Source of the DNA: Methylocystis silviterrae
GTDB lineage: Bacteria > Pseudomonadota > Alphaproteobacteria > Rhizobiales > Beijerinckiaceae
NCBI RefSeq assembly: GCF_013350005.1
Contig: NZ_JABVWW010000006.1
Span: forward strand, 1 to 64,000
Direction of reading: 5' to 3'
DNA: 64,000 bases
Positions 1 through 64,000 of this stretch are shown piece by piece. The first letter of the stretch is position 1, and each line of letters starts with the position of its first letter. A model generated the notes under the pieces. It was given only the letters and a program-made list of their open reading frames with translations, ran no database searches and had not been told where the DNA came from. Made by a program: the position numbers and the translations under genes.

Positions 1-968
<968 letters not shown>

Positions 969-994
969 TCAGCCCTCACTCGCATTCGACAGGT

Positions 995-1010
995 AGCAAC
1001 GGCCGTGCCA
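995..1010 (-). promoter_or_regulatory. Sigma-54 promoter of nifH copy 2 (edge copy)
   Basis: On the minus strand the sequence reads TGGCACGGCCGTTGCT, a full match to the -24/-12 consensus TGGCACG-N4-TTGCW. It lies ~147 bases before the nifH start, giving a leader of about 135 nt. A TGT-N10-ACA site sits ~110 bp further upstream. Confidence 0.9.
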
Positions 1011-1114
1011 GTGCGGCATTAGTGGCTAGTTCATTGATTTATTGTGATTTGATCAATCGATGAGCGCATCCCACATCGGCTGCTTATGTGAAGGAAGCCG
1101 ACAGTCACGACATT

Positions 1115-1130
1115 TGTTGTGAACAGAACA
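1115..1130. promoter_or_regulatory. NifA-type upstream activator site (TGT-N10-ACA)
   Basis: The sequence TGTTGTGAACAGAACA fits TGT-N10-ACA, the palindromic binding site of NifA. It lies about 110 bp upstream of the nifH sigma-54 promoter and about 35 bp upstream of the divergent promoter at 1159. One site could therefore serve both directions. Confidence 0.75.
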
Positions 1131-1158
1131 TCGCACCCGCTCGTTGGCCCGCGACATC

Positions 1159-1174
1159 TGGAACAGAGCTTGCT
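1159..1174 (+). promoter_or_regulatory. Sigma-54 promoter for the pseudo-receiver/ankyrin/sufE unit
   Basis: TGGAACAGAGCTTGCT matches 14 of 16 consensus positions. The GG and GC dinucleotides are at the required 10-base spacing. Predicted start of transcription is ~1186, and the first ATG is at 1224. Confidence 0.65.
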
Positions 1175-1223
1175 TCTTATCTTCTGCACGGCATTTAGCG
1201 GCGTATCTTCGAAAGGAGCAGGG

Positions 1224-1655
1224 ATGCAGATTGGCGTCGAAACCGCGAAGGCGGTCGATCAACGGCGGGTGTTCGTCCTCGACGAAGACGAGATCGTGCG
1301 CGCCGCGCTTCAGTTCATGCTGCATGACGAGATCGAAACCCACGAAATCGCCAGTATCCAAGAAGCCTATGACAAGGGCGTCGGTTGGCTGAAGCCGGAC
1401 GTCGTCCTGCTCGGCGCTTCCTTTCTAAAGAGCAACGGCGTGTCGATCCTTAAGGAATTGGCGGAGCGTTTCGCCGGCGTGCGCATATTGATCGTCTGCG
1501 ATAAAGCCGACGAGGCGGTTGCGGTGGACGCCATGAAACATGGCGCGCATGGCATATTGGTGAAACCGCTGAAGATCGAGAATGTGCGGCAGAAGGTTGA
1601 CACCGTGCTCGGGCGCGGCGGCGCCAAGCCGCTCGTGCAATTAGGACTGCTTTAG
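1224..1655 (+). CDS. Receiver-domain protein lacking the phospho-acceptor Asp (pseudo-receiver 1)
   Basis: 143 residues, a single CheY-like fold. The start is the ATG at 1224 because GAAAGGAG lies just before it and a sigma-54 promoter lies between it and the more upstream possible starts. The acidic pocket (D20, E21) and the conserved Lys in LVKPL (K114) are visible. At the end of strand 3, where receivers have Asp (PDLVLLD), this protein has Gly (PDVVLLG, G64). Normal aspartyl phosphorylation therefore looks impossible, and the domain may act by binding a partner. A paralog with the same N-terminus (MQIG...AKA, RRVFV) is encoded at 57317-57754. Promoter and neighbours point to NifA control. 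Function unknown. Confidence 0.8.
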   Translation: MQIGVETAKAVDQRRVFVLDEDEIVRAALQFMLHDEIETHEIASIQEAYDKGVGWLKPDVVLLGASFLKSNGVSILKELAERFAGVRILIVCDKADEAVAVDAMKHGAHGILVKPLKIENVRQKVDTVLGRGGAKPLVQLGLL

Positions 1656-1710
1656 TCAATACGCCAACGTCTCGTCGGCGCTGCGATGGAGTGACGGCAT
1701 TACCCCGCAG

Positions 1711-2181
1711 TTGACACAATGGTTGACGACGCAAGGCTTTCGATCGGAAGGCGTGAACGCCGTCGGCGCCGACGGCCTCACGCCGCTTCTTCGAGCTGCG
1801 GCCGAGGCGAACGTCCCGGTGTTGCGCGAAATCATCGCAGAGGGCGGGGATCTCCACGCCTTGACGCGCGATGGCAACAATTCGGTATGGTTGGCGTGCA
1901 AGCAGGACAGCGTGGAGGCCATCGACTTGCTCGCCGCCGCCGGGGCCAATGTCCATCATCGCAATCCCGACGGCTCGACGGCGCTGATCTATGCAGCTTC
2001 CGCAGGCAAGACCGCGGTCGTGACGCTCTTGCTGGCGCTTGGCGCAGATCCCCTGGAAGAGAACGTCGATGGATTTTCGGCGCTTGATCTCGCGGCGAAC
2101 ATCGAATGCCTGAAAGTACTGCGCGTCGCGTCGCGCCAGCGCCGCGATCGGCCCAAAGCTGAAGGAATGGTCGAAACATGA
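1711..2181 (+). CDS. Ankyrin-repeat protein
   Basis: About 156 residues with three to four ankyrin repeats, recognisable from DGLTPLLRAA, DGSTALIYAAS and GFSALDLA with the usual 33-residue spacing. Such proteins mediate protein-protein contacts and have no enzymatic role. The stop codon overlaps the sufE start (ATGA), so the two are translationally coupled and the protein may act with SufE. The start is uncertain: the earliest codon after the in-frame stop at 1642 is a TTG at 1711 with no clear ribosome site. Confidence 0.8.
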   Translation: MTQWLTTQGFRSEGVNAVGADGLTPLLRAAAEANVPVLREIIAEGGDLHALTRDGNNSVWLACKQDSVEAIDLLAAAGANVHHRNPDGSTALIYAASAGKTAVVTLLLALGADPLEENVDGFSALDLAANIECLKVLRVASRQRRDRPKAEGMVET

Positions 2182-2618
2182 CGACGATCGACGACATCAT
2201 CGAAAACTTCTCGCTGCTCGACGATTGGGAAGACCGCTACCGCTATGTCATCGAACTTGGCAAAATGCTCGAGCCGCTTCCCGATGCGTTGAAGAACGAT
2301 CAAAATAAAGTCTCCGGCTGCGCCAGCCAAGTCTGGCTGGCGACGACAATTTCCGACGCAACCGGCGGCGAACCGGCGTTGATGATCCGTGGCGACAGCG
2401 ACGCGCATATCGTGCGCGGCCTCGTTGCAATCTTGCTGGCGCTCTGCTCCGGCAAGACCGGCGCGGAAATCCTGAAGGCGGATCCTGTCGCGTTATTCGA
2501 GCGTCTCGGCCTACGCGAACATCTGACGCCGCAGCGCTCCAACGGCTTCAAGTCGATGGTGGGGCGCATCCACGCGGAGGCGCGCGAGTTGCTCGCGGCC
2601 TCCAGCGCGGTGTCTTGA
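2178..2618 (+). CDS. sufE: SufE-like sulfur acceptor
   Basis: 146 residues, full length for SufE. SufE accepts persulfide sulfur from a cysteine desulfurase (SufS or NifS type) and passes it to the SufBCD scaffold. The active-site Cys is in the conserved VSGCASQVW motif near residue 51. The C-terminal GFKSMVGRI is also typical. It overlaps the ankyrin gene by four bases and is the last gene of the unit starting at 1224. No sufS is present in the window, so the likely partner is NifS (12543-13730). Confidence 0.92.
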   Translation: MTTIDDIIENFSLLDDWEDRYRYVIELGKMLEPLPDALKNDQNKVSGCASQVWLATTISDATGGEPALMIRGDSDAHIVRGLVAILLALCSGKTGAEILKADPVALFERLGLREHLTPQRSNGFKSMVGRIHAEARELLAASSAVS

Positions 2619-2632
2619 ACACTCAGGCGTGC

Positions 2633-2983
2633 TCAGCGCGACAAGATCATCACCAAGCGATCGACGCGCTTGCCGCCCTTGAGATGCGAGTCGTAAATTT
2701 CATCAATGTCTTCGGCCGTCGTCGGCCGATACCAGACGCCTTCGGGATACACCACCATCAGGGGTCCCGCTGAGCAAAACCCCATGCACCCCGCGGAGGT
2801 GAATCCGATCTCGCCGCCGCCGTCCGCTTCGACGCGCTTGCCGAGCCGCTCCCAAAGCGGCTGCGCGCCGAGCGAGCCGCAGCTGCCGCGCGGATGGTTC
2901 GGCGGCCGCTGCGTGAAACAAGCAAAGACATGTCGCTTGTAAAGTTGAGGCAGCTCAAATTCTTCTTCAGGCGTATCCGACAT
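2633..2983 (-). CDS. Thioredoxin-fold [2Fe-2S] ferredoxin (Shethna/FeSII-like)
   Basis: 116 residues from the ATG at 2983. Earlier in-frame starts would add 26 residues unlike the family. Cluster ligands are the Cys in HVFACFTQRPP, the Cys in RGSCGSLG about 12 residues later, and the C-X3-C pair in AGCMGFCSAGP. This arrangement fits thioredoxin-like [2Fe-2S] ferredoxins. In Azotobacter the related FeSII protein protects nitrogenase against oxygen. That role here is inference only. Convergent with sufE and divergent from the SufT-like gene. Confidence 0.85.
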   Translation of the reverse strand: MSDTPEEEFELPQLYKRHVFACFTQRPPNHPRGSCGSLGAQPLWERLGKRVEADGGGEIGFTSAGCMGFCSAGPLMVVYPEGVWYRPTTAEDIDEIYDSHLKGGKRVDRLVMILSR

Positions 2984-2998
2984 ACTGCACCGAGCCTT

Positions 2999-3014
2999 TG
3001 TGAGGATTGTAACA
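2999..3014. promoter_or_regulatory. NifA-type upstream activator site
   Basis: TGTGAGGATTGTAACA fits TGT-N10-ACA. It is centred ~118 bp upstream of the sigma-54 promoter at 3124, a normal distance for NifA action. Confidence 0.65.
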
Positions 3015-3090
3015 CGGCGCTCTGTGAGAAATGCGCTTCGTAAACGAAGGCGCTCAACCATGACGCCGCGGACCGTGGACGTGGAATGAT

Positions 3091-3106
3091 TGCAAATTTC
3101 AGTCCA
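3091..3106 (-). promoter_or_regulatory. Possible sigma-54 promoter for the [2Fe-2S] ferredoxin
   Basis: The minus strand reads TGGACTGAAATTTGCA. GG and GC are correctly spaced and the -12 element TTGCA is perfect, but the -24 element is weak. It lies 108 bases before the ferredoxin start. Confidence 0.4.
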
Positions 3107-3123
3107 GCCTCAGCAATGCTGAC

Positions 3124-3139
3124 TGGCGCCTTACTTGCT
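3124..3139 (+). promoter_or_regulatory. Sigma-54 promoter for the SufT-like gene
   Basis: TGGCGCCTTACTTGCT matches 14 of 16 positions with correct GG-GC spacing. It is 37 bases before the ATG at 3176, and a TGT-N10-ACA site lies about 118 bp upstream. Confidence 0.7.
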
Positions 3140-3175
3140 GGTTTGCACTGAGCAGTCGCGAACGCGGCTCGCGCC

Positions 3176-3577
3176 ATGCAGGATACTCAGATGGAACCAC
3201 GAAGCGACATGACACAGCTTTCCGAGCCGAACAGTCGCGTCGGCCGCAGCGATTCTTCGCCCGAGGCGCAGGCGCTTTATGAGGAAGTCGTCCTTGCGCT
3301 GCGGACCGTGTTCGACCCGGAAATTCCGGTGAACATATACGATCTGGGACTGATCTATCGCATCGACGTTATCGATCGACGCGACATCGACATCGACATG
3401 ACGTTGACGGCGCCGGGCTGCCCCGTCGCCGGCGAAATGGTCGGGATGACGAAGAAGGCTGTCGATGCGGTCGATGGAGTGGCGAGCGTAAAAATTAATC
3501 TCGTGTTCGATCCGCCGTGGCATCAGAGCATGATGAGCGACGAAGCGAAGCTGGAATTGGGATTTTTCGACTCCTGA
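3176..3577 (+). CDS. MIP18/DUF59 family Fe-S assembly factor (SufT/PaaD-like)
   Basis: 133 residues. The core motifs are DPEIPVNIYDLGLIY, LTAPGCPVAGEM with the conserved Cys, and LVFDPPWHQSMMSDEAK, all typical of the DUF59 family used in late Fe-S cluster maturation (SufT, PaaD, eukaryotic MIP18). The N-terminal ~30 residues are variable, so the start could be the ATG at 3176 or one of two later Met codons. It probably assists Fe-S maturation alongside sufE, nfu and sufBCD elsewhere in the window. Driven by a sigma-54 promoter. Confidence 0.88.
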   Translation: MQDTQMEPRSDMTQLSEPNSRVGRSDSSPEAQALYEEVVLALRTVFDPEIPVNIYDLGLIYRIDVIDRRDIDIDMTLTAPGCPVAGEMVGMTKKAVDAVDGVASVKINLVFDPPWHQSMMSDEAKLELGFFDS

Positions 3578-3718
3578 GCCGAGAGCCGCTTGGCGAAACG
3601 TCGAACGATGCGTCTCGTCATGCAGGCATGATATTCGCAATGGGATGTGCAGGCGTGACATGATTCCGCCGTCTCTCGTTCGAGAGCTTCCGTCACTTTG
3701 CTGCACATCGAGGCCATC

Positions 3719-4432
3719 ATGATCGAACTCACTTCCGGAGATGGGCGCAGTTTCTCCGCCTATCGAGCCGAACCCACCGAGGCTCCCAAGGGCGCCGTCG
3801 TCGTGCTGCCGGACGTCTACGGCGTCACGCCACATCTGCAAAAGGAAGTCGAAGGCTTTGCGGCTGAGGGCTATGTCGCGATCGCGCCAGCGCTTGCGCC
3901 TCAGGAGGGCGAGAGCGACGGCGCTTCCGTCACGACCGCCTTGCAAGATATTCAAGCCACTGTCGACGCCGTGAAGGGCGTAGGCAAGGTGGCGATCGTC
4001 GGCTATGACTGGGGCGGCTATCTCGCCTATGTTTCGGCCAATCGTCTTAGCGACGTCGCCTGTGCGATCAGCTATTATCCGGCCGGAATTTCAGAGGAAC
4101 GTTGGGTGAAGCGGAAAATTCCGACGCTGCTGCACCTGCCCGAGAATGATCCGTCGTTGCCGATGGAAGACATCGTCCAATTTCGCGCCCAACGACCCGA
4201 CGTAAGCGCCTTCTCCTATCCCGAGGCCCGCAACGGCTTCAATTTCGACGCCGCGGAGAGTTTCAACGAAGCCGCCGCGCAATCGGCGCGCGAGCGCACT
4301 TTGTTTTGGATCTCGCAATATGTCGAGGGTCAGAAGCCGATCGCACTGAAGAACTCCGGCTCCTATGCGCAGGCCAAGGTCGACAAGAAAAAGAAGAAGA
4401 GCGGCGACGACATGGGTCCGCCGGACGCGTGA
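3719..4432 (+). CDS. Dienelactone-hydrolase-like alpha/beta protein with altered catalytic residues
   Basis: 237 residues from the ATG at 3719. The overall layout follows dienelactone hydrolases: VVLPDVYGVTPHL, then a nucleophile elbow, LLHLPENDPSLP with the acid (D144), and a C-terminal YPEARNGFNFD. In the family the nucleophile is Cys (GYCFGG) and the base is His (HGF). Here they are Asp (GYDWGG, D97) and Asn (NGF, N172). Asp as nucleophile is known in haloalkane dehalogenases and epoxide hydrolases, but those also need the His. Normal hydrolase activity is therefore doubtful. The C-terminus is a Lys-rich tail (KVDKKKKKSGDD). No promoter was seen, so it may be co-transcribed with the SufT-like gene 140 bp upstream. 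Confidence 0.8.
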   Translation: MIELTSGDGRSFSAYRAEPTEAPKGAVVVLPDVYGVTPHLQKEVEGFAAEGYVAIAPALAPQEGESDGASVTTALQDIQATVDAVKGVGKVAIVGYDWGGYLAYVSANRLSDVACAISYYPAGISEERWVKRKIPTLLHLPENDPSLPMEDIVQFRAQRPDVSAFSYPEARNGFNFDAAESFNEAAAQSARERTLFWISQYVEGQKPIALKNSGSYAQAKVDKKKKKSGDDMGPPDA

Positions 4433-4652
4433 GGACGCGCTTCGCCGCAAGCGCCTTGGCGCATGCGGCGCCGTCGTCCAACGAACGCGCCCGACAAACT
4501 TTTGATTACGAGGTTACGACGAAGGGTTCGTCGTTTCGCGGTTGGTTTGAATCCTCGCGCAACACCGGCGCACGGCCGTCAATGTGATGCAGGAAGGCGG
4601 CGCCTTCTCGAACGCTCCGCCCATAAGCATGATCGACGCTGGCGGTGTCGCC

Positions 4653-5081
4653 TCAGTCAGACGTGATCATGACTTCGGGAGCCTCGTCCGGCTCTTCGAG
4701 ACCCAGCCCATCCTCCTCTGCGAGCTCCACGCCGGTGAGGCAAACGTCGCCGTCGTCAATCACGATTTGAATGGATTGCAACGTTTTGCCCTGGCAGGGA
4801 CCGATGAAGCAATGTCCCGTGTCGAGATCGAACTGCGCCTGGTGATGGCCACAGGTGAGGAAATTCCCTTCTTCGTCGAGAAAATGCCCTGGCTCCGAGT
4901 CGAGACGCTCGCCCTTATGCGGACAGGCGTTCTCGAAACCATAGAAATTATTGCCTTTGCGCGTGATCAGGATCGGCCAGGGCTTTGGCTCGCCGGTCTC
5001 CTCGATCCGCATCAGAATGAAGCCCGTGGCGTCGCCGTCCTCGATCTCGCCCGTCTGACAAATGGCATAGAGTTGGTTCAT
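4653..5081 (-). CDS. Rieske-type [2Fe-2S] ferredoxin 1
   Basis: 142 residues from the ATG at 5081. Ligand motifs are CPHKG and, 21 residues later, CGHH, so the Rieske pattern C-X-H ... C-X2-H is complete. It is a soluble ferredoxin-like Rieske protein with no oxygenase domain, signal or membrane anchor, and it ends in an acidic tail. It is one of three paralogs in the window (also 7010-7450 and 15536-15994) that share the same layout: an N-terminal LYAIC-like strand, the Rieske core, a GPC segment and an acidic C-terminus. A strong sigma-54 promoter lies 66 bases upstream, so it is probably a nif-expressed electron carrier. Confidence 0.88.
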   Translation of the reverse strand: MNQLYAICQTGEIEDGDATGFILMRIEETGEPKPWPILITRKGNNFYGFENACPHKGERLDSEPGHFLDEEGNFLTCGHHQAQFDLDTGHCFIGPCQGKTLQSIQIVIDDGDVCLTGVELAEEDGLGLEEPDEAPEVMITSD

Positions 5082-5146
5082 CCGCCGGCTCCTCGTTTGG
5101 CGCGCGCCTTGCAAAACCACACTGTCTCAGCGACGCGCCCTACCCG

Positions 5147-5162
5147 TGCAATTGACGAGCCA
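5147..5162 (-). promoter_or_regulatory. Sigma-54 promoter for Rieske protein 1
   Basis: The minus strand reads TGGCTCGTCAATTGCA, 15 of 16 consensus positions with correct spacing. No TGT-N10-ACA site was found nearby. Confidence 0.75.
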
Positions 5163-5242
5163 TGCGTTGCGCGCTGTGATGCAAGGATTGAAGCCCATCA
5201 GAACTTCTGGCCAAAAGATCCGGCCAACAAGGAGCGACGATC

Positions 5243-5566
5243 ATGAGCGTCATCGAACATGATTTCGGCTTGTCGAACCGCCTCACCGAGCGGCGCTTCG
5301 GAAAATTGCTGGAACTCGACGCGCTGCATGAGGCGAATATTCGCGCCAATCCGCTGCCCTATCTCGAACGCGCCAGCGAGCGCATCTTCCGCCTGCAAGC
5401 CGCTATGTTCGAGGCGATCCAGGCCGCCAAGCCGCCAACGCCCGGCCCGGCGTCGGATGCGGAGAATGTCCTGGTCGACAAGGCGGAGTATCAGCGTCTA
5501 AAGACCTGTGTCGCCTTGCTGGAAAAAGCCTACGCCGATTATGGAGCGCAAGACGAAGGGGCCTAG
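5243..5566 (+). CDS. Unrecognised 107-residue protein
   Basis: 107 residues with AAGGAGCGACGATC before the ATG. It is rich in Leu, Ala and Glu, predicted mostly alpha-helical with possible coiled-coil character (LTERRFGKLLELDALHEA, ERIFRLQAAMFEA), and has a Pro-rich break in the middle. No signal, membrane segment or metal motif is visible. It lies between two sigma-54-controlled genes in a block of small nif-linked proteins. I do not recognise the family. Confidence 0.7.
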   Translation: MSVIEHDFGLSNRLTERRFGKLLELDALHEANIRANPLPYLERASERIFRLQAAMFEAIQAAKPPTPGPASDAENVLVDKAEYQRLKTCVALLEKAYADYGAQDEGA

Positions 5567-5609
5567 AGCGCGGCGCGAGACGCGCCCGCACCACGCTTTG
5601 AAAGCGATC

Positions 5610-6092
5610 TCAGGCGGCTTTGGCTTCCGCCATCGGCTCCCATTTGTAGAGTTCCGCGCCCTCTTCCGTCTTCGTCAAGGAGAAGCCGCAGCCTTTGAGT
5701 TCCGCAGCTAACCCCTGCGCGTCGCCGGCTTTCACTTCGACATAGACCGGCACATTGCGCTTCAATATCGCGTCGATCAGCACTTTGAATGCGCCGTTCT
5801 CGCGATGGTCGGCGGACACCGCCGCCAGCGAGACGTTGATTGTTTCAGTGTTGCGCAGACCCCAATCGAGTTCATCGCGACGCGCCAATAAGGCCCCGAC
5901 GACATTACGCTTCGCATCGAGAATAACCGGCGAGAATTCGGCCGTGCAGCACTTCATGATTTCCGTCAGCGCCCGCTCCTGATCGCTTTCGCTTTCAATC
6001 GAACACGGAATGTCGGCAGCCGTTTGCCGCATCAAGGCCCAAAGGTTTTTCATGTCGTCAAGCGATGCATTTCTATGCGCGAGGTCAGCCAC
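5610..6092 (-). CDS. GNAT-like N-acetyltransferase family protein (tentative)
   Basis: About 160 residues. I chose the GTG at 6092 because AAGGAGAAACC lies immediately upstream; ATG alternatives at 6125 and 6149 lack a ribosome site. The pattern of N-terminal helix, SPVILDAKRNVVGALLARRDE and INVSLAAVSADHRENGAFKVLIDAIL resembles GNAT strand 2 to helix 3 (acetyl-CoA site), but the usual R/Q-X-X-G-X-G/A loop is not clear. Substrate unknown. It shares a divergent sigma-54 promoter region with the gene at 6243. Confidence 0.6.
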   Translation of the reverse strand: MADLAHRNASLDDMKNLWALMRQTAADIPCSIESESDQERALTEIMKCCTAEFSPVILDAKRNVVGALLARRDELDWGLRNTETINVSLAAVSADHRENGAFKVLIDAILKRNVPVYVEVKAGDAQGLAAELKGCGFSLTKTEEGAELYKWEPMAEAKAA

Positions 6093-6148
6093 CGGTTTCT
6101 CCTTCGATTGCGCGCTTGAGTGCATTGCGCGCGAACATGCCTTTTGCA

Positions 6149-6164
6149 AGCAAGTCTCGTTCCC
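6149..6164 (-). promoter_or_regulatory. Sigma-54 promoter candidate for the GNAT-like gene
   Basis: The minus strand reads GGGAACGAGACTTGCT, 14 of 16 positions with GG and GC at proper spacing. It is 57 bases before the GTG start and back-to-back with the plus-strand promoter at 6184. Confidence 0.55.
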
Positions 6165-6183
6165 GCTGCAGCGCCGAAGGCAT

Positions 6184-6199
6184 TGGCAAGAAACTTGCT
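6184..6199 (+). promoter_or_regulatory. Sigma-54 promoter for the small genes at 6243 and 6510
   Basis: TGGCAAGAAACTTGCT, 15 of 16 consensus positions. Predicted transcription start is ~6211, with the ATG at 6243. Confidence 0.75.
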
Positions 6200-6242
6200 G
6201 CCCTCCGGCGAGAGGGATTCAAACATCAACGCGAGAGGGAAC

Positions 6243-6485
6243 ATGGCTGTCGAAGGCTTTTTCATCGACTGGGACGGCAACGCGCGTAGAACGAGCGATC
6301 CAGGAGGCGGCTATCTATGCGAAGCCGATACAGTGGCGCGCTATGTGGCGATCATGACCAAGAGCGGCGCGCTTATGCATGAAGGCACCTATTACAAAAC
6401 CCTCGCCGACATTGAAAAGGCGGGCATCAAGGCGTCGCTCGTCCCCGGGTCGCATCCTTGGGGAAGCAAGGCGGAAGGTTTTTGA
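6243..6485 (+). CDS. Unrecognised 80-residue protein
   Basis: 80 residues from the ATG at 6243, preceded by GAGAGGGA. A more upstream ATG at 6120 would lie above the sigma-54 promoter, so it is rejected. Visible features are FFIDWDGNARR, a Gly-rich turn and GSHPWGSKAEGF at the end. No known motif, and cytoplasmic by appearance. It is first of a two-gene unit with 6510-6776, and its promoter marks it as a nif-regulon member of unknown role. Confidence 0.75.
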   Translation: MAVEGFFIDWDGNARRTSDPGGGYLCEADTVARYVAIMTKSGALMHEGTYYKTLADIEKAGIKASLVPGSHPWGSKAEGF

Positions 6486-6509
6486 TCCATCGCAACGGGA
6501 GCTACGCTC

Positions 6510-6776
6510 ATGCTGCCGACGACCATTCTGATCGATGAAGACCCGCGCTGCGTTGTGCGCCCGATCGACACGAAGGACCTCAATCGATTCTTGCGCAACG
6601 GTAAAGCGTTTCTTCTCGCCGAAAAGCCCGCTGGGAAAGTGACCCATCGCGCGGCGACGGAAACCGAGCAAATCCGGTGGCGCGAGGCTTTCGCGCTGCA
6701 TAAGGCATGGGGCGGCGACGACGAGGCATTCTTTGGGATACCGCTGCACGAAGAAACTTCAGCGAATCCCGAATGA
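6510..6776 (+). CDS. Unrecognised 88-residue protein
   Basis: 88 residues, starting 24 bases after the previous stop with a GGGAGCTACGCTC ribosome region. The sequence includes LIDEDPRCVVRPIDTKDL and HKAWGGDDEAFFGIPLHEE, with no cysteine cluster or membrane segment. Probably co-transcribed with the 80-residue gene from the sigma-54 promoter at 6184. Family not recognised. Confidence 0.65.
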   Translation: MLPTTILIDEDPRCVVRPIDTKDLNRFLRNGKAFLLAEKPAGKVTHRAATETEQIRWREAFALHKAWGGDDEAFFGIPLHEETSANPE

Positions 6777-6806
6777 AAGCTCAGGCGACAGCCGGGAGGC
6801 CAACCT

Positions 6807-6974
6807 TCATTCGTCGAGACTCGGCGCGAGGATGACTTCCGCCGGCGCGCCTGGCCCCTGGCCCTCGACGAAGTCCAATCCGCTGACGCGAGAAAGCCCG
6901 CCGTCGCTGTCGATCAGCACAACGGCCTCCTGCGGCAACTCCGCCAATTTCACGATCAATTCAGCCACGGTCAT
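6807..6974 (-). CDS. Small 55-residue protein
   Basis: 55 residues from the ATG at 6974 (MTVAELIVKLAELPQEA...). The opening helix followed by VVLIDSDGG resembles short conserved proteins that start T-V-x-E-L-I-x-K-L-x-x-L-P, whose function is not known. It starts 35 bases downstream of the Rieske 2 stop on the same strand, so it is probably the second gene of that unit. A longer in-frame extension is Arg-rich and overlaps the Rieske gene, so it is not used. Confidence 0.6.
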   Translation of the reverse strand: MTVAELIVKLAELPQEAVVLIDSDGGLSRVSGLDFVEGQGPGAPAEVILAPSLDE

Positions 6975-7009
6975 CGTGCGCCTTTCATACGTTCCATCCG
7001 CTGCGCCAC

Positions 7010-7450
7010 TTAGCCTGGATGGATCATGATCTCCATCGTTTCGTCCAGATCGTCGTCGTCGGAAATTTCTTCTTCGGCGAGTTTGACGCCACACAGGCAC
7101 ACATCGCCATCCATAACGACGAGCGCGACGGGCTCAATCATTTTATCCACGCATGGCCCCGTGACGCACACACCCGTTTCTACGTCGAATTCGGCCTTAT
7201 GCCTGCCGCAACGTAATCTTTGACCGTCCTCGCTAAAGAATCTGCCGTCGCCGATGTTGAGCCAGGAGCCCTGGTGCGGGCAGATGTTCACATAGCCCAC
7301 GCATTGATCGTTTTCCGTCCGAACGACGAAAATCGAAAAGGGGCGCGTTTCTCCTTCATCCGTGACGCGTGACAGGGTGAAGGGAGCCGCCTGGCCGCGC
7401 TCCAGACTGTCAAGCGCGCAAATGACGTAGAGATTCACATCGCCCTGCAT
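7010..7450 (-). CDS. Rieske-type [2Fe-2S] ferredoxin 2
   Basis: 146 residues from the ATG at 7450. The open frame runs further upstream, but that part opposes another gene and has no similarity to the paralogs. Rieske ligands are CPHQG and CGRH. The protein starts with NLYVICALDSLERG and ends with the acidic tail EEEISDDDDLDE, parallel to Rieske 1. It is probably a soluble electron carrier for the nif system. A weak sigma-54-like sequence lies ~130 bases upstream. Confidence 0.87.
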   Translation of the reverse strand: MQGDVNLYVICALDSLERGQAAPFTLSRVTDEGETRPFSIFVVRTENDQCVGYVNICPHQGSWLNIGDGRFFSEDGQRLRCGRHKAEFDVETGVCVTGPCVDKMIEPVALVVMDGDVCLCGVKLAEEEISDDDDLDETMEIMIHPG

Positions 7451-7528
7451 GCCAAAATCTCCGTCATCGTCTATCCGCTCCCTCGTAGGCACATCGTGCT
7501 CCAGAGCGGAAATTTCGGAGCGCGACAA

Positions 7529-7544
7529 TGTCTGAAAGAGAACA
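7529..7544. promoter_or_regulatory. NifA-type site between Rieske 2 and the gene at 7664
   Basis: TGTCTGAAAGAGAACA fits TGT-N10-ACA. Two weak sigma-54-like sequences flank it: one on the minus strand at 7577-7592 (CGGCAAGAATAATGCT) and one on the plus strand at 7604-7619 with an imperfect -24 element. Which of them it serves is unclear. Confidence 0.5.
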
Positions 7545-7663
7545 TCCTTCCTCGCGCAGCGTTCAAGGCGCGAACAAGCATTATTCTTGCCGAACCCTCC
7601 GCCAAGCGCGATTATTGCTTCGTCGTAGGAATCGATGGCTTTCAGCGGAGGCGAAAAGTGGTC

Positions 7664-7939
7664 ATGCTCCAGGTTGACGAACGCAATCAAGATGATCTTT
7701 CGCGCCTTGCCGGCTGCTACCTCTACGCCGGGACGCAGATCAACGTCGAAGACGGCATCGTGCATCGCGAAGACGGCCCCGCGGTGATTTTTCCCGATGG
7801 CGTGGTGCGTTGGTATTTGCGTGGCAAGGAAGTCAGCCGCGCCGTCAATTCGCTTTTTTACGACAACAAATGGCCCCTTGCGAAGGGACTCGATACGGCC
7901 GAAAAGCGCGCCCGTTTCGCCGAAACTTTCCTGACCTGA
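7664..7939 (+). CDS. Small protein with a MORN/YwqK-like repeat unit
   Basis: 91 residues from the ATG at 7664, with GGAGG upstream. The segment GIVHREDGPAVIFPDGVVRWYLRGKEV resembles one unit of the H-R-x-D-G-P-A ... W-Y-x-x-G-x repeat seen in MORN-like and YwqK-type proteins; the full stretch is at about residues 31-57. There is only one unit, so the protein is short for those families. The function is unknown, and the family link rests on the motif alone. Followed by a good terminator. Confidence 0.65.
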   Translation: MLQVDERNQDDLSRLAGCYLYAGTQINVEDGIVHREDGPAVIFPDGVVRWYLRGKEVSRAVNSLFYDNKWPLAKGLDTAEKRARFAETFLT

Positions 7940-7948
7940 AACCAAGCT

Positions 7949-7987
7949 TCCCTTCCGCAATGCGTCCTTCGCGGAAGGGATTATTTT
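7949..7987 (+). terminator. Rho-independent terminator after the 91-residue gene
   Basis: The arms TCCCTTCCGC and GCGGAAGGGA form a perfect 10-bp stem with a 12-nt loop, followed by TTATTTT. It lies between two convergent genes. Confidence 0.8.
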
Positions 7988-8007
7988 ACGCGAAGCGATC
8001 GGCCGAA

Positions 8008-8238
8008 TCAGGCCGCCGCAGTGTTGGCGGCGATGCTCGCGCGCAGTTCTTCGAGCTTGTCGCGCGTAATGCGGAACACGCCACGACCGCCAGAAAGCGC
8101 CTGATAGCCGTCGGGCGCGTTCAGACTGACCCAGTCGAACCAAGCCTGTGCGGAATTTGGCGTCGGCCGCTCGCTGATTTCAACGACGCCGCCGTCAGGC
8201 GCAAAGCGGACATGAAGCATGACGATGTCGGAAGACAT
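8008..8238 (-). CDS. Unrecognised 76-residue protein
   Basis: 76 residues from the ATG at 8238, which has an excellent ribosome site (GAGGAGGGAGAA). The sequence includes MLHVRFAPDGGVVEISERP and FRITRDKLEELRASIAAN. No cofactor motif. It lies 14 bases downstream of the [2Fe-2S] ferredoxin gene and is the last gene of the nifZ-led operon, so it may be a partner of that ferredoxin. Family unknown. Confidence 0.75.
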   Translation of the reverse strand: MSSDIVMLHVRFAPDGGVVEISERPTPNSAQAWFDWVSLNAPDGYQALSGGRGVFRITRDKLEELRASIAANTAAA

Positions 8239-8252
8239 TTCTCCCTCCTCCC

Positions 8253-8561
8253 TTATAAGCCCGACGCGAAGCCGAGCAGCTCGACCTTGACGTTTTCCGT
8301 GCCGAGAATCTTCGCCTGGCACGCCAGGCGGGACTTCGAGCCGATGCCAACGATGGTGTCCAGCCTTTCGTTCTCTTCGCGCGCGATCTTCGAAATCCCT
8401 TTGCGGCCTTCATGCACGTAGATGTGACACGAGCCGCACTGCGCTTTTCCTTCGCACTTGTGATTGATCTCCTCGCCGCTCGACATGATGATCTGCAGCA
8501 AGGTCGCGCCCTCGGCGGCGTCCACCGTCTTTCCGGAGGGCATGATGGTTACGGTCGGCAT
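8253..8561 (-). CDS. Plant-type [2Fe-2S] ferredoxin
   Basis: 102 residues from the ATG at 8561 (AGGAG upstream). The cluster ligands follow the pattern C-X5-C-X2-C in CEGKAQCGSC, with the fourth Cys in SRLACQAKI. It is an electron carrier, probably donating to nitrogenase or to an assembly step. It lies directly after the DegT-like gene in the operon that begins with nifZ at 11015. A second ferredoxin of a related adrenodoxin type is at 45586-45915. Confidence 0.9.
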   Translation of the reverse strand: MPTVTIMPSGKTVDAAEGATLLQIIMSSGEEINHKCEGKAQCGSCHIYVHEGRKGISKIAREENERLDTIVGIGSKSRLACQAKILGTENVKVELLGFASGL

Positions 8562-8590
8562 TTCGATACTCCTGGTTGGCATTTGGACGA

Positions 8591-9802
8591 TTAGTAAATG
8601 GCGGCGCCCGCGCCGACATTGATCGACGCTTCCTTCATCGTCTGCACGATGAATGCGATTTGGCGCTCTTGCAGATGGACGTGGAAAGGCATCGCGACGG
8701 CGCGGTCCGAAACCTTTTCGGCGACGAGAAAGCTGCCGCGACGATAGCCGTAGTCGAAATAGCGCCGTTGCGTATGCAAGGGATTGCTGTAGGCGGCGGC
8801 TTCCACCTTTTCGACGAGCAAATCCTCGACGATCGAGTCCCGGCTGGATTTGCTGAAGCGCGTGCCGAGGTGAACGACGTAAAGGAACCAGTGCACTTCA
8901 TCGACCTCTGGCCCGATGAAGGGATCCTTGATGCCTTCGAAGGATTTGACGTGCTTGAAGTAGTAGTGCTCGATGAGCTTACGCTTCTCGAGGATTTCTT
9001 CGAGCCTTTGCAGCTGCGCCAAGCCCAGCGCCGCGCTCATGTCGCTCATCGCCGCCTGATAGGGCGCGCTGGAGCCCACCACGACCGACGCTCGCTCGCT
9101 CGGTCTATGCGCGCGGAAGCGCCGCATCGCCACCGCGACGTCGATGTCGTCGGTGACCACCATGCCGCCTTCGCCGCAGACCAGCGGCCCCGGCTGCGAG
9201 AAATCGAACACCGAGGCGTCCCCGAACGTGCCGACGAGCGCGCCCTTGTATTTGGAGCCGATTGCTTCGGTGGAGTCTTCGAGCAGCACGAGCCGATGCT
9301 TGGTTGCGATGTCGCGCAGCTCCGCCCATTGCGCCGGATGGCCGTTGGTGTTGCTCGCCACGATCGCGCGCGTTTTGTCGGTGATCAGCGCCTCGATTTT
9401 TCCGGTCGCGATGACGCCGGACCAATAGTCGATGTCGGCGAACACCGGCTTGGCGCCGGCAAGCGCGATTGCATGCACGGTTTCGCGGAAGGAATGCGGC
9501 GAGGCGATCACTTCATCGCCCGGACCGATCTCGTACGCGGCGAGCGCGAGCAGCAGCCCCATCGTGCCGCTTGGGGTCGCCACAGCGTATTTGCGCCCGA
9601 GATAGGCGGCGAAGGCGCCTTCGAAAGCCTCCATCACCGGGCCGCTGGACAAGCGGCTGGAACGCAGCACCGCCTCGACCGCGGCAATGTCGTCGAGCGT
9701 GATGTCGGGGTCGGAAAGGGGGATGAGATCGCCGCCCAAGGCCTCAGCGGGAACCGGCGGCTTCGCTTCGAGTTTATCGTCCACTTGGGCCCGCGCATTC
9801 AT
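8591..9802 (-). CDS. DegT/DnrJ/EryC1/StrS-family protein without the catalytic lysine
   Basis: 403 residues, full length for the PLP fold-type I DegT/StrS family. These enzymes normally transaminate keto-sugars with PLP bound to a Lys in a motif like VFSFHxxKNLTTGEGG. Here the equivalent stretch is VFDFSQPGPLVCGEGG, so the Lys position is Gly (G205). The Asp that pairs with the PLP ring nitrogen (LLEDS, D176) remains. The usual DAAHA is DSTEA. The protein probably cannot form the internal aldimine. The start overlaps the previous stop (ATGA). It sits in a NifA-controlled operon between a small nif protein and a ferredoxin, so a structural or ligand-sensing role is possible. Confidence 0.88.
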   Translation of the reverse strand: MNARAQVDDKLEAKPPVPAEALGGDLIPLSDPDITLDDIAAVEAVLRSSRLSSGPVMEAFEGAFAAYLGRKYAVATPSGTMGLLLALAAYEIGPGDEVIASPHSFRETVHAIALAGAKPVFADIDYWSGVIATGKIEALITDKTRAIVASNTNGHPAQWAELRDIATKHRLVLLEDSTEAIGSKYKGALVGTFGDASVFDFSQPGPLVCGEGGMVVTDDIDVAVAMRRFRAHRPSERASVVVGSSAPYQAAMSDMSAALGLAQLQRLEEILEKRKLIEHYYFKHVKSFEGIKDPFIGPEVDEVHWFLYVVHLGTRFSKSSRDSIVEDLLVEKVEAAAYSNPLHTQRRYFDYGYRRGSFLVAEKVSDRAVAMPFHVHLQERQIAFIVQTMKEASINVGAGAAIY

Positions 9803-10062
9803 CGCAAACTCCCCCGAAAGGCGACGATAACGCCGGTGGCGCGCGCCGGATCGTCGGTAACCGTCACGCAGTGATCGGCGCCGTCGAGCAAATGCACGTC
9901 GCAGGACGTGAAGCTGCGGAAGGGCGTTTCGATCACGTCCGACACGTCGCAGCGCGTCCAGGAGAGATGAGAAAATTTGGCGCGCAGCTCCGACAGCGCC
10001 GGCGTTGCTTCGGCCCCGAGCAGTCTTTCGATCTCCGTCAATTCCACATCGCTGATCGCCAT
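9799..10062 (-). CDS. Small nif-associated protein (DUF6129-like, tentative)
   Basis: 87 residues. The pattern LTEIERLLGAEATPALSELR, then RCDVSDVIETPFRSF, then VHLLDGADHCVTVTDDPARATGVIVAF resembles a short protein family often found beside nif genes, which I recall as DUF6129; I could not check this. There are two or three Cys residues but no cluster motif. It overlaps the DegT-like start by four bases and follows the DUF3024 gene by 25 bases, so it belongs to the nifZ operon. Confidence 0.7.
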   Translation of the reverse strand: MAISDVELTEIERLLGAEATPALSELRAKFSHLSWTRCDVSDVIETPFRSFTSCDVHLLDGADHCVTVTDDPARATGVIVAFRGSLR

Positions 10063-10087
10063 GATCTATCCTCTGTCGAGATCGAAC

Positions 10088-10453
10088 TCACTGCCAGAAG
10101 CGCCGCTCGGCGTCTTCCTTGAGATGGTCGAGCAACTCCGCAAGACGTGGAAACTCGCTGTCCAGCTCCCACACGCCGATTGCATGGTCCTTGCGAAGAA
10201 GGCGCCAATTGCCTTTGCGTTCGTCGAAGAGCACCAAGGCGATGTCGATGACGCCGCCGTCCGGATCGACGTTCCGCGAACAACACGGGCTCTGAATGCG
10301 ATAGCCGTTCGCAGTTTTCGTCACGACTGGCGTGACATAGCGGTAGCGACGCCGTTGTTCCAAGGCGCGCACGATGCGCTTGTAGTCGAATTCATTCGGC
10401 TGAGCCGATGCGGCGCCACCGAGTGTCGTGACCGTCGATCGCATGCTCGCCAT
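10088..10453 (-). CDS. DUF3024 family protein
   Basis: 121 residues from the ATG at 10453, chosen for the AGAGGAG ribosome site and its position 8 bases after the preceding stop. Family hallmarks are RRRYRYVTP, GYRIQSPCCSRNVDPDGG, the central VDIAL-like strand (IDIALVLF), and RRFWQ at the C-terminus. The adjacent cysteines CCSRN could bind metal, but this is not established. Biochemical role unknown. Placed between the second nifZ-like gene and the DUF6129-like gene in one operon. Confidence 0.8.
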   Translation of the reverse strand: MASMRSTVTTLGGAASAQPNEFDYKRIVRALEQRRRYRYVTPVVTKTANGYRIQSPCCSRNVDPDGGVIDIALVLFDERKGNWRLLRKDHAIGVWELDSEFPRLAELLDHLKEDAERRFWQ

Positions 10454-10461
10454 CGCTCCTC

Positions 10462-10701
10462 TTACAAGGGCGCGATCTCTTCCTCGAGACAACCGACGAC
10501 ACGGCCGTCGGGAAATTCAACGAGATAGATCGGCGTATTCGTATCAGTATGCGATCCGACCTGCACGATTTCGCCCAAACCGCCGTTGGCGACGAGCAGC
10601 GCCTCCGGTTTCTCGTCGGGATAACTCCCATCATTGACCAGATCGACGAGCGTCTTCACTCGCTGACCCCATTGATATTTCGGCATTCGTGGTTCGAACA
10701 C
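10462..10701 (-). CDS. nifZ: NifZ-family protein 2
   Basis: 79 residues from the GTG at 10701, which is 8 bases after GAGGAG. Other GTG or TTG starts at 10707 and 10716 overlap that site. The conserved signature runs PKYQWGQRVKTLVDL ... NDGSYPD, GGLGEIVQVGSHTD, IYLVEFPDGRVVGCLEEEI. NifZ helps pair [4Fe-4S] units into the P-cluster of NifDK. It is the second of two tandem nifZ-type genes. The two are only about 25-30 percent alike by eye, so this is an old paralogy rather than a recent copy. Confidence 0.85.
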   Translation of the reverse strand: MFEPRMPKYQWGQRVKTLVDLVNDGSYPDEKPEALLVANGGLGEIVQVGSHTDTNTPIYLVEFPDGRVVGCLEEEIAPL

Positions 10702-10712
10702 GTTCACACTCC

Positions 10713-11015
10713 TCAAGGCAGCGGGAGATCGACGTCATCGCGCGGATTAGCCGACTCGAGTTCCTTGCGCTTCATGCCGACGCGATTGCCGCTTTCGGTG
10801 AACTCAATCCCGTAGATATAGAATTGTTGGAGAAAGGTGCCGATGCTCACGACGTAGCCTTCCTCGCCTTTCTTGGCGAGAACCTCGCCGATCTCCTTAC
10901 CGGCGTATGTCCCGTCGTTGCGGATCGTGCGCTTCGCCTTCACTTTCTCGCCGAAGGAAAAGACGGGCGGCGCAGTCAGTTCACAAACTTCACTGTCGCG
11001 AACGATGTTGCTCAT
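10713..11015 (-). CDS. nifZ: NifZ-family protein 1
   Basis: 100 residues, full length for NifZ. Typical segments are FGEKVKAKRTIRNDGTYAGKE, KKGEEGYVVSIGTFLQQFYIY and GIEFTESGNRVGMKRKELE; the GTFLQ motif is diagnostic. NifZ acts with NifH in P-cluster maturation. It is the first gene of a minus-strand operon running to 8008. A 15/16 sigma-54 promoter and two NifA-type sites lie upstream. Confidence 0.92.
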   Translation of the reverse strand: MSNIVRDSEVCELTAPPVFSFGEKVKAKRTIRNDGTYAGKEIGEVLAKKGEEGYVVSIGTFLQQFYIYGIEFTESGNRVGMKRKELESANPRDDVDLPLP

Positions 11016-11155
11016 CGCTGTCTTCTTCCGTGGTGTCGGCCTGCAGTTGCACGCTGCTCAAGCCGCCGGGAATCGTCTCGTCATCGACCTGAGTCGGCGC
11101 CGTCGAACTGCGTTACGGAACCGCAAAGCCGCATTTGTCGCTTCGCCGGACAAGA

Positions 11156-11171
11156 GGCAACATGCGTGCCA
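11156..11171 (-). promoter_or_regulatory. Sigma-54 promoter of the nifZ operon
   Basis: The minus strand reads TGGCACGCATGTTGCC, 15 of 16 positions. It is ~140 bases before the nifZ start, with two TGT-N10-ACA sites about 50 and 90 bp upstream. This gives the 407-base gap between nifZ and the SIR2-like gene a clear regulatory content. Confidence 0.9.
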
Positions 11172-11213
11172 CGCTGTAGTGTGAAGAGGCCAACCGAAAA
11201 GGGGCTGCAGGCC

Positions 11214-11229
11214 TGTACCTTTGCCGACA
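11214..11229. promoter_or_regulatory. NifA-type site, proximal, nifZ operon
   Basis: TGTACCTTTGCCGACA fits TGT-N10-ACA. About 50 bp upstream of the -24 element. Confidence 0.7.
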
Positions 11230-11255
11230 AGCGAGACATGGCAGTCAAGAATGAA

Positions 11256-11271
11256 TGTAAAAAATGCAACA
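11256..11271. promoter_or_regulatory. NifA-type site, distal, nifZ operon
   Basis: TGTAAAAAATGCAACA fits TGT-N10-ACA. About 90 bp upstream of the -24 element and 42 bp from the proximal site (four helical turns). Confidence 0.75.
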
Positions 11272-11422
11272 TCGGTCGAAATTTGTTTGGCTACGCTTCT
11301 GCGTTGAAGGCGCGACGGCAGTTTCGGCCATGCATCTTACGCCGGCGCGCGCGCGAAATCACCTAGCGCTTTGGCAGGCTCGCCCGCCGCCGCGCCAAGC
11401 GTGAGAATAAGGTAACGATCCC

Positions 11423-12286
11423 TTAGCGGATCAGGATCTCGCAAGCACGATCGATGGGCAGCGCGATCGGTATGATTCCCTGGATCGTGAGGAACTTCAG
11501 CTCGTTTTTCGTCAACACGGCCGGATCGACGATGGCGTGATGCGTCGTCGTCGAGCGCTTCATGATCTGCCGGGCGTACGTGCGCAACAATTGATCGTGG
11601 AAGCGACAACCGACAAACAGGAAACTGCGCTCAGACCGGCGATTCTTTACCGCCTCCGGCAAGGGCGTCTGAATGTCGATCTCTGTTAGCACCTCGACGT
11701 AATCCGCATCGGAGATCAGAAAATTCTTGGCGGGCGCAATGCTGCCGTGTGGCTTGTAGAGGACGGTCTTCCAGGCGTCGGCTTTTTCCTTGGTGGTTTC
11801 CGTTCCGTCCGCTTCGTAGAACCGGTACCAGCGGTCCTCGCCGATGCCGGCGCGGGTGATGCCCTGAATCTCGCCCCAGTCGCTACGGCCTTCGAGCGCC
11901 GAACGCATCGTCGCGTCGTACCAGCTGTCAACGATCATCGGCAGCTGCAGCGACGCAAGGTAGACGTGCAGCGGCGTCGGCGCGATGCTGTCGTTGAACG
12001 CCTGCGACATCAATGTCGAGACGGTCGAACGATGCTTCATGTTCTCGATGTGCTGCGCGCTTGCCCAGGCGTTGCCCTTGGCGCGCTTTGGCAGCGCCAC
12101 TTTGGTCCCGAAAAATGCGGCGAGCGCCTCGGGCGTCATCGGCACCTCGGTTGGCGAGAGCTGCGTCAACCCAGGACCGATATAGGGGATAACGGTCCCC
12201 GTCTTCAGCTCAGCGGCGATTTTGGCGAGCGCTTCCTCGGCCTTCTCGCCTTCAAGGAGGACATAGCTGTCAAATGGCGCGTTCAT
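11423..12286 (-). CDS. SIR2-like NAD-binding family protein
   Basis: 287 residues from the ATG at 12286, with GGGGAG upstream. SIR2-type signs are VIPYIGPGLTQL in place of the usual GAGxS loop, YKPHGSI with the His expected as catalytic base, and FLISDADYVEV. The altered first loop leaves NAD hydrolase or deacylase activity open. The C-terminal half (FLFVGCRFHDQLLRTYARQI) fits the SIR2_2 type. It lies 4 bases after nifT and ends the iscA-nfu-nifS-nifT operon. A role in nitrogenase regulation is conceivable but unproven. Confidence 0.75.
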   Translation of the reverse strand: MNAPFDSYVLLEGEKAEEALAKIAAELKTGTVIPYIGPGLTQLSPTEVPMTPEALAAFFGTKVALPKRAKGNAWASAQHIENMKHRSTVSTLMSQAFNDSIAPTPLHVYLASLQLPMIVDSWYDATMRSALEGRSDWGEIQGITRAGIGEDRWYRFYEADGTETTKEKADAWKTVLYKPHGSIAPAKNFLISDADYVEVLTEIDIQTPLPEAVKNRRSERSFLFVGCRFHDQLLRTYARQIMKRSTTTHHAIVDPAVLTKNELKFLTIQGIIPIALPIDRACEILIR

Positions 12287-12290
12287 CGCT

Positions 12291-12506
12291 TCACTCCCCT
12301 TCGCCGCGCTTGCGCGCATTGACCGTTATCGGAAGCGAAGTGCCGGCCGCCATTTCGGGAAGATCGAGAATCCAGCCGTTGGCGATCTTGATCCAGCCGC
12401 CCCACAGACTCTCGTGCTCGGTTTCGACGATCGGCTCTTCCAGGTCTTTTTTGGGGACGTAGATCGACAAGCCGGTCTCTGGCGAACGACGGATCATGAT
12501 CTTCAT
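12291..12506 (-). CDS. nifT: NifT/FixU family protein
   Basis: 71 residues, with AAAGGAG before the ATG. The family pattern MKIMIRR, LSIYVPKKDLEEPIV, LWGGWIKIANGWILDLP is complete. NifT is a small nif-operon protein of unclear, non-essential function in the nitrogenase maturation group. It follows nifS by 36 bases and precedes the SIR2-like gene. Confidence 0.93.
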   Translation of the reverse strand: MKIMIRRSPETGLSIYVPKKDLEEPIVETEHESLWGGWIKIANGWILDLPEMAAGTSLPITVNARKRGEGE

Positions 12507-12542
12507 TACATCGACTCCTTTGGCGCGGTCATCGCGCCCGCG

Positions 12543-13730
12543 CTAGTTCGAGAGCAGCTGCGCTTCCGTATGGCGCGAGGCCCGCGCGATTTCCCTTAAC
12601 TTGGCGACGATGCCGGGCAGCGTCTCCAGCACATCGTCGATCTCTTCGATTGTGTTTTCTCGCGACAGGGAGAAGCGTATCGCGCCATGCAAGGCCTCCT
12701 CCGGCACGTTCATCGCGCGCAGCACATGCGAAGGCTCGGTCGATCCCGCTGTGCAGGCCGAGCCGGTTGAGGCGGCGATGCCGGCACGATCCAAATGGGT
12801 CAATATCGCTTCGCCCTCTATGTCGGAAAAGGCGATATTGGACGTGTTGACGAGCCGATTGTCGACGTCGCCGGAAATCTGACACTGCTCGATCCGCTGC
12901 GTCACGCCGGCCTCGAGCCTGTCACGCAAGGCCGCGATATGGACGGCGTCTTCTTGCAGGCGCAATCGCGCCAATTCGGCGGCGGCGCCCAGTCCAACGA
13001 TCCCCGGCGTATTCTCCGTCCCGCCGCGGCGCGCCCGTTCCTGGTGGCCGCCGCGAAGGAACGGAGCGAATTTCGTTCCCTTACGCACATAAAGCGCGCC
13101 AATTCCCTTCGGGCCATGCAGCTTATGCCCGGACAGCGAAAGGAAATCGATCTGCGTCGTTTTCAGATCGATCGGAATCTTGCCGACCGCCTGCACAGCG
13201 TCGGTATGAAACAAAGCGCCTGCCTCATGCGCGAGACGCGCCAGCTCTTCGACGGGAAACAGCGTGCCGGTTTCGTTGTTCGCCCACATCGCCGAGACAA
13301 TCGCCGTCTTCGGCCCCAGCGCTGCGCGAAGGGCGTCGAGATCGATGCGCCCGCGCGCGTCGACGCCAATGAGATGCACGGTGACGCCGCGAGTCTTTTG
13401 CAGATGTTCGACGAGCGACAGGATCGCCGGATGCTCGACGGCGGTGGTCACGATCTCGTCGCGACCCTCGCGCGCCGCGAGCCCGGCCAAGATCGCCGCA
13501 TTGTCCGATTCCGTACCGCCTGAGGTGAACACGATCTCGTGATCATGCGCCGCGCCGAGCAGCGCCTGTACGCTGCGCCGCGCCTCCCGGACCGCGCCCG
13601 AGACCTCGACGCCGAAGCCGTGTGATGACGAGGCGTTGCCGAATTCCTCGCTGAAAAACGGCATCATCTTCGCCACGACCTCGGGGTCGGTGCGCGTCGT
13701 CGCGTTATTGTCGAGATAGACGCGCCGCAT
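12543..13730 (-). CDS. nifS: NifS cysteine desulfurase
   Basis: 395 residues from the ATG at 13730 (a GTG six bases earlier is possible). It is a PLP enzyme that takes sulfur from cysteine for Fe-S assembly. It opens with YLDNNATTRTDPEV. PLP-Lys is in SLSGHKLHGPKG, and the persulfide Cys is in STGSACTAGSTEPSH; both catalytic residues are intact, unlike the two PLP-type pseudo-enzymes in this window. It follows the nfu-type scaffold by 12 bases. It probably supplies sulfur to the Nfu/IscA proteins and, through SufE, to SufBCD. Confidence 0.96.
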   Translation of the reverse strand: MRRVYLDNNATTRTDPEVVAKMMPFFSEEFGNASSSHGFGVEVSGAVREARRSVQALLGAAHDHEIVFTSGGTESDNAAILAGLAAREGRDEIVTTAVEHPAILSLVEHLQKTRGVTVHLIGVDARGRIDLDALRAALGPKTAIVSAMWANNETGTLFPVEELARLAHEAGALFHTDAVQAVGKIPIDLKTTQIDFLSLSGHKLHGPKGIGALYVRKGTKFAPFLRGGHQERARRGGTENTPGIVGLGAAAELARLRLQEDAVHIAALRDRLEAGVTQRIEQCQISGDVDNRLVNTSNIAFSDIEGEAILTHLDRAGIAASTGSACTAGSTEPSHVLRAMNVPEEALHGAIRFSLSRENTIEEIDDVLETLPGIVAKLREIARASRHTEAQLLSN

Positions 13731-13742
13731 CGACACTCTCGC

Positions 13743-14042
13743 TCAAAGACGCGCCGCAGCACCCGGCACAGGCACGAGCCGCACGAATTCGCCGAGCTCT
13801 TCGATCAGCTTGGCCTGGATGCCCTCGAGCGTGGCGCTGCTCAACTTGCAGAGCACGCAGGCGCCCGTCAGTCGCACCATGATCTTGTTGCCGCAGATCT
13901 CGATGAGCTCACAATCGCCGCCGTCGCGGCGCAGATTGGGACGAATCTCGTCGATGACGGCGCGAATGACCTGCTCGCGCTCCGGCGACGGAGCCGTTTC
14001 GATCTGGCCAGCTTCTTCGTTCTTCTGATTTTCGTGCAACAT
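13743..14042 (-). CDS. NifU C-terminal-type (Nfu) Fe-S scaffold
   Basis: 99 residues from the ATG at 14042, with GGAGGACGAAGC upstream. Only the NifU C-terminal (Nfu) domain is present: VIDEIRPNLRRDGGDCELIEI, then the cluster-binding C-X2-C in LTGACVLCKLSSATLEGIQ. The N-terminal scaffold and central [2Fe-2S] domains of classical NifU are absent here and elsewhere in the window. It carries a transient [4Fe-4S] cluster for delivery to nitrogenase proteins. Operon order: iscA, nfu, nifS, nifT, SIR2-like. Confidence 0.92.
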   Translation of the reverse strand: MLHENQKNEEAGQIETAPSPEREQVIRAVIDEIRPNLRRDGGDCELIEICGNKIMVRLTGACVLCKLSSATLEGIQAKLIEELGEFVRLVPVPGAAARL

Positions 14043-14106
14043 CGCTTCGTCCTCCGCAACGCAGTCCCGCGGACGCGCCCTCATGAATTGTGAAGTCGGG
14101 CCGAAA

Positions 14107-14427
14107 TTATCCGAACGACTTACCGCAGGAGCAGCTCGATTGCGCGTTCGGATTGTCGAAGGTGAAACCCGAGCCTTGCACCGCGACGACATAGTCGATG
14201 GTCGTGCCCGTCAGGAGTTCGTGGCTGGTGTTGTCAATGAACACCTTGACCCCGCTGCGCTCAATCACCGTGTCGTCGGGACTGGCTTCGCGCACGAGGC
14301 CCATTTTGTATTGATAGCCAGCGCAGCCGCCGGCCTCCACCATGATCCTCAGCCCATCGACGGGATCGGCGGCGCTGGAAATGGCCGTCTGCACTGCATT
14401 TAGGGCGCTGTCGGTCAGGTTGATCAT
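14107..14427 (-). CDS. iscA: IscA/HesB-type Fe-S carrier (nif operon)
   Basis: 106 residues from the ATG at 14427 (GGAAGAG upstream). The three conserved cysteines are present: one in AGGCAGYQY and the C-X-C in SSCSCGKSFG. A-type carriers bind and pass on Fe-S clusters. It is first in the operon with nfu, nifS and nifT, 64 bases before nfu. The sigma-54 promoter is 40 bases upstream. Confidence 0.92.
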   Translation of the reverse strand: MINLTDSALNAVQTAISSAADPVDGLRIMVEAGGCAGYQYKMGLVREASPDDTVIERSGVKVFIDNTSHELLTGTTIDYVVAVQGSGFTFDNPNAQSSCSCGKSFG

Positions 14428-14466
14428 GTCGCTCTTCCAGTATCCAAATGCGGCTGCCTCAACCAA

Positions 14467-14482
14467 AGCAATTCATGTGCCG
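14467..14482 (-). promoter_or_regulatory. Sigma-54 promoter of the iscA-nfu-nifS-nifT operon
   Basis: The minus strand reads CGGCACATGAATTGCT, 14 of 16 positions with GG and GC at correct spacing. It is 40 bases before the start codon. Confidence 0.75.
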
Positions 14483-14532
14483 CGACAATCGCGCACTAAA
14501 CGGGCCGCGAGCCCCGGAATATCGGGTGGTTT

Positions 14533-14548
14533 TGTCATGTTTCGCACA
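14533..14548. promoter_or_regulatory. NifA-type site for the iscA-nifS operon
   Basis: TGTCATGTTTCGCACA fits TGT-N10-ACA. About 60 bp upstream of the -24 element at 14482. Confidence 0.75.
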
Positions 14549-14693
14549 TTGCCCACCGCTCCGTGTCGCTTCCGTCGCGCCGATCGCCTCTTCGACGCTT
14601 CGAAACTGCGGCGAAGTTTTTGCATGAGGCGTGCCGTAACGAAGGATCCCCCGCGCGGATGCTGCGTAAGGATTGCAAAGCGGAGAACTGTCG

Positions 14694-15284
14694 ATGACTC
14701 AAATTGAGAAGACTGCCCTTGCTCGGCTGGATCGGGAGGGCCGCCTGCTCAACGCAGTGCTTAAGGGGCCGACCGGCAAGCCGGGGCGCTTCGGTTTTCG
14801 GGGCGACATCGCGCTCAAATTTCAGGAGCAGGTCGCCGACGAAAAGCGCCCGCCGGATTTTTCCATCGAGCAGGTGCTGACCTTCGCGAACGAAGGCGAA
14901 GCGACGATCCCGATCCTCGCCGGCTATCTGCATAATTTCGCCTACCTCGAAACGGCCCACGAAGTGATCGGCGATCTCCTCTCGCCGACTGGCGCCTATT
15001 TCATGTTCTGCAACAATATCGATCTGCTCGCGAAATTCCGCGTCAAGCTCGGCGAGATCACCTACAACGTGCTGCCCTGCGACGAGTCGACGGTGTGGAA
15101 GGAGATGATGGATCTCGCCATGGTCGACAAGAATGACATCAAGAAGCTCGACACCGGCGGCAAGCTCGACGTTCTTCTCGACACCGCGCTGAAGTTCAAC
15201 GACGCTTACGAAATCATCGCATATCAGCAGGGCGTCGAGCGTATGGAGCCGGTCAAAAACCGCAACGAAAACCGGCCGGTTTGA
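14694..15284 (+). CDS. Unrecognised 196-residue protein
   Basis: 196 residues from the ATG at 14694 (AAGCGGAG upstream). It looks soluble, with a mixed alpha/beta composition. Noticeable segments are GRFGFRGDIALKFQEQVAD, TIPILAGYLHNFAYLETAHEVIGDLL and LGEITYNVLPCDESTVWKEMMDLA. Two Cys residues are not arranged as a metal site. It is divergent from the iscA-nifS operon, so the UAS at 14533 could also act on it, but no sigma-54 promoter was found on this strand. Function unknown. Confidence 0.75.
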   Translation: MTQIEKTALARLDREGRLLNAVLKGPTGKPGRFGFRGDIALKFQEQVADEKRPPDFSIEQVLTFANEGEATIPILAGYLHNFAYLETAHEVIGDLLSPTGAYFMFCNNIDLLAKFRVKLGEITYNVLPCDESTVWKEMMDLAMVDKNDIKKLDTGGKLDVLLDTALKFNDAYEIIAYQQGVERMEPVKNRNENRPV

Positions 15285-15301
15285 CGCGCTCGCACCATGG
15301 A

Positions 15302-15334
15302 CCCGGGGGTCGGCGGTTGAAGCCGGCCCCGGGC
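15302..15334 (+). terminator. Terminator-like hairpin after the 196-residue gene
   Basis: CCCGGGGGTCGGC pairs with GCCGGCCCCGGG around a short loop, with a one-base bulge. It is strong and GC-rich but not followed by a U-run. A second hairpin (ACCTTTCC/GGAAAGGT) at 15493-15515 lies just below the Rieske 3 stop. Confidence 0.45.
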
Positions 15335-15535
15335 GCCTGCCGCTCTTGTCCACTGCGCTAGAGCGCGCCGCAAAAGACGGTGGAGTCGCTTTTCACGAGA
15401 GGCGCGCGCCAAGGACCGTTTCAATCGCGATGGTTGAGAGGACGCCGCGGGAATCGCGGCCTTTACCCTTCCCAGCTCCGCGCATCGACGCGACCTTTCC
15501 GCTGAGTGGAAAGGTGGGGGCGGATCCCGCCCGCT

Positions 15536-15994
15536 TCATTCGCCTGCACATTCCCCTTCCTCGGCGTCTTCGTCGACATCCTCAGCTAGTTTGACGCCGA
15601 CGACGCAGATGTCGTTGTCAACGATGACGAGATCGACCGGAACGAGGCCGCGTCCCTTGCACGGACCCTCGATACATATGCCGGTGCCAAGCTCAAACAG
15701 GGCGCCGTGCTTGCCGCACATCAAGCGCAGTCCGTAATTAGGCTCGAGGAATGTATTTCGCTCCCAGTCGAGATTGACGCCGTCGTGCGGGCATTTGTTC
15801 AGATAGCCGAACACTTGCTTGCCCCAGCGCACGACGACGATCGGGAACGGCTTCTCTTCGCCGTTGTCGTCGAGCCGCACGAGGTTGAAGCCGCGCGCCT
15901 TCTGACTCGGAATGTCGCTCATCGCGCAAAAGGCGTAGACGACGACGTCCGGCGCCGCCCCATCCTGCTCGATCGTCGTTTCCTGCTCGCTCAT
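15536..15994 (-). CDS. Rieske-type [2Fe-2S] ferredoxin 3
   Basis: 152 residues, with GGAGGTGTCGC before the ATG. The Rieske ligands are CPHDG and CGKH. It ends with the same kind of acidic tail (LAEDVDEDAEEGE) as the other two paralogs. The start overlaps the stop of the upstream FAD oxidase (ATGA), so the two are translationally coupled and this Rieske protein is probably the electron partner of that flavoprotein. Confidence 0.9.
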   Translation of the reverse strand: MSEQETTIEQDGAAPDVVVYAFCAMSDIPSQKARGFNLVRLDDNGEEKPFPIVVVRWGKQVFGYLNKCPHDGVNLDWERNTFLEPNYGLRLMCGKHGALFELGTGICIEGPCKGRGLVPVDLVIVDNDICVVGVKLAEDVDEDAEEGECAGE

Positions 15995-17598
15995 TGCGAC
16001 ACCTCCTGCCTCTGCGCCTCGCGCCGCTTCGCCAGCAATAGCCCATTCGCCGCAAGCGAAAATTCCCGCCAGGCAGCGGCGATGTCCTGCATGATGACCC
16101 GGGTGTAGTCCTGAGACAATTTATGTTCGCCCGGGAAGTTGGAAAGGGCGCAGGACGTTTGGTTGAAGGCGACCACGTCGTCCATGATCGACTGCAGCAA
16201 GTCGCCAAAAGGCTTTTGGATGCGCGGCGTCAGCGCCGTGCGGCCGCGTTCGATCACGACGTCGTCCATGTCGAAGGGAAGCGTCGCCAACAGGTTCAGC
16301 GCCTGTTGGAACACCTCCTCCATCGCCCCGAGCACGGCCACCTGCGTGAGATTGTCGCGCTCTTGCGACGCCAGGGCGCGGTTGAGCCGCCGGCGATAAT
16401 TTTCGAAAACCTCGTCGGCGCGCGCGTCCACCCAAGCGGAAAAACGCGCCAGACTCGCCTCGTTCCCCGACATATCGTCTAACAGGGCGTCGCCGGAGGT
16501 CGCCTTTTTCGCCTCGATCGCCGCCAAGACGCGCTCGATGCGTCTCGCGGCGTCCAAAGCGCCTTCCAGATAACCGGCGTTGCGCGCCGCGGTTTCCGAG
16601 CCGCCGAAAAAGAGCTTCTTATCCCACAGCGCTTGGCGCAAGAGTGGGTTCGCCACGTCATGCGAACCGTCGCCACCCTGCTGCGCGCGGTCGGCCGCGC
16701 TGCACGTTAGTCGCTCTTTCGCCCAATCCTGATAGTGAATGTGCAATGGTTCGACATTGCGAGCGAAGACATTGCAGATTTGACTCTCAAGCAACACCGG
16801 CAGCCCCACGCCGAAGGCCTCGCGCAAGTCGGCGTTGAGGGCAAGAAAGCCGCCGAGCGCATGAAGACCCGCCGCCGTGTCGCAGGCGTCGAAGATCTCG
16901 CCGATCACGGCTTGTTCATGCGTGACGAAGGCGGAGCCGGAGAGACTCTGCTCGCGCCAAAAGGCGTCGCGATATTCCATTGCAACCTTCGCCTGCGCCG
17001 CCATCCAGGTCTCGGCGCCAAGCATGGCTTGGTCCGTCGCCTCTTCCAAAGGCGGCGTGAAGCGAACGGTCTCGCGCAGCAAGCGCGGCGGCAGAGCGAG
17101 TACGACGCGGCGCGCCGCAATCTCCATGGGTTCTTCGCCTGTCTTGAAAGCGAGCATGACATGGTCGCCGCAATCGCGCAGGCTCGCAAGCTCGTGACCG
17201 AGATGTATGCTCGCCGCCGGCAGTGCGCTGGCCAAAGCCTCGGCCAAGATCGTCATCCCTCCGTGCAGACGCCGCGCGTCGTCGTAAAGACGCTTGTCTT
17301 CGATGCGTTCGGCGCTTTTTTCAGCCTCGCGCAAATGCAGCACGGCGCCCTCGTCATGCTGCGCGAAGTCCGGCAGCGCAAGTTCTTTGACGAGTTGCGC
17401 GATCAACGGCTGCGTCTTCGGCCAAAACCAGGTTGGGCCAAGGTCCAAACCGCCGCCGTCGCCGCGCGCAACCGTGAGAATGCGCCCGCCAAGGCGATCG
17501 CGCGCCTCGAAGATCGCGACGTCTTGTCCGCGCAGGTGGAGCTTTCGCGCCAGCGCCAACCCGCATAAACCGCCGCCAATGATCGCCACGTCCAACAT
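15991..17598 (-). CDS. FAD-dependent amine-oxidase-like oxidoreductase with C-terminal helical extension
   Basis: 535 residues from the ATG at 17598. The open frame continues upstream without homology. FAD-binding signs are VAIIGGGLCGLALARKL, the second Glu at the end of strand 2 (IFEARDRLGGRI) and a C-terminal LFFGGSETAARNAGYLEGAL. This fits the flavin monoamine-oxidase family. After about residue 385 there is an extra ~150-residue helical region rich in Asp, Glu and Arg, not part of the usual fold. Substrate unknown. Coupled to Rieske protein 3, hence a likely electron-transfer pair in the nif system. Confidence 0.85.
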   Translation of the reverse strand: MLDVAIIGGGLCGLALARKLHLRGQDVAIFEARDRLGGRILTVARGDGGGLDLGPTWFWPKTQPLIAQLVKELALPDFAQHDEGAVLHLREAEKSAERIEDKRLYDDARRLHGGMTILAEALASALPAASIHLGHELASLRDCGDHVMLAFKTGEEPMEIAARRVVLALPPRLLRETVRFTPPLEEATDQAMLGAETWMAAQAKVAMEYRDAFWREQSLSGSAFVTHEQAVIGEIFDACDTAAGLHALGGFLALNADLREAFGVGLPVLLESQICNVFARNVEPLHIHYQDWAKERLTCSAADRAQQGGDGSHDVANPLLRQALWDKKLFFGGSETAARNAGYLEGALDAARRIERVLAAIEAKKATSGDALLDDMSGNEASLARFSAWVDARADEVFENYRRRLNRALASQERDNLTQVAVLGAMEEVFQQALNLLATLPFDMDDVVIERGRTALTPRIQKPFGDLLQSIMDDVVAFNQTSCALSNFPGEHKLSQDYTRVIMQDIAAAWREFSLAANGLLLAKRREAQRQEVSQ

Positions 17599-17633
17599 GA
17601 TGCGTCGTCCGCTCCCTGTTCGATGCAGGGGAT

Positions 17634-17649
17634 AGCAATTACTGTGCAA
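17634..17649 (-). promoter_or_regulatory. Possible sigma-54 promoter for the FAD oxidase/Rieske 3 unit
   Basis: The minus strand reads TTGCACAGTAATTGCT: a perfect -12 element but a -24 element lacking one G (14 of 16 positions). It lies 36 bases before the start codon. Confidence 0.45.
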
Positions 17650-17690
17650 GATTCTCGGCGACGCGCGAACGGCTGAGCTATCGGACGTCA

Positions 17691-17706
17691 TGGCACGAAA
17701 CTTGAA
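17691..17706 (+). promoter_or_regulatory. Sigma-54 promoter for the 17743-19689 operon
   Basis: TGGCACGAAACTTGAA: a perfect -24 element, with the -12 element carrying A instead of C. 15 of 16 positions, 37 bases before the ATG at 17743. Confidence 0.65.
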
Positions 17707-17742
17707 CCTCCCGGCTGGAGTTGCACAGCTAAGGAGTCGAAG

Positions 17743-18198
17743 ATGAATCTGGCCAACGAATTCGCCAACTGCTCGCCGGACGAGTTGAAGGAATTGCTGA
17801 GCGGCGGCACGTTGACCGTCTACTCCGTCGCGCGCCCCGCGACGGCGAACATAGCGGTCGACCGCAGTGGCGTGCTGGCGGCCTTTACGTTCGCCTCGCC
17901 GGCGTTTGGTCCCTCCACCGACGGCGTTGAGACGCCCTTGTTCGTCGCCGATTCCGTGCCGGCGTCCACGACCGGCACGCCCGGATTTGCGCGCGCACGC
18001 AAGGCCGACGGCACGGTGGTCGCGGATTTTTCCGCGGGCAGCGGCGATCGTGAAATCAAATTCGCCGAGGTCTCCTGCTCGCCCGGCGCCCCGGTGAAGG
18101 TTGTCAAATTCATCATCAAGCAAGGCGACTGGCCGGAGCGGCCCGACTATTACGGCACGCGTCCGCGCTCCGGCTATCCGCTTCCCATCGCCCCGTGA
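17743..18198 (+). CDS. Unrecognised 151-residue protein
   Basis: 151 residues with AAGGAGTCGAAG before the ATG. Composition is rich in Ala, Gly, Thr and Val, with many short beta-type stretches. Segments include NCSPDELKELLSGGTLTVYSVARP near the start and WPERPDYYGTRPRSGYPLPIAP at the end. No signal peptide or membrane segment. It is the first gene of a four-gene plus-strand operon (this gene, rhodanese, two small proteins) with a sigma-54 promoter. Function unknown. Confidence 0.75.
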   Translation: MNLANEFANCSPDELKELLSGGTLTVYSVARPATANIAVDRSGVLAAFTFASPAFGPSTDGVETPLFVADSVPASTTGTPGFARARKADGTVVADFSAGSGDREIKFAEVSCSPGAPVKVVKFIIKQGDWPERPDYYGTRPRSGYPLPIAP

Positions 18199-18247
18199 CG
18201 CATGGCGACGCGCGACATTGTGAACTTGCAGACAAGAGGTCCGACCG

Positions 18248-19102
18248 ATGGCTGAACCCCTGACCGGCGCGCTCGTCAGCGCGGCATGGCTAGCCGAGCA
18301 TCTGAGCGACGGCGACATTCGCATTCTCGACTGCACATGGCATCATCCGAGCACGAATCTCGACGGCCGCAATCAATATCGCGGCCGGCATTTGCCGGGC
18401 TCCGTACATTTCGACGTCGATCACATCGCCGATCCGAATTCCGATCTGCCACACATGTTGCCGGATGCAGCGGACTTCGCCAAAAAGGTCGGACTGCTGG
18501 GCGTTGGCGACGGCGACCGCGTGATCGTCTACGACCGGCTCTTCGGCGGTTCGGCGGCGGCGCGCGTGTGGTGGATGTTCCGCGTCTTCGGCCACGACAA
18601 CGTCGCAATGCTCGACGGCGGATTCAACCAATGGGTCGCCGCCAAACATCCAACCGAAATGTCGCCGGTGCGTCCGCAACCCAGGACCTTCACGCCGACG
18701 TTCAAGCCGGAACTCGTCCGGAATTTTGATCAGATGAAGAGCGCTGTCGCGAACGGCGGCGCGCAGATCGTCGATGGGCGCGGGCCGGGCAAATTCGACG
18801 GCTCGCAAGCCGACGTCTTTCCTTTCAAGAAACTCGGACATATTCCGGGCGCCGTGAACGTGCCTTGGGCCGATCTGGTCGATCCGCAGACAGGCGTGCT
18901 CCTCGACTCCAAGGCATTGCGCGCGCGGTTCGAAGCAGCCGGCGTCGATCTTGGCAAGCCGATCGTTGCCACCTGTGCGTCGGGCATGACGTCCTGCATG
19001 GACGCCTTGGCGCTTTATCTCCTCGGACGGGCCGATGTCGCCGTCTACGACGGATCCTGGGCGGAGTGGGAACGCGCCGAACAAGCGGCGGTGGCGGCTT
19101 AA
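18248..19102 (+). CDS. Two-domain sulfurtransferase (rhodanese / 3-mercaptopyruvate type)
   Basis: 284 residues: two rhodanese domains, ~1-140 and ~155-280. The N-terminal domain has RILDCTWHHPS and GRHLPGSVHFDVDHI. The C-terminal catalytic loop is ATCASGMTSC, whose first Cys (about residue 243) forms the persulfide, and the loop type fits mercaptopyruvate sulfurtransferase (C-G-S-G-V-T class). It moves sulfane sulfur to cyanide or thiol acceptors. Placed in a sigma-54-driven operon, it may feed sulfur to nitrogenase cofactor assembly. Confidence 0.9.
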   Translation: MAEPLTGALVSAAWLAEHLSDGDIRILDCTWHHPSTNLDGRNQYRGRHLPGSVHFDVDHIADPNSDLPHMLPDAADFAKKVGLLGVGDGDRVIVYDRLFGGSAAARVWWMFRVFGHDNVAMLDGGFNQWVAAKHPTEMSPVRPQPRTFTPTFKPELVRNFDQMKSAVANGGAQIVDGRGPGKFDGSQADVFPFKKLGHIPGAVNVPWADLVDPQTGVLLDSKALRARFEAAGVDLGKPIVATCASGMTSCMDALALYLLGRADVAVYDGSWAEWERAEQAAVAA

Positions 19103-19117
19103 GAAGGAGTGCAGCGC

Positions 19118-19372
19118 GTGAGCGTTGGCGATGACCATGAGCTCGAAACGGGAGACGAATATACTCTCTCCACCGCGGCCGATCGGACGCGCTTCACACT
19201 CCACAACAAAGCCGACGGAATGATCGCCGAATTGCGCGACGACGACGCCGCGCGCTTTCTCAAGGACTACGACGAATTGAAGCTCCAATTTCCCAATTGG
19301 AATGCAGATAAGCTGCTCGCCCAACTTTGGGATCAGGGCGGCTATGGCTGGCTCGCGCAACAGGAAGAGTGA
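19118..19372 (+). CDS. Unrecognised 84-residue protein
   Basis: 84 residues from the GTG at 19118, placed 8 bases after AAGGAG. It contains EYTLSTAADRTRFTLHNKADGMIAELRD and FPNWNADKLLAQLWDQGGYGWLAQQEE. The fold looks alpha/beta and soluble. It lies 15 bases after the rhodanese and 2 bases before the next gene, so it is tightly within the operon. Family unknown. Confidence 0.75.
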   Translation: MSVGDDHELETGDEYTLSTAADRTRFTLHNKADGMIAELRDDDAARFLKDYDELKLQFPNWNADKLLAQLWDQGGYGWLAQQEE

Positions 19373-19374
19373 CG

Positions 19375-19689
19375 ATGACGACTCTCGTGAAGATCACTGA
19401 AGATGGACGAAAACTCGAAGTGAAAGGCTTTGCGCTCTATCTTGACGGCGCTCTCGAAGCGGTCGATCTCACCGAGGTGAAGATGCACCCCGCGAAGCGT
19501 AAAATCTGGTCGATCATGCCGGACGCGACCCATGTCGCCGGCCGCGTGGCGCTGAACGCGGAAGAGACGGCGATCGTCAGGAAGGCGCTCGCCGACGCTC
19601 AGGCGATGATGCTGGCCGATCCAATCGCGATCGCTGAGCGCTTTCGCATCGCCGCCATGTGGAAGGCCCGCGAGCAGGGCATCGAGTAG
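19375..19689 (+). CDS. Unrecognised 104-residue protein
   Basis: 104 residues. The ATG at 19375 lies 2 bases after the preceding stop, with GGAAGAG upstream. A hydrophilic N-terminal beta part (LVKITEDGRKLEVKGFALYLDG) is followed by a helical C-terminus (AIVRKALADAQAMMLADPIAIAERFRIAAMW). No cofactor motif. It is the last gene of the operon before a clear terminator. Family unknown. Confidence 0.75.
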   Translation: MTTLVKITEDGRKLEVKGFALYLDGALEAVDLTEVKMHPAKRKIWSIMPDATHVAGRVALNAEETAIVRKALADAQAMMLADPIAIAERFRIAAMWKAREQGIE

Positions 19690-19709
19690 CGCAATTCACG
19701 ATTGGCGTT

Positions 19710-19741
19710 GCGAGCCTCCTCGACGGAGGCTCGCATTTTTT
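19710..19741 (+). terminator. Rho-independent terminator of the 17743-19689 operon
   Basis: GCGAGCCTCC and GGAGGCTCGC form a perfect 10-bp stem with a TCGAC loop, then ATTTTTTCT. Between convergent operons. Confidence 0.92.
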
Positions 19742-19745
19742 CTAC

Positions 19746-20045
19746 TCAAACCAGCGCGACGTCTTCCGCCGCATGCGTTTGACAATTGGTCGGACACACG
19801 CGCGCGCAGGCACCGCAGCCGATGCAGGCGCCGGTGTCATTCATCACCATGATTTTCTTTTCGACTTCTTCGTCCTCATCGTCGTCCAGCGCAACCAGTT
19901 CGCCGTCTTCGTTCAGACCTTTCAGCGTCATCACGTCGCGACCGCACACCTTGAAACAGCGTCCACAACCGATGCATTTACCGGGATCGATCGCAACAAG
20001 GTATTCTGGACACCAATCGCGCCCATCGCGCGTCGCTTGTGACAT
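19746..20045 (-). CDS. fdxB: Ferredoxin III, nif-specific (FdxB), 2[4Fe-4S]
   Basis: 99 residues with two ferredoxin motifs: CIGCGRCFKVC near residue 24 and CIGCGACARVCPTNC near residue 74, separated by the acidic insert DDDEDEEVEK that is typical of FdxB. It carries two [4Fe-4S] clusters and is thought to donate electrons to nitrogenase or FeMo-co assembly. It is last in the nifH-D-K-E-N-X-DUF269-CCE_0567-fdxB series, 23 bases after the previous gene. Confidence 0.93.
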   Translation of the reverse strand: MSQATRDGRDWCPEYLVAIDPGKCIGCGRCFKVCGRDVMTLKGLNEDGELVALDDDEDEEVEKKIMVMNDTGACIGCGACARVCPTNCQTHAAEDVALV

Positions 20046-20068
20046 GGCCGTATGCTTTCTTTCTCGAG

Positions 20069-20269
20069 TTAGACCGTCTCCAGGGACTTCAACTTCGCGC
20101 GCTTCTTCTCCAGCTCGGCGAAAGCTTCATGCGCCTTTTGCGCAACCTCGGGGATGGTGGGCCAATTGATCGGCAGCTCTTCCGAAAGATCATGCAGATC
20201 CATTTTGGCCTGCATGGCCTTTGCCGAAAGCTTTTTGATTTCGGTCTTCAGATCGTCGATCTCACTCAT
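20069..20269 (-). CDS. CCE_0567/DUF683-type small helical nif protein
   Basis: 66 residues, almost entirely helical: DDLKTEIKKLSAKAMQAKMDLHDLSEELP then a WPTIPEVAQKA turn and HEAFAELEKKRAKLKSLE. It matches the small Rop-like hairpin family conserved after nifX and DUF269 in many diazotrophs. Its role is unknown, probably as an oligomeric adaptor. It starts 8 bases after the DUF269 stop. Confidence 0.88.
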   Translation of the reverse strand: MSEIDDLKTEIKKLSAKAMQAKMDLHDLSEELPINWPTIPEVAQKAHEAFAELEKKRAKLKSLETV

Positions 20270-20277
20270 CGCTCACC

Positions 20278-20748
20278 TCAGTATTTTGCGACGTCTGGGA
20301 ATTTTTCGATCATCTCGACACCGGACTGAACATATTTGTCGCCTTCCGCCGCGAGCTTCTCGAAGCTGTCGAATCCAAAGCGATGCACGTCACGAAGCTG
20401 CTTGTTCACGACGATCAGGCGTCCGCCGATCAGCACCATGCGGCCGAAACCCTCGTGGCTCATCTTCAGCATAGGCGAGATCATGACGCCCGTGGCGCGC
20501 TCGATCGAGAGCGAGATGGCGTTGAAGAAGAGTTCCATACGCCAGATCGTCTCGGGGTCGGGATCGCCGATGATCGGCAGTGCGCGGCGCGCTTCTTTGT
20601 CGAGGATGTAGGGCGCCAAAAGATCGAGGTCGCCCTTCGTCTCCCAGGTCCCATGCGTGTCCTGGGCGCGCCAGACTTTGATGAGCTCCTTCATGAACGG
20701 AAGCTCGGCGACCGGAGTTTTCTCGAGCACGGCGGTAGGTTCAGACAT
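20278..20748 (-). CDS. NifX-associated nitrogen fixation protein (DUF269)
   Basis: 156 residues, full length. Signature parts are [45 protein letters not shown] and [35 protein letters not shown] (the last stretch at about residues 92-126, written here approximately). It is always found next to nifX, and its precise biochemical role is not established. Nine-base spacing to nifX implies co-translation. Confidence 0.93.
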
Positions 20749-20757
20749 GGGCGTTCC

Positions 20758-21153
20758 TCACTCTTCGAAATCGAGCACGCGCTCTTTTCCCTTGGTCAAT
20801 GCTTTGCGCAGCCATGGCGGCGGCACGCCTCGCAACACTTCCTGGAGCTTGTCCAGGAGGTCTGAGATGGCTTCCGGCTGATTGACCTTCATCGGATGAA
20901 TGTTGTTGGCGACGACTCGCGCCGCGCCAGAGCCGCCTATCGCGGCGACGTAAAGAATGGCGCAATTCTTGATCGCGTCGATCTTCGGCGCGAGCTTGTC
21001 CTCATTGCCATCTTCCTTGAGATCGCCGTCAAATTGGATGGCCTCGACGAATTCGTGACCTTCCGGTCCGATCTCGTAGATCGCGATGTTTTTGGCCCAG
21101 CCGAAATGCGCATCGACGCGTTTCAAATCCTGGGTTGCGAATGCGACTTTCAT
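20758..21153 (-). CDS. nifX: NifX, FeMo-cofactor precursor carrier
   Basis: 131 residues from the ATG at 21153, with GGAGGCGCT directly upstream; the longer open frame overlaps nifN and is rejected. NifX-domain signs are MKVAFATQDLKRVDAHFGWAK, YEIGPEGHEF and GGSGAARVVANNIHPMKV. It binds NifB-co or later precursors and exchanges them with NifEN. It follows nifN by 19 bases. Confidence 0.94.
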   Translation of the reverse strand: MKVAFATQDLKRVDAHFGWAKNIAIYEIGPEGHEFVEAIQFDGDLKEDGNEDKLAPKIDAIKNCAILYVAAIGGSGAARVVANNIHPMKVNQPEAISDLLDKLQEVLRGVPPPWLRKALTKGKERVLDFEE

Positions 21154-21172
21154 AGCGCCTCCGTTTTCGCCC

Positions 21173-22549
21173 CTAGTGCGAGGTTGCGGCGTGCGACGAG
21201 CCGACGCCATCACGCCAGCTGTCGGGTGTCGGTTCGTGGTTTTCGTCGTGATCGGCCATCAACAGATTGCTGATGTCAAAGATCAGATCGCGCCCGCCGC
21301 GATAGCCGACCATCAATTGATGGCCGCCGCCGAGACGGTCGAACATCGGAATGCCCATGCGAAAGAACGGTATCTTCAAGCGAGAGGCCGCTTGCCTTCC
21401 GTGCGAATGGGTGACCATCAGATCGCAGTCCTTGGCCTTCGCCAAATTCTCGAGGTCTTCGAGATCGCCGATCAGCACCTCTTCCGTCGGCAGTCGTTCG
21501 AGCACCGGCGATTGCGTGGTCGTCACCGCGACAAGAAGTTGCGCGCCCATTTCGGTCAGCAACCCGCCGATCTCATTGAGGAGATCCGGCTCGGCGCCGA
21601 CCGCAAGTTTGCGCCCGCCGATGTGGAAATGACCGTCCAGCATCGCGTCGACGAGCTGGCCGCGCTGGCGGCGATATTTCATCGGCGCCGGTCGGCCGCT
21701 GATGTCCGTCAGGAACGCCATCAGCGCGTCATTGGCCTCAAGGCCGCACAGCCGTTCAAACATCCGGAACGGAACGCCGGTCTTTTTTTCCATGGCTTCA
21801 GCGGCGCGCTGCATTTGCGCGCCGATCGCGATCGTCCAGCCGGCCTGACCCATCATCGAAATTTCTTCGACGCCGACGCCGCCGATCGTCGTCGGGGTGA
21901 AATCGTCCGGTATGTGGCCGTCAAGCGAACCGGCGAGATCGGGCAGAAAAGTCGGCTCCAAGCCGAAATCCTCGATGATCGTGCGCAATTCATCGAGGTC
22001 GCCGGGCGTCAGATGGCAGCCTGGCAGCACGTTGACTTTTGTCGGATCGCGCCGTGCGGCGCTCTTTGGCGCCTCGACCATCGTCTCGACGATGCGCGTC
22101 ACCGTCTTTTCCCAGCCGTCCTGGAAGGCGTCCTTAAAGTCTGGCGTCGACACATAGACGATCGGCAGATGTGCGACCGCCGCATTCTTCTCGCGAATAA
22201 GCTTGATGTAGCCGTCGACGTCGTCGCCCTTCGTCTCGGTGACGCCGGTCGAGCAAATGCCGATGATCTCCGGCTTCGTGCGATTGTAAATGTTGAGCAC
22301 CGCCTGCTCGACGTTCTCGTAGCCGCCGAGGACCGTCGCGACTTCGCTCATCGCGGTCGTCTGCATCGGGATGGCTTCTTTGAAGTGCCGCGTGAACAGC
22401 ACCAGACCAAACGACGTGCAGCCCTGCGAGCCGTGCAGCAGCGGCATCGCGCCCCGTAGCCCCATGAACGCGAGGGCGCCGCCGATCGGCTGGCTCATCT
22501 TGAGCGGATTGACCGAGCAGGCCTTCTTGCTGACGGTGACGGTCGCCAT
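21173..22549 (-). CDS. nifN: NifN, FeMo-cofactor scaffold subunit
   Basis: 458 residues from the ATG at 22549. It is a NifK homolog that pairs with NifE to mature FeMo-co. Recognisable are NPLKMSQPIGGALAFMG, LLHGSQGCTSFGLVLFTRHFKE, GICSTGVTETKGDDVDG and SHGRQAASRLKIPFFRMGIP. The GSQGC cysteine for the NifEN cluster is present. It starts 4 bases after the nifE stop. The His-rich C-terminal tail is unremarkable. Confidence 0.95.
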   Translation of the reverse strand: MATVTVSKKACSVNPLKMSQPIGGALAFMGLRGAMPLLHGSQGCTSFGLVLFTRHFKEAIPMQTTAMSEVATVLGGYENVEQAVLNIYNRTKPEIIGICSTGVTETKGDDVDGYIKLIREKNAAVAHLPIVYVSTPDFKDAFQDGWEKTVTRIVETMVEAPKSAARRDPTKVNVLPGCHLTPGDLDELRTIIEDFGLEPTFLPDLAGSLDGHIPDDFTPTTIGGVGVEEISMMGQAGWTIAIGAQMQRAAEAMEKKTGVPFRMFERLCGLEANDALMAFLTDISGRPAPMKYRRQRGQLVDAMLDGHFHIGGRKLAVGAEPDLLNEIGGLLTEMGAQLLVAVTTTQSPVLERLPTEEVLIGDLEDLENLAKAKDCDLMVTHSHGRQAASRLKIPFFRMGIPMFDRLGGGHQLMVGYRGGRDLIFDISNLLMADHDENHEPTPDSWRDGVGSSHAATSH

Positions 22550-22553
22550 TGCG

Positions 22554-24224
22554 TTACTCCGCCGCGATCGCGTGAGAGGCCGAGACCATCTGCTCAAGAA
22601 TTTCCTCGATGCGCACGGCGCAGGCGCCGCAGCCGCCTGAGGCGTTCGTCGCGTCGCGCACGCCCTCGACCGTCGAGAGGTGGTTCGCGAGGATCGCATC
22701 TTCGATCACCCCGAGCTCGACGCTCTTGCAATTGCAGATCTTTTTCGCGCGGCGAACCTCTTCCGCCTTCACCGGATCGGCGGCGAGCGCCGCCGCCTCG
22801 GCTTCCGCCTGCGCCATCGCGCGGCTTTGCCAATTGTCGCCGGATTTCTCCCAAGGCGCCGGCTTGCGCACCTGCGCCCAAACGGGATTGTAAAGCGCCT
22901 TGTCGATCTCTTCGACGAGCTTCACCATGCCGACATAGCCCATATAGGCGTGATGCCGCTCCTGGTTGATGTCGAGCCAGGGCATCGAGGCTTTCAGCGC
23001 GATGAACTGAGAGCGGCCGCCCGAGAGCATGATGTCGGCGCGCGCGTCCTTGAGCATCTTGTACATTTCGCGCGGCGTCATATCCTCGATCATATGGGCG
23101 TCCTGGCCCATCAGCTCCTTGATGCGCTCCTTGTCTTCCTTGGTCGACTTCTTGACGGACGTGCCGACAAGTTCGAGACCCGCCTCTTGCAGCGCAGCGA
23201 CGACCGACCAGGATTTGACGCCGCCGGTGATCAGCAGCACTTTTTTTCCTTCGAAGCGCGGCTTGTATTTGGCGATCGCCGCCCAGGCCTTGGCCTCTTC
23301 CCGCGCGATCAGCGCCTCGGTTCGATCCATCAATTCAGCGGGCGCGCCGCGTTCGATCAGCATGCGCGCGATCTCGCGCAATGAGTCGCTGCTGTCTTCT
23401 ATGCCGTAGAAGGACCCTTCGAAGAAGGGGATGCCGTAGCGCTCCTCCATCTTGCGCGCCACATTGATCATCGCCTTGGAACAGACCATCATCGCGGCCT
23501 TGGCGCGATGCGAGGAGGCGACCTCCTTATATTTTCCATCGCCGGAGATGCAGGCCATGATGCGAATGCCGAGCTCGTCGAGCAGCGGCTTCACCTGCCA
23601 CAATTCTCCGGACAGATTGTATTCGCCGATGATGTTGAGGTCGTAGGGCGTCGTATATTCTGGCTCTTCCGTGCCGATGACATGTTGCAGCAACGCCTCG
23701 CCCGCAAGCTTGTTGCCGAGATTTTTCGGCCCGACGAAGCCCGGGGAGTTGATCGGAATGACCGGCTTGTTGAATTTCTCGCGCGCCGCTTTGCACACGG
23801 CGTCGATGTCGTCGCCAATCATCGCGGGCACGCAGGTCTGATAGACGAAGATCGCCGGAGGATCGTATTTCTCGATGATCTCGCGGATCGATTTGAACAG
23901 CCGCTTCTCGCCGCCGAAGACCACGTCGGTCTCATTGATGTCGGTGGTGAAGCCGGTGCGCCATAGATTTGAGCCCGAGGACTTCGCGCCGCGATTGTCC
24001 CAGCTATTTCCTTCGCAGGCGATGGGGCCATGCACGAGATGAGCGACATCCGTGAGTGGTTGAAGAGCGATCTTGGCGCCGTCGAAGGCGCAACCGCCGG
24101 CCGCGCCGCCGGGCTGCAATTGCTTGGTGCACCCCTTCTTGCGTTCGGCTTCCGACTTGTTCGCGTTCTTGCCGCAGCCCGGCTCGTTGAAAACGTCCTG
24201 GATCGTGGCCGAAAGCGAACTCAT
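22554..24224 (-). CDS. nifE: NifE with C-terminal BFD-like [2Fe-2S] domain
   Basis: 556 residues, longer than the ~475 of classical NifE. The body has the NifE cluster and cofactor motifs (PGCGKNANKS, AHLVHGPIACEGNSWDNRG, VYQTCVPAMIGDDIDAVC, ISGDGKYKEV). The extra ~70 residues at the C-terminus carry KKICNCKSVELGVIEDAI and ASGGCGACAVRIEEIL. This C-X-C ... C-X2-C pattern is that of bacterioferritin-associated ferredoxin and the middle domain of NifU, so it should bind one [2Fe-2S] cluster. The tail may feed electrons or Fe-S units to NifEN; similar extensions occur in other alphaproteobacterial NifE. Confidence 0.95.
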   Translation of the reverse strand: MSSLSATIQDVFNEPGCGKNANKSEAERKKGCTKQLQPGGAAGGCAFDGAKIALQPLTDVAHLVHGPIACEGNSWDNRGAKSSGSNLWRTGFTTDINETDVVFGGEKRLFKSIREIIEKYDPPAIFVYQTCVPAMIGDDIDAVCKAAREKFNKPVIPINSPGFVGPKNLGNKLAGEALLQHVIGTEEPEYTTPYDLNIIGEYNLSGELWQVKPLLDELGIRIMACISGDGKYKEVASSHRAKAAMMVCSKAMINVARKMEERYGIPFFEGSFYGIEDSSDSLREIARMLIERGAPAELMDRTEALIAREEAKAWAAIAKYKPRFEGKKVLLITGGVKSWSVVAALQEAGLELVGTSVKKSTKEDKERIKELMGQDAHMIEDMTPREMYKMLKDARADIMLSGGRSQFIALKASMPWLDINQERHHAYMGYVGMVKLVEEIDKALYNPVWAQVRKPAPWEKSGDNWQSRAMAQAEAEAAALAADPVKAEEVRRAKKICNCKSVELGVIEDAILANHLSTVEGVRDATNASGGCGACAVRIEEILEQMVSASHAIAAE

Positions 24225-24268
24225 GCCTCTTCTCCTTCACGTTGCGACAGCGTCACTTCAAGCAAATC

Positions 24269-24296
24269 GTGGCTCCCGCTGCAAAGCGGGAGCCAC
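24269..24296 (-). promoter_or_regulatory. Intercistronic hairpin between nifK and nifE
   Basis: GTGGCTCCCGC and GCGGGAGCCAC form a perfect 11-bp stem with a TGCAAA loop. No U-run follows on the minus strand, so it is more likely an mRNA-stability or partial-termination element than a full terminator. Confidence 0.7.
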
Positions 24297-24302
24297 GTCG
24301 TC

Positions 24303-25862
24303 TTAGCGGATGATGTCGAAGCTATAGTCGCTCTTCGCCGGCACGTTGGTGGTGGCGTCGATCGATTCGAAAATGCGATCGAGGATCCACACCAGAACGT
24401 TCAGGCCGCCCTGATAACCCCACACCGGATAGCGGTGGTGATGATGGCGATCGAAGATCGGGAAGCCGATTCGGATCAGCGGCGTGCCTGTGTCGCGCTC
24501 GAGATATTTCCCGTAGGTGTTGCCGATCAGGAAATCCACCGGCTCGGTGAACAGCAGCGAGCGCATGTGCCAGAGATCCTTGCCCGGATAGACGTGACAA
24601 TTCTGGCCGAAGGGCGAGGAGTCGAACAGCTCCTGCACTTTTGCCGCCCAAGCCTTGCTGCCATTCGTGGCGAGCACATGCGTCGGTTCGGCGCCAAGCT
24701 CCAGCAGGAACCCGGCGAGGCCGAGGCACAGATCCGGATCGCCGTAGATCGCGAATTTCTTGCCATGAATATGCGCGCTCGAATCGGCCACCGCGTCAAC
24801 GAGACGACCACGCTCGCGCGCCAGCTCTTCGGGGATCGGCTTGCCGGTGATGCGCGACAACGTCATGAGGAACTTATCGGTCGCCGAGACGCCAATCGGG
24901 TGATTGAAGGCGGCGACTTCCTGTCCATGCGCGGCGATCAGCGGCAGCGTCTTCTCGGTGCAATATTCCTGCATCGAGATCGTCGCCTTGGCGTTGATCG
25001 CATCCGCGGCCTCCTCCAGCGTCGTGCCGCCATCATACATGCGGAACTCGCCGTCGGTCGGCGTGTCGAAGACTTCGCTGTTGTCGGCAAGGATCGTGTA
25101 GTCGATGCCCATCAAGCCGAAGATGCGCTTGACTTCGCGCATGTTGCCGACCGTGTAGCCATCGAAGCCGCCGATGAAGTTGATCTTGTCATTCGCCGTG
25201 CGCTCAAGCTTGGCCGTCGTGCCCGCCTTGCCGTCCCAGAAGTGCTCGATGATGCCCTTCAGCGCATTGTCGTAGCCGGTGACGTGGCTGCCGACGAACG
25301 CCGGGGTGTGAGCGAAGGGAACGTCGTATTCCGCCGGAACCGAACCCTTTTCCTTCGAGGTCTTGATGAAGGCGTTCAGATCGTCGCCGATAACTTCCGC
25401 CATGCAGGTGGTCGAGACGGCGATCATCTTCGGCTTGTACATGTTGTAGGTGTTGGCCAGGCCGTCGATCATGTTGTTGAGGCCGCCGAACACCGCCGCG
25501 TCCTCCGTCATCGACGAGGACACGCAGGAGCTCGGCTCCTTGAAGTGTCTCGACAGATGGCTGCGATAATAGGCGACGCAGCCCTGCGATCCATGAACGA
25601 AGGGAATCGTTTGCTCGAAACCGACGGCGGCGAAGACCGCGCCGAGCGGCTGACAGGCCTTGGCCGGATTGACCGTCAACGCCTCGCGCGCGAAGTTCTT
25701 CTCACGATATTCGGGGGTTTTGGCCCATTCCCGAACGCGCTCCACCTCGGCCGGATCGCGCGGGTTTTCGAACATCTTCTTCTTGTTCGCCAGCATCTGC
25801 TGGTACTCGGGACCTCTGAAGAGGTCAAAATGGTCTAGGACGTGTTCTGCGCTCTGCGGCAT
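24303..25862 (-). CDS. nifK: NifK, nitrogenase MoFe protein beta chain
   Basis: 519 residues. P-cluster ligand regions are present: [38 protein letters not shown] with its Cys, and [14 protein letters not shown]. The N-terminal ~50-residue extension ([18 protein letters not shown]) matches group I Mo-nitrogenase beta chains, so this is Mo- and not V- or Fe-only nitrogenase. It is third in the nifHDK operon, 66 bases after nifD. Confidence 0.97.
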
Positions 25863-25893
25863 GGTCGAACCCTCGCGTCATGCATTTCGGGGA

Positions 25894-25922
25894 GCCGGCG
25901 CGCGCCTTCGCGACGCGCCGGC
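25894..25922 (-). promoter_or_regulatory. Intercistronic hairpin between nifD and nifK
   Basis: GCCGGCGCG and CGCGCCGGC form a perfect 9-bp GC stem with an 11-nt loop in the 66-base gap. No U-run. Confidence 0.6.
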
Positions 25923-25928
25923 GCTGAT

Positions 25929-27431
25929 TTATTCCGCGGCTTGGAGCAGCGGCAGTTCCTCGGTCTTCCATGGCGCCTTGGTCATTTTCCAGACCGGCGA
26001 GTTGATCGCCATGTCCATGTCCCGCGCGAAGATCGCGAAACCGTCATAGCCATGGTAGGGGCCCGAATAATCCCAGCTGTGCATCTGGCGGAAAGGCACG
26101 CCCATCTTTTGGAAGACGTATTTTTCCTTGATGCCGGAGCCGACGAGATCGGGCTGGATCTTCTCGACGAATTTTTCGAATTCGTAGCCGGTCACGTCGT
26201 CGTAGATCAGCGTTCCGTCCTTAACGTAATGCTGGGCGGTGCGCTGATAGTCGTCGTTGTGGCCGAATTCATAGCCCGTGCCGACGACTTCCATGCCGAG
26301 GTCTTCGTAAGCGCCGATCACGTGACGCGGGCGGAGGCCGCCGACGAACAGCATGACCGTCTTGCCTTCCAGACGCGGACGGTATTTGGCGATCACCGCG
26401 TCCATCAAGGGCTGATATTTGGCGATGACCTGCTCGGCGCCTTCCTTGATCTTGTCGTCGAAATAGCTGGCGATCTTGCGCAGCGACTCGGCGATCTTGC
26501 TCGGGCCGAAGAAGTTATATTCGCACCACGGAATGCCATACTTTTCTTCCATGTGGCGCGAAATATAGTTCATCGAGCGGTAGCAATGCAGAACGTTCAG
26601 CTTCGCCTTCGGCGTCGCTTCCAGTTCGGCCAAGCTGCCGTCGCCCGACCATTGCGCGATCACGCGCAGGCCCATCTCTTCGAGCAGAATGCGCGACGAC
26701 CAGGCGTCGCCGCCGATGTTGTAGTCGCCGATGATGGCGACGTCATAGGGGGTCGGCTCGAAACGCGGCGCGGCGTCGGGAGCAATCTTGTCGAACACCC
26801 AATCGCGGATCGCGTCGTTGGCGATGTGATGGCCCAGCGATTGAGAAACGCCGCGGAAGCCCTCGCAACGCACCGGAACGATGGTCTTGCCATCATATTC
26901 CTTCGACTTTGCCTTCGACACGGCCTCGATATCGTCGCCAATGAGGCCGATCGGGCATTCCGACTGAACGGTGATGCCGTTGTTCAGCGGGAACAGCTCC
27001 TGGATCTCGTCCATGATCTTCGCGAGCTTCTTGTCGCCGCCGAAGACGATGTCCTTCTCTTGGAAATCGGACGTGAACTGCATCGTGACGAAAGTGTCGA
27101 TGCCAGTCGTGCCGATGTAATAATTACGGCGCGCCGCCCAGGAATATTGGCCGCAGCCCACCGGGCCATGGCTGATGTGGATCATGTCCTTGATCGGACC
27201 CCAGACGACGCCCTTCGAGCCGGCGTAAGCGCAGCCGCGAATGGTCATCACGCCGGGGATGGACTTGATGTTCGACTTCACGCCGCAGTCCGGCTTGCCT
27301 TCCTGATGCACGTTGAGGTGCTTGGCGCGGCGCTTGGCGGTCTTCTCCGGATAAACCTTCAGAACTTCTTCGATGAGCGCCTTGTTGCGGTCCTTGATCT
27401 CCGCAACGCTCAATGTGGGCGAAACACTCAT
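25929..27431 (-). CDS. nifD: NifD, nitrogenase MoFe protein alpha chain
   Basis: 500 residues. Key sites: P-cluster Cys in [16 protein letters not shown] and [26 protein letters not shown], the FeMo-co Cys region [22 protein letters not shown] and the FeMo-co His in [16 protein letters not shown]. All ligands of active Mo-nitrogenase are intact. It follows nifH by 78 bases, a gap containing a perfect GC hairpin. Confidence 0.97.
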
Positions 27432-27465
27432 TTGATGTCTCCTTTAATGCTTTCTGGATTTCAGC

Positions 27466-27491
27466 TCGACCTCCCGCGTGCGGGAGGTCGA
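27466..27491 (-). promoter_or_regulatory. Intercistronic hairpin between nifH and nifD
   Basis: TCGACCTCCCGC and GCGGGAGGTCGA are perfect 12-bp inverted arms separated by GT. It is just after the nifH stop, where stem-loops that stabilise the excess nifH transcript are known in other diazotrophs. Confidence 0.75.
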
Positions 27492-27509
27492 CGCCCATGC
27501 GTTGACGGG

Positions 27510-28421
<912 letters not shown>

Positions 28422-28532
28422 TCATTGCCGCAGTTCTCTCGCGGCGCCTTGCTTCGCTGCCGAGTTAGAGAAGGACTCCCAGTAAGAGGTTCTCTTCGAC
28501 GGCCCTCGATTCTGTCGAGCCAGTCCCTCTTT

Positions 28533-28548
28533 CGCAATGTCCATGCCA
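28533..28548 (-). promoter_or_regulatory. Sigma-54 promoter of the nifHDKENX operon
   Basis: The minus strand reads TGGCATGGACATTGCG, 14 of 16 positions with correct spacing. About 135 bases before nifH. A TGT-N10-ACA site lies ~85 bp upstream. The remaining ~330 bases up to ygfZ show no gene or other clear element. Confidence 0.8.
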
Positions 28549-28626
28549 TCACTTGCGGTGTGCGGCCGCCAAACAAATATATCTTAGAATCAATGACTTG
28601 TGGATGACCCGCAGCGGGGTGTTCGA

Positions 28627-28642
28627 TGTCAAAAAGCTAACA
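28627..28642. promoter_or_regulatory. NifA-type site of the nifHDKENX operon
   Basis: TGTCAAAAAGCTAACA fits TGT-N10-ACA, about 85 bp above the -24 element at 28548. Confidence 0.8.
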
Positions 28643-28969
28643 ACGATGTGATGTGGGCGACAAAGTTATTGCCATCGGCGGTCGACGTTTTTTGTGATCT
28701 TTTTCGTCGTCGTAGCGTCGTTCTCAAAGGCTTCCTTGAGAGAGCCGGCGCGATGACAAGCCTTGAGGCGGGGCGCAAATGTTGTGCTTTCCCGCTCGGG
28801 GTTTGAGCCGCGCGTCCGCCTTTCCCGCTCCAGACCGTTCGGCCGTGAAGGGTTCGGCATCGTCAAAAACGCCAAATGGCGACATTGTTGCTTCCAGAGT
28901 CTAACCGGCGAGTCGCGCGCTCACGACAAGCCGCGGCGGCTTACAGACGCGGTTGGAGCATAAGACACA

Positions 28970-29806
28970 ATGTCAGCAGTCATCAGCCTGCAGGATCGCG
29001 GCGTTGTCGAAATTGCCGGGGCCGACGCGACCAAATTCTTGCATAATCTCGTCACCAACGACATCGTCAAACTCGCCCCGGGCGAAGCCCGCTTTAGCGC
29101 GCTGCTGGCGCCGCAGGGAAAGATATTGGTCGACTTCCTGGTTTTCGTCGAAGGCGATGGCGAGACGCGCCGCTATTTGCTCGATTGTCCGAGCAACTTG
29201 GAGCCGGATCTCCTGCGCCGCCTCGGCATGTACAAATTGCGCGCGGCGGTGAGCGTCAACTCGAAAAGCAGTAAATTCGCAGCCTTCGCCGTTCTCGGAG
29301 ACGCGCGACCGGAAATTCCCGCACTGGCGATGGCGCGGGACCCGCGCTCCGAGACGCTGGGTTGGCGGCTGATCGCACCGCACGGCACGAAGGCGGAAGA
29401 TTCTCGTGAAGACTACGAGGCGACGCGCATCGCCGCCGTCGTTCCGCAAGGCGGAGTTGATTTCACCTATGGCGCCGCATTTCCTCACGAAGCGAACATG
29501 GACCTGCTCGCCGGCGTTGATTTCACCAAGGGATGCTATATCGGCCAGGAAGTGGTCTCGCGCACGAAGCATCGCAACCTCGCGCGCAAACGCGTGACGC
29601 CTTACCATGTGGAAGGCGCGGCTCCAGCGCCGGGAACAAAAGTCATGGCGGGCGAGATCGAAATCGGCGTGGCGGGCTCGCACAGTGGCGATCGGGGCCT
29701 TGCGTTGATCCGCCTGGACAGGCTTGCCGACGCTATGGCGGCCGGAACGGTCCTGACTGCCGGCGGCTCGTCCTTGGAGTTCGTCGTGGGGCGGGCAGCG
29801 AGTTGA
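28970..29806 (+). CDS. ygfZ: YgfZ/GcvT-like folate-binding Fe-S maintenance protein
   Basis: 278 residues. The diagnostic motif KGCYIGQEVVSR is at about residue 188, with the N-terminal ATKFLHNLVTNDI and LLAPQGKILVDFLVF. YgfZ proteins use tetrahydrofolate and help assemble or repair certain Fe-S enzymes; the Cys in KGCYIGQ is the key residue. It is the only plus-strand gene between the nifH and nifB operons, and no sigma-54 promoter was seen, so it may be a housekeeping gene. Confidence 0.9.
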   Translation: MSAVISLQDRGVVEIAGADATKFLHNLVTNDIVKLAPGEARFSALLAPQGKILVDFLVFVEGDGETRRYLLDCPSNLEPDLLRRLGMYKLRAAVSVNSKSSKFAAFAVLGDARPEIPALAMARDPRSETLGWRLIAPHGTKAEDSREDYEATRIAAVVPQGGVDFTYGAAFPHEANMDLLAGVDFTKGCYIGQEVVSRTKHRNLARKRVTPYHVEGAAPAPGTKVMAGEIEIGVAGSHSGDRGLALIRLDRLADAMAAGTVLTAGGSSLEFVVGRAAS

Positions 29807-29826
29807 AGCCGGCTTAAAACTGATGC

Positions 29827-29843
29827 GGCGACGCGGCGTCGCC
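29827..29843. terminator. Small hairpin between ygfZ and the LRV gene
   Basis: GGCGACG and CGTCGCC form a 7-bp stem with a CGG loop between convergent genes, without a U-run. Weak terminator at best. Confidence 0.35.
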
Positions 29844-29869
29844 AATGGAGCGACGTCGTCGGCAGGCAG

Positions 29870-30628
29870 TCATCCCTTCAATGCCTCGCCCGCGAGACGC
29901 TCGCGGGCCGCTTCCGCGACGAGCGGATCGCTGTCGTTGATCAAATGTCCGATTTCTTCCACGTTCAATCTGGTCGCGACGTAATGGCGCACGCGCCAAT
30001 CGGCGTCATCTCTCAAATCCGACAATTGTTCGGGCGTCAGCCTTTGCGCCGCTTCAAGGCGCACTTCGGCGTTCACATCTCGACACATTCGCCCGAGCCA
30101 CTGGGCGTCGATCCGTTGCGCGACGATACGCCGGACTTCCACTTCCGGGTCATCGAACATCATCACCAGCAGCGCCGGCGCAACCTTCCGCGCGATGACG
30201 ATCCGCACGTAATAATCCTCATCCTGCATCATCTGCAGAAGGTCTGGATCATCGAGCAGCGTGGCGACGCGGATGCGGACTTCGCGATGCGGGTCATTAC
30301 GCAATTCACATTGATAGCGCGCAGGCAATCGCCGGACGGCTTCCCATCGCACGGTTTCATCGGGATCCGACAATAAGCGAGGCAAGAGAAACGGATTGGC
30401 GAATTTCGCCGCTATGGCGCGCACTTCGAAATGGGGATGCGCGAGATAGCCGTCGGCGAACTCGGGATTCCAATTGAAGAAGCGATCGATGCGCCGCGCA
30501 TATCGGTCGTGCACGCAGGCTTTGCGCAATTCGCACCGTCCCGCAGCCAGCAGGTCTCGATGCGCGCAGTTCGCACAATCGATATCCAAACCGCGCCAGT
30601 CGCGCGCTTCGTCGATCTCACGCGTCAT
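29870..30628 (-). CDS. 4Fe-4S-binding leucine-rich-repeat-variant (LRV) protein 1
   Basis: 252 residues. The N-terminal cysteine set (DCANCAHRD, GRCELRKACVHDRYARRIDRFF) is the [4Fe-4S] site of LRV proteins. It is followed by about eight LRV helical repeats of ~24 residues with the V-R-x-x-V-A-x-R pattern (for example VRIRVATLLDDPDLL, VRRIVAQRIDAQWL). The LRV protein was first described beside nif genes in Azotobacter, and its task is unknown. It overlaps the TPR gene by 11 bases and is last in the nifB operon. A paralog is at 37369-38124. Confidence 0.9.
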   Translation of the reverse strand: MTREIDEARDWRGLDIDCANCAHRDLLAAGRCELRKACVHDRYARRIDRFFNWNPEFADGYLAHPHFEVRAIAAKFANPFLLPRLLSDPDETVRWEAVRRLPARYQCELRNDPHREVRIRVATLLDDPDLLQMMQDEDYYVRIVIARKVAPALLVMMFDDPEVEVRRIVAQRIDAQWLGRMCRDVNAEVRLEAAQRLTPEQLSDLRDDADWRVRHYVATRLNVEEIGHLINDSDPLVAEAARERLAGEALKG

Positions 30629-31151
30629 CTTCGAGGCCGATTCTATCGAGAACGCCGAGAAGAACCTTAGCGCCGATCTTGTCAGTTGGGTCGAGTTCGA
30701 GAAGTTTTGCGATGGCGACCCGGCTCTCCTCGAACTCGCCGAGGCGCATCGGCAAATAGGCGTAGCCCTTCAAGGTAAAGAGAAAGAAGCGCGGCAGCAT
30801 TTCGTCATAGCGATCGAAAACTGCGTCCTGCGCCGAGGCGCGTCGCCAATCTCGCGCCATGTTGTTTTCGCGCGCGGCTTTTTCCAGACAGCGATTGGCG
30901 ATCTCCAATGCTTCTCGCAATCTGCCTTTGTAAAAGTAAAAGCGATAGAAGCCGATCAACACCGCGGCGTGATCCGGGGCCCATTGCTGGGCCTGGCGTA
31001 AGTAACGCTCCGCCGTTTCAGAGTCGGCGTAGGTTTCGCTGGCGAGATGGAGAAATTCTTCGGCCTCCAGCGGCAGGCCCTCGCCAAGCAGCGCCCCGGC
31101 GAGAAGTTCCTTCTCGTCGGGGCTTAGAGTGGCTTGCTCGCCATTCACCAT
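30618..31151 (-). CDS. TPR-repeat protein
   Basis: 177 residues from the ATG at 31151. Helical repeats such as AERYLRQAQQWAPDHAAVLIGFYRFYFYKGRLREALEIAN (this region at about residues 48-88) and FEESRVAIAKLLELDPTDKIGAKVLLG are tetratricopeptide-like, so a protein-binding role is likely. It sits between the HesB-like and LRV genes in the nifB operon. A related TPR protein (ALYTLKALSFIELKRGR) is at 40611-41090, upstream of nifA. Confidence 0.8.
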   Translation of the reverse strand: MVNGEQATLSPDEKELLAGALLGEGLPLEAEEFLHLASETYADSETAERYLRQAQQWAPDHAAVLIGFYRFYFYKGRLREALEIANRCLEKAARENNMARDWRRASAQDAVFDRYDEMLPRFFLFTLKGYAYLPMRLGEFEESRVAIAKLLELDPTDKIGAKVLLGVLDRIGLEDDA

Positions 31152-31162
31152 GACGCGCGCCT

Positions 31163-31501
31163 TTAATGCACATGCTCCACCACGGGCCCGCCAGTGCTCT
31201 TGCACGATCCCGTGTTCTTTGGATCGTGAAAGACAAGCCCCCCGCTCGATGAGGAATCGGCGAAATCGATCGTGACGCCATCGAGCAGCAGGCGGCTTTC
31301 GGCCGGCAGGAAGAACTTCACGCCTTCGACGACGAATTCCTGATCGCCGGCGCGCGGCGCGGCTTCGACGTCGAACAGCGCGCTGAGCCCCGAGCACCCC
31401 CCTGGCGACACCATCAACCGAAAACCGCCGCCTGGATTGACGCTGAACTGAATCATTCGCCGGATGAACTTTTGTGCGGCCGGCGTAAGCGTAAATTTCA
31501 T
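31163..31501 (-). CDS. HesB/IscA-like protein with incomplete cysteine set
   Basis: 112 residues. The N-terminal half matches A-type carriers (SVNPGGGFRLMVSPGGCSGL with the first Cys). The canonical C-X-C near the C-terminus (CGCGESF) is replaced by TGSCKSTGGPVVEHVH, so only one of the two C-terminal cysteines is left, with a His near the end. It may bind iron or a cluster differently from normal IscA. It lies between fdxN and the TPR gene in the nifB operon. Confidence 0.85.
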   Translation of the reverse strand: MKFTLTPAAQKFIRRMIQFSVNPGGGFRLMVSPGGCSGLSALFDVEAAPRAGDQEFVVEGVKFFLPAESRLLLDGVTIDFADSSSSGGLVFHDPKNTGSCKSTGGPVVEHVH

Positions 31502-31511
31502 TGCGGCCTCC

Positions 31512-31736
31512 TCAAGCCGGTGCTTGGTAACGGGGATAGGCGTTGTCGATCACGCAGGTGTCGTCGACCGGGCAGACCGCCGCACACTGCGGCGCGTCGA
31601 AATGACCGATGCACTCCGTGCATTTTTTCGGATCGATGACGAATGTGCCGTTCTTCTCGGTGATCGCTACATTCGGGCATTCCGGCTCGCAGGCCGAACA
31701 GCTCGTGCACTGCGACGCGATGATCTTAAGCGTCAT
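31512..31736 (-). CDS. fdxN: FdxN-type 2[4Fe-4S] ferredoxin 1
   Basis: 74 residues. Two cluster motifs, [13 protein letters not shown] and [19 protein letters not shown]; the second has the long insertion between Cys 2 and Cys 3 that is typical of FdxN and related Alvin-type ferredoxins. FdxN donates electrons to NifB or nitrogenase in other alphaproteobacteria. It follows nifB by 35 bases. A close paralog is at 38151-38345. Confidence 0.93.
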
Positions 31737-31771
31737 GTCTTGCTCCTTAGCTTGTTTCCTTGACGCATGTC

Positions 31772-33343
31772 TCAGGCCGCGTTGATGAGTGCGCCCTGCC
31801 GGATTTCGGCGTCGCCGCGCTCCTGATGTTCGATTTCGCCGCTGTTCACCTTGTCGAGGTAGGCCTTGAACCAGGCGATCGCGGACTTCTCGATGAACTC
31901 ATGGGCGAATTGGTCGACAGGCTCGATCCCGGCCTTGATCAGGTCGTTCTTCGGGCAACCGCCGATTTTCGCGACGAACACCGCATGGCAGTCGTTGATG
32001 GCGCGGATAACCGTCTCCAAACTGTCCTCGTCGCCATATCCGCCTTGGCAGTAAAGATCGACGCGGCGATGTCCGACGAATTTCGCGCCCGAGGTCGAGA
32101 GCTCGTAGACCTGGAACTCCTTGGCGTGGCCGAAATGTTCGTTGATGAGGCCCGAACCCTTCGTCGCCACCGCGATCAGCAACTTGATGTCGCTCGCAGC
32201 GCCGGCCAGCGTCGCCAGCTCTTCCTGCTTCGCGGCCACCTTGGCGACGCGCTCTTCTTCGACCTTCTCTTGATAGGCCTTGCGCGACTCGAGATCGTAA
32301 TCGACCTCCATCGCCATGATCTTTTCGGTGGTGAACTCTGCGCTGCGATCTTCGCCGAGCAGGCCGACAGCGTCGGCGCGGCACTGGCGGCAGTGGCGCA
32401 TCATATTCATCTCGCCTTCGCAGCTGTCCTGCAGCGCCTTCAGCTCTTGCGCCGACGGACCGCGCTGGCCGTTGAGGCCGAACACCGTGCCGTGCTCCGG
32501 CGCCGAGATCAGCGGCATGATGTTGTGCAGGAACGCGCCGCGAGATTTGACGGCCTTGTTCACTTCGACGAGGTGCTTGTCGTTGATCCCGGGGATCATC
32601 ACCGAATTCACCTTGCACAGAATGCCGCGCTCGGTGAGCATTTCCAGGCCCTGCAGCTGCCGGTCGGTGAGGAGCTTCGCCGCTTCGACGCCGGTGTAGC
32701 GCTTATGCTTCCAGAACACCCAAGGATAGATCTTCGCGCCGATTTCCGGATCGACCATGTTGATGGTGATCGTGACGTGATCGACGTTGTAGCCGGCGAT
32801 CGTGTCGACGTGATCCGGCAACGCCAGGCCATTTGTCGACAGGCAGAGCTTGATATCCGGCGCGGTGCGCGAGATCAGATCGAATGTCTTGAAGGTTTTT
32901 TCCGGATTGGCGAGCGGATCGCCCGGGCCGGCGATGCCCAAAACCGTCATTTGCGGAATGGTGGAGGCGACGGCCAAAACTTTCTTCGCGGCCTGCTCCG
33001 GGGTCAGCTTCTCGCTGACGACGCCGGGGCGCGATTCATTGGCGCAATCATATTTGCGGTTGCAGTAATTGCACTGGATGTTGCAAGCGGGCGCGACGGC
33101 GACGTGCATGCGCGCATAATGATGGTGCGCCTCTTCGCTGTAGCAGGGGTGGTTCTTGACCTTCTCCCAAATCTCCGTCGGCAGGTCGCCCTCTCCGGCG
33201 CCAGAACCGCAGCTCGCCTTGCCGCTGCCGCCCGACGTGCCGCAACCCTTGTGCTCTGCGATCTTCTGCATCACGTCGCCCATGGCGACCGCCGCGTTCA
33301 CCCCTTCAGCTGCCTCCGCCGTTCCCACATCCAGAGACGTCAT
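31772..33343 (-). CDS. nifB: NifB, radical SAM FeMo-cofactor core synthase
   Basis: 523 residues. The radical SAM cluster is in [18 protein letters not shown] (about residue 95-110), with [16 protein letters not shown] and other SAM-pocket segments. The C-terminal ~130 residues form a NifX-like domain ([23 protein letters not shown]). NifB builds NifB-co (the 8Fe-9S-C core). The N-terminus carries a Gly/Ser-rich stretch and [15 protein letters not shown]. First gene of nifB-fdxN-hesB-TPR-LRV. Confidence 0.97.
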
Positions 33344-33427
33344 GGCTTTGCTTCCTTCTATCGCTGCAAAGTCGCCTATGCCGACTCTCGGCTGAGACGC
33401 ACCGTTGCATCAGTTTGTCGGAGGGAT

Positions 33428-33443
33428 CGCAACAACCATGCCA
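33428..33443 (-). promoter_or_regulatory. Sigma-54 promoter of the nifB operon
   Basis: The minus strand reads TGGCATGGTTGTTGCG, 14 of 16 positions and close to the nifH promoter at 28533 (same -24, same last base). About 85 bases before nifB. The rest of the 411-base gap to sufD holds two NifA-type sites and no gene. Confidence 0.8.
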
Positions 33444-33497
33444 GCGCCTTAACTTATAATTCCCCATATAAATCAGAGGCATATCGTGAACCAACAA

Positions 33498-33513
33498 TGT
33501 AAATATTCAAACA
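33498..33513. promoter_or_regulatory. NifA-type site, proximal, nifB operon
   Basis: TGTAAATATTCAAACA fits TGT-N10-ACA, about 60 bp above the -24 element. Confidence 0.75.
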
Positions 33514-33540
33514 CGTCCCTACATTCTGTGTGGCGACACT

Positions 33541-33556
33541 TGTTACAGATTCAACA
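33541..33556. promoter_or_regulatory. NifA-type site, distal, nifB operon
   Basis: TGTTACAGATTCAACA fits TGT-N10-ACA. It lies 43 bp from the proximal site, almost the same spacing as the pair before nifZ (42 bp). Confidence 0.75.
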
Positions 33557-33754
33557 TCGTGGACAGGTTTGGTAGCGCTGGGCGGCTCATGCGCTCAGAC
33601 GAGCATCTGCCGCGTTATCCATGTCAAGTCATTTGGACCGACGCCGCGTTGTCCAGATAGACGAGCAGCTATCGTGGATTTTTACGTCCAAATCGGAACG
33701 TCACGACGCAACCGCGCGACGTCATATGATGCGTCGCTCACAGGTTTGGGATCT

Positions 33755-35080
33755 TTATCGCGTTCTCAGCCGCTCGGAAACGAGGCCGGTGAGAGCCTCT
33801 CGAAGGCTGCGATTCGCCACGATGTCGATCACTTCCCCGACGAAGGCTTCCGTCAGCAGCGATTGGGCTTCCGCTTGGGGAATCCCGCGCGCCATCAGGT
33901 AGAAAATCAAGTTCTCGTCCAACGCGCCGACGGTCGAACCATGCGCGCATTGCACGTCGTCGGCAAAGATTTCCAGCTCAGGCTTACAGTTGGCCTGCGC
34001 CCCTTCGGACAACAACAGCGTGCGGGCCATCATGCGCGCGTCGGTCTTTTGCGCGCCGGGCCGAACCAGGATCTTCCCCTGAAACACCGCCTGCGACGAG
34101 TCATCCAGCACGGATTTGAACAGCGCCTTGCTTTCCGAACGTTCCGCCGCATGATCGAGGAACAAGGTCGCGTCGGCGTGCTCCCTGCCCTTCAGTATGT
34201 TGGCCCCGCGCAGGCCGGCATGGGCGCCCTGCCCGTTAATGTTGATGAAGGACTGGTTGCGCAACACGGCTCCGCCGAGATTGAACCCGAAATCGCTCAG
34301 CTGGGCATCGGCGGCGAGTGAGGCGACGAATGTCGAGACATGCATCGCGGCGGCGCCTTCGCGACTGATCTTGAGTCGCTCGAGGGACGCGCCCTCTTCC
34401 AGCACAACTTCGGTCGCGGCGTTCACATGGTATTCCTGCGCCGTTTCGCCCTCAAAGCTCTCGATCAGAGTCGCTCGCGCGCCTCTTTCAACGATGACAA
34501 GCGAGCGTAGGAAATAGGTCGCCGGCTGCGCGCCCGCCACGAAAACCAATTGTATCGGTCTGTCCACGCATACGCCGACGCCAACGCGGATGACGACGCC
34601 TTCGCCCATGAAAGCCGTGTTGAGCGCGAAGGCCGGATCGTCGACCTTGCCCACCTGCCCGAGCTGGGCGGTCGTCGCGGCGTCGCCCTTGGCCAAGGCC
34701 TCCGACAGCGGCGCCACGCTCAGCCCTTCTTCCATATCGGCGAGATCGGAAAGCGCTGGAGCGAAATAACCGCCGACGAAGACGATGCGCCGCGCAGAGA
34801 CGCCCTCAAGAACTGCCGCACTCCGCGCGCTTTGCTTCGCGCTATCTTCCGGCGGCGCGGCCAGGGGCTTCACGTCACGCAGCAGAGCGCGCAAATCCGT
34901 GTATTTCCACGCCTCATCCCGTCGGTTGGGAAGGCCGGTCTTAGCAAAGGCGTCGAAGGCGGCGGTGCGCAGTTTCGCAAGTTGCGGCGCGTCGGCGCTT
35001 TGCTGCATGGCGAAGATTTCCGCCAGCCGAGCCTCGGCGTCGGTGAGTTTGCGAGCGGGAGTGATCGGTGCGTTGCCCAT
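33755..35080 (-). CDS. sufD: SufD, Fe-S scaffold complex subunit
   Basis: 441 residues. The SufBD core is visible as RRDEAWKYTDLRAL, VVLEEGASLERLKISREG, SFININGQGAHAGLRG and CAHGSTVGALDENLIFYLMARGI. It forms the SufBC2D complex that assembles Fe-S clusters under stress or low iron. Last of fdxN-LRV-sufB-sufC-sufD; starts 3 bases after sufC. The suf set here has no sufS. Confidence 0.94.
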   Translation of the reverse strand: MGNAPITPARKLTDAEARLAEIFAMQQSADAPQLAKLRTAAFDAFAKTGLPNRRDEAWKYTDLRALLRDVKPLAAPPEDSAKQSARSAAVLEGVSARRIVFVGGYFAPALSDLADMEEGLSVAPLSEALAKGDAATTAQLGQVGKVDDPAFALNTAFMGEGVVIRVGVGVCVDRPIQLVFVAGAQPATYFLRSLVIVERGARATLIESFEGETAQEYHVNAATEVVLEEGASLERLKISREGAAAMHVSTFVASLAADAQLSDFGFNLGGAVLRNQSFININGQGAHAGLRGANILKGREHADATLFLDHAAERSESKALFKSVLDDSSQAVFQGKILVRPGAQKTDARMMARTLLLSEGAQANCKPELEIFADDVQCAHGSTVGALDENLIFYLMARGIPQAEAQSLLTEAFVGEVIDIVANRSLREALTGLVSERLRTR

Positions 35081-35083
35081 GAC

Positions 35084-35842
35084 TTAAGCCGCCTCGCTTT
35101 GGTAGCGTGCGTAGCCCGTTTCCTCGAGCTCCAGGGCGAGCTCCTTCCCGCCGGTCCGCACGATGCGGCCGGCCGATTGCACATGAACGACGTCCGGCGT
35201 GATATAATCAAGCAAACGCTGATAATGGGTGATCACAACGATGCCGCGGTCCTTCGAGCGCAATTGATTGACGCCGTTGGAGACGACTTTCAGCGCGTCG
35301 ATGTCGAGTCCCGAGTCGGTCTCGTCCAGGATACACAGCTTGGGTTCAAGCAGCATCATCTGTAGCGTCTCGGCCCGCTTCTTCTCACCGCCGGAGAAGC
35401 CGACATTCACCGGACGCCGCAGCATCTCCATGTCCATGTCGAGGATCTTGGCGAGTTCCTTGACGCGCTTGATGAGATCGGGCGAAGACATTTCCTCCTC
35501 ACCGCGCTTCTTGCGCTGCGCATTGAGCGCGGCGCGCAAAAAGGTCATCGTCGCGACACCCGGCACCTCCAGCGGATATTGAAAGGCGAGGAACAGCCCG
35601 GCCGCGGCGCGTTCGTCAACGCTCATCTGCGACAGATCGGCGCCGGCGAGCAGCGCCTGCCCCTCGGTGATTTTATAGCCGGGCCGGCCGGAGAGCACAT
35701 AGGACAGCGTCGATTTGCCCGAGCCGTTCGGCCCCATGATCGCATGCACCTCACCCGCCTTCACGGTGAGGTCATAGCCATTCAGGATCTGCTTGCCGGC
35801 AATCTCGGCCTTGAGGTCGCGAATTTCCAGTAGCGCCGTCAT
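35084..35842 (-). CDS. sufC: SufC, Fe-S assembly ATPase
   Basis: 252 residues, an ABC-type ATPase without membrane domains. Walker A is GPNGSGKST, the signature is VGFSGGEKKRAET, and Walker B is LCILDETDSGLDIDAL. It drives conformational change in the SufBD scaffold. Begins 26 bases after sufB. Confidence 0.96.
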   Translation of the reverse strand: MTALLEIRDLKAEIAGKQILNGYDLTVKAGEVHAIMGPNGSGKSTLSYVLSGRPGYKITEGQALLAGADLSQMSVDERAAAGLFLAFQYPLEVPGVATMTFLRAALNAQRKKRGEEEMSSPDLIKRVKELAKILDMDMEMLRRPVNVGFSGGEKKRAETLQMMLLEPKLCILDETDSGLDIDALKVVSNGVNQLRSKDRGIVVITHYQRLLDYITPDVVHVQSAGRIVRTGGKELALELEETGYARYQSEAA

Positions 35843-35868
35843 TCCACCACTCCCACTCTATAGAGGCG

Positions 35869-37356
<1,488 letters not shown>

Positions 37357-37368
37357 TTCGCTCTCCGT

Positions 37369-38124
37369 TCACTGTTGCGCTTCGTCCAGGCGCGCCTGGA
37401 CGAGGCGCCTCACTTCTGGATCAGGATCGTCGCGCAGACGCGCCAGCAATTCCGTCCCACATCGCTCCGCCACCAGGAAGCGGACTCGTAAATCTTCGTC
37501 GGCGACGAGCAGCCCCAGCTGCGCCGACGCCAATCGCTCTGCAATAATCATGCGCACGCGGGGTTCGGGATCGCGCGCCATGGCCGGGAGCTTGTCGAGC
37601 GCAATCCGGCGCGCCGCTTCGCATCGCACCTGCGGGTCGTCATCATTCGTCGCGCCGGCGAGGATTTCTGGGGGCGCGCGACGGGCGGCGATCAGGCGCA
37701 CGCCGCTGTCCTCATCGAAAAGCAGCTTCACGAGGCCAGCACCCTCGACGCGCTGGGCCATGGCCATGCGCACCTTGCGGTCGCTGTCGCCGATCAGTTT
37801 TTCTGCGAGTCGCAACGGCAGACGTTGCGCCACCATGGCTCTGACGTCTGGCTCCTCGTCATCGATCAGCGCGCGCAACTGAAAGACGCTCGCATATTTC
37901 ACCGCGCCGACGCGCAGTTCAAAATAGGGATGATCGAGATATTTCGCAGATTCCTGCGGACTCGCGGCGAAGAACCTGTCTATGCGGCGGGCCCTTCGGT
38001 CGCGCACGCAAATCTGGCCGAGATCGCAAAGGCCTTTCTCGCGAATCTCGACATGCGGACAATCGCGGCAGGACAGGAAGTTTCCTAGCCAGTCGACGGC
38101 GTCCATGCGATCCATGCGATGCAT
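37369..38124 (-). CDS. 4Fe-4S-binding LRV protein 2
   Basis: 251 residues, paralog of the LRV protein at 29870-30628. The cysteine set is in LSCRDCPHVE and GLCDLGQICVRDRRARRIDRFF, followed by LRV repeats such as VRAMVAQRLPLRLAEKLIGD and VRMIIAERLASAQLGLL. The ATG could be at 38124, 38115 or 38106. It lies 26 bases after fdxN and 12 bases before sufB. The pairing of fdxN and LRV occurs in both nif operons of this window, which suggests that the two Fe-S proteins work together. Confidence 0.9.
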   Translation of the reverse strand: MHRMDRMDAVDWLGNFLSCRDCPHVEIREKGLCDLGQICVRDRRARRIDRFFAASPQESAKYLDHPYFELRVGAVKYASVFQLRALIDDEEPDVRAMVAQRLPLRLAEKLIGDSDRKVRMAMAQRVEGAGLVKLLFDEDSGVRLIAARRAPPEILAGATNDDDPQVRCEAARRIALDKLPAMARDPEPRVRMIIAERLASAQLGLLVADEDLRVRFLVAERCGTELLARLRDDPDPEVRRLVQARLDEAQQ

Positions 38125-38150
38125 CGCCCCGCTCGGCCGCGCTTAGAGCG

Positions 38151-38345
38151 CTATGCCGGCACGCATGTGTTTTCGACAGGGCAGACGACCGCACATTGCG
38201 GCTTGTCGAAATGCCCCTCGCACTCGGTGCATTTCTTCGGGTCGATGATGTACATGTCGTTCTTGAGGCGAATCGCCGCATTCGGACATTCGAATTCGCA
38301 AGCCCCGCACACCGTGCATTGTGAGGCGATAATTTTGTACGCCAT
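38151..38345 (-). CDS. fdxN: FdxN-type 2[4Fe-4S] ferredoxin 2
   Basis: 64 residues from the ATG at 38345. Cluster motifs are [13 protein letters not shown] and [19 protein letters not shown]; the sequence is close to the other FdxN (31512-31736) but shorter at the C-terminus. It probably delivers electrons to nitrogenase or a maturation step. First gene of the fdxN-LRV-sufBCD unit. A NifA-type site and an unusually spaced sigma-54-like sequence lie upstream. Confidence 0.92.
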
Positions 38346-38472
38346 GTCGCGATTCCTCATGGATTCACTGCAAGCTTTTCCATTCCCCTCAAATCGCATG
38401 CCAGTCGCAAGCCACGCCTGTTTGCCTCCGACGGCAAGCCGAGGAATGAAAGCAGATGCTCGCATCGGTGCC

Positions 38473-38489
38473 TGCAAGCTCGCCTGCCA
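38473..38489 (-). promoter_or_regulatory. Atypical sigma-54-like sequence before fdxN-LRV-sufBCD
   Basis: The minus strand reads TGGCAGGCGAGCTTGCA: good -24 and -12 halves but 11 instead of 10 bases between GG and GC. A TGT-N10-ACA site is ~60 bp upstream. The real promoter may be elsewhere. Confidence 0.4.
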
Positions 38490-38545
38490 AGGCCGGTCTG
38501 ATTTGTCCCCCTCCAGGGGTCGTTGGGCCGCATGAACTGAACAAA

Positions 38546-38561
38546 TGTTGTAAATACGACA
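38546..38561. promoter_or_regulatory. NifA-type site before fdxN-LRV-sufBCD
   Basis: TGTTGTAAATACGACA fits TGT-N10-ACA, between the nifA stop and the fdxN start. Confidence 0.65.
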
Positions 38562-38575
38562 ATCGCCGGATGCGG

Positions 38576-40360
38576 TCAGATGCGCTTTATTTCGATGTTG
38601 TATTTCTTCAGCGCATAATTGACCTGGCGCAGCGACAGGCCGAGCAGACGCGCAGCCTTGGCCTGGACCCAGGCGGCCTTCTCCATGCCTTCGATGAGGC
38701 GCTCGCGGTCGATCATCTTGCGGGAGGACGCGAATCCGTCGCCCTCCTCCTCCCCGGCGGTGTCCAGCCGTGACGAGGTCTCCTTGACGAAAGTCGGAAT
38801 CGACGTAGCTGCGCCGTGGCTTACGGACGCGATCTCCTCAGGCGGAGCGGGGGCGCGCATCCCGGCCGGTTCGGGATGCGCATGCGGATAGGCGCCGCTA
38901 GCGCTGCTGGTCCAAAGCAAGGCCGAGAGGCATTTGCCGGAGGCGCAGGCGAAGTCATGATCGACGATGGTTTCGTCGCGCGCCAAAGTCGCCGTGCGGC
39001 GCACGCAATTTTCCAGTTCGCGCACGTTGCCCGGGAAGTAACAGCGTTGCAGCGTCTCGATGGCGCTCGCCGAGAGCTCGTGCTTTTGATCGTTTTCGCT
39101 GTTGAACGTCTCGATGAAATTGCGCGCGAGCAGCGAAACGTCGCCGGGCCGTTCGCGCAGCGGCGGCAGGAACACCGGCACGACGCTGATGCGATAATAG
39201 AGGTCGGCGCGGAACTCGCCCTTCTCGACGGCCTCTTCGAGATTTTTGTTGGTCGCGAAAACGAAGCGGACGTTGACCTTTAAGGTCTTGGACCCTCCGA
39301 CCCGCTCGAATTCGCCTTCCTGCAGCACACGCAGCAGCTTCGCCTGGAAGGCGGGAGATATTTCGCCGATTTCGTCGAGCAGCAGCGTGCCGCCGTTGGC
39401 CATTTCGAAACGACCCGCACGCTGCGCGACGGCGCCCGTGAAAGCGCCGCGTTCATGACCGAACAGTTCCGATTCGAGAACGCTTTCCGGCAGCGCGGCA
39501 CAGTTCAGCTTGACGAAGGGCTTGGCGTTGCGGCGCGACAGGTCGTGCACCGCGCGTGCAAAAAGCTCCTTGCCTGTGCCGCTCTCGCCGCGCAGCAGCA
39601 CGGTCGAATTGGACTTCGCGACGATGGCGATGGTGTCGAGCACTTCCATGATCGCCGGGCTCTCGCCGATGATGCCGGCGACGTCGGGCCGCTCTCCTCG
39701 AATCTCCTTCGGCAGGCACGAGACCAGCGCCTTCTCCAGCGTGCTGCATTCGTTCAGCAGCCGCTGCCGGTCGGCCGAAAACATGCGGTGCAGCTTCACT
39801 GTTTGGCCGATCAGATTGGCGATCATCGTCAATAAGCGCAGATCGGCGTCGAAAGCGTAGGAGATCCAATCTTCTGACGTGCGATTGATCGACAACGTCC
39901 CGACGACGCGGCTATCGCTCTTGATCGCAACGGCGAGGAAGGAGACTTTCGCGCCGACCGCCCGGGTGATCGTCTCCGCAGCCGTCGCGAACAAGGGGTC
40001 GCGGGACACGTCCTCGACAATGACAGGCATGGCGGTCGCGACAAGCCGGTCGATCACCTTGGCCGGCAGCGTGTCAAGCGGCTTGCTGCCGTCGCGGCTG
40101 GTCCAACCCGAGGTCGCGACGATCTCCGGATTGCCATGCTGATCAAGGATCGTGATCATCCCCAATTTCATGTCGAGGAAGGAGCTGAGCACGGCGACGA
40201 CGTTGCCCAGCGTCTGCTCGAGGCGGGCTGGCGCGGTCAGAATTTTTGAGATTTCATAAATGCCGAGCAGCGCCGTATCGGCGGACGGGGGTCTCGCGCG
40301 CGGCGGCTTTGCCGCCATGCCTTCCGTGAGCAGAGAGCGTGAAGTGGCTACGTCGTCCAT
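38576..40360 (-). CDS. nifA: NifA 1, sigma-54-dependent activator of nif genes
   Basis: 594 residues from the ATG at 40360 (GAGGAAGGCGG upstream); the longer open frame adds Arg-rich, non-homologous residues. It has an N-terminal GAF domain (~30-190), an AAA+ domain (~215-450) with Walker A GESGTGKE and the sigma-54 contact loop GAFTGA, then a linker with the Cys-X4-Cys motif CASGKC, and a C-terminal helix-turn-helix ([19 protein letters not shown]). The linker cysteines mark the oxygen-sensitive alphaproteobacterial type, which does not need NifL. No nifL is present. Two similar NifA-type sites lie upstream. Confidence 0.95.
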
Positions 40361-40512
40361 GGCCGCCTTCCTCGAACAGCCGCCGTTAGCGCGAAGCCAA
40401 GGTTTCCGTTCGCACATGCGAGGATCGATTCCGATCGTCTCACGCGGTTCATAGTTTGTTTTATGCAAGAACCACGCAAAGCAGCGCCGTGTCGCCCCAG
40501 CGCAGCGCGCAA

Positions 40513-40528
40513 TGTCGGGTTTGCGACA
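40513..40528. promoter_or_regulatory. NifA-type site upstream of nifA 1, proximal
   Basis: TGTCGGGTTTGCGACA fits TGT-N10-ACA, ~155 bp before the start codon. Confidence 0.6.
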
Positions 40529-40573
40529 AGGGCGGCGCGGCAACGGCCGAAGCGTGACATTCGCGCGACGTTT

Positions 40574-40589
40574 TGTTGAGGTTGCGACA
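40574..40589. promoter_or_regulatory. NifA-type site upstream of nifA 1, distal
   Basis: TGTTGAGGTTGCGACA fits TGT-N10-ACA. It agrees with the proximal site at 13 of 16 bases, including the spacer, which is far more than two random sites would share. No clear sigma-54 promoter was found between these sites and nifA. Confidence 0.6.
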
Positions 40590-40610
40590 TGGCCGGGTCA
40601 TGCGCATCGA

Positions 40611-41090
40611 TTACACGCTGCCCTGCGCCAATTCCTCGATCACTTTCCAACCGACGCTGCCCTGCGGATCGGCGCGGGAGAGGATATCGAGATATTCCTT
40701 TGCGGTTTCGTTGCGACCGCGCTTCAATTCGATGAAGCTCAGCGCCTTCAGCGTATAGAGAGCGAAGCGCGCCGGCCCGTCATGCGCCTCGGCCGTCGCC
40801 GGCCACGCCGTAGGATCGCTCGGCCAACCCGCCTGACGCGTGGCCTCCTTCATGCCTTGAGCAGCGACGTCAGCGGCGTAGTCGAGACTGCCCATGTAGG
40901 TGTGGATTTTGTAGAGGCAGTAATAGGGCGCGAGTTCCTGCGGCGTCAGCGCCAACGCCTGCTTGAAGAGGTTGTCGGCCTTCTCACGGTCGGTCCGATA
41001 GGCGACGACGCCCTGCTGCAGGAGTTCGTTGGTCTTTGGGTCGAGTTCGCCGAAGTTCACAACGTCAGCGTCGACGCGCGGAGTGTTCAT
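40611..41090 (-). CDS. TPR-like protein upstream of nifA
   Basis: 159 residues from the ATG at 41090. Helical repeats: KADNLFKQALALTPQELAPYYCLYKIH and ARFALYTLKALSFIELKRGRNETAKEYLDIL (about residues 38-64 and 111-141). Similar in size and style to the TPR protein in the nifB operon, so a paralog is likely. It may help assemble complexes. It is transcribed in the same direction as nifA, but 250 bases separate them. Confidence 0.75.
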   Translation of the reverse strand: MNTPRVDADVVNFGELDPKTNELLQQGVVAYRTDREKADNLFKQALALTPQELAPYYCLYKIHTYMGSLDYAADVAAQGMKEATRQAGWPSDPTAWPATAEAHDGPARFALYTLKALSFIELKRGRNETAKEYLDILSRADPQGSVGWKVIEELAQGSV

Positions 41091-41315
41091 GGCCGGCTCA
41101 AAGCAATCGCTGAGCCACATAGCGAGAGAAATCGGCGATTCGTAAAACGCATCGCCGACTTTCGCGCCGGCGACGACGCCGACGGCGGTATGATCATTAG
41201 CGAGAAGACCGTCGGAATTAGCATGGCGCTTTATTGATCTCCCAAGCGCTTCGTGCCTGCTTGAAAAGCAATTTCGGCCCCTCCTCGTACAAAACGAAGG
41301 TTTAGGACGCACAAA

Positions 41316-41331
41316 TGGCACGCAGTTTGCG
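41316..41331 (+). promoter_or_regulatory. Sigma-54 promoter for the 100-residue gene at 41414
   Basis: TGGCACGCAGTTTGCG, 15 of 16 positions. Predicted transcription start ~41343. It lies inside the longer reading frame that begins at 41315, which shows that the true start is downstream. The remaining bases of the 41091-41413 gap show no other feature. Confidence 0.8.
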
Positions 41332-41413
41332 TGCGCGCCGGGCACGCGAGAGCCGCCGAACGCCAAGGCGCGCAATCGCGGACACAACCAAGCAAATGAA
41401 AAAAGGGCCAGGA

Positions 41414-41716
41414 ATGATACGCGAATTCCGCTACAAGGGGGAAACCTTCCGGGTGAACGCGCATGGCTCTCCCGGCCATGAGGAAGTGTTTATTATCCAT
41501 TTGGTCGACGACGAGGAGATGGGTGAAATCTCGATCGACCGCATGACCGAGGAAAACGACAGAGACGCGCCGATCGACGCCATTTGCATCATGCTCTGCG
41601 ACAAGCTGATCGCCGAACAGGACATCGCCTGCGCCGACGCCGACGGAGCTTTCGTCTGGGTGGAAGGTAAGCGCATCCGCGACGTGCTTCCGAGCAACGA
41701 AGTCGCCCCACACTGA
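41414..41716 (+). CDS. Unrecognised 100-residue protein under a sigma-54 promoter
   Basis: 100 residues from the ATG at 41414, with AGGGCCAGGA before it (another ATG at 41396 is possible). It begins MIREFRYKGETFRVNAHG and contains EEVFIIHLVDDEEMGEISIDRMTEEND and DAICIMLCDKLIAEQDIACADADG. Acidic, soluble, four Met and three Cys but no metal motif. Its promoter makes it a probable member of the nif regulon. Family unknown. Confidence 0.75.
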   Translation: MIREFRYKGETFRVNAHGSPGHEEVFIIHLVDDEEMGEISIDRMTEENDRDAPIDAICIMLCDKLIAEQDIACADADGAFVWVEGKRIRDVLPSNEVAPH

Positions 41717-41918
41717 CCAATGCGCGGCGCCCGTGAGCCGATCAAGGCGGAACCAGGCGCCGCGCGCGATTCTCCTCCCCGGAAACGACTCTTCCAAGCC
41801 GCCGCGCCGCTTTGCTCAACGAACCCCCTCGCCTGCGGCGTAGCGGCGAAATCCTCCAGCAGCGAATGGCGCTTGACGTCCGGCAGCCGTATGTAATCCG
41901 CACAGGGAGGATGGCTCC

Positions 41919-43946
41919 ATGAGCGTCGAGAGCAATCGGCTCGGTCAAGAGACCAGCCCCTATTTGTTGCAGCACCAGCACAACCCGGTGCACTGGCAGG
42001 CATGGACCGCGGAAACGCTCGCGCTCGCCAAGCAGACGGGCAAACCCATATTGCTCTCGTCCGGCTACGCCGCCTGCCATTGGTGCCATGTCATGGCGCA
42101 TGAATCATTCGAGGACCCCGACATCGCGGCGTTGATGAACGAATCTTTCATCAATGTGAAGGTGGATCGCGAAGAGCGGCCTGACGTCGACTATCTGTAT
42201 CAACAAGCCCTGATGATGATGGGTCAGCGCGGCGGTTGGCCTTTGACGATGTTTCTGACGCCGGAGGGCCAGCCCTTCTGGGGCGGAACGTATTTTCCGC
42301 CCTTTGCGCAGGGCGGGAGATCCGGCTTCGCCGAGGTTTTAAAAACCATCGCGGAGCTGTGGCGCACGCGCGCGAACGCCATCGAACATAATGTCGCCGA
42401 GCTCAGCGCAGGACTGGCCAGCCTGTCCGAAACGACTCCCGGAGAGCCGGTCTCGCCCGACCTCGTCGAGAGCATTTGCGCGCAGTTGGAGCAACGGCTC
42501 GACCACGTCAACGGCGGCTTCGGGGCCGCGCCAAAATTCCCGCAGGCGACCAGCCTCGACTTTCTCTGGCGGGCCTGGAAGCGGACGGGTCGCGACTCGT
42601 TGCGACAAGCCGTCGTTTTGACGCTCGATCATATTTCGCAAGGCGGCGTCTACGATCATTTGGGCGGCGGCTTCGCGCGCTACTCGACCGACAATCGATG
42701 GCTCGTGCCGCATTTTGAAAAAATGCTCTACGACAACGCGCAGCTGATCGAACTGCTGACGGAGGTCTGGCAAGACGAACGGCGTGAACTGTATCGCTTG
42801 CGCGTGACAGAAACGATCGAGTGGATGACGCGCGAGATGCGCGCGCCAGGCGGCGGGTTCGCCAGCAGTCTCGACGCCGACAGCGACGGCGAAGAAGGCA
42901 AGTTCTACAGTTGGAGCCAAACCGAAATACGAGACGCGCTGGGCGCGCGCGCGCCGGTCTTCGAACGCGCCTATGGCGTCAGCCGCGAAGGCAATTGGGA
43001 ACACGGCAAATCCGTTCTCAACCGCCTCGGATCAATCGAGCTGCTGGACGAGGAGGCCGAGGCGGCGCTGGCGCGTGACCGCGCCGCCTTGTTCTTAAAG
43101 CGCGAGCGCCGCGTCAGGCCGGGATGCGACGATAAGGTTCTGGCGGACTGGAATGGATTGACGATCGCCGCCATCGCGAAGGCCGCATGTGTGTTTGAAC
43201 GTCGGGACTGGCTCGACATCGCCATCGAGGCCTTCGATTTCGTCAAGAGCGCGATGACCACGGACGATGGTCGTCTGCTCCATTCCTGGCGATGCGGACG
43301 CGCTCGTCATATGGCGGTCCTCGATGACTACGGCGCAATGTGCCGAGCGGCGCTGGCGCTCTACGAAGCCACCGGCGCGCCGTCCTATCTCGAATGCGGG
43401 CGACGCTGGGTCGAGCATATGGAGCATCATTATCGCGATCGAAATGGCGGCTATTTTTATGCCGCCAACGACGCTGATACGCTGATCGCGCGCGTCAAAA
43501 TCGCCGAGGACTCCGCCCTTCCCTCCGGCAATGGCATGATGCTGCAGGTGCTGGCGCAGCTCTATTATTTGACCGGCGAGAGCGTCTACCGCGAACGCGC
43601 CGAGGCAAACGCGAAGGACTTTGCCGGAACAATTCGCGAGCGCGTTCTTGGTTTTTCGTCTTTGTTGAACGGCGTTGAAATGCTGCGAGAGGCGCTGCAG
43701 ATCGTCGTGATTGGCGAAACAGGCGCCGCGGATACGGCGGCGCTGAAACGAGTGATCTACGGCGTCAGTCGGCCCGGCCGGGTTTTGAGCATCATCGCGC
43801 CCGGCGCCGCACTGCCCCGCGCGAATCCGGCTTTCGGCAAAACCTTGCTCGGGGATCGCGCCACAGCCTATGTCTGTCGGGGGATGGTCTGCTCGCTGCC
43901 AATCGTCGAACCCGATGCGCTCGCGGCGGCTCTGCGCGAGATGTGA
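41919..43946 (+). CDS. Thioredoxin-domain / six-hairpin protein (YyaL, DUF255 family)
   Basis: 675 residues with GGAGG before the ATG. The N-terminal ~160 residues are the family thioredoxin-like domain with [19 protein letters not shown] and the C-X2-C CHWCHVM. The rest is a six-hairpin glycosidase-like alpha/alpha barrel ([46 protein letters not shown]). The biochemical function is not established. No sign of nif control. Full length with intact Cys pair. Confidence 0.92.
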
Positions 43947-43983
43947 CGCAGTTCTCGCGTCCCAGCGCGGCTATTCGCGCCGC

Positions 43984-44610
43984 CTAGTCGCGCCGCCATA
44001 CGCTCGCCAGCCAGGGCTGTTCGCCCGGCGGCGCGCCGCTGGGCCTGTAATAGCGCTCGACCTCGATGAAGCCCGCCGCCGACCCGAAAGCGCGCCAGCT
44101 TTCGGGGGCGTGAAACACGCCATAGCGTCCATTGCTCCACCCTTCCTGATCCGCGCCATGCGGAATGGAGCTGAACAGAATGCCCCCGGGCTTCAGAGAG
44201 ACGTGGAGCGTGCGCAGGACGCGTGGCAATTCGCTGCGCGGCACATGAAACAGCGACGCATTGGCGAAGACTCCGTCAAAGTGGCGCTCAGGTAAATCGA
44301 GCGCGAGAAAATCCTGCAGCCACACCTCGCAACCGCTGTGAATGCGCGCCATTTCGACGAAGCGCAGCGCTCCATCAAGCCCGATCGCGACATGGCCAAG
44401 CGCGGCGAGCGCCTTCAAATCGCGTCCGGGCCCGCAACCGAAATCGAGCAAGGTGAAAGGGGGTTCACCGCGAATGTGGCTGAGCATCGCCGCGATATTT
44501 TGTGTGACGTCGTGGCTGCGCGTTCCCTCCCAGAACGCCTCGGCGCGCTGATTGTAATGTTGCAGCGTGCCGCCCGTGACCGCTTTCAATTCTTCCGAGC
44601 ATGGAGCCAT
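43984..44610 (-). CDS. SAM-dependent methyltransferase (class I)
   Basis: 208 residues from the ATG at 44610, with GGAGGCCCCAC upstream. SAM motif I is TLLDFGCGPGRDLKAL; later motifs are GLDGALRFVEMAR and FDGVFANASLFHVPR with LKPGGILFSSI. Substrate unknown. Divergent from the MtnC-like gene, with a 230-base gap that shows no recognisable element. Confidence 0.88.
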   Translation of the reverse strand: MAPCSEELKAVTGGTLQHYNQRAEAFWEGTRSHDVTQNIAAMLSHIRGEPPFTLLDFGCGPGRDLKALAALGHVAIGLDGALRFVEMARIHSGCEVWLQDFLALDLPERHFDGVFANASLFHVPRSELPRVLRTLHVSLKPGGILFSSIPHGADQEGWSNGRYGVFHAPESWRAFGSAAGFIEVERYYRPSGAPPGEQPWLASVWRRD

Positions 44611-44840
44611 TGTGGGGCCTCCGAATAATCGTCTCGCCATCGCTGACGCCGCGAACACGTCGCGCCGCCCCGCTGGGTTCGCACCTCGTCGATGTGGCGC
44701 AGGGAGCGACACGATCGCGTTGGAGCCGCGCGCGGGAGGATACGGCACATATGATGCTTGCCAGAGCGCAACTTTGGGAAAGCTAAAGCATCGGCGGTCC
44801 GTGGCGCGATTAGGACAATTCTACACCATACGGGCCCGCG

Positions 44841-45527
44841 ATGAATGAACAGGTGCGCGCCGTCCTGATCGAGCTCGAAGGCACCGCGGTTCCGATGGCT
44901 TTCGCGACCGGAACTCTCATGCCGCTCGCGCAGGCGCGGCTTGGCACCTTCATCGCGGAACATGCCTTGGACCCGGATGTGGAAGACGCGTTGGAGGAAA
45001 CGGGGCGTCTCCTTGGCGGATTCGACTTGAAGCTCGAGGAAGCCGAAGCGCTGTTGCTGCGCTGGATGAAGCAGAATCGCAAGGCGACCCCGCTGAAGAC
45101 GATACAGGGCCTGATCTGGCGCGAGAGTTTTGAGGCAGGCGCGATCAAAAGCGAGCTTTATCCCGACGTTGCGGAATCGCTGAGATCATGGGCGGCATCG
45201 GGCCAGCGCCTGTTTGTTTACTCGTCCAATTCGAGATTGGCGCAGCAACTCCTGCTGAGCCACAGCGCCTCGGGCGACCTCACAAGCCTGTTCGAGGAGT
45301 TCTTCGACACATCCATCGGTCAGAAAATCGAACCCGCCTCCTACCGCGCGATCTGTGAGCGTCTCGATTTGCCTTCGGGATCGGTGCTGGCGCTGTCGGG
45401 CGATGGGGAGGAATTGGACGCCGCGCAGTCGGCGGGCCTTGCGACGACGCTTATCGCGCGAGAGGGTTCCGCAGACAGTCGCCATGCGGTTTGCCCTGAT
45501 TTTGCGTCATTGAATTTGGGGTCGTGA
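44841..45527 (+). CDS. MtnC-like HAD protein with changed catalytic aspartates
   Basis: 228 residues, close over the whole length to enolase-phosphatase E1 (MtnC, methionine salvage): RKATPLKTIQGLIW, YPDVAESLRSW, VYSSNSRLAQQLLLSHSASGDL, FFDTSIGQKIEPASYRAI, ELDAAQSAGLATTL. HAD phosphatases need the first Asp of D-x-E-G-T as nucleophile; here it is Glu (ELEGT, E11). The SSG loop reads SSN, and the Mg-binding LSDVVAELDAA is LSGDGEELDAA, with Gly (G187) at the Asp position. Phosphatase activity is doubtful. No other methionine-salvage gene is nearby. It precedes a [2Fe-2S] ferredoxin by 58 bases. Confidence 0.85.
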   Translation: MNEQVRAVLIELEGTAVPMAFATGTLMPLAQARLGTFIAEHALDPDVEDALEETGRLLGGFDLKLEEAEALLLRWMKQNRKATPLKTIQGLIWRESFEAGAIKSELYPDVAESLRSWAASGQRLFVYSSNSRLAQQLLLSHSASGDLTSLFEEFFDTSIGQKIEPASYRAICERLDLPSGSVLALSGDGEELDAAQSAGLATTLIAREGSADSRHAVCPDFASLNLGS

Positions 45528-45585
45528 CGCGCTCCCGCGCTGCCTCCGCCAAACATTGCTGAGGAGTTCGGGCAGATGGTGAAAG

Positions 45586-45915
45586 ATGGCCAAGTTCACT
45601 CTTGAAACCAGAGACGGCGCCAGACAGGAGATCACCGGCAAGAATGGCGTCTCGCTGATGAAATTGATCCGGCGCGCCGGCGTCGAAGAGCTGGTCGCGC
45701 AATGCGGCGGCAGTTGCGCCTGTGCGACCTGCCATGTCTATCTCACCTTGCCTGGGGGGACTGCAATGACCGAGCCAGGACCGGCGGAAAACCGGATGCT
45801 TTCGACAGCCAGCCATCGCAAATTCAATTCACGTCTCGCCTGTCAAATCAGGTTCGACGAGACGTTTGACGGAATGGCGATCCGCATCGCTCCAGAGGAT
45901 GCGACCGGCTTTTAA
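45586..45915 (+). CDS. Adrenodoxin-type [2Fe-2S] ferredoxin
   Basis: 109 residues. Ligand pattern C-X5-C-X2-C in CGGSCACATC, with the fourth Cys in SRLACQIRF. The start ATG at 45586 fits the family N-terminus (FTLETRDGARQEI). Such ferredoxins serve Fe-S biogenesis or oxygenases. It follows the MtnC-like gene in the same direction and may be co-transcribed with it. The extra Cys within the loop (GGSCA) is unusual. Confidence 0.88.
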   Translation: MAKFTLETRDGARQEITGKNGVSLMKLIRRAGVEELVAQCGGSCACATCHVYLTLPGGTAMTEPGPAENRMLSTASHRKFNSRLACQIRFDETFDGMAIRIAPEDATGF

Positions 45916-45977
45916 TTCGCCCGCACGGTTTCGAACGTCAATGGCGTTGCTGCGAACGCTCCCGCGAAACCTCTATA

Positions 45978-45993
45978 TGGTCTGGAACTTGCT
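45978..45993 (+). promoter_or_regulatory. Weak sigma-54-like sequence before the 84-residue gene
   Basis: TGGTCTGGAACTTGCT: correct GG-GC spacing and a perfect -12, but three mismatches in the -24 part. 43 bases before the ATG. Confidence 0.35.
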
Positions 45994-46035
45994 CACTGGC
46001 CATGCACGCAGCGCCAAGATGCAGGGTGAGCATCC

Positions 46036-46290
46036 ATGCCAATGAAGGAAGAAAGCGTTCTGCCCGGGAAGTGCTATCGGACGAAGGGCGGCGAAATCAA
46101 CTCGGAAAAATACACGGTGATCAGCATCACCCGTGGGATCGTCACTTATCAAAGCTGGACGTCCGACCCCAATCGCCTGTCTCTGCGCACGAACACGGGC
46201 CTGAAGGCCTTCGCCGAAGTTCTGTTCAAGGAAATCCCCTGCCCGAACAGAGACCCAGGCCAAAAGATCGAATATTTCGATCCCTCATAG
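46036..46290 (+). CDS. Unrecognised 84-residue protein
   Basis: 84 residues with AGGGTGAGC before the ATG. It contains VLPGKCYRTKGGEINSEKYTV, ITRGIVTYQSW and LKAFAEVLFKEIPCPNRDPGQK. It reads as a small beta-barrel-like protein (two short beta stretches with a KCYRT turn), two Cys, no cluster pattern. Convergent with the CDO-like gene. Family unknown. Confidence 0.65.
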   Translation: MPMKEESVLPGKCYRTKGGEINSEKYTVISITRGIVTYQSWTSDPNRLSLRTNTGLKAFAEVLFKEIPCPNRDPGQKIEYFDPS

Positions 46291-46321
46291 AAAGACATTT
46301 TCTCCTATGGGGTCAGTCTCC

Positions 46322-46975
46322 TCAATCTCGGATCTCGTTCTGAATTGAAAAGATATCGTAGGGAGGATCGTTGTCCGAATTGGCGTAGCCCAATGGCGGC
46401 GCGTCGCCGCTTCCGCCTGATGCGCCGGATCGGCGACTGATCCGGCCGATGTCGCCCCCATAAACATGGAAGATGATGGATGTTTGATCATCCAGCGCGT
46501 TGCGAAGCTCGAAGACCTCGCCGCTCGCGGACGACCGGGCAGCTTCAACAGCGCACGCTTGCAATAGGCGGGACACGCCGGCCTGCGCGCTATTCGTCGA
46601 AGAAGCATCGAGTTGCTGGCGGTTGACGGCGCCGCGCAACACGCCGGCAATCTCCCAAACCGAAGGCTGAGAGATTGTCACGCAGGCGCCGCCTGACAAA
46701 ATTGTGCTCACGACGGAAAAGCGATCCAGCCCGTCGCGATAAATTTGGAATTGCTGGCCTCCGGCGGGATTTGGGACGGCGAAGACCGTTGGCAGCCAAT
46801 CGTCAGTCGTGAAGAGCCGGGCCATGAGATCGCGGCCGATCAGCAAAATCTCCCGCTCGCTTTCGGCGAGTTCGACCATGGACTGAATGTCCCAGATGAA
46901 TCGCCGCAGCGCGGGGGGAACAGGGTCTCGCCCGATGACTCGTAAATTTGGATCAGCCGCATTTATCTCGATCAT
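46322..46975 (-). CDS. Cysteine-dioxygenase-like cupin lacking the His-X-His metal pair
   Basis: 217 residues. The core GLDRFSVVSTILSGGACVTI ... SVWEIAGVLRGAV and the distal DQTSIIFHVYGGDIG match bacterial cysteine/thiol dioxygenases (CDO_I), where the corresponding segment reads P-I-H-D-H-T-V-W. Here it is T-I-S-Q-P-S-V-W, so the two His ligands of the Fe(II) site are Ser102 and Pro104. The third His (H170) is kept. Fe-dependent thiol oxidation is therefore unlikely. The ~35-residue C-terminal part is Gly/Ser/Asp-rich and low-complexity. Upstream gene in the same direction: the ArgD-like pseudo-enzyme, separated by 148 bases. Confidence 0.8.
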   Translation of the reverse strand: MIEINAADPNLRVIGRDPVPPALRRFIWDIQSMVELAESEREILLIGRDLMARLFTTDDWLPTVFAVPNPAGGQQFQIYRDGLDRFSVVSTILSGGACVTISQPSVWEIAGVLRGAVNRQQLDASSTNSAQAGVSRLLQACAVEAARSSASGEVFELRNALDDQTSIIFHVYGGDIGRISRRSGASGGSGDAPPLGYANSDNDPPYDIFSIQNEIRD

Positions 46976-47123
46976 GATGTTGAACGGTCCGCCAGGATTT
47001 GAGGGAATGCGCGCTCTCGAGCAAAGCGCTTCGCTGAGGCCGCACCGAGACGCGCCGACTGTGTTCTCGCCGGATTTGGCGGGGTTTGCGCCTCAGTGAG
47101 GCGGACGCAAACGACTCGCGCGC

Positions 47124-48224
47124 TCATCGTTCCTCCTGCGCGCAAATCATTTCGATGCAGGATACCGCCGCATCGATGTCGCTTTCCTCAACTGTGAGCG
47201 GAGGAAATAATCCCAGGACCGAGCCCATCGCGCGCGTGAGGAGCCCGTGCGCGGCCAGCTTCGCGCGGATGGGCTCCGCGTCTCCCGTGAGCGTTAACGC
47301 CTGCATCAGGCCAAGGCCATCCAGCGCCGTAAAGGCTGCACGACGCCGATAAAACAATGCGGACAGCTGGTCTTCGAGATACCAGCTTCGATTCTGCACG
47401 CGCTCCTGAAAGCCCGGCGTCGAGAGAGCGTCGACAAGGGCGTGGCCGGCCAGAAGCGCGGCCCCGTCAGCGAGCGCCGAGCCGCCGAGCGCCCCTCGCG
47501 CCAGTCTTTGCGTAACGACGAGCGCAGCCAGCGGCGGGGCGTCTGCAGGCCCGTGACCGGCGACCATCAGGTCCGGGGTGACGCCTGTCCATTCGTGCGC
47601 CCAAAGCATGCCTGAGCGGCCGAGGCCGCAAAAGGTTTCGTCGAAACCGAGCATGAGCCCATATTCGTCTGCGGTCTCGCGCAGCCGGGCGAGCACGCTG
47701 CCTGGGACGACCTCAAAACCGGCGCGCGTCCTAACCGGAGCGATCAGAATGCCCGCAGTCGTCACGTCGACTTCCGCCTGCACTGCGGCGTGATCGTCCG
47801 TTCGGAGAAGGATGATCTCGTCATCGCCCTCGAGGCCAGGCGGAAGGCTCTCCGTTCCATCAGCAGGTCCGACACAGACAATGAACCGGCGGCGCTTGGG
47901 GCGGCCGACGAGTCGATGGTAACGCCGAACCATTTCGACGGCGGAACGCCAGGCGTCGGCTTCGGTGGGAAGCAAAAACACGCGGTCGCCAAAAGAAACG
48001 GGCGAAATCTTCGCGCATAAAGCATCCGAAAGCGCCGCGGCTTCCGGCGCTGATTGTGGCGAATCTATTGGCGCATTCGTGCGGGGCGCTGAAGAATTCT
48101 CAGGAAAGAAGAGCGATGAGCCGGAAAAGTCGAGCGGCGCGGCCGCGACCAATGTGTCTCCGGTGACGGCGGGTTTGATGAGCGCGTTAGGCTCGCTCGT
48201 CGAATCTGAGAATGGGGCTGACAT
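47124..48224 (-). CDS. ArgD-like class III aminotransferase homolog lacking the PLP lysine
   Basis: 366 residues. The middle and C-terminal parts follow acetylornithine aminotransferases: FDETFCGLGRSGMLWAHEWTGVTPDLM, LVDALSTPGFQERVQ. In the family the next segment is M-A-V-A-K-G-I-G-G-G with the PLP Lys. Here it is M-V-A-G-H-G-P-A-D-A, with His (H224) at the Lys position. The substrate-loop SGAEA is LPTEAD. The Asp contacting the PLP ring (FDE, D195) is kept. The N-terminal ~70 residues are Ala/Ser/Pro-rich and non-homologous. Transamination is not expected. Same direction as the CDO-like gene. Confidence 0.8.
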   Translation of the reverse strand: MSAPFSDSTSEPNALIKPAVTGDTLVAAAPLDFSGSSLFFPENSSAPRTNAPIDSPQSAPEAAALSDALCAKISPVSFGDRVFLLPTEADAWRSAVEMVRRYHRLVGRPKRRRFIVCVGPADGTESLPPGLEGDDEIILLRTDDHAAVQAEVDVTTAGILIAPVRTRAGFEVVPGSVLARLRETADEYGLMLGFDETFCGLGRSGMLWAHEWTGVTPDLMVAGHGPADAPPLAALVVTQRLARGALGGSALADGAALLAGHALVDALSTPGFQERVQNRSWYLEDQLSALFYRRRAAFTALDGLGLMQALTLTGDAEPIRAKLAAHGLLTRAMGSVLGLFPPLTVEESDIDAAVSCIEMICAQEER

Positions 48225-48281
48225 GTTGCTCTGAGCTCGCCATTGGTCGCCGCTCCGATGAGTTCAGGCAAGCGTAGCGTT

Positions 48282-48752
48282 TCAGGCGCCGTGTTCAATG
48301 AGGTCAGGGAGTCTTTTGGCAAGAGAGTTCAACACGCTCTGCGAGCCTTTGAGCATGACGTCGTAGACCGCGTCCGCCGTGGGCGCAGCGTCGATTCCGT
48401 CCTGGATAAAAACAAAATGCGTGCCGCCATTCGGCAGCTGCGAGATCGTCCACGTAACTGTCGTGTCGATATATCGGCCAAAACCCTTCAGCTCGTCGTC
48501 GCCGCCCGACCAGCTGAAACGCAACATGGAGCCGGACTCCACAGCGAGAACCTGGCATTTGAACTCGCCGTCCCAGCGCTCAATCGGACGGCTCCAGATC
48601 GTGAACTTGTGGCCGACGGTCGGCTCAACGTCATTTGGAAAGAACCAAACGGCGAGCCATTCCGAATCTGTCATCGCGCGCCAAACGGCCTCGATTGGAT
48701 GATCGAGGTCCTTCTCCGTCGTGAGGCTGCGTGTCTGTGTAGCGTCAAGCAC
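48282..48752 (-). CDS. SRPBCC (AHSA1-like) domain protein
   Basis: 156 residues from the GTG at 48752 (AGGACTCG upstream). It fits the START-like/AHSA1 fold: DLDHPIEAVWRAMTDSEWLAVWFFPND, DGEFKCQVLAVESGSMLRFSWSG and the C-terminal helix VLNSLAKRLPDLIEHGA. Members bind hydrophobic ligands or activate Hsp90, and the specific role here is unknown. Upstream of the ArgD-like gene by 57 bases and co-directional. Confidence 0.82.
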   Translation of the reverse strand: MLDATQTRSLTTEKDLDHPIEAVWRAMTDSEWLAVWFFPNDVEPTVGHKFTIWSRPIERWDGEFKCQVLAVESGSMLRFSWSGGDDELKGFGRYIDTTVTWTISQLPNGGTHFVFIQDGIDAAPTADAVYDVMLKGSQSVLNSLAKRLPDLIEHGA

Positions 48753-48979
48753 CGAGTCCTGCTCCCGTTACCGCCTAGCAAGCAAGGCTCACGCCAAGAC
48801 GCCGTAGCGCGGAACTCGACATCAAGCGATTGTCTCATTCTAAGCGCGATCCCGCGGCTCAGGTTCACGCGTAGCGTGCGCCTTTGGCTTCGAACATGCA
48901 TGGCTCATGGTCCAGCTCTTGTGAACGCTTTTGTACAAAAAGGCGAAGCGCGGGGTCGGTCTATCCATGAGCGCTGCGT

Positions 48980-49444
48980 ATGACGGACAAAGAGGAATGG
49001 GTCGTCTGGAACGGCTCGATGGGAATATTGGATATGGCGACCATCGGCGATATCCAACATGACGAGAGCGGCAGGAAGGCGTCTCTGGCGCCGCCCTATG
49101 GCGTCGTGGGGCCGTTCAGCCTTGACGAACTTGAAACGCTGGGCCGGATCGCCTTTGGCGAATGTCTCGTTATGTCGCGCCAGCGATGGCGGGAAGATCA
49201 GCTCAATCTGCGTCTCGAGGCGCGAGAAAAGCGCCGGACGCTATTGTTTCGGGCGGATATCGACGATGACCATGAACATCGCGAAATTTTAGGGCTGCCG
49301 TTCGAGGGCCTGCTCAATATGTCCGAGATCAACGCCGCCTTCCGGCAGTTGGCCAAGACCGCGCATCCCGACGCCGGCGGCAGCGACGAACAGTACCGTC
49401 GTATCGTCGAGGCGCGCGACGCGCTGCTCAGGAACCTCGCGTAA
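48980..49444 (+). CDS. Protein with C-terminal J-domain
   Basis: 154 residues. The last ~50 residues, LNMSEINAAFRQLAKTAHPDAGGSDEQYRRIVEARDALL (region at about 113-151), form a short J-domain with the HPD tripeptide needed to stimulate DnaK/HscA-type chaperones. The N-terminal ~100 residues (EEWVVWNGSMGILD, SFSLDELETLGRIAFGEC-like) are not recognised. It may recruit Hsp70 to a specific client. No promoter motif of the sigma-54 type was seen. Confidence 0.78.
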   Translation: MTDKEEWVVWNGSMGILDMATIGDIQHDESGRKASLAPPYGVVGPFSLDELETLGRIAFGECLVMSRQRWREDQLNLRLEAREKRRTLLFRADIDDDHEHREILGLPFEGLLNMSEINAAFRQLAKTAHPDAGGSDEQYRRIVEARDALLRNLA

Positions 49445-49717
49445 CGGTTTGACGTAATTGATGACCGACTTTGGCGAAGACCCGGCCGCCAATCTGAGAT
49501 CGAGACGCGCGTGGGCACAGGCCAGAATTCTTAAGCTTGGCGAGCGAGAAGTGATCGTTCCAGACATGGGCTAGACTGCCAATTTATAGCGAGAGCACAA
49601 GTCGACAGGGAACATCTAAGCCAGCGAAAAGTTCTAATGCTCGTGAGAGCTAGGCCCGGGGTCGGCTTTCCAAGGCGTCCGCCGCGATTGCGGCCGCCTC
49701 CCGACTAGGAGGAATTC

Positions 49718-49915
49718 ATGAACTGGGACACGATCGAAGGCAACTGGAAGAAGTTCACCGGAAACGTGAAGGAGCAATGGGGCAAGCTCACCGATGATGA
49801 CATTGCGCGCATCAACGGGAACCGCGAGCAGCTCGAAGGCATGATCCAGGAGCGCTACGGCGTCGCCAAGGACAAGGCCAAGGAGCAGGTCGACAGCTGG
49901 ATGTCGCGCCACTAG
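49718..49915 (+). CDS. CsbD family stress protein
   Basis: 65 residues, preceded by AGGAGG. Complete CsbD signature: MNWDTIEGNWKKFTGNVKEQWG, GNREQLEGMIQERYGVAKDKA. CsbD proteins are small abundant general-stress proteins of unknown mechanism. Followed by a perfect terminator. The NepR-like gene nearby (50484-50648) fits a general-stress neighbourhood. Confidence 0.93.
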   Translation: MNWDTIEGNWKKFTGNVKEQWGKLTDDDIARINGNREQLEGMIQERYGVAKDKAKEQVDSWMSRH

Positions 49916-49932
49916 CTCCAGCCCATCATTGC

Positions 49933-49965
49933 AAAACGCCGGCGAGATGCCCTCGCCGGCGTTTT
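49933..49965 (+). terminator. Rho-independent terminator after csbD-like gene
   Basis: A 14-bp perfect stem (AAAACGCCGGCGAG with CTCGCCGGCGTTTT) around a 5-nt loop, continuing with CATTT. Confidence 0.93.
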
Positions 49966-50084
49966 CATTTTCAAATGCGACGCGAGCAATGTGTTCGGCA
50001 ATTCGCGTCCAGCATTCGGAGCGCCGGAACATCTGGCTTGGCGCCGAGGTTTTATAGACGCGTCTTCAAGACGAAAGTCTATCG

Positions 50085-50273
50085 ATGAAGAAAACCGTTC
50101 GCCCGTTCACCGTCGAGTATCGATCGAAGCGCGGCAGATCGCGCACAATCCGAGGCGGCGACGCATTCCGCTTTACGGATCGATCAGCCGAACGGATGTC
50201 CGCGGGCAAAGACATGCGCGATGAACTCTCCGCGTTGCAGTCGCTGTTCAAGCAGGAGGCGCGTTCGCTATGA
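50085..50273 (+). CDS. Small basic protein, 62 residues
   Basis: 62 residues, strongly basic: KKTVRPFTVEYRSKRGRSR at the start and a helical C-terminus (DELSALQSLFKQEARSL). The ribosome site is poor. Its stop overlaps the next start (ATGA), which supports both being real. Family not recognised; possibly nucleic-acid binding from composition only. Confidence 0.5.
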   Translation: MKKTVRPFTVEYRSKRGRSRTIRGGDAFRFTDRSAERMSAGKDMRDELSALQSLFKQEARSL

Positions 50274-50461
50274 CTGCCGCTTCTCCAAGACTCACCCTTA
50301 GACAGGGCAAGAGAGCGCTGCTTCGGCGCTCGATGAGCGAGGCGCTCGCAAAGCGCTTATCACTTTTATATCTCGACTTGATCATGAACCCGGCGCCCGA
50401 GGATCTCAAAGGTCTCCTGATCAAATTGCACTTCACGGATCGTCCGAACAAGATGCACTGA
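50270..50461 (+). CDS. Small basic protein, 63 residues
   Basis: 63 residues, coupled by a 4-base overlap to the preceding gene. N-terminal basic helix (RLTLRQGKRALLRRSMSEALAKRLSLLYLDLIM) and a short C-terminus. No known motif. Convergent with the NepR-like gene 22 bases away. Confidence 0.45.
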   Translation: MTAASPRLTLRQGKRALLRRSMSEALAKRLSLLYLDLIMNPAPEDLKGLLIKLHFTDRPNKMH

Positions 50462-50483
50462 GTTTCAAGAAACCATCTGCGCT

Positions 50484-50648
50484 TCACTCGACCGCGGTTA
50501 TCTGGCTAAGCTCTTCCAGCAGGGCGAGCATGGCGTCCGGCAGCGGCTCCGAAGCAATATCGGAAAATTGGCGTCTAAGCTGCTCACCGAGCCGCTTCAC
50601 GCTCGGCTCCACATCAACCGCATCGCGTGTGTATCGATTTCGTCTCAT
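50484..50648 (-). CDS. NepR-like anti-sigma factor (general stress response)
   Basis: About 54 residues from the ATG at 50648 (an ATG at 50690 would add 14). The helical core VKRLGEQLRRQFSDIASEPLPDAMLALLEEL resembles NepR, the alphaproteobacterial anti-sigma factor of EcfG-type sigma factors, with the typical EP-x-P-D turn. No PhyR or EcfG gene is adjacent in this window, so it may be an extra paralog. Moderate certainty because of the small size. Confidence 0.55.
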   Translation of the reverse strand: MRRNRYTRDAVDVEPSVKRLGEQLRRQFSDIASEPLPDAMLALLEELSQITAVE

Positions 50649-50906
50649 TGTCGTCTCTGTCAGTCTCGCTCGGTTTTCATGTGGCGGCATGAGCAGCTCT
50701 CCACACGGGGAATGAAGCGCCGATTCGAAAATCTGTTCCGACCATGCTCCAAATTTTTTAAGGAATAGAAAAGCTTAGCCGCAAAGAAGCGCTGTGGAGA
50801 ACCCCAAACTAACTTCCACAAGCTTTAGTCGCAGCTGAGTTTGTCGTGCCGGCGGCTCGGAAAGCGTACCGCGATCGTCTGACCGTGCCGTTCGATTGAG
50901 CCGCAG

Positions 50907-51698
50907 CTATTTCTTGCCGATGCGAAATTGCACGGGCACTTCGAAGGTCAGCCCCTCGTCCGCGATCACCGGCGGTGGCGGCGGGACCGGATCGGCCCGC
51001 TTCATCATCGCCAGCGCAGCGTCGTCGAAGAGTGGATGTCCCGCAGAACGTTTGATGCTGTAGCTGACGACATGGCCGTGCCTGTCGAGCGTGAAAGAAA
51101 CACTCGCTTCGGCGGATCGACGACCGGCGGCGCCCGGATAGCGCTTGTGTCGGTTGAGGTGCGAGAGCAAAGCCTTTTGCCACGTCAGCTTGACAGCGTT
51201 GGCGACGGCGTCAGCCCCCTGAACAGGCGCCACAGGCCTGTCCGATTGGCGATCGGCGTCGGACTTGGGCGGCGCAGTCGCCTCCGAGGCGGCAGATTCA
51301 GCGGAGACGACCGGCTGCGCCTGATGTGTCTTCTCCTCCTCGATCGGCTTCTCCGGCTGGACGTTGTGCGTGAGCTCGGCGTCTTCGGATTCGGCGTGGG
51401 TGATCCGCTCTTCATTCGCCTCCTTCGCCTCTGATGCGGCGACGGAAGGCGCAGCGGCGGCCGCTTCGTCTGAGAGGGGTCCAGGCGGCAGATCCGCGGC
51501 CTCCGCATCGCGCGGCGCGGCAGGCTCGAGCGACAATTCAATCGCCGGCGCGCCGGACGCGTCCTCGTCGAGATCGCCTTTCAAGGTCACCAGCGCCGCG
51601 ACGGCGCCGCCGACGTGCAGAAACAGGGCGAGGGCGACTGCGGCGCCCCAAAGCTTGCCGTTCGATTGCGGCTTCTGGAGAGCGGCGGCGGCGCTCAT
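50907..51698 (-). CDS. tonB: TonB energy-transducing protein
   Basis: 263 residues. One N-terminal membrane helix (WGAAVALALFLHVGGAVAALV, about 18-38), a long Pro/Ala/Glu-rich periplasmic spacer, then the C-terminal TonB domain HLNRHKRYPGAAGRRSAEASVSFTLDRHG ... VPVQFRIGKK (last ~90 residues). It couples the inner-membrane proton gradient to outer-membrane receptors. Overlaps exbD by four bases. Operon order on the minus strand: receptor, PKHD 2, PKHD 1, exbB, exbD, tonB. Confidence 0.93.
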   Translation of the reverse strand: MSAAAALQKPQSNGKLWGAAVALALFLHVGGAVAALVTLKGDLDEDASGAPAIELSLEPAAPRDAEAADLPPGPLSDEAAAAAPSVAASEAKEANEERITHAESEDAELTHNVQPEKPIEEEKTHQAQPVVSAESAASEATAPPKSDADRQSDRPVAPVQGADAVANAVKLTWQKALLSHLNRHKRYPGAAGRRSAEASVSFTLDRHGHVVSYSIKRSAGHPLFDDAALAMMKRADPVPPPPPVIADEGLTFEVPVQFRIGKK

Positions 51699-52120
51699 TG
51701 CGGAGCCTGCTCCTTGCCGCCGGCGTCGAGCGCGACGAGCGCGACGCGCAGATAACCGCCGGCGCGCAGACGCTCCAAGATCGCCATCATCTCGCCATAG
51801 GGCACGCTGGAGTCGGCCCGCAAATAGATGCGTTTCGACTTGTCGCCGAGGAGCCCGTCGAGAGCTGAAACAAGATCGTTGCGTTTGACGGGCGTCTCGC
51901 CCAGGGCGAGCGCGAGGTCGCCCTGGATCGTTACGTAAATCGGCTTGTCGGGTTTTTCATGCGGCGCGGCGTTGGAAGCCGGGAGATCGACCGGAAGATC
52001 GACGGTGGCGAGGGGAGCCGCCACCATGAAGATGATGAGCAGCACGAGCATCACGTCGATGAACGGCGTGACGTTGATTTCGTGCGTTTCCTGAAGATCG
52101 CTTTTGAGATGAGCGGCCAT
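51695..52120 (-). CDS. exbD: ExbD, TonB motor subunit
   Basis: 141 residues. Short cytoplasmic start, one membrane helix NVTPFIDVMLVLLIIFMVAA with the essential Asp (about residue 23), and a periplasmic domain (VDLPASNA, AVYLRADSSVPYGEMMAIL-like). It uses the proton gradient with ExbB to energise TonB. 3 bases after exbB. Confidence 0.94.
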   Translation of the reverse strand: MAAHLKSDLQETHEINVTPFIDVMLVLLIIFMVAAPLATVDLPVDLPASNAAPHEKPDKPIYVTIQGDLALALGETPVKRNDLVSALDGLLGDKSKRIYLRADSSVPYGEMMAILERLRAGGYLRVALVALDAGGKEQAPQ

Positions 52121-52123
52121 GAT

Positions 52124-52933
52124 CTACTCCGCCGCATGAATCTTGTTTGTGGCGGCATGTCCGGCGCGGTCGAGATCGCGCGAGACGATGCGAAGCAATT
52201 CGCCGGAGAGATTAGAAACGAGCTCGAGATAGGCCGACGCCTGGCGCGCAAGATGATTGTAGATGAGCACCGCCGGGATGGCGGCGAAGAGCCCGATCGC
52301 CGTCGCCAGCAGCGCTTCGGCGATGCCGGGCGCGACGACGGCCAGATTGGTCGTCTGCGCTTTGGAAATGCCGATGAAGCTGTTCATGATGCCCCAGACG
52401 GTGCCGAACAGTCCGATGAAGGGGCCCGTCGATCCGACGGAGGCGAGCAGTCCGGTGCCCCGCTTGATCGAAAGCGCTTCGGCGCGTTCGATTTCCGCGA
52501 AGGAAGCTGCAATGCGCTCCTTCACGCCCGGCGCGGCAAGAATATCGGACGAAAGCTTCATTTCCCGCGTCGCCTCGCCAAGCAGCGCCTGCGTCAAACG
52601 GTCGCCGCCGCCAAGCGCCAACCGCGCCTCGGAGAGGCCGCGCGCTTCGGAGAGGCGGCTGATCGCTGTCATCACGCGCTCGCGCGACCGTTTCAGTTCG
52701 ATCGTTTTGGCGATGAGAATCGTCCATGTCGCGACGGACGCCAGCAACAAGCCGACCATTACGAACTTCACGACGATGTCGGCGTTGACGAACATCGTCC
52801 ACACCGAAAGATCATGAGGCTTGGTGGCCGCAATCGCTGCGTCGAGCGCTTGCGACCCCGGCGCCGCTGCGACGCTCTGCGCAGCCAGAAGCGCGATGAT
52901 TGAGATCACGAGATACTGCAAAGGACGTTTCAT
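52124..52933 (-). CDS. exbB: ExbB, TonB motor subunit
   Basis: 269 residues. A cleavable-looking N-terminal signal ([20 protein letters not shown]) and three membrane helices, with the MotA/TolQ/ExbB core [25 protein letters not shown] and [14 protein letters not shown]. It forms the pentameric stator around ExbD. Overlaps the PKHD gene upstream by four bases. Confidence 0.94.
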
Positions 52934-53613
52934 GCTTCAGCCCATGTTCGGATCAGATTGTGATAAACGCCCGACAATTTGACGCAGGCGGGATCGCCGG
53001 CGCCGAGCCGAGTCGTCAGGGATTGGATGGCCTGGTCAAGATCGAAAAGCAAAGCGCGCGCCACATTGTCTCGAATCATGCTCTGCATCCAAAAAAACGA
53101 GGCGATGCGCTCGCCGCGTGTGACTCCATTGACGAGATGAAGACTCGTCGAAGGATAAAGCACGAGATCGCCTGCCGGAAGTTTCATTTCCTGCTGCCCG
53201 ACCCGATCCTCGATCACAAGCTCGCCGCCGTCATACTCGTCCGCCTCCGAGAGAAACAGCGTGCAAGAAAGATCCGTGCGAATGCGTATCGGCGTCCCGG
53301 GAATGCCGCGGATCGCATTGTCGACGTGCAATCCAAAATTGTGCCCAACGCCATAGCGATTGAAGAGCGGCGGAAAAATCTTGTGCGGCAGCGCCGCTGA
53401 GACGAACATCGACGACTGCGCAAGCGCCTCGAGCACATATTCGCCAAGTTCGCGCGCGACGTCGCCGGCTTGCGGCAGTTGAAGATTATTCTTCACCAGA
53501 GAGGACTGCGAACCGGCGGTCGCGCGGCCATCCTCCCACGCCGCCCGGTCCATGGCCGTGCGAAAAAGGGCCACCTGCTGCTTGGAAAGAACTTCGGGTA
53601 TGCAAATAAGCAT
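52930..53613 (-). CDS. PKHD-type Fe(II)/2-oxoglutarate hydroxylase 1 (PiuC-like)
   Basis: 227 residues from the ATG at 53613. Oxygenase fold with H-x-D in LHVDNAIRG, the distal His in [15 protein letters not shown] and the 2-oxoglutarate Arg, all intact. PiuC-type proteins are encoded next to siderophore receptors and are thought to act on iron-uptake ligands. Paralog of the next gene (LFNRYGVG and GGELVIED shared). Coupled to exbB. Confidence 0.92.
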
Positions 53614-53618
53614 CAGCG

Positions 53619-54302
53619 CTATGCTTCCCCCCAGTAGCGGATGAGATTGTGGTAGACGGTCACCAGCTTGCGCAGATCCGGATCGTCTGCGCCCACACGC
53701 GGCGCGAGTTCCTGTATCGATTCGTCGAGATCGCAAACGAGGCTGCGCGCCTCGTCGGCGCGGATCATGCTTTGCAGCCACAAAAATGAGGCGAGACGTA
53801 GGCCGCTGGCGACAGGCGTCACCATATGCAGACTGCCGGCCGAATATAGAATGAGATCGCCCGCCGGCGGCTTGAAGCGCCTTGAACCATAGATGTCTTC
53901 AACGATCAGTTCGCCGCCCTCATATTCGTCGGGATCAGAAAGAAGCACAGTCGCGGCGAGGTCGACGCGGATACGCGCGCCGGTCATGGCGTCGCCGCGT
54001 ATGGCATTGTCGACATGCGGATCGAAATGGTCGCCGACGCCGTAGCGGTTGAACAATGGCGGATAGATGCGCAGCGGCACCGCCGTTGAAACAAAAGCGG
54101 GATTGGCGAGGAGCGACGAGAGCAGCCGCTTGCCGAGCGCGCGCGAGATTTCAGAGTCGGGCGGAAGTTGCTCGTTGCGCTTCGCTTCGCCAGCGTTCGC
54201 CCCGGCGGTGGAGGCGCCGTCCTCCCACGTCGCCTGCGCCATCGCCTCACGAAGGACGTTGACACCCTGTCTGTCGAGCGCGCCTTGTATGTGAGCAAGC
54301 AT
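53619..54302 (-). CDS. PKHD-type Fe(II)/2-oxoglutarate hydroxylase 2 (PiuC-like)
   Basis: 227 residues, tandem paralog of hydroxylase 1 at 5 bases spacing. The metal and cosubstrate residues are again present ([24 protein letters not shown]). Roughly half of the residues are identical by eye. Two PiuC-like enzymes for one receptor are unusual and may reflect two substrates. Starts 11 bases after the TonB-dependent receptor. Confidence 0.92.
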
Positions 54303-54313
54303 CGATACGGCTC

Positions 54314-56833
54314 CTAGAACAAGACGCGCGTTTCGAGATAGACGGACCGGCCGGGCGACATCTGCGCGAAGGGCGTCGCCGTCTGATAGAAGGCGTCATA
54401 GATCGTGCGGTCGAAGAGATTGTTGACCGAGAACTTCATCGTGATGTTAGGGCCGATCTTCGCCTCCGCAAAAATATCGAAGCGCCAGTAAGAAGGCAGG
54501 ATCGTCGGAACGTTCAAAAAAGGATTGGCGGCGGTCGGCGCCGGCAGTCCATATCTGTTGAACGCTGTGCCGCCATTGGCGACAATATTGTTGCCGCCAT
54601 AGATCCTGGAACGATAAATGGCCTGGCCGCCGAATTCGAGCGTGTTCGGAGCGAGGCCGATTAGTTCGCCGAATTTGTACTTCGACAGCAGGCTGAAGGA
54701 CTCATGCGCGATATTGGCGAGTTGAAGACCGATATTCGTTCGCGCGTAGGAGCTGGTCACCCGCGAGTCCATCACCACGATGCCGCCAAGGACCATCCAC
54801 TTATCCGTGATATTGCCCGCAACCTCTAGGTCGACGCCCTGGACGTAATAGGACGCGTTGCCGGTGGTGACGCCGGAGTTCACTTCTCTCGCACCACTCA
54901 CATCCGTCTTGAAGAAGGCGGCTGTCGCGAGCAGATGCCTGTCGAACAGCTCCCATTTCAGACCGACCTCCGCCGCCTTGTTGAGTTGCGGAGCAAAGAT
55001 TTGCGACGCCGTGTTCAAGCCGCCGTAATTCGCCGCGCCGCCGTCAAGCTCGGCTCCGACGGGCGTCGCCGAGGTGGCGTAGGCGGCGTAGGCGCTGACG
55101 TTCGGCAGCGGCTTGAAGACGACGCCGGCGTTCCAATTGAACAGACCTGAATGGTTCTGAGCGAATGTCGAAAGGGTCTCCGTGCGGCTCGTGATGTTGT
55201 AATCGTCAAAGCGCGCGCCGCCATTCACGATCACGACGTCCTGATAGTTCGCGGTTTCGATCAGATAGCCCGACTTCGTATCGACCGCGATCCGTGTCGG
55301 ATTGGTATTGCGGTAGGGCGTATTCAGGAACGGCAGATAGGTGCATGGGAGATAGAGGTTACAGGTCACGTTATTGCCGGTGGGAAGCCCGTTCAACTCG
55401 GAGGCGAGTCCCTGATAATTGGTGCGCGTTACGCCTTCGCGGGCGAATTCCACGCCGGCGACGAGCGCATGCTTGACGGGGCCGGTTTCGACTTTAAGCG
55501 TCGCCTCCGTCTGGTTGTCGAGCGTGTTCACCACCTGGTAGCGGCTTTGCGCGCCGATTCTCACCGTCGAAGCGAAAAGATCCGCACTCCCCGTCAGCGA
55601 TCCGATATAGTCCAGAAGCGAGCGGCTCTGCCGGAACCGATTGTCGAATACGAGATTGTCGTTGTAGTGATAGTGGGCGGTGAATGTGCCGAAATTCTGC
55701 ATCGCAACTTGGAAATCGCGATCAAGGAAGCCATACCAGTTGGAGCGCGGCGTAACGCCTTCGGGGAACGGCCGGTTCCAGACCCGGTTGTATGGCACGC
55801 CGAAGTCCGGCAAGCCATTCTGATAGACATGCGTGTATTGAGCGGTCAGCGTCAGGTCCTCGAGCGGCTTGAACACCACCGAGCCGGCGACGCCGTCGCG
55901 ATAGTCGGTGACAAAGCTGCGGCCGGCGACATTCGAGTCGTGATAAAGCGCGTTGACGCGCACCGCGAGGATCGGGCTGATCACTTTGTTGACGTCAGCT
56001 GTCACCCGCTTCATGTGGTCGGAAAAGCCGCCAATCGCTTTCAGTTCGACGAAATCGCGGTCGGTCGCTTGTTTCGTTACGATGTTGATCGCACCGCCCG
56101 CAGTGCCACGACCGGCGAATGTCGATCCCGGTCCGCGCAGAATTTCGACCTGCTCGGTATAGAAGTTCTCACGAATGCTGACGCCAGGATCGCGCACGCC
56201 GTCGACGAAGATGTCGTTGCGAACGTCGAAGCCGCGAATGAAGAAGCGATCGCCGAAGGCGTTGCCGCCTTCGCCCGTCCCCAGCGTCACGCCCGCCGTG
56301 CTGCGACCGATTTCACGCAGCGTGAAGGCGTTCTTGTCGTCGAGCACTTCCTTGGTGAGCACCGTGATCGTGCGCGGCGTGTTGAGCACCGGCTCGGTGA
56401 ATTTCGGCGAAGACAGGCGATCGACCTTATAGGGCGCGACCGGATCGGCGTAAGGATTGGCGTTGGGCGCCGTAGCGAAGACCGGAAGGCCTCCGCCCCC
56501 CGCGCCTTGGCCGCCGGCGCTTGAAGCGCCCGGCGCGCCGCGCCGCTGCCCCGAGGCCTGATTGGCGGCCGCATGACGCGCCAGTTGCGGCTGAGCGGCG
56601 GCGATGGGCTTGGGTTTCGCCGGCGCCGCCGCGCGCGGCTTCTCCTGCGGCGCATCGACTTTAACGGGCGGCAGCGTCGTCGAAGCGGACTGCGCTAAAG
56701 CCGATGCGCTGACGCTCGACGCAAGCGCCGCAGCAACGCTGAGCGCCTTCACCGACGTCAGATCTCCAGCACGAGTCCGCGGAAGCGACTGAGTCAGCAT
56801 TCGTAGAGAAAGTGGAGATTTCACGTCGCTCAT
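54314..56833 (-). CDS. TonB-dependent siderophore receptor (Fiu/CirA-like)
   Basis: 839 residues. An N-terminal signal-type region ([21 protein letters not shown]), a Pro/Ala-rich linker, a plug domain ([36 protein letters not shown], about residues 155-190, and [27 protein letters not shown]) and a 22-strand-type barrel ending in the aromatic YLETRVLF. Iron-siderophore uptake is the likely role; with PiuC-like enzymes it resembles Fiu-type catecholate receptors. It heads the iron operon. The ~480-base region upstream is shared with the pseudo-receiver 2 gene. Confidence 0.93.
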
Positions 56834-57017
56834 CGGGGAACCGCCAAGGGGGGTTATGCGTTGTCTACTTTCGCGTGGTGCGAAGAAGTTGATCGAAGCT
56901 AAATTTGGCGGTGATCGCGGTCAACAGTCGAAACGTTTGAATGGAAGTATTGTAATCTGTATAGTTTCAGACACATACAACAATTTTTTTGGCGATTGTT
57001 GTCATTCCGCCACACGT

Positions 57018-57048
57018 CTAGTTTGGAACCGCTTTAATTCCAAACTAG
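57018..57048. repeat. Perfect 11-bp inverted repeat (possible operator)
   Basis: CTAGTTTGGAA and TTCCAAACTAG flank the 9-base spacer CCGCTTTAA. Not followed by a U-run on either strand, so an operator for an unknown regulator is more likely than a terminator. Confidence 0.65.
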
Positions 57049-57264
57049 GTGGCGCTACTTTGACAGAGAATATTATGTTCGTTGCGCCGAAAGGCGCAGA
57101 GGGTCGCGCTGTGAAGTGCGGCGGTAGGGTTCGTCGGTTTGGCTGATCTGGCCGTTGGCGTGAGCCCGCCAAATTTGAGCGGCCCATGCCGCAGACAGCT
57201 GTGCGACGGCCGCCATCCCGTTGGGAAGCCATGGCGATCGCGCCGCTTCGCAGCGCTCCGCATG

Positions 57265-57280
57265 CGGCACGCAACTTGCT
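57265..57280 (+). promoter_or_regulatory. Sigma-54 promoter for pseudo-receiver 2
   Basis: CGGCACGCAACTTGCT, 15 of 16 positions. Predicted start ~57291 and the ATG at 57317. Confidence 0.85.
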
Positions 57281-57316
57281 TTCAGCATCGTGAGTCAATC
57301 ACCGCGCGAGGCTGCC

Positions 57317-57754
57317 ATGCAGATCGGCGTAAAGGTGGCGAAAGCCATCGAACGCAGGCGCGTTTTTGTCGTGGACGACAATGAAACCTTTCGCGCGGCG
57401 ATCGAGTTCATGCTCCACGACGAATATGAGGCGCATGAACTCGCGAGCGCGACCGAAACGCTCGCAAAGGCGGAGCAAATAAGGCCGGACTTGCTGATGC
57501 TTGCCGAGGGCGTCATCCGCGTCAACGGCTTGGATCTCATTCAGGAGTTTCTGGCGCGCGTTCCCGAAACCAAAATCATCGTCATCGTCGATCAGATTTC
57601 CAGCGGATTCGGCCAGGAGTGCGTCGCTGAGGGCGCGCACGGCTTTCTGGCGAAGCCGCTGCGGGTTGAGCTGCTGCGCGATAAGGTCGACGCGCTGCTG
57701 AACGCCAGGAAAAAGGCCGTCACAATGCCGCGGGCCGTTCTGAACATGCGTTAG
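57317..57754 (+). CDS. Receiver-domain protein lacking the phospho-acceptor Asp (pseudo-receiver 2)
   Basis: 145 residues from the ATG at 57317, downstream of the sigma-54 promoter. Paralog of the protein at 1224-1655: both open MQIG, then AKA, R-RRVFV and share FMLHDE and HE-AS. The acidic pair D20-D21 and the Lys in LAKPL (K113) remain, but the phospho-acceptor position is Ala (PDLLMLA, A63). A short basic C-terminal tail follows. It lies 44 bases before the truncated hemoglobin and may be co-expressed with it. Likely a non-phosphorylated signalling or adaptor domain. Confidence 0.82.
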   Translation: MQIGVKVAKAIERRRVFVVDDNETFRAAIEFMLHDEYEAHELASATETLAKAEQIRPDLLMLAEGVIRVNGLDLIQEFLARVPETKIIVIVDQISSGFGQECVAEGAHGFLAKPLRVELLRDKVDALLNARKKAVTMPRAVLNMR

Positions 57755-57798
57755 CGCCGAAACAGCCCGCATTCGAGGTTTATTGCAGGGAGGTCGCC

Positions 57799-58224
57799 AT
57801 GGAGCCCGCCATTCCGCCGATAGAGGACGGCGCCGAACGTGACAAGTTAGAGATCGCGATCGACGATTGCGTGCGTCGGTTCTACGCGAAGGGCGCCGAA
57901 GATCCGCTGTTGGCTCCGATCTTTGCGACGATCGACGGTCTCGACCAGCATATGGGGATCGTCGCGAATTTCTGGTCCAGGACCTTGCTCGGCACGGAGC
58001 GCTATCAGGGCCAGCCTTTCGCCGCGCATATCAATTTGCCGATCGAGCCTCAGCATTTTACGCGCTGGCTCGAACTCTTTAGCGAAAGCGCCAATGAAGC
58101 GCTGCCGAAGACGCAGGCCGAGCAGGCGATCGCCAAAGCCGCCCACATGACGCAATGTTTCCAGTCGGGGCTGTTTCCCTTCGTCGACGCCGATGGAAAG
58201 CCGTCGCGCGTTCCGGCGCAATAG
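57799..58224 (+). CDS. Group III truncated hemoglobin
   Basis: 141 residues with GGGAGGTCGCC before the ATG. Family signs: CVRRFYAKGAEDPLLAPIF, FWSRTLLGTERYQGQPFAAHINLPI, and HFTRWLELFSES, with the proximal His in AAHI or HFTRW as in other group III globins. Its role in bacteria is uncertain (ligand scavenging or redox). In a nif region it could protect against oxygen or NO. Probably in one unit with pseudo-receiver 2. Confidence 0.9.
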   Translation: MEPAIPPIEDGAERDKLEIAIDDCVRRFYAKGAEDPLLAPIFATIDGLDQHMGIVANFWSRTLLGTERYQGQPFAAHINLPIEPQHFTRWLELFSESANEALPKTQAEQAIAKAAHMTQCFQSGLFPFVDADGKPSRVPAQ

Positions 58225-58247
58225 CGTCCATCGGCCGTCCACGAGCG

Positions 58248-58454
58248 TTAGTCGACCGCGATCATCACATCCGACGACTTGATGACCGCTTTGACCTTGG
58301 ACCCTTCGCGGAGTCCAAGTTCCTCGACGGATTCGTTGGTGATTGAAGCTGTGACCGTCAAACCGTTGACGTCGATCGTCACATGCGCCGTGGTTGCGCC
58401 CTTCTGGATGTGCTTGACCGTCCCGGGAAGGCAGTTACGCGCGGAAATCTTCAT
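58248..58454 (-). CDS. mop: Molbindin (single Mop/TOBE domain), molybdate-binding
   Basis: 68 residues: one complete Mop domain, MKISARNCLPGTVKHIQKGATTAHVTI ... SITNESVEELGLREGSKVKAVIKSSDVMIAVD (here outlined only; the NESVEELGL and K-A-x-I-K-S-S-x-V signatures are diagnostic). Such proteins form hexamers that store molybdate in the cytoplasm and so support FeMo-co synthesis. AGGAGCCGACGGT upstream of the ATG. Confidence 0.93.
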   Translation of the reverse strand: MKISARNCLPGTVKHIQKGATTAHVTIDVNGLTVTASITNESVEELGLREGSKVKAVIKSSDVMIAVD

Positions 58455-59246
58455 ACCGTCGGCTCCTAAGAAAAGTGGTTATCGCTATGGCTTCCCCTCG
58501 ACGGCGCCCGACGTCGTTACGGCTGCGGCATAATAATCAGCCGCTCTAGCCGGGTTTCCTTCGATGAAAGGGGACTGCACGATCGCGTCTATATCATCGG
58601 CGACGCGCGCCGCATATCACACGCTTTCTGCATGAGCGACCAATAACTATTCAATCTTTTAGAAATCTAGGCAGCAGCGCGATCATGTCCTTCGCGTCGG
58701 ATCCGGCGTTCGCGGCGCCAGCTTCGACTGCATTGAAACACGGCGGCTTGCCGCCCCCGTGTCGCAACTCGTACAGATCGCTCGGCGTTCCCGGCCTTCC
58801 TTGGCCAAATCATCGAAGATTGCGCTCAATAGGTTGCGCCGCTCCGCGGTGGATCGGGAGTAATGAAAGCATCGAACGCGTTAACGGCGCCGTGGCGGCG
58901 AAATGCCGCATAAGGCACGGAAGCGCCTGCAATTCCGCTAACGGCTTGTTACGATGCGCGTGACGCTCAGCGCATCGCAAATCTTCGCGCCGGCGTCGGC
59001 AAGGCGACATCAATGTCGGTTGCGGCGAGAGTGCGGTTTGGATGGGGCCGGTCGCCGATCAATCGGGCGGCGGCGCCAGAGGAGACGGCAGAAGGCGCAA
59101 GAGTTGATCAAGCATGCGCGCCCAAGCCGATTTCCACGCAATTGCAGGCCGTTGTTTTCATGATGCTAAGGGCACAAGGGCGGCATGGCACGATGTTTGC
59201 GTCGAAACCTTTGAAAACACCCACGCATGTCGTGAGGCTAAAAAGT
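58455..59246. other. Intergenic region between molbindin and nifA 2
   Basis: About 790 bases with no supported gene: short frames here lack ribosome sites and codon structure. It contains the nifA 2 sigma-54 promoter (59186) and a lone TGT-N10-ACA at 58760-58775, which is more than 400 bp from the promoter and so doubtful. Confidence 0.6.
59186..59201 (+). promoter_or_regulatory. Sigma-54 promoter of nifA 2
   Basis: TGGCACGATGTTTGCG, 15 of 16 positions. Predicted start ~59213, 34 bases before the chosen ATG at 59247, which has GAGG upstream. This defines the start of nifA 2. Confidence 0.85.
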
Positions 59247-60998
59247 ATGGGTTTGCAGCTGGCAGGCGGCGCGTGCGCGCCGAAGGCGCGCGAATTCGAT
59301 GTGAGAGACACTGCTCTCGTCGGCATCTACGAAATATCGAAGCTCCTGGCGTCGCCAAACCGTCTGGAAACCACGCTTGCGGGCGTGCTGGCGCTGCTTT
59401 CGAGCTTTCTTGATATGCGCCATGGCTTGGTCGCGCTGCTTGACGCGGCGGGCGGGCCCGAGGTCGTGGTTGGGTCGGGCTGGAGCGAAGATTCCGCTAA
59501 GCGTTTCTTCGACCGGCTGCCCGAACGCGCCGTGGGGCAGATCGTCGCGACGAAAATGCCGCTCGTCGTCGAGAACGTCGCAGCCTCACCGCTCTTCCAA
59601 GGCTCCGACTTTTCCGAATGGGGACCGACCGACGGCCGGCCTTTCTCACTGATCGGCGTCCCTATCAAGGAGGGCGACGCCGTTGTCGGCACGCTGACCG
59701 TGGATCGCGTCTACGACGATCGTTCGGTGACGCTGTTCGACCATGACGTGCGCTTCCTGACGATGATCGCCAATCTCGTCGGCCAGACCCTTCGACTGCA
59801 CAAGCTCATCGCACGCGACCGTGAACGTTTGATGCAGGAAAAAGCCTGGCTCGAAAAAGGCGACCGCCTTCCGCAGATTGAAGCCAAGATCAGCGGAATC
59901 AACGGCGTTGTCGGCAACAGCCCGGCGCTGCGCGCGGTGATCGATAAGATTCGCGTCGTCGCCAAGGCCAAGTCCACCGTCCTTCTGCGCGGCGAATCGG
60001 GCACCGGCAAGGAGCTGTTCGCCGCGGCGATACACAATCTCTCGCCGCGCCGTTCAAAACCCTTCATCAAGCTGAATTGCGCGGCTCTCCCCGAGAGCGT
60101 GCTGGAGTCGGAGCTCTTCGGCCATGAGCGCGGCGCTTTCACCGGCGCAGTGAACATGCGCAAGGGCCGCTTCGAACTGGCTGACGGCGGCACATTGTTT
60201 CTGGACGAAATCGGCGAAATCACGCCGGCGTTTCAGGCTAAGCTGCTGCGCGTTTTACAGGAAGGCGAATTCGAACGGGTGGGCGGCACGCGTACGCAGA
60301 AGGTCGACGTTCGACTCGTGTGCGCGACGAACAAAAATCTCGAAGAGGCGGTCAAGCGCAATGAATTTCGCGCCGATTTGTACTATCGCATCAGCGTCGT
60401 GCCCATTTTCGTGCCGCCGCTGCGCGACCGCAAGGGCGATCTCGAACCTCTCGCCAACGAATTTCTGCGTCGCTTCAACGCGGAGCAAGGCGGACGGCTG
60501 AGCTTTTCCGAGTCGGCCCTGCATGTGCTCACCGCCTGCGCCTTTCCGGGCAACATCCGAGAGCTGGAAAACTGCGTGTTTCGGACGGCGACTTTGGCGC
60601 AAGGGAATGTCATCACCGACAAGGACTTCTCCTGTCGCAACGACGGATGTCTCTCTTCGGTGCTTTGGAGCGGCTCGCTGGAGCGTTCGGCGCCTCATGC
60701 GCCCGTCGCAATCTTGCCGACCCTGGCGCCGCCGCGCGACCGTCAGCCTGCGCCGCCGCCGCCACCGCCGATGACCACGAGTGAGCGCCCCCACGCCGAC
60801 TCTTCGCCCGAGACCTGTCCCGGCGCCGAAAATTGCACCGCCGTGGAGCGTGACGGGCCTTCCGATCGCGAACGATTGGTCGATGCCATGGAGCGCGCGG
60901 GATGGGTCAAGGCGAAGGCGGCCCGGCTGCTTGGACTAACCCCTCGTCAGATCGGTTACGCGCTGCAAAAACATGGCGTCGAAGTAAAGAAGTTCTGA
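59247..60998 (+). CDS. nifA: NifA 2, second sigma-54-dependent nif activator
   Basis: 583 residues from the ATG at 59247, chosen because the sigma-54 promoter lies just upstream; longer starts at 59160 or 59193 would lie before or within that promoter. GAF domain (~25-190), AAA+ domain with Walker [15 protein letters not shown] loop, Walker B region GGTLFLDEIGEI, then a linker with Cys-X4-Cys (CRNDGC), a Pro-rich stretch (P-rich run near residue 505) and a C-terminal helix-turn-helix ([19 protein letters not shown]). Close paralog of nifA 1. The Pro-rich linker with an additional Cys pair (ETCPGAENCTAV) is peculiar to this copy. Confidence 0.94.
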   Translation: MGLQLAGGACAPKAREFDVRDTALVGIYEISKLLASPNRLETTLAGVLALLSSFLDMRHGLVALLDAAGGPEVVVGSGWSEDSAKRFFDRLPERAVGQIVATKMPLVVENVAASPLFQGSDFSEWGPTDGRPFSLIGVPIKEGDAVVGTLTVDRVYDDRSVTLFDHDVRFLTMIANLVGQTLRLHKLIARDRERLMQEKAWLEKGDRLPQIEAKISGINGVVGNSPALRAVIDKIRVVAKAKSTVLLRGESGTGKELFAAAIHNLSPRRSKPFIKLNCAALPESVLESELFGHERGAFTGAVNMRKGRFELADGGTLFLDEIGEITPAFQAKLLRVLQEGEFERVGGTRTQKVDVRLVCATNKNLEEAVKRNEFRADLYYRISVVPIFVPPLRDRKGDLEPLANEFLRRFNAEQGGRLSFSESALHVLTACAFPGNIRELENCVFRTATLAQGNVITDKDFSCRNDGCLSSVLWSGSLERSAPHAPVAILPTLAPPRDRQPAPPPPPPMTTSERPHADSSPETCPGAENCTAVERDGPSDRERLVDAMERAGWVKAKAARLLGLTPRQIGYALQKHGVEVKKF

Positions 60999-61227
60999 GC
61001 GCTTCAGCGCTGCCAGGACCTCGGCAATTTGCCTGAAAGGCGACAATCGTGGCGCCGCCGACCCGTTCATTGGACGCGCGAGCCGGCCTTAGTCGCGCTC
61101 GAAGCCGAACGCGGGGGCCGCGAATGCTACACGCATGCGCTCGAGACGACGCAGGATCCCCCGATCAGGCTTCGATGGCAGGCAAGACCGGCGCGGTCGC
61201 GCGCCAAAGCCGGCGCGCCTCGCCCTT

Positions 61228-61749
61228 TCAGCAGTCGCCTGCATCAATTGAAACGTCGGCGATCATCTCGCCCTTATTGTCCTTCAGCGAATATCGGATG
61301 ATGGCGCCGCTTGAGCGGTGATTGGGCATCGTCAGACACACGCGCTCCTGCAGCTGGGTCTTCAAATCGGCGAGCTTCTTGGCATTGCCGATTAGAGTTC
61401 TCGCCGCTTCATCGTCAACGATCGTATAGCTGTAATTGAAGGCGTTGCCCGGACCCGCAGTCGCTTTATCGAGACGAACGCCCTCGCTGACCATTTCTGG
61501 AAGCGTCGCGTTCACCTCTGCGGCTTCGCGCTCCAAAGCCAGCGAAAGAGGCTCCAGCGGCTCATCGACATTAAGGCTTTCCCGATATTGCCTCGCGAGA
61601 AGGAATGCCGTCGCCACGATAATAATCAGCGCGGCCGCTTCCCAGACTCCCATCCATGATTTCGTATCGCTCTCGTCCCTCACGGCGCCCTCGCTCCAAC
61701 CCGCGTCGATTTTGTCTCGACCCAGCTCGTTGCGCAAGACGGCGGCCAT
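61228..61749 (-). CDS. Membrane-anchored protein of unknown function
   Basis: 173 residues. One membrane helix (WEAAALIIIVATAFLLA, about 36-52) places the C-terminal ~115 residues outside the cytoplasm. That part ends with ERVCLTMPNHRSSGAIIRYSLKDNKGEMIADVSIDAGDC (about residues 135-173), where the two Cys residues could form a disulfide. This C-terminal layout is common in short exported proteins of unknown role. 9 bases after usg. Confidence 0.7.
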   Translation of the reverse strand: MAAVLRNELGRDKIDAGWSEGAVRDESDTKSWMGVWEAAALIIIVATAFLLARQYRESLNVDEPLEPLSLALEREAAEVNATLPEMVSEGVRLDKATAGPGNAFNYSYTIVDDEAARTLIGNAKKLADLKTQLQERVCLTMPNHRSSGAIIRYSLKDNKGEMIADVSIDAGDC

Positions 61750-61758
61750 ATTAGTTTT

Positions 61759-62028
61759 TCAGTGCACCTTGAATTCCTTGTCGAGGAGCTTCAACTCAGC
61801 CGGTTTGATGAGGTTCGAATGCGCGACGGTGACGGAATGCAGCGGGCCATCGAGGCTGCGCATCCAGAAATCGAGAAATTTGCGCAGCTTTGGAAACTCG
61901 GGATGAAGATCATATTCCTGCCAGATGTAGGATTGGATGATCTTCGGATAGTCCGGCAGACGATAGAGAATATTCGCCGTCGTCAGGCCGTAGCCTTGAA
62001 GCTGCAAACGGAAGCCGCTGGACGCCAT
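61759..62028 (-). CDS. Usg family protein
   Basis: 89 residues. Characteristic parts: LTTANILYRLPDYPKIIQSYIWQEYDLHPEFPKL (about 15-48) and FWMRSLDGPLHSVTVAHSNLI. Usg is a short conserved alphaproteobacterial protein whose function is not established. Followed at 9 bases by the membrane-anchored gene, in the same unit. Confidence 0.9.
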   Translation of the reverse strand: MASSGFRLQLQGYGLTTANILYRLPDYPKIIQSYIWQEYDLHPEFPKLRKFLDFWMRSLDGPLHSVTVAHSNLIKPAELKLLDKEFKVH

Positions 62029-62216
62029 GGCCTGCTCCTCGACGATCTGATTCCTTTCAGATTAGGAGCAAATCCTCGGAGCGCAAGCGCCGCGAGACGC
62101 AAAGGCCTGAAAAAACAATATGCTATCAGCAGACGTGCGTGAGTGCCAAAAATGCAGGGCTCAATGCCGGCGCAGCTCAGAGAAACTCTGCGTTCAGAAC
62201 GCAGGCAGAAAACAGC

Positions 62217-62240
62217 GGCGCCGTCGCAAGCGACGGCGCC
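62217..62240 (-). terminator. Terminator downstream of pqqA
   Basis: GGCGCCGTCGC and GCGACGGCGCC form a perfect 11-bp stem with an AA loop. On the minus strand it is followed by GCTGTTTTCTG, a short U-run. Confidence 0.7.
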
Positions 62241-62322
62241 AGCTCAGTCTACTCGGTCAACCAGGCGCGGCCTGCTACATCAGGTTAGGCGAGCCCGATA
62301 CCGAACCGGCGCGACAGGCTGA

Positions 62323-62400
62323 TCAGATCTCAGCCGATTCGTAGCTGGTGATTTCCATACCGACGCAGATTTCGACGATGATCGGTTGTGACCAGGCCAT
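62323..62400 (-). CDS. pqqA: PqqA, PQQ precursor peptide
   Basis: 25 residues: MAWSQPIIVEICVGMEITSY followed by ESAEI. The Glu and Tyr that are fused to make pyrroloquinoline quinone are E16 and Y20 (E-x3-Y). The sequence type matches PqqA of methylotrophic Hyphomicrobiales. It has a very good ribosome site (GGAGGAGCAACGCC) and its own terminator. No pqqB, C, D or E is adjacent, so it is a stand-alone precursor copy. PQQ serves methanol dehydrogenase, which supports a methylotrophic host. Confidence 0.93.
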   Translation of the reverse strand: MAWSQPIIVEICVGMEITSYESAEI

Positions 62401-62558
62401 GGCGTTGCTCCTCCAATTTACGTAGTCCGCCCGACACGACGGCTCCGGTAGAGAATAATGAAGGGCGGGTATCGTTACACCTTCAAAATTTCGTCATCCA
62501 CGCTTCCAAAATTTCCCGCTCCAGACGGGCGTCGGGCGCATATGCTCCTTGCCTCAAA

Positions 62559-63947
62559 TCACTCGCCGTCGTCCCGCAGCGGAAGCGACACCGTAATCCG
62601 CGTGCCGCCGGACTCCCGCCTTTCGATTCGCTGCGCGCCGCCCAGCGCGCGCACGCGCTCGTTCATGCCAAGCAGACCCATGCCTGGAGCAAAGCGCTCC
62701 GCAATGCCGACGCCATTGTCCTCGATCATGATTTTCAGTTGGGGCGGCGCTTCCGCGTCGAGCCCGGAGGAGTCCGTTGACGCGTCCAAGCCGAATTCCA
62801 GAGTGACCTCGCCCTGATCCGCGCCCGCGTGGCGGAAGATATTGGTTACGCCCTCCTGCACCACACGGTAGGCCGCCAGCGCCGTCTCCTCGTCGAGGGA
62901 TGAGAGATCGTGGCGAGCGACGAGCCGCAGATCGACCTCGGGATGGGTAAGCGCCCATGAGGCGAAAAGCGCCTTCAGCGCCGGTTCTAGACCAAGTTCC
63001 GCGAGGCCTTTTGGCCGCAGCCGTCCAAGCAAGCCTCTAAACAGCGATTGAAGCGACTCGCTCGCCTTGTCGATCGTTACGCTCATCTGTCTCAGTCGGC
63101 CCACATCGGGAGCGGGATGCGAGAGAAGCTCCTGTAGCGCGGCAGACGTTGCGCGTATCGAAAACAGACAAGGACCGGCTTCATCATGCAGATCGCGCGC
63201 GATATCCTTGCGCTCGCCTTCCTGCACCTGAAAAAGCCTATCGACGAGTTCGCGATTCTCCTGCTTGACGCGATCAAGCGTCGCGCCGAGCGAATTCAGG
63301 GCGGCGGCGATCGATCGGAATTCCGTCGCGCCGCTGGCCGACAGGCGCACGCCGCTCTTGCCTGCCTCCAATTGCGCCAGGCCGGACTTCAGCGCATCGA
63401 AAGGCGCAAGCGAGTAACGCAGGAACAGCAGCACGAGCGTCAGGAAGATGATCGTGACGGCGAGGCTGATCGCCGCAAGCCATAGCATGTCGGACCAGAT
63501 TTCTTCGAGTTCGTCGAAGGGGTTCGAGATCACCACAATATTGCTGTAGGCGCGCCCGCCGACCGTCACGGGAATCGTCAAGACGCGCGGCGAGGCGCCA
63601 ACGAGCTTCACAAACCATTCCGGCACGTCCTGACCGGAATGGCGGATCTTCTCCAACCAATCGCGCGGAGCGGTCTCGTTGGCGGCGAGGATCTCAACAT
63701 CGGCATGGCGAAGGTTCCCCAGCGACGCGTAGAGACGCCGCAACGCGGGGAGCGGATCTTCGTTTTCAGGAAGATTTGCTATCGTTGTTAGGATAACTTC
63801 CCGCATCAATCTGAGATTGCTTCCCGCTTCCGCGCGCACGCGCGGGCCGGCGTGAAGAAGCTGGATTGCAAGATTGATCAGCAACGTCGCGATGAGCACG
63901 ACGCCGATTAATCCGCCCAGTCTGGCTTTAAGCGAAACCCCGCGCAT
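62559..63947 (-). CDS. Sensor histidine kinase, NarX/HisKA_3 type (MoxY-like candidate)
   Basis: 462 residues from the ATG at 63947, which has GAGGGCG upstream (an ATG at 63968 is possible). Two membrane helices (~8-30 and ~155-180) flank a periplasmic sensor region; then a HAMP segment, the HisKA_3 phospho-site ARDLHDEAGPCLFSIRA with the His, and an ATPase domain with DNGVGI and GMGLLGMNERV. It is upstream of pqqA on the same strand, which suggests a methanol-dehydrogenase-related regulator such as MoxY, but this is inference. The response regulator would lie beyond the window. Confidence 0.88.
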   Translation of the reverse strand: MRGVSLKARLGGLIGVVLIATLLINLAIQLLHAGPRVRAEAGSNLRLMREVILTTIANLPENEDPLPALRRLYASLGNLRHADVEILAANETAPRDWLEKIRHSGQDVPEWFVKLVGASPRVLTIPVTVGGRAYSNIVVISNPFDELEEIWSDMLWLAAISLAVTIIFLTLVLLFLRYSLAPFDALKSGLAQLEAGKSGVRLSASGATEFRSIAAALNSLGATLDRVKQENRELVDRLFQVQEGERKDIARDLHDEAGPCLFSIRATSAALQELLSHPAPDVGRLRQMSVTIDKASESLQSLFRGLLGRLRPKGLAELGLEPALKALFASWALTHPEVDLRLVARHDLSSLDEETALAAYRVVQEGVTNIFRHAGADQGEVTLEFGLDASTDSSGLDAEAPPQLKIMIEDNGVGIAERFAPGMGLLGMNERVRALGGAQRIERRESGGTRITVSLPLRDDGE

Positions 63948-64000
63948 GATGAACGCCCTCGTCTCCATGCTTAACCGTTGACGTCCATTTACAGTCGATT

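Follow-up and report, generated by a model that had tools for sequence, protein, structure and literature searches.

What do proteins contribute to nitrogen fixation when they keep the fold of an enzyme or a response regulator and lack the residue that defines its chemistry? This question is raised by the nif region of Methylocystis (Methylocystis silviterrae contig NZ_JABVWW010000006.1), of which a stretch of 64,000 nt, called the window below, was analysed. The original prediction listed seven such proteins (two receivers and DegT/StrS-, DLH-, MtnC-, ArgD- and CDO-like proteins) and regarded them as one pseudo-enzyme system. Comparison with family profiles and alignment to structures showed that all seven residue losses are real and that, as had also been claimed, the motifs examined are retained in NifS, rhodanese, SufE and both PKHD proteins. 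The idea of one system was half right: the receivers, DegT and DLH are nif-cluster genes, membership of the nif set is not supported for the MtnC-, ArgD- and CDO-like genes, and we conclude that the region holds a conserved nif set with lineage-specific neighbours rather than a single seven-member system. Essentially all of the Methylocystis block is held by 8 of the 38 other genomes of the genus, in one piece in five of them and in pieces in three.

Aspartate-less receivers in nif clusters

The following features are related to the receivers:

1..848, minus strand: nifH', a second copy of nifH, truncated at the start of the contig (99.0% identity over 868 bp to nifH at 27510-28397)
996..1010, minus strand: exact sigma-54 box of nifH', TGGCACGGCCGTTGC
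1159..1174, plus strand: sigma-54-like -24/-12 box of REC1, TGGAACAGAGCTTGCT
1224..1655, plus strand: REC1, stand-alone aspartate-less receiver, divergent from nifH' (Response_reg, PF00072, 4.5e-14; Gly at the phospho-site)
57265: sigma-54-like box of REC2, CGGCACGCAACTTGCT
57317..57754, plus strand: REC2, second aspartate-less receiver, Asp to Ala (Response_reg, PF00072, 5.4e-15)
57799..58224, plus strand: truncated haemoglobin, downstream of REC2 (Bac_globin, 6.9e-7)

The receiver fold was clearly recognised (CheY-type structures match from 5.9e-15), and alignment, among others to 6er7, showed that the phospho-Asp is missing from both receivers of the window, so that both properties of an aspartate-less receiver are present. 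Among 50 family rows (49 distinct cores, the fragments L177, L190 and L197 being excluded) the phospho-site column holds Gly in 39, Ala in 6, Ser in 5 and Asp in none. A displaced Asp was not found at positions 63-65 in any of the 50 rows and was found in only one at positions 62-67. In 19 of 22 genomes the receiver gene and nifD are 1.35-1.68 kb apart, separated by nifH, and in the remaining three this stretch reaches the contig end. The pair of REC2 and truncated haemoglobin recurs in other genomes. A search of PADLOC gave only a match of 0.005 for the receiver.

A sigma-54-like box precedes REC in 38 of 49 upstream regions and in 0 of 49 shuffles (single mononucleotide shuffles), with a pattern that was widened after the table for Bradyrhizobium DOA9 was known; the stricter pattern gave 2 of 15. 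The tally with the stricter pattern, which also gave the nifB and DegT counts below, skips loci L139-L145 to limit near-duplicates. The receiver of Methylococcus has no box by either pattern. Table 1 of PMC13207237 includes among the RpoN targets a 'cheY' gene of Bradyrhizobium DOA9 whose box is identical.

A DegT/StrS protein without its PLP lysine

The DegT gene of the window is found in a run of genes that starts with nifZ:

8253..8567, minus strand: 2Fe-2S ferredoxin-like protein adjoining DegT (present in 65 of 80 named nif loci)
8591..9802, minus strand: nif-linked pseudo-DegT/StrS, PLP Lys to Gly and the Ser five residues before to Asp (DegT_DnrJ_EryC1, 1.6e-89)
10088..10468, minus strand: DUF3024 protein between nifZ and DegT (present in 72 of 80 loci)
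10713..11015, minus strand: nifZ, first gene of the run leading to DegT (NifZ domain, 1.2e-31)
11157..11171, minus strand: exact sigma-54 box upstream of nifZ

The protein has the fold of the DegT/DnrJ/EryC1/StrS aminotransferases and is homologous to them over nearly its whole length (29% identity to 3dr7; profile match 1e-69), and it lacks their PLP-binding Lys. The Gly found in its place aligns with the PLP Lys of 3bn1 and 3dr7 (3dr4 is titled a K186A mutant). Among the nif DegT proteins this Lys is lost in 81 of 81 rows and is kept in 28 of 28 ordinary relatives, which are the best-scoring relatives with loci and not a random sample. The nearby Ser at position 200, a phosphate contact, is Asp in all 81 nif rows and Ser in all 28 controls. 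The original prediction would have failed on catalytic residues at a shifted position, which we looked for in the DegT and receiver rows and could rule out; a Lys elsewhere within F199-G212 was seen in 0 of 81 nif DegT rows. The family is set apart by the Lys loss, the Ser to Asp change at 200 and a Gln-Pro pair, the latter being Ser-Pro in the Paraburkholderia copy. The acidic residue E179, considered as a further mark of the nif proteins, was rejected, as Glu is found there in 10 of 28 ordinary relatives. The predicted structure of DegT is weak (pLDDT 68).

In all 80 named loci nifZ lies at most three genes from DegT. In at least five genomes of the family (G161, G166, G200, G271 and G281) DegT is at least 70 kb from nifD or on another contig, although in three matching named loci (L196, L201 and L207) nifB and nifZ are found beside it. 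Of the sigma-54 promoters that had been proposed for several of the genes, boxes of this type were recovered before REC and before the genes that are co-directional with and ahead of DegT, i.e. nifB (62 of 62, at most one mismatch) or, in Methylocystis, nifZ; DegT has no box of its own (0 of 73 upstream regions).

Pseudo-DLH and pseudo-SIR2 proteins

Two further families were related to nif clusters through the named loci only:

3719..4432, plus strand: nif-linked pseudo-DLH, Cys to Asp and His to Asn, triad Asp kept (DLH, 6.4e-28)
11423..12319, minus strand: nif-linked pseudo-SIR2, ThsA-like, catalytic Asn to Trp (SIR2_2, 1.2e-22)

DLH was found in 33 of 80 named loci and the SIR2-like gene in 69 of 80. 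In a tree that omits L161 (cut by a contig end) and identical sequences, the nif DLH proteins group in a single clade. The triad of the window protein reads D-D-N in place of the Cys-Asp-His of a dienelactone hydrolase. Of the nif rows, 5 of 35 have the complete triad (4 of 34 when L167 and L096, which are the same contig, are treated as one; in L154 the alignment of the His column is poor) versus 17 of 17 ordinary relatives, and 35 of 35 have the triad Asp. Because five rows keep the triad, the nif DLH may, judged by sequence, have remained catalytic in some species. At the nucleophile position the nif proteins vary by lineage (D, G, S or A) and all 17 ordinary relatives have Cys; the aligned structure entries show Ser, which we take to be a mutant of that Cys. 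No DLH match was found in PADLOC.

The SIR2-like protein was absent from the original list and is a fourth nif-linked member. In 25 of 25 rows (L196 and L270 omitted) Trp replaces the catalytic Asn of the TTNYD motif, as aligned to 7uxt and to ThsA 6lhx, and the residue expected of a SIR2/ThsA NADase is thus missing. The match to PADLOC ThsA was 1.6e-7. According to Table 1 of PMC6925177, the SIR2 protein of the R. capsulatus nif operon, Rcc03262, was not found by proteomics in a nifA double mutant.

Association with nitrogen fixation and selection

REC and DegT (presence thresholds E ≤ 1e-16 and E ≤ 1e-60, respectively) were found together in 22 of the 149 genomes of the family, neither without the other, and these are 22 of the 27 with nifD and none of the 122 without (Fisher 7e-22, a type of value that overstates independence because the genomes are related). 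In a class-level sample DegT was found in 4 of 13 genomes with nifD and in 0 of 352 without. At the thresholds used both genes are missing from 5 of the 27 nifD-containing genomes of the family, and DegT from 9 of the 13 at class level; REC and DegT are therefore accessory to nitrogen fixation and not essential. Membership of the nif accessory genes thus follows for REC and DegT from their presence with nifD and in nif clusters, and for DLH and SIR2 from the named loci. The four families are conserved in the nif clusters of many alphaproteobacteria and in part in some gamma- and betaproteobacterial ones: REC, DegT and SIR2 are all on a Methylococcus nif plasmid, and DegT is on a Paraburkholderia nif plasmid.

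The expectation that the losses recur in orthologues near nif genes was borne out for REC, DegT and DLH, and these three are under strong purifying selection. The dN/dS values of the nif-linked pseudo-enzymes (REC1 0.03-0.11, DegT 0.06-0.12, DLH 0.04-0.16, SIR2 0.03-0.09) are near that of nifS (0.05-0.13). Together with a mean column identity of 72% in the DegT alignment this agrees with the earlier statement that the proteins are not decaying pseudogenes.

MtnC-, ArgD- and CDO-like neighbours

The remaining three proteins are encoded close together:

44841..45527, plus strand: MtnC-like pseudo-phosphatase (acireductone synthase TIGR01691, 1.2e-54, above cut-off)
45586..45915, plus strand: ferredoxin adjoining the MtnC-like gene, also in other genomes examined
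46322..46975, minus strand: CDO/thiol-dioxygenase-like protein, His-X-His lost, third His kept
47124..48224, minus strand: ArgD-like class III aminotransferase homologue, Lys to His (Aminotran_3, 5.9e-37)

In the MtnC-like protein, aligned to 1yns and 2g80, the nucleophile Asp is Glu and the distal Mg-binding Asp is Gly, so that the MtnC residues are lacking; two relatives of about 37% identity keep both Asp. The ArgD-like family lacks the PLP Lys, with His in 17 and Tyr in 2 of 19 rows (window counted twice; aligned to 2e54). The CDO-like protein gave two weak unrelated matches in Pfam and no CDO match there or in NCBIfam. A profile of its family (18 rows, of which L069 has an intact site) matches cysteine/thiol dioxygenases (4qma, 5e-54), and the predicted model of the protein (pLDDT 81) matches thiol dioxygenases. 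The three-His iron site is incomplete, both His of the H-X-H motif being missing in 25 of 28 rows; the three rows that have it are the relatives of 33-39% identity.

A system of seven members was rejected on account of these three genes, which are rare in the family and of higher dN/dS. Close orthologues were found in only 5, 6 and 8 of the 149 family genomes for the MtnC-, ArgD- and CDO-like genes, respectively (own genome included), mostly in one or two genera. The positions in G301 are 1.80 Mb for nifD, 3.87 Mb for the ArgD-like gene and 4.37 Mb for the MtnC-like gene. The CDO-like gene is closer to nifD, at distances of 39, 80 and 113 kb in G301, G233 and G283, but more than 0.8 Mb away in G244 and G278. 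Outside Methylocystis-type blocks no nif genes were found in the fetched flanks of the three genes. Their dN/dS of 0.12-0.43 indicates faster evolution than that of the nif set. Contrary to the rejection, there is an association with nifD: 4, 5 and 7 of the 27 genomes with nifD carry the MtnC-, ArgD- and CDO-like gene, respectively, versus 1, 1 and 1 of the 122 without (Fisher 0.004, 0.0007 and 2e-5, uncorrected for the relatedness of the genomes). All three are found in G198, a genome that lacks nifD.

Possible functions

Non-catalytic jobs in making or controlling nitrogenase are suggested because the proteins are conserved without the residue essential for the reaction. On balance we think it probable that they are scaffold or adaptor proteins of nitrogenase maturation and control and, as part of the same judgement, that the MtnC-, ArgD- and CDO-like proteins stand apart from them as lineage-specific pseudo-enzymes encoded nearby. 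DegT and SIR2, and perhaps DLH, are located among nifB, nifZ, Fe-S carriers and ferredoxins, and could act as protein-protein scaffolds or adaptors that aid maturation of the nitrogenase cofactor or P-cluster. In nif control the receiver could serve as a switch that does not depend on phosphorylation or as a titrating partner, with a role that might be oxygen-related where it is paired with the truncated haemoglobin. A more speculative version, to which we give about one chance in four, is that the four families make up a single module whose gain and loss are partly shared, as with the identical genome sets of REC and DegT, and in which DegT, SIR2 and DLH would be a scaffold for cofactor or P-cluster assembly and the sigma-54-driven receiver would couple assembly to nif expression.

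It is unlikely that the proteins are instead enzymes with altered chemistry, i.e. DegT a lysine-free PMP enzyme like ColD/E1, DLH one with an Asp nucleophile, SIR2 a protein with another use of NAD and the MtnC-like protein one working with Glu. The ColD and E1 dehydrases, which are among the PDB relatives of DegT, have His at the PLP Lys position (3bb8 is titled 'E1 Dehydrase H220K Mutant'), and Lys loss alone does therefore not exclude PMP-type chemistry; in the Lys column of nif DegT, however, the residues are S, G, L, F, V, M or A and thus never a base, next to the invariant Asp in place of Ser. Likewise, the triad Asp of DLH is invariant and the full triad survives in a few rows, but the lineage-dependent nucleophile column is unlike a newly fixed nucleophile.

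We hold it to be quite improbable that the proteins are, as the original prediction suggested, metabolite sensors that bind PLP, thiols or keto acids in their former active sites and pass the signal on to nif control. Conservation of the proteins and the co-occurrence of the MtnC-, ArgD- and CDO-like genes with nifD are compatible with such sensing, and ligand-binding pseudo-receivers are mentioned in PMC12632262; against it, a Pfam search found no output domain on these proteins, and the would-be thiol and keto-acid sensors are without nif flanks elsewhere and also occur in the genome without nifD. It is very doubtful that nothing special is involved, pseudo-enzymes being common, several being expected among the approximately 60 genes inspected and their nif linkage being hitch-hiking in transferred clusters. 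This reading fits the three lineage-specific cases; against it stand the conservation of the four families in many alphaproteobacterial nif clusters, their dN/dS near that of nifS and the presence of three of them in Methylococcus and one in Paraburkholderia.

Relation to known systems

As scaffolds or adaptors, if that is what they are, the nif-linked proteins would take part in the maturation of nitrogenase in many diazotrophs, among them Methylocystis, Xanthobacter and Bradyrhizobium. Database records name the genes aminotransferase, response regulator/CheY, dienelactone hydrolase and SIR2, and those who build nif clusters or move them between hosts may for that reason drop them or seek the wrong activity. 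In the nif-cluster annotation of PMC3899966, BRADO5396 is a 'cheY homolog', BRADO5403 a 'carboxymethylenebutenolidase (DLH)' and BRADO5411 an 'Aminotransferase, DegT'. By family name and nif listing these are apparently the same genes, named there as working enzymes or regulators with no mention of catalytic-residue loss in the parts of that paper covered. A paper describing the loss was not found among the matches listed from the open-licence PMC literature, whose silence weighs little.

The DegT sugar aminotransferases (perosamine synthase 3bn1, ArnB 1mdo and PseC 2fn6) match the nif protein in fold over nearly the whole length, whereas the latter lacks the PLP Lys and the nearby Ser and sits in a nif operon. 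ThsA belongs to the Thoeris defence system. The ThsA-type NADases (6lhx, 8bto and 7uxt) share with the nif SIR2 protein the SIR2 fold, the YD motif and the His of the HG motif (63 of 68 rows), but the nif protein has Trp for the catalytic Asn and is located in nif clusters and not in Thoeris. The ALR and pseudo-receiver domains (PMC4395418 and PMC12632262) have, like the nif receivers, a receiver fold without phosphorylatable Asp, and share with them the pocket Lys, retained in 50 of 50 family rows; neither paper was found to contain the term 'nif'. The nif receivers differ from these domains in being stand-alone, divergent from nifH and mostly preceded by a sigma-54-type box.

Residue loss in the window

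Loss of the defining residues holds generally across a large group of nif clusters for four families, namely the receiver, DegT and DLH of the original prediction and SIR2, a new member that was absent from its list, and is lineage-specific for the MtnC-, ArgD- and CDO-like families. Alignment to homologues of known structure or to residue-bearing relatives confirmed the residue losses in all seven proteins first named. The proposal that they form a single nif-linked pseudo-enzyme set is supported for the first group and not supported for the second. The genes concerned are:

1224..1655, + strand: REC1, a stand-alone receiver without phospho-Asp
57317..57754, + strand: REC2, a second receiver of this kind
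3719..4432, + strand: DLH homologue
8591..9802, - strand: DegT homologue
11423..12319, - strand: SIR2 homologue
44841..45527, + strand: MtnC-like gene
46322..46975, - strand: CDO-like gene
47124..48224, - strand: ArgD-like gene

The window opens contig 61 of a genome assembled as 64 contigs (3.85 Mb). Profiles support nifD, nifN, nifB, nifS, two nifA genes and the C-terminal part of NifU, as well as NifZ, SufE, IscA-type, DUF59-type, LRV_FeS and Rieske proteins, two PKHD proteins and a bacterial globin; the remaining nif and suf labels were assigned by reading. nifH is duplicated (1-868 versus 27550-28417, 99.0% identity over 868 bp), with copy one divergent from REC1 and copy two at the head of nifDK. 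The pair points to duplication or gene conversion in the recent past, and is probably why the contig breaks at the window start. A whole-genome pattern search gave four exact matches to TGGCACGN4TTGC, all inside the window (1010-996, 11171-11157, 41316-41330 and 59186-59200). The window also encodes several small proteins that are found repeatedly in nif loci and have no Pfam match at E<=0.05 (14688-15281, 6243-6482, 6810-6977, 5613-6092 and 8011-8238).

The receiver

In the family sample (149 genomes, 27 with nifD by TIGR01282), REC relatives (E<=1e-16) were found in 22 genomes, every one of which has nifD. In 19 of these, REC and nifD share a contig on opposite strands, 1.35-1.68 kb apart with nifH between, and in the other three (G000, G290 and G298) a contig ends in this interval. 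The phospho-site is Gly in 39, Ala in 6 and Ser in 5 of 50 rows (family genomes, named loci and one Methylococcus plasmid; cores distinct in 49/50), while the pocket Lys is kept in 50/50 and the first residue of the acidic pair in 49/50. A displaced Asp does not explain the loss, being found at 63-65 in 0/50 rows and at 62-67 in one.

A [CT]GG[CA]A[CT]N5TTGC box was found 48-91 bp upstream of REC in 38/49 distinct upstream regions and in 0/49 control regions (single mononucleotide shuffles); the pattern had been widened once the box given for Bradyrhizobium sp. DOA9 'cheY' in Table 1 of PMC13207237 was known. The sites listed there are cross-referenced with RpoN-responsive genes. The DOA9 box, CGGAACGGAAATTGC, is identical to that in loci L186, L191, L183 and L172 and the tag lies near fixA and modA, so that DOA9 'cheY' is taken as a putative REC orthologue. 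No box was found within 150 bp of the Methylococcus REC.

A receiver followed by a truncated haemoglobin (window 57317-58224) recurs in other genomes (L128, L130, L283:4148-5009), including one Methylococcus nif plasmid. Two Bradyrhizobium nif loci (L177 and L197) keep DegT and have REC only as remnants. Six others keep DegT (L194, L199, L202, L203, L206 and L212), and REC was not found in their flanks, where nifH is present. REC may be dispensable in some nif clusters; that those without an intact copy are symbiotic is a guess.

DegT, DLH and SIR2

DegT (E<=1e-60) occurs in 22/149 family genomes, exactly the REC set (Fisher 7e-22, kinship ignored), and, among 365 genomes sampled at class level (E<=1e-120), in 4/13 with nifD versus 0/352 without (p 1e-6). 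DegT from several Methylocystis, M. rosea and M. suflitae among them, matches the window protein at 96-97%, which identifies the window as Methylocystis DNA. The named loci are the best 80 of 445 relatives among the searched genome contigs and include Methylocystis, Xanthobacter, Bradyrhizobium, Azorhizobium, Nitrospirillum, Niveispirillum, Roseibium, Hyphomicrobium, Methylocapsa and others, with one record labelled as a Chitinivibrionia MAG. Among these 80, nifZ lies at most three recognised genes from DegT in 80/80, and the flanks hold nifB in 63/80 and SIR2 in 69/80. DegT is distant from nifD in some family genomes; in named loci of this type (L196, L201 and L207) it stands beside nifB and nifZ.

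The Lys column of nif DegT holds S, G, L, F, V, M or A in 81/81 rows, and the Ser five residues ahead is Asp in 81/81; both Lys and Ser are present in 28/28 ordinary relatives from sister genomes. A displaced Lys can be dismissed, as none lies between F199 and G212 in any of the 81 rows. DegT is also carried by nif plasmids in Methylococcus sp. EFPC2 (gamma) and in Paraburkholderia sprentiae (beta), and both copies conform to the nif pattern. The predicted fold, a model of only moderate confidence, resembles perosamine synthase and ArnB. On a Bradyrhizobium sp. BWA-3-5 plasmid (L285, 8001-9120) nif DegT was matched in two pieces with no gene in the (incomplete) gene table, and this copy is apparently broken.

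A nif-region DLH was found in 33 of the 80 named loci (best 80 of 445 DegT relatives). A tree of 52 rows places all 35 nif rows in a single clade (100/100) separate from 17 ordinary rows, the latter all with the C-D-H triad (17/17). The nif triads are D-D-N (9), G-D-H (8), C-D-H (5, two from one contig), C-D-Q (4), S-D-R (2), A-D-R (2) and five further types in one row each. By this tree, the site was altered more than once with the rest of the protein conserved.

The window SIR2 matches SIR2_2 at 1.2e-22, and a profile from 25 nif members matches 7uxt (1e-9) and ThsA (3e-6). The Asn of TTNYD is aligned with a Trp, which is found in all of these rows (25/25) and in 66/68 rows from named loci and window (gaps in the other two); the His is present in 63/68.

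MtnC-, ArgD- and CDO-like genes

The MtnC-like gene was found in the window genome, in four genomes of another genus (63-64%) and in Methylocystis genome G304 (61%). Nucleophile and Mg sites are Glu and Gly in Methylocystis and Asp and Gly in G304; in the other genus the nucleophile Asp is intact and Glu replaces the Mg Asp. The ArgD-like gene occurs in six genomes (PLP site His 17, Tyr 2, Lys 0 in 19 rows) and the CDO-like gene (>=47%) in eight, with both His absent in 25/28 rows. Outside Methylocystis-type blocks the three are dispersed, with no window nif gene found in the 14-18 kb covered around them. The MtnC-like gene and its ferredoxin (window 44841-45915) remain paired in another genus, the remaining region not being kept; at L263 a CDO-like gene is close to suf genes. 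Genome G198 has all three and lacks nifD.

Co-occurrence with nifD counts against setting these genes apart from the nif set: 4/27 genomes with nifD versus 1/122 without for MtnC-like (Fisher 0.004), 5/27 versus 1/122 for ArgD-like (0.0007) and 7/27 versus 1/122 for CDO-like (2e-5). We tentatively ascribe it to the confinement of these genes to few genera.

Selection

Window genes were compared in pairs with those of Methylocystis and near relatives (Nei-Gojobori); dN/dS was 0.03-0.11 for REC1 (8 pairs), 0.06-0.12 for DegT (9), 0.04-0.16 for DLH (8), 0.03-0.09 for SIR2 (8) and 0.05-0.13 for nifS (7), versus 0.12-0.28 for MtnC, 0.12-0.43 for CDO and 0.24-0.41 for ArgD (8 pairs each). No gene of either group looks neutral, and the latter group, like its neighbours, is less constrained than the nif-linked one.

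Proposed role and relation to known systems

NifB, NifZ and IscA have a role in Fe-S or cofactor assembly. The run that includes DegT also holds nifB, nifZ, an IscA-like protein, TPR and LRV proteins, DUF3024 and a 2Fe-2S ferredoxin. In 62/62 loci scored, nifB is preceded by a sigma-54 box with one mismatch or none, and an exact box precedes nifZ in the window; no DegT of 73 scored has its own. DegT is best read as a putative scaffold or adaptor at these assembly genes, because the fold is dead, conserved and probably co-expressed with this run. No output domain was found in Pfam for REC, so REC is predicted to work through binding to a partner.

In the parts of the open-licence literature covered, no statement on catalytic-residue loss in these nif proteins was found. 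The nif genes listed for one Bradyrhizobium include a DegT aminotransferase, a DLH and a CheY homologue (PMC3899966). A globin gene and a gene for a two-component response regulator are shown in a nif fosmid, most genes of which have their nearest matches in betaproteobacteria (PMC3912193). By the definitions given in PMC12632262, REC is an aspartate-less receiver. Table 1 of PMC6925177 gives Rcc03262, a SIR2 protein from a nif operon of Rhodobacter capsulatus, as measured in the wild type and with the entry NF for the nifA double mutant.
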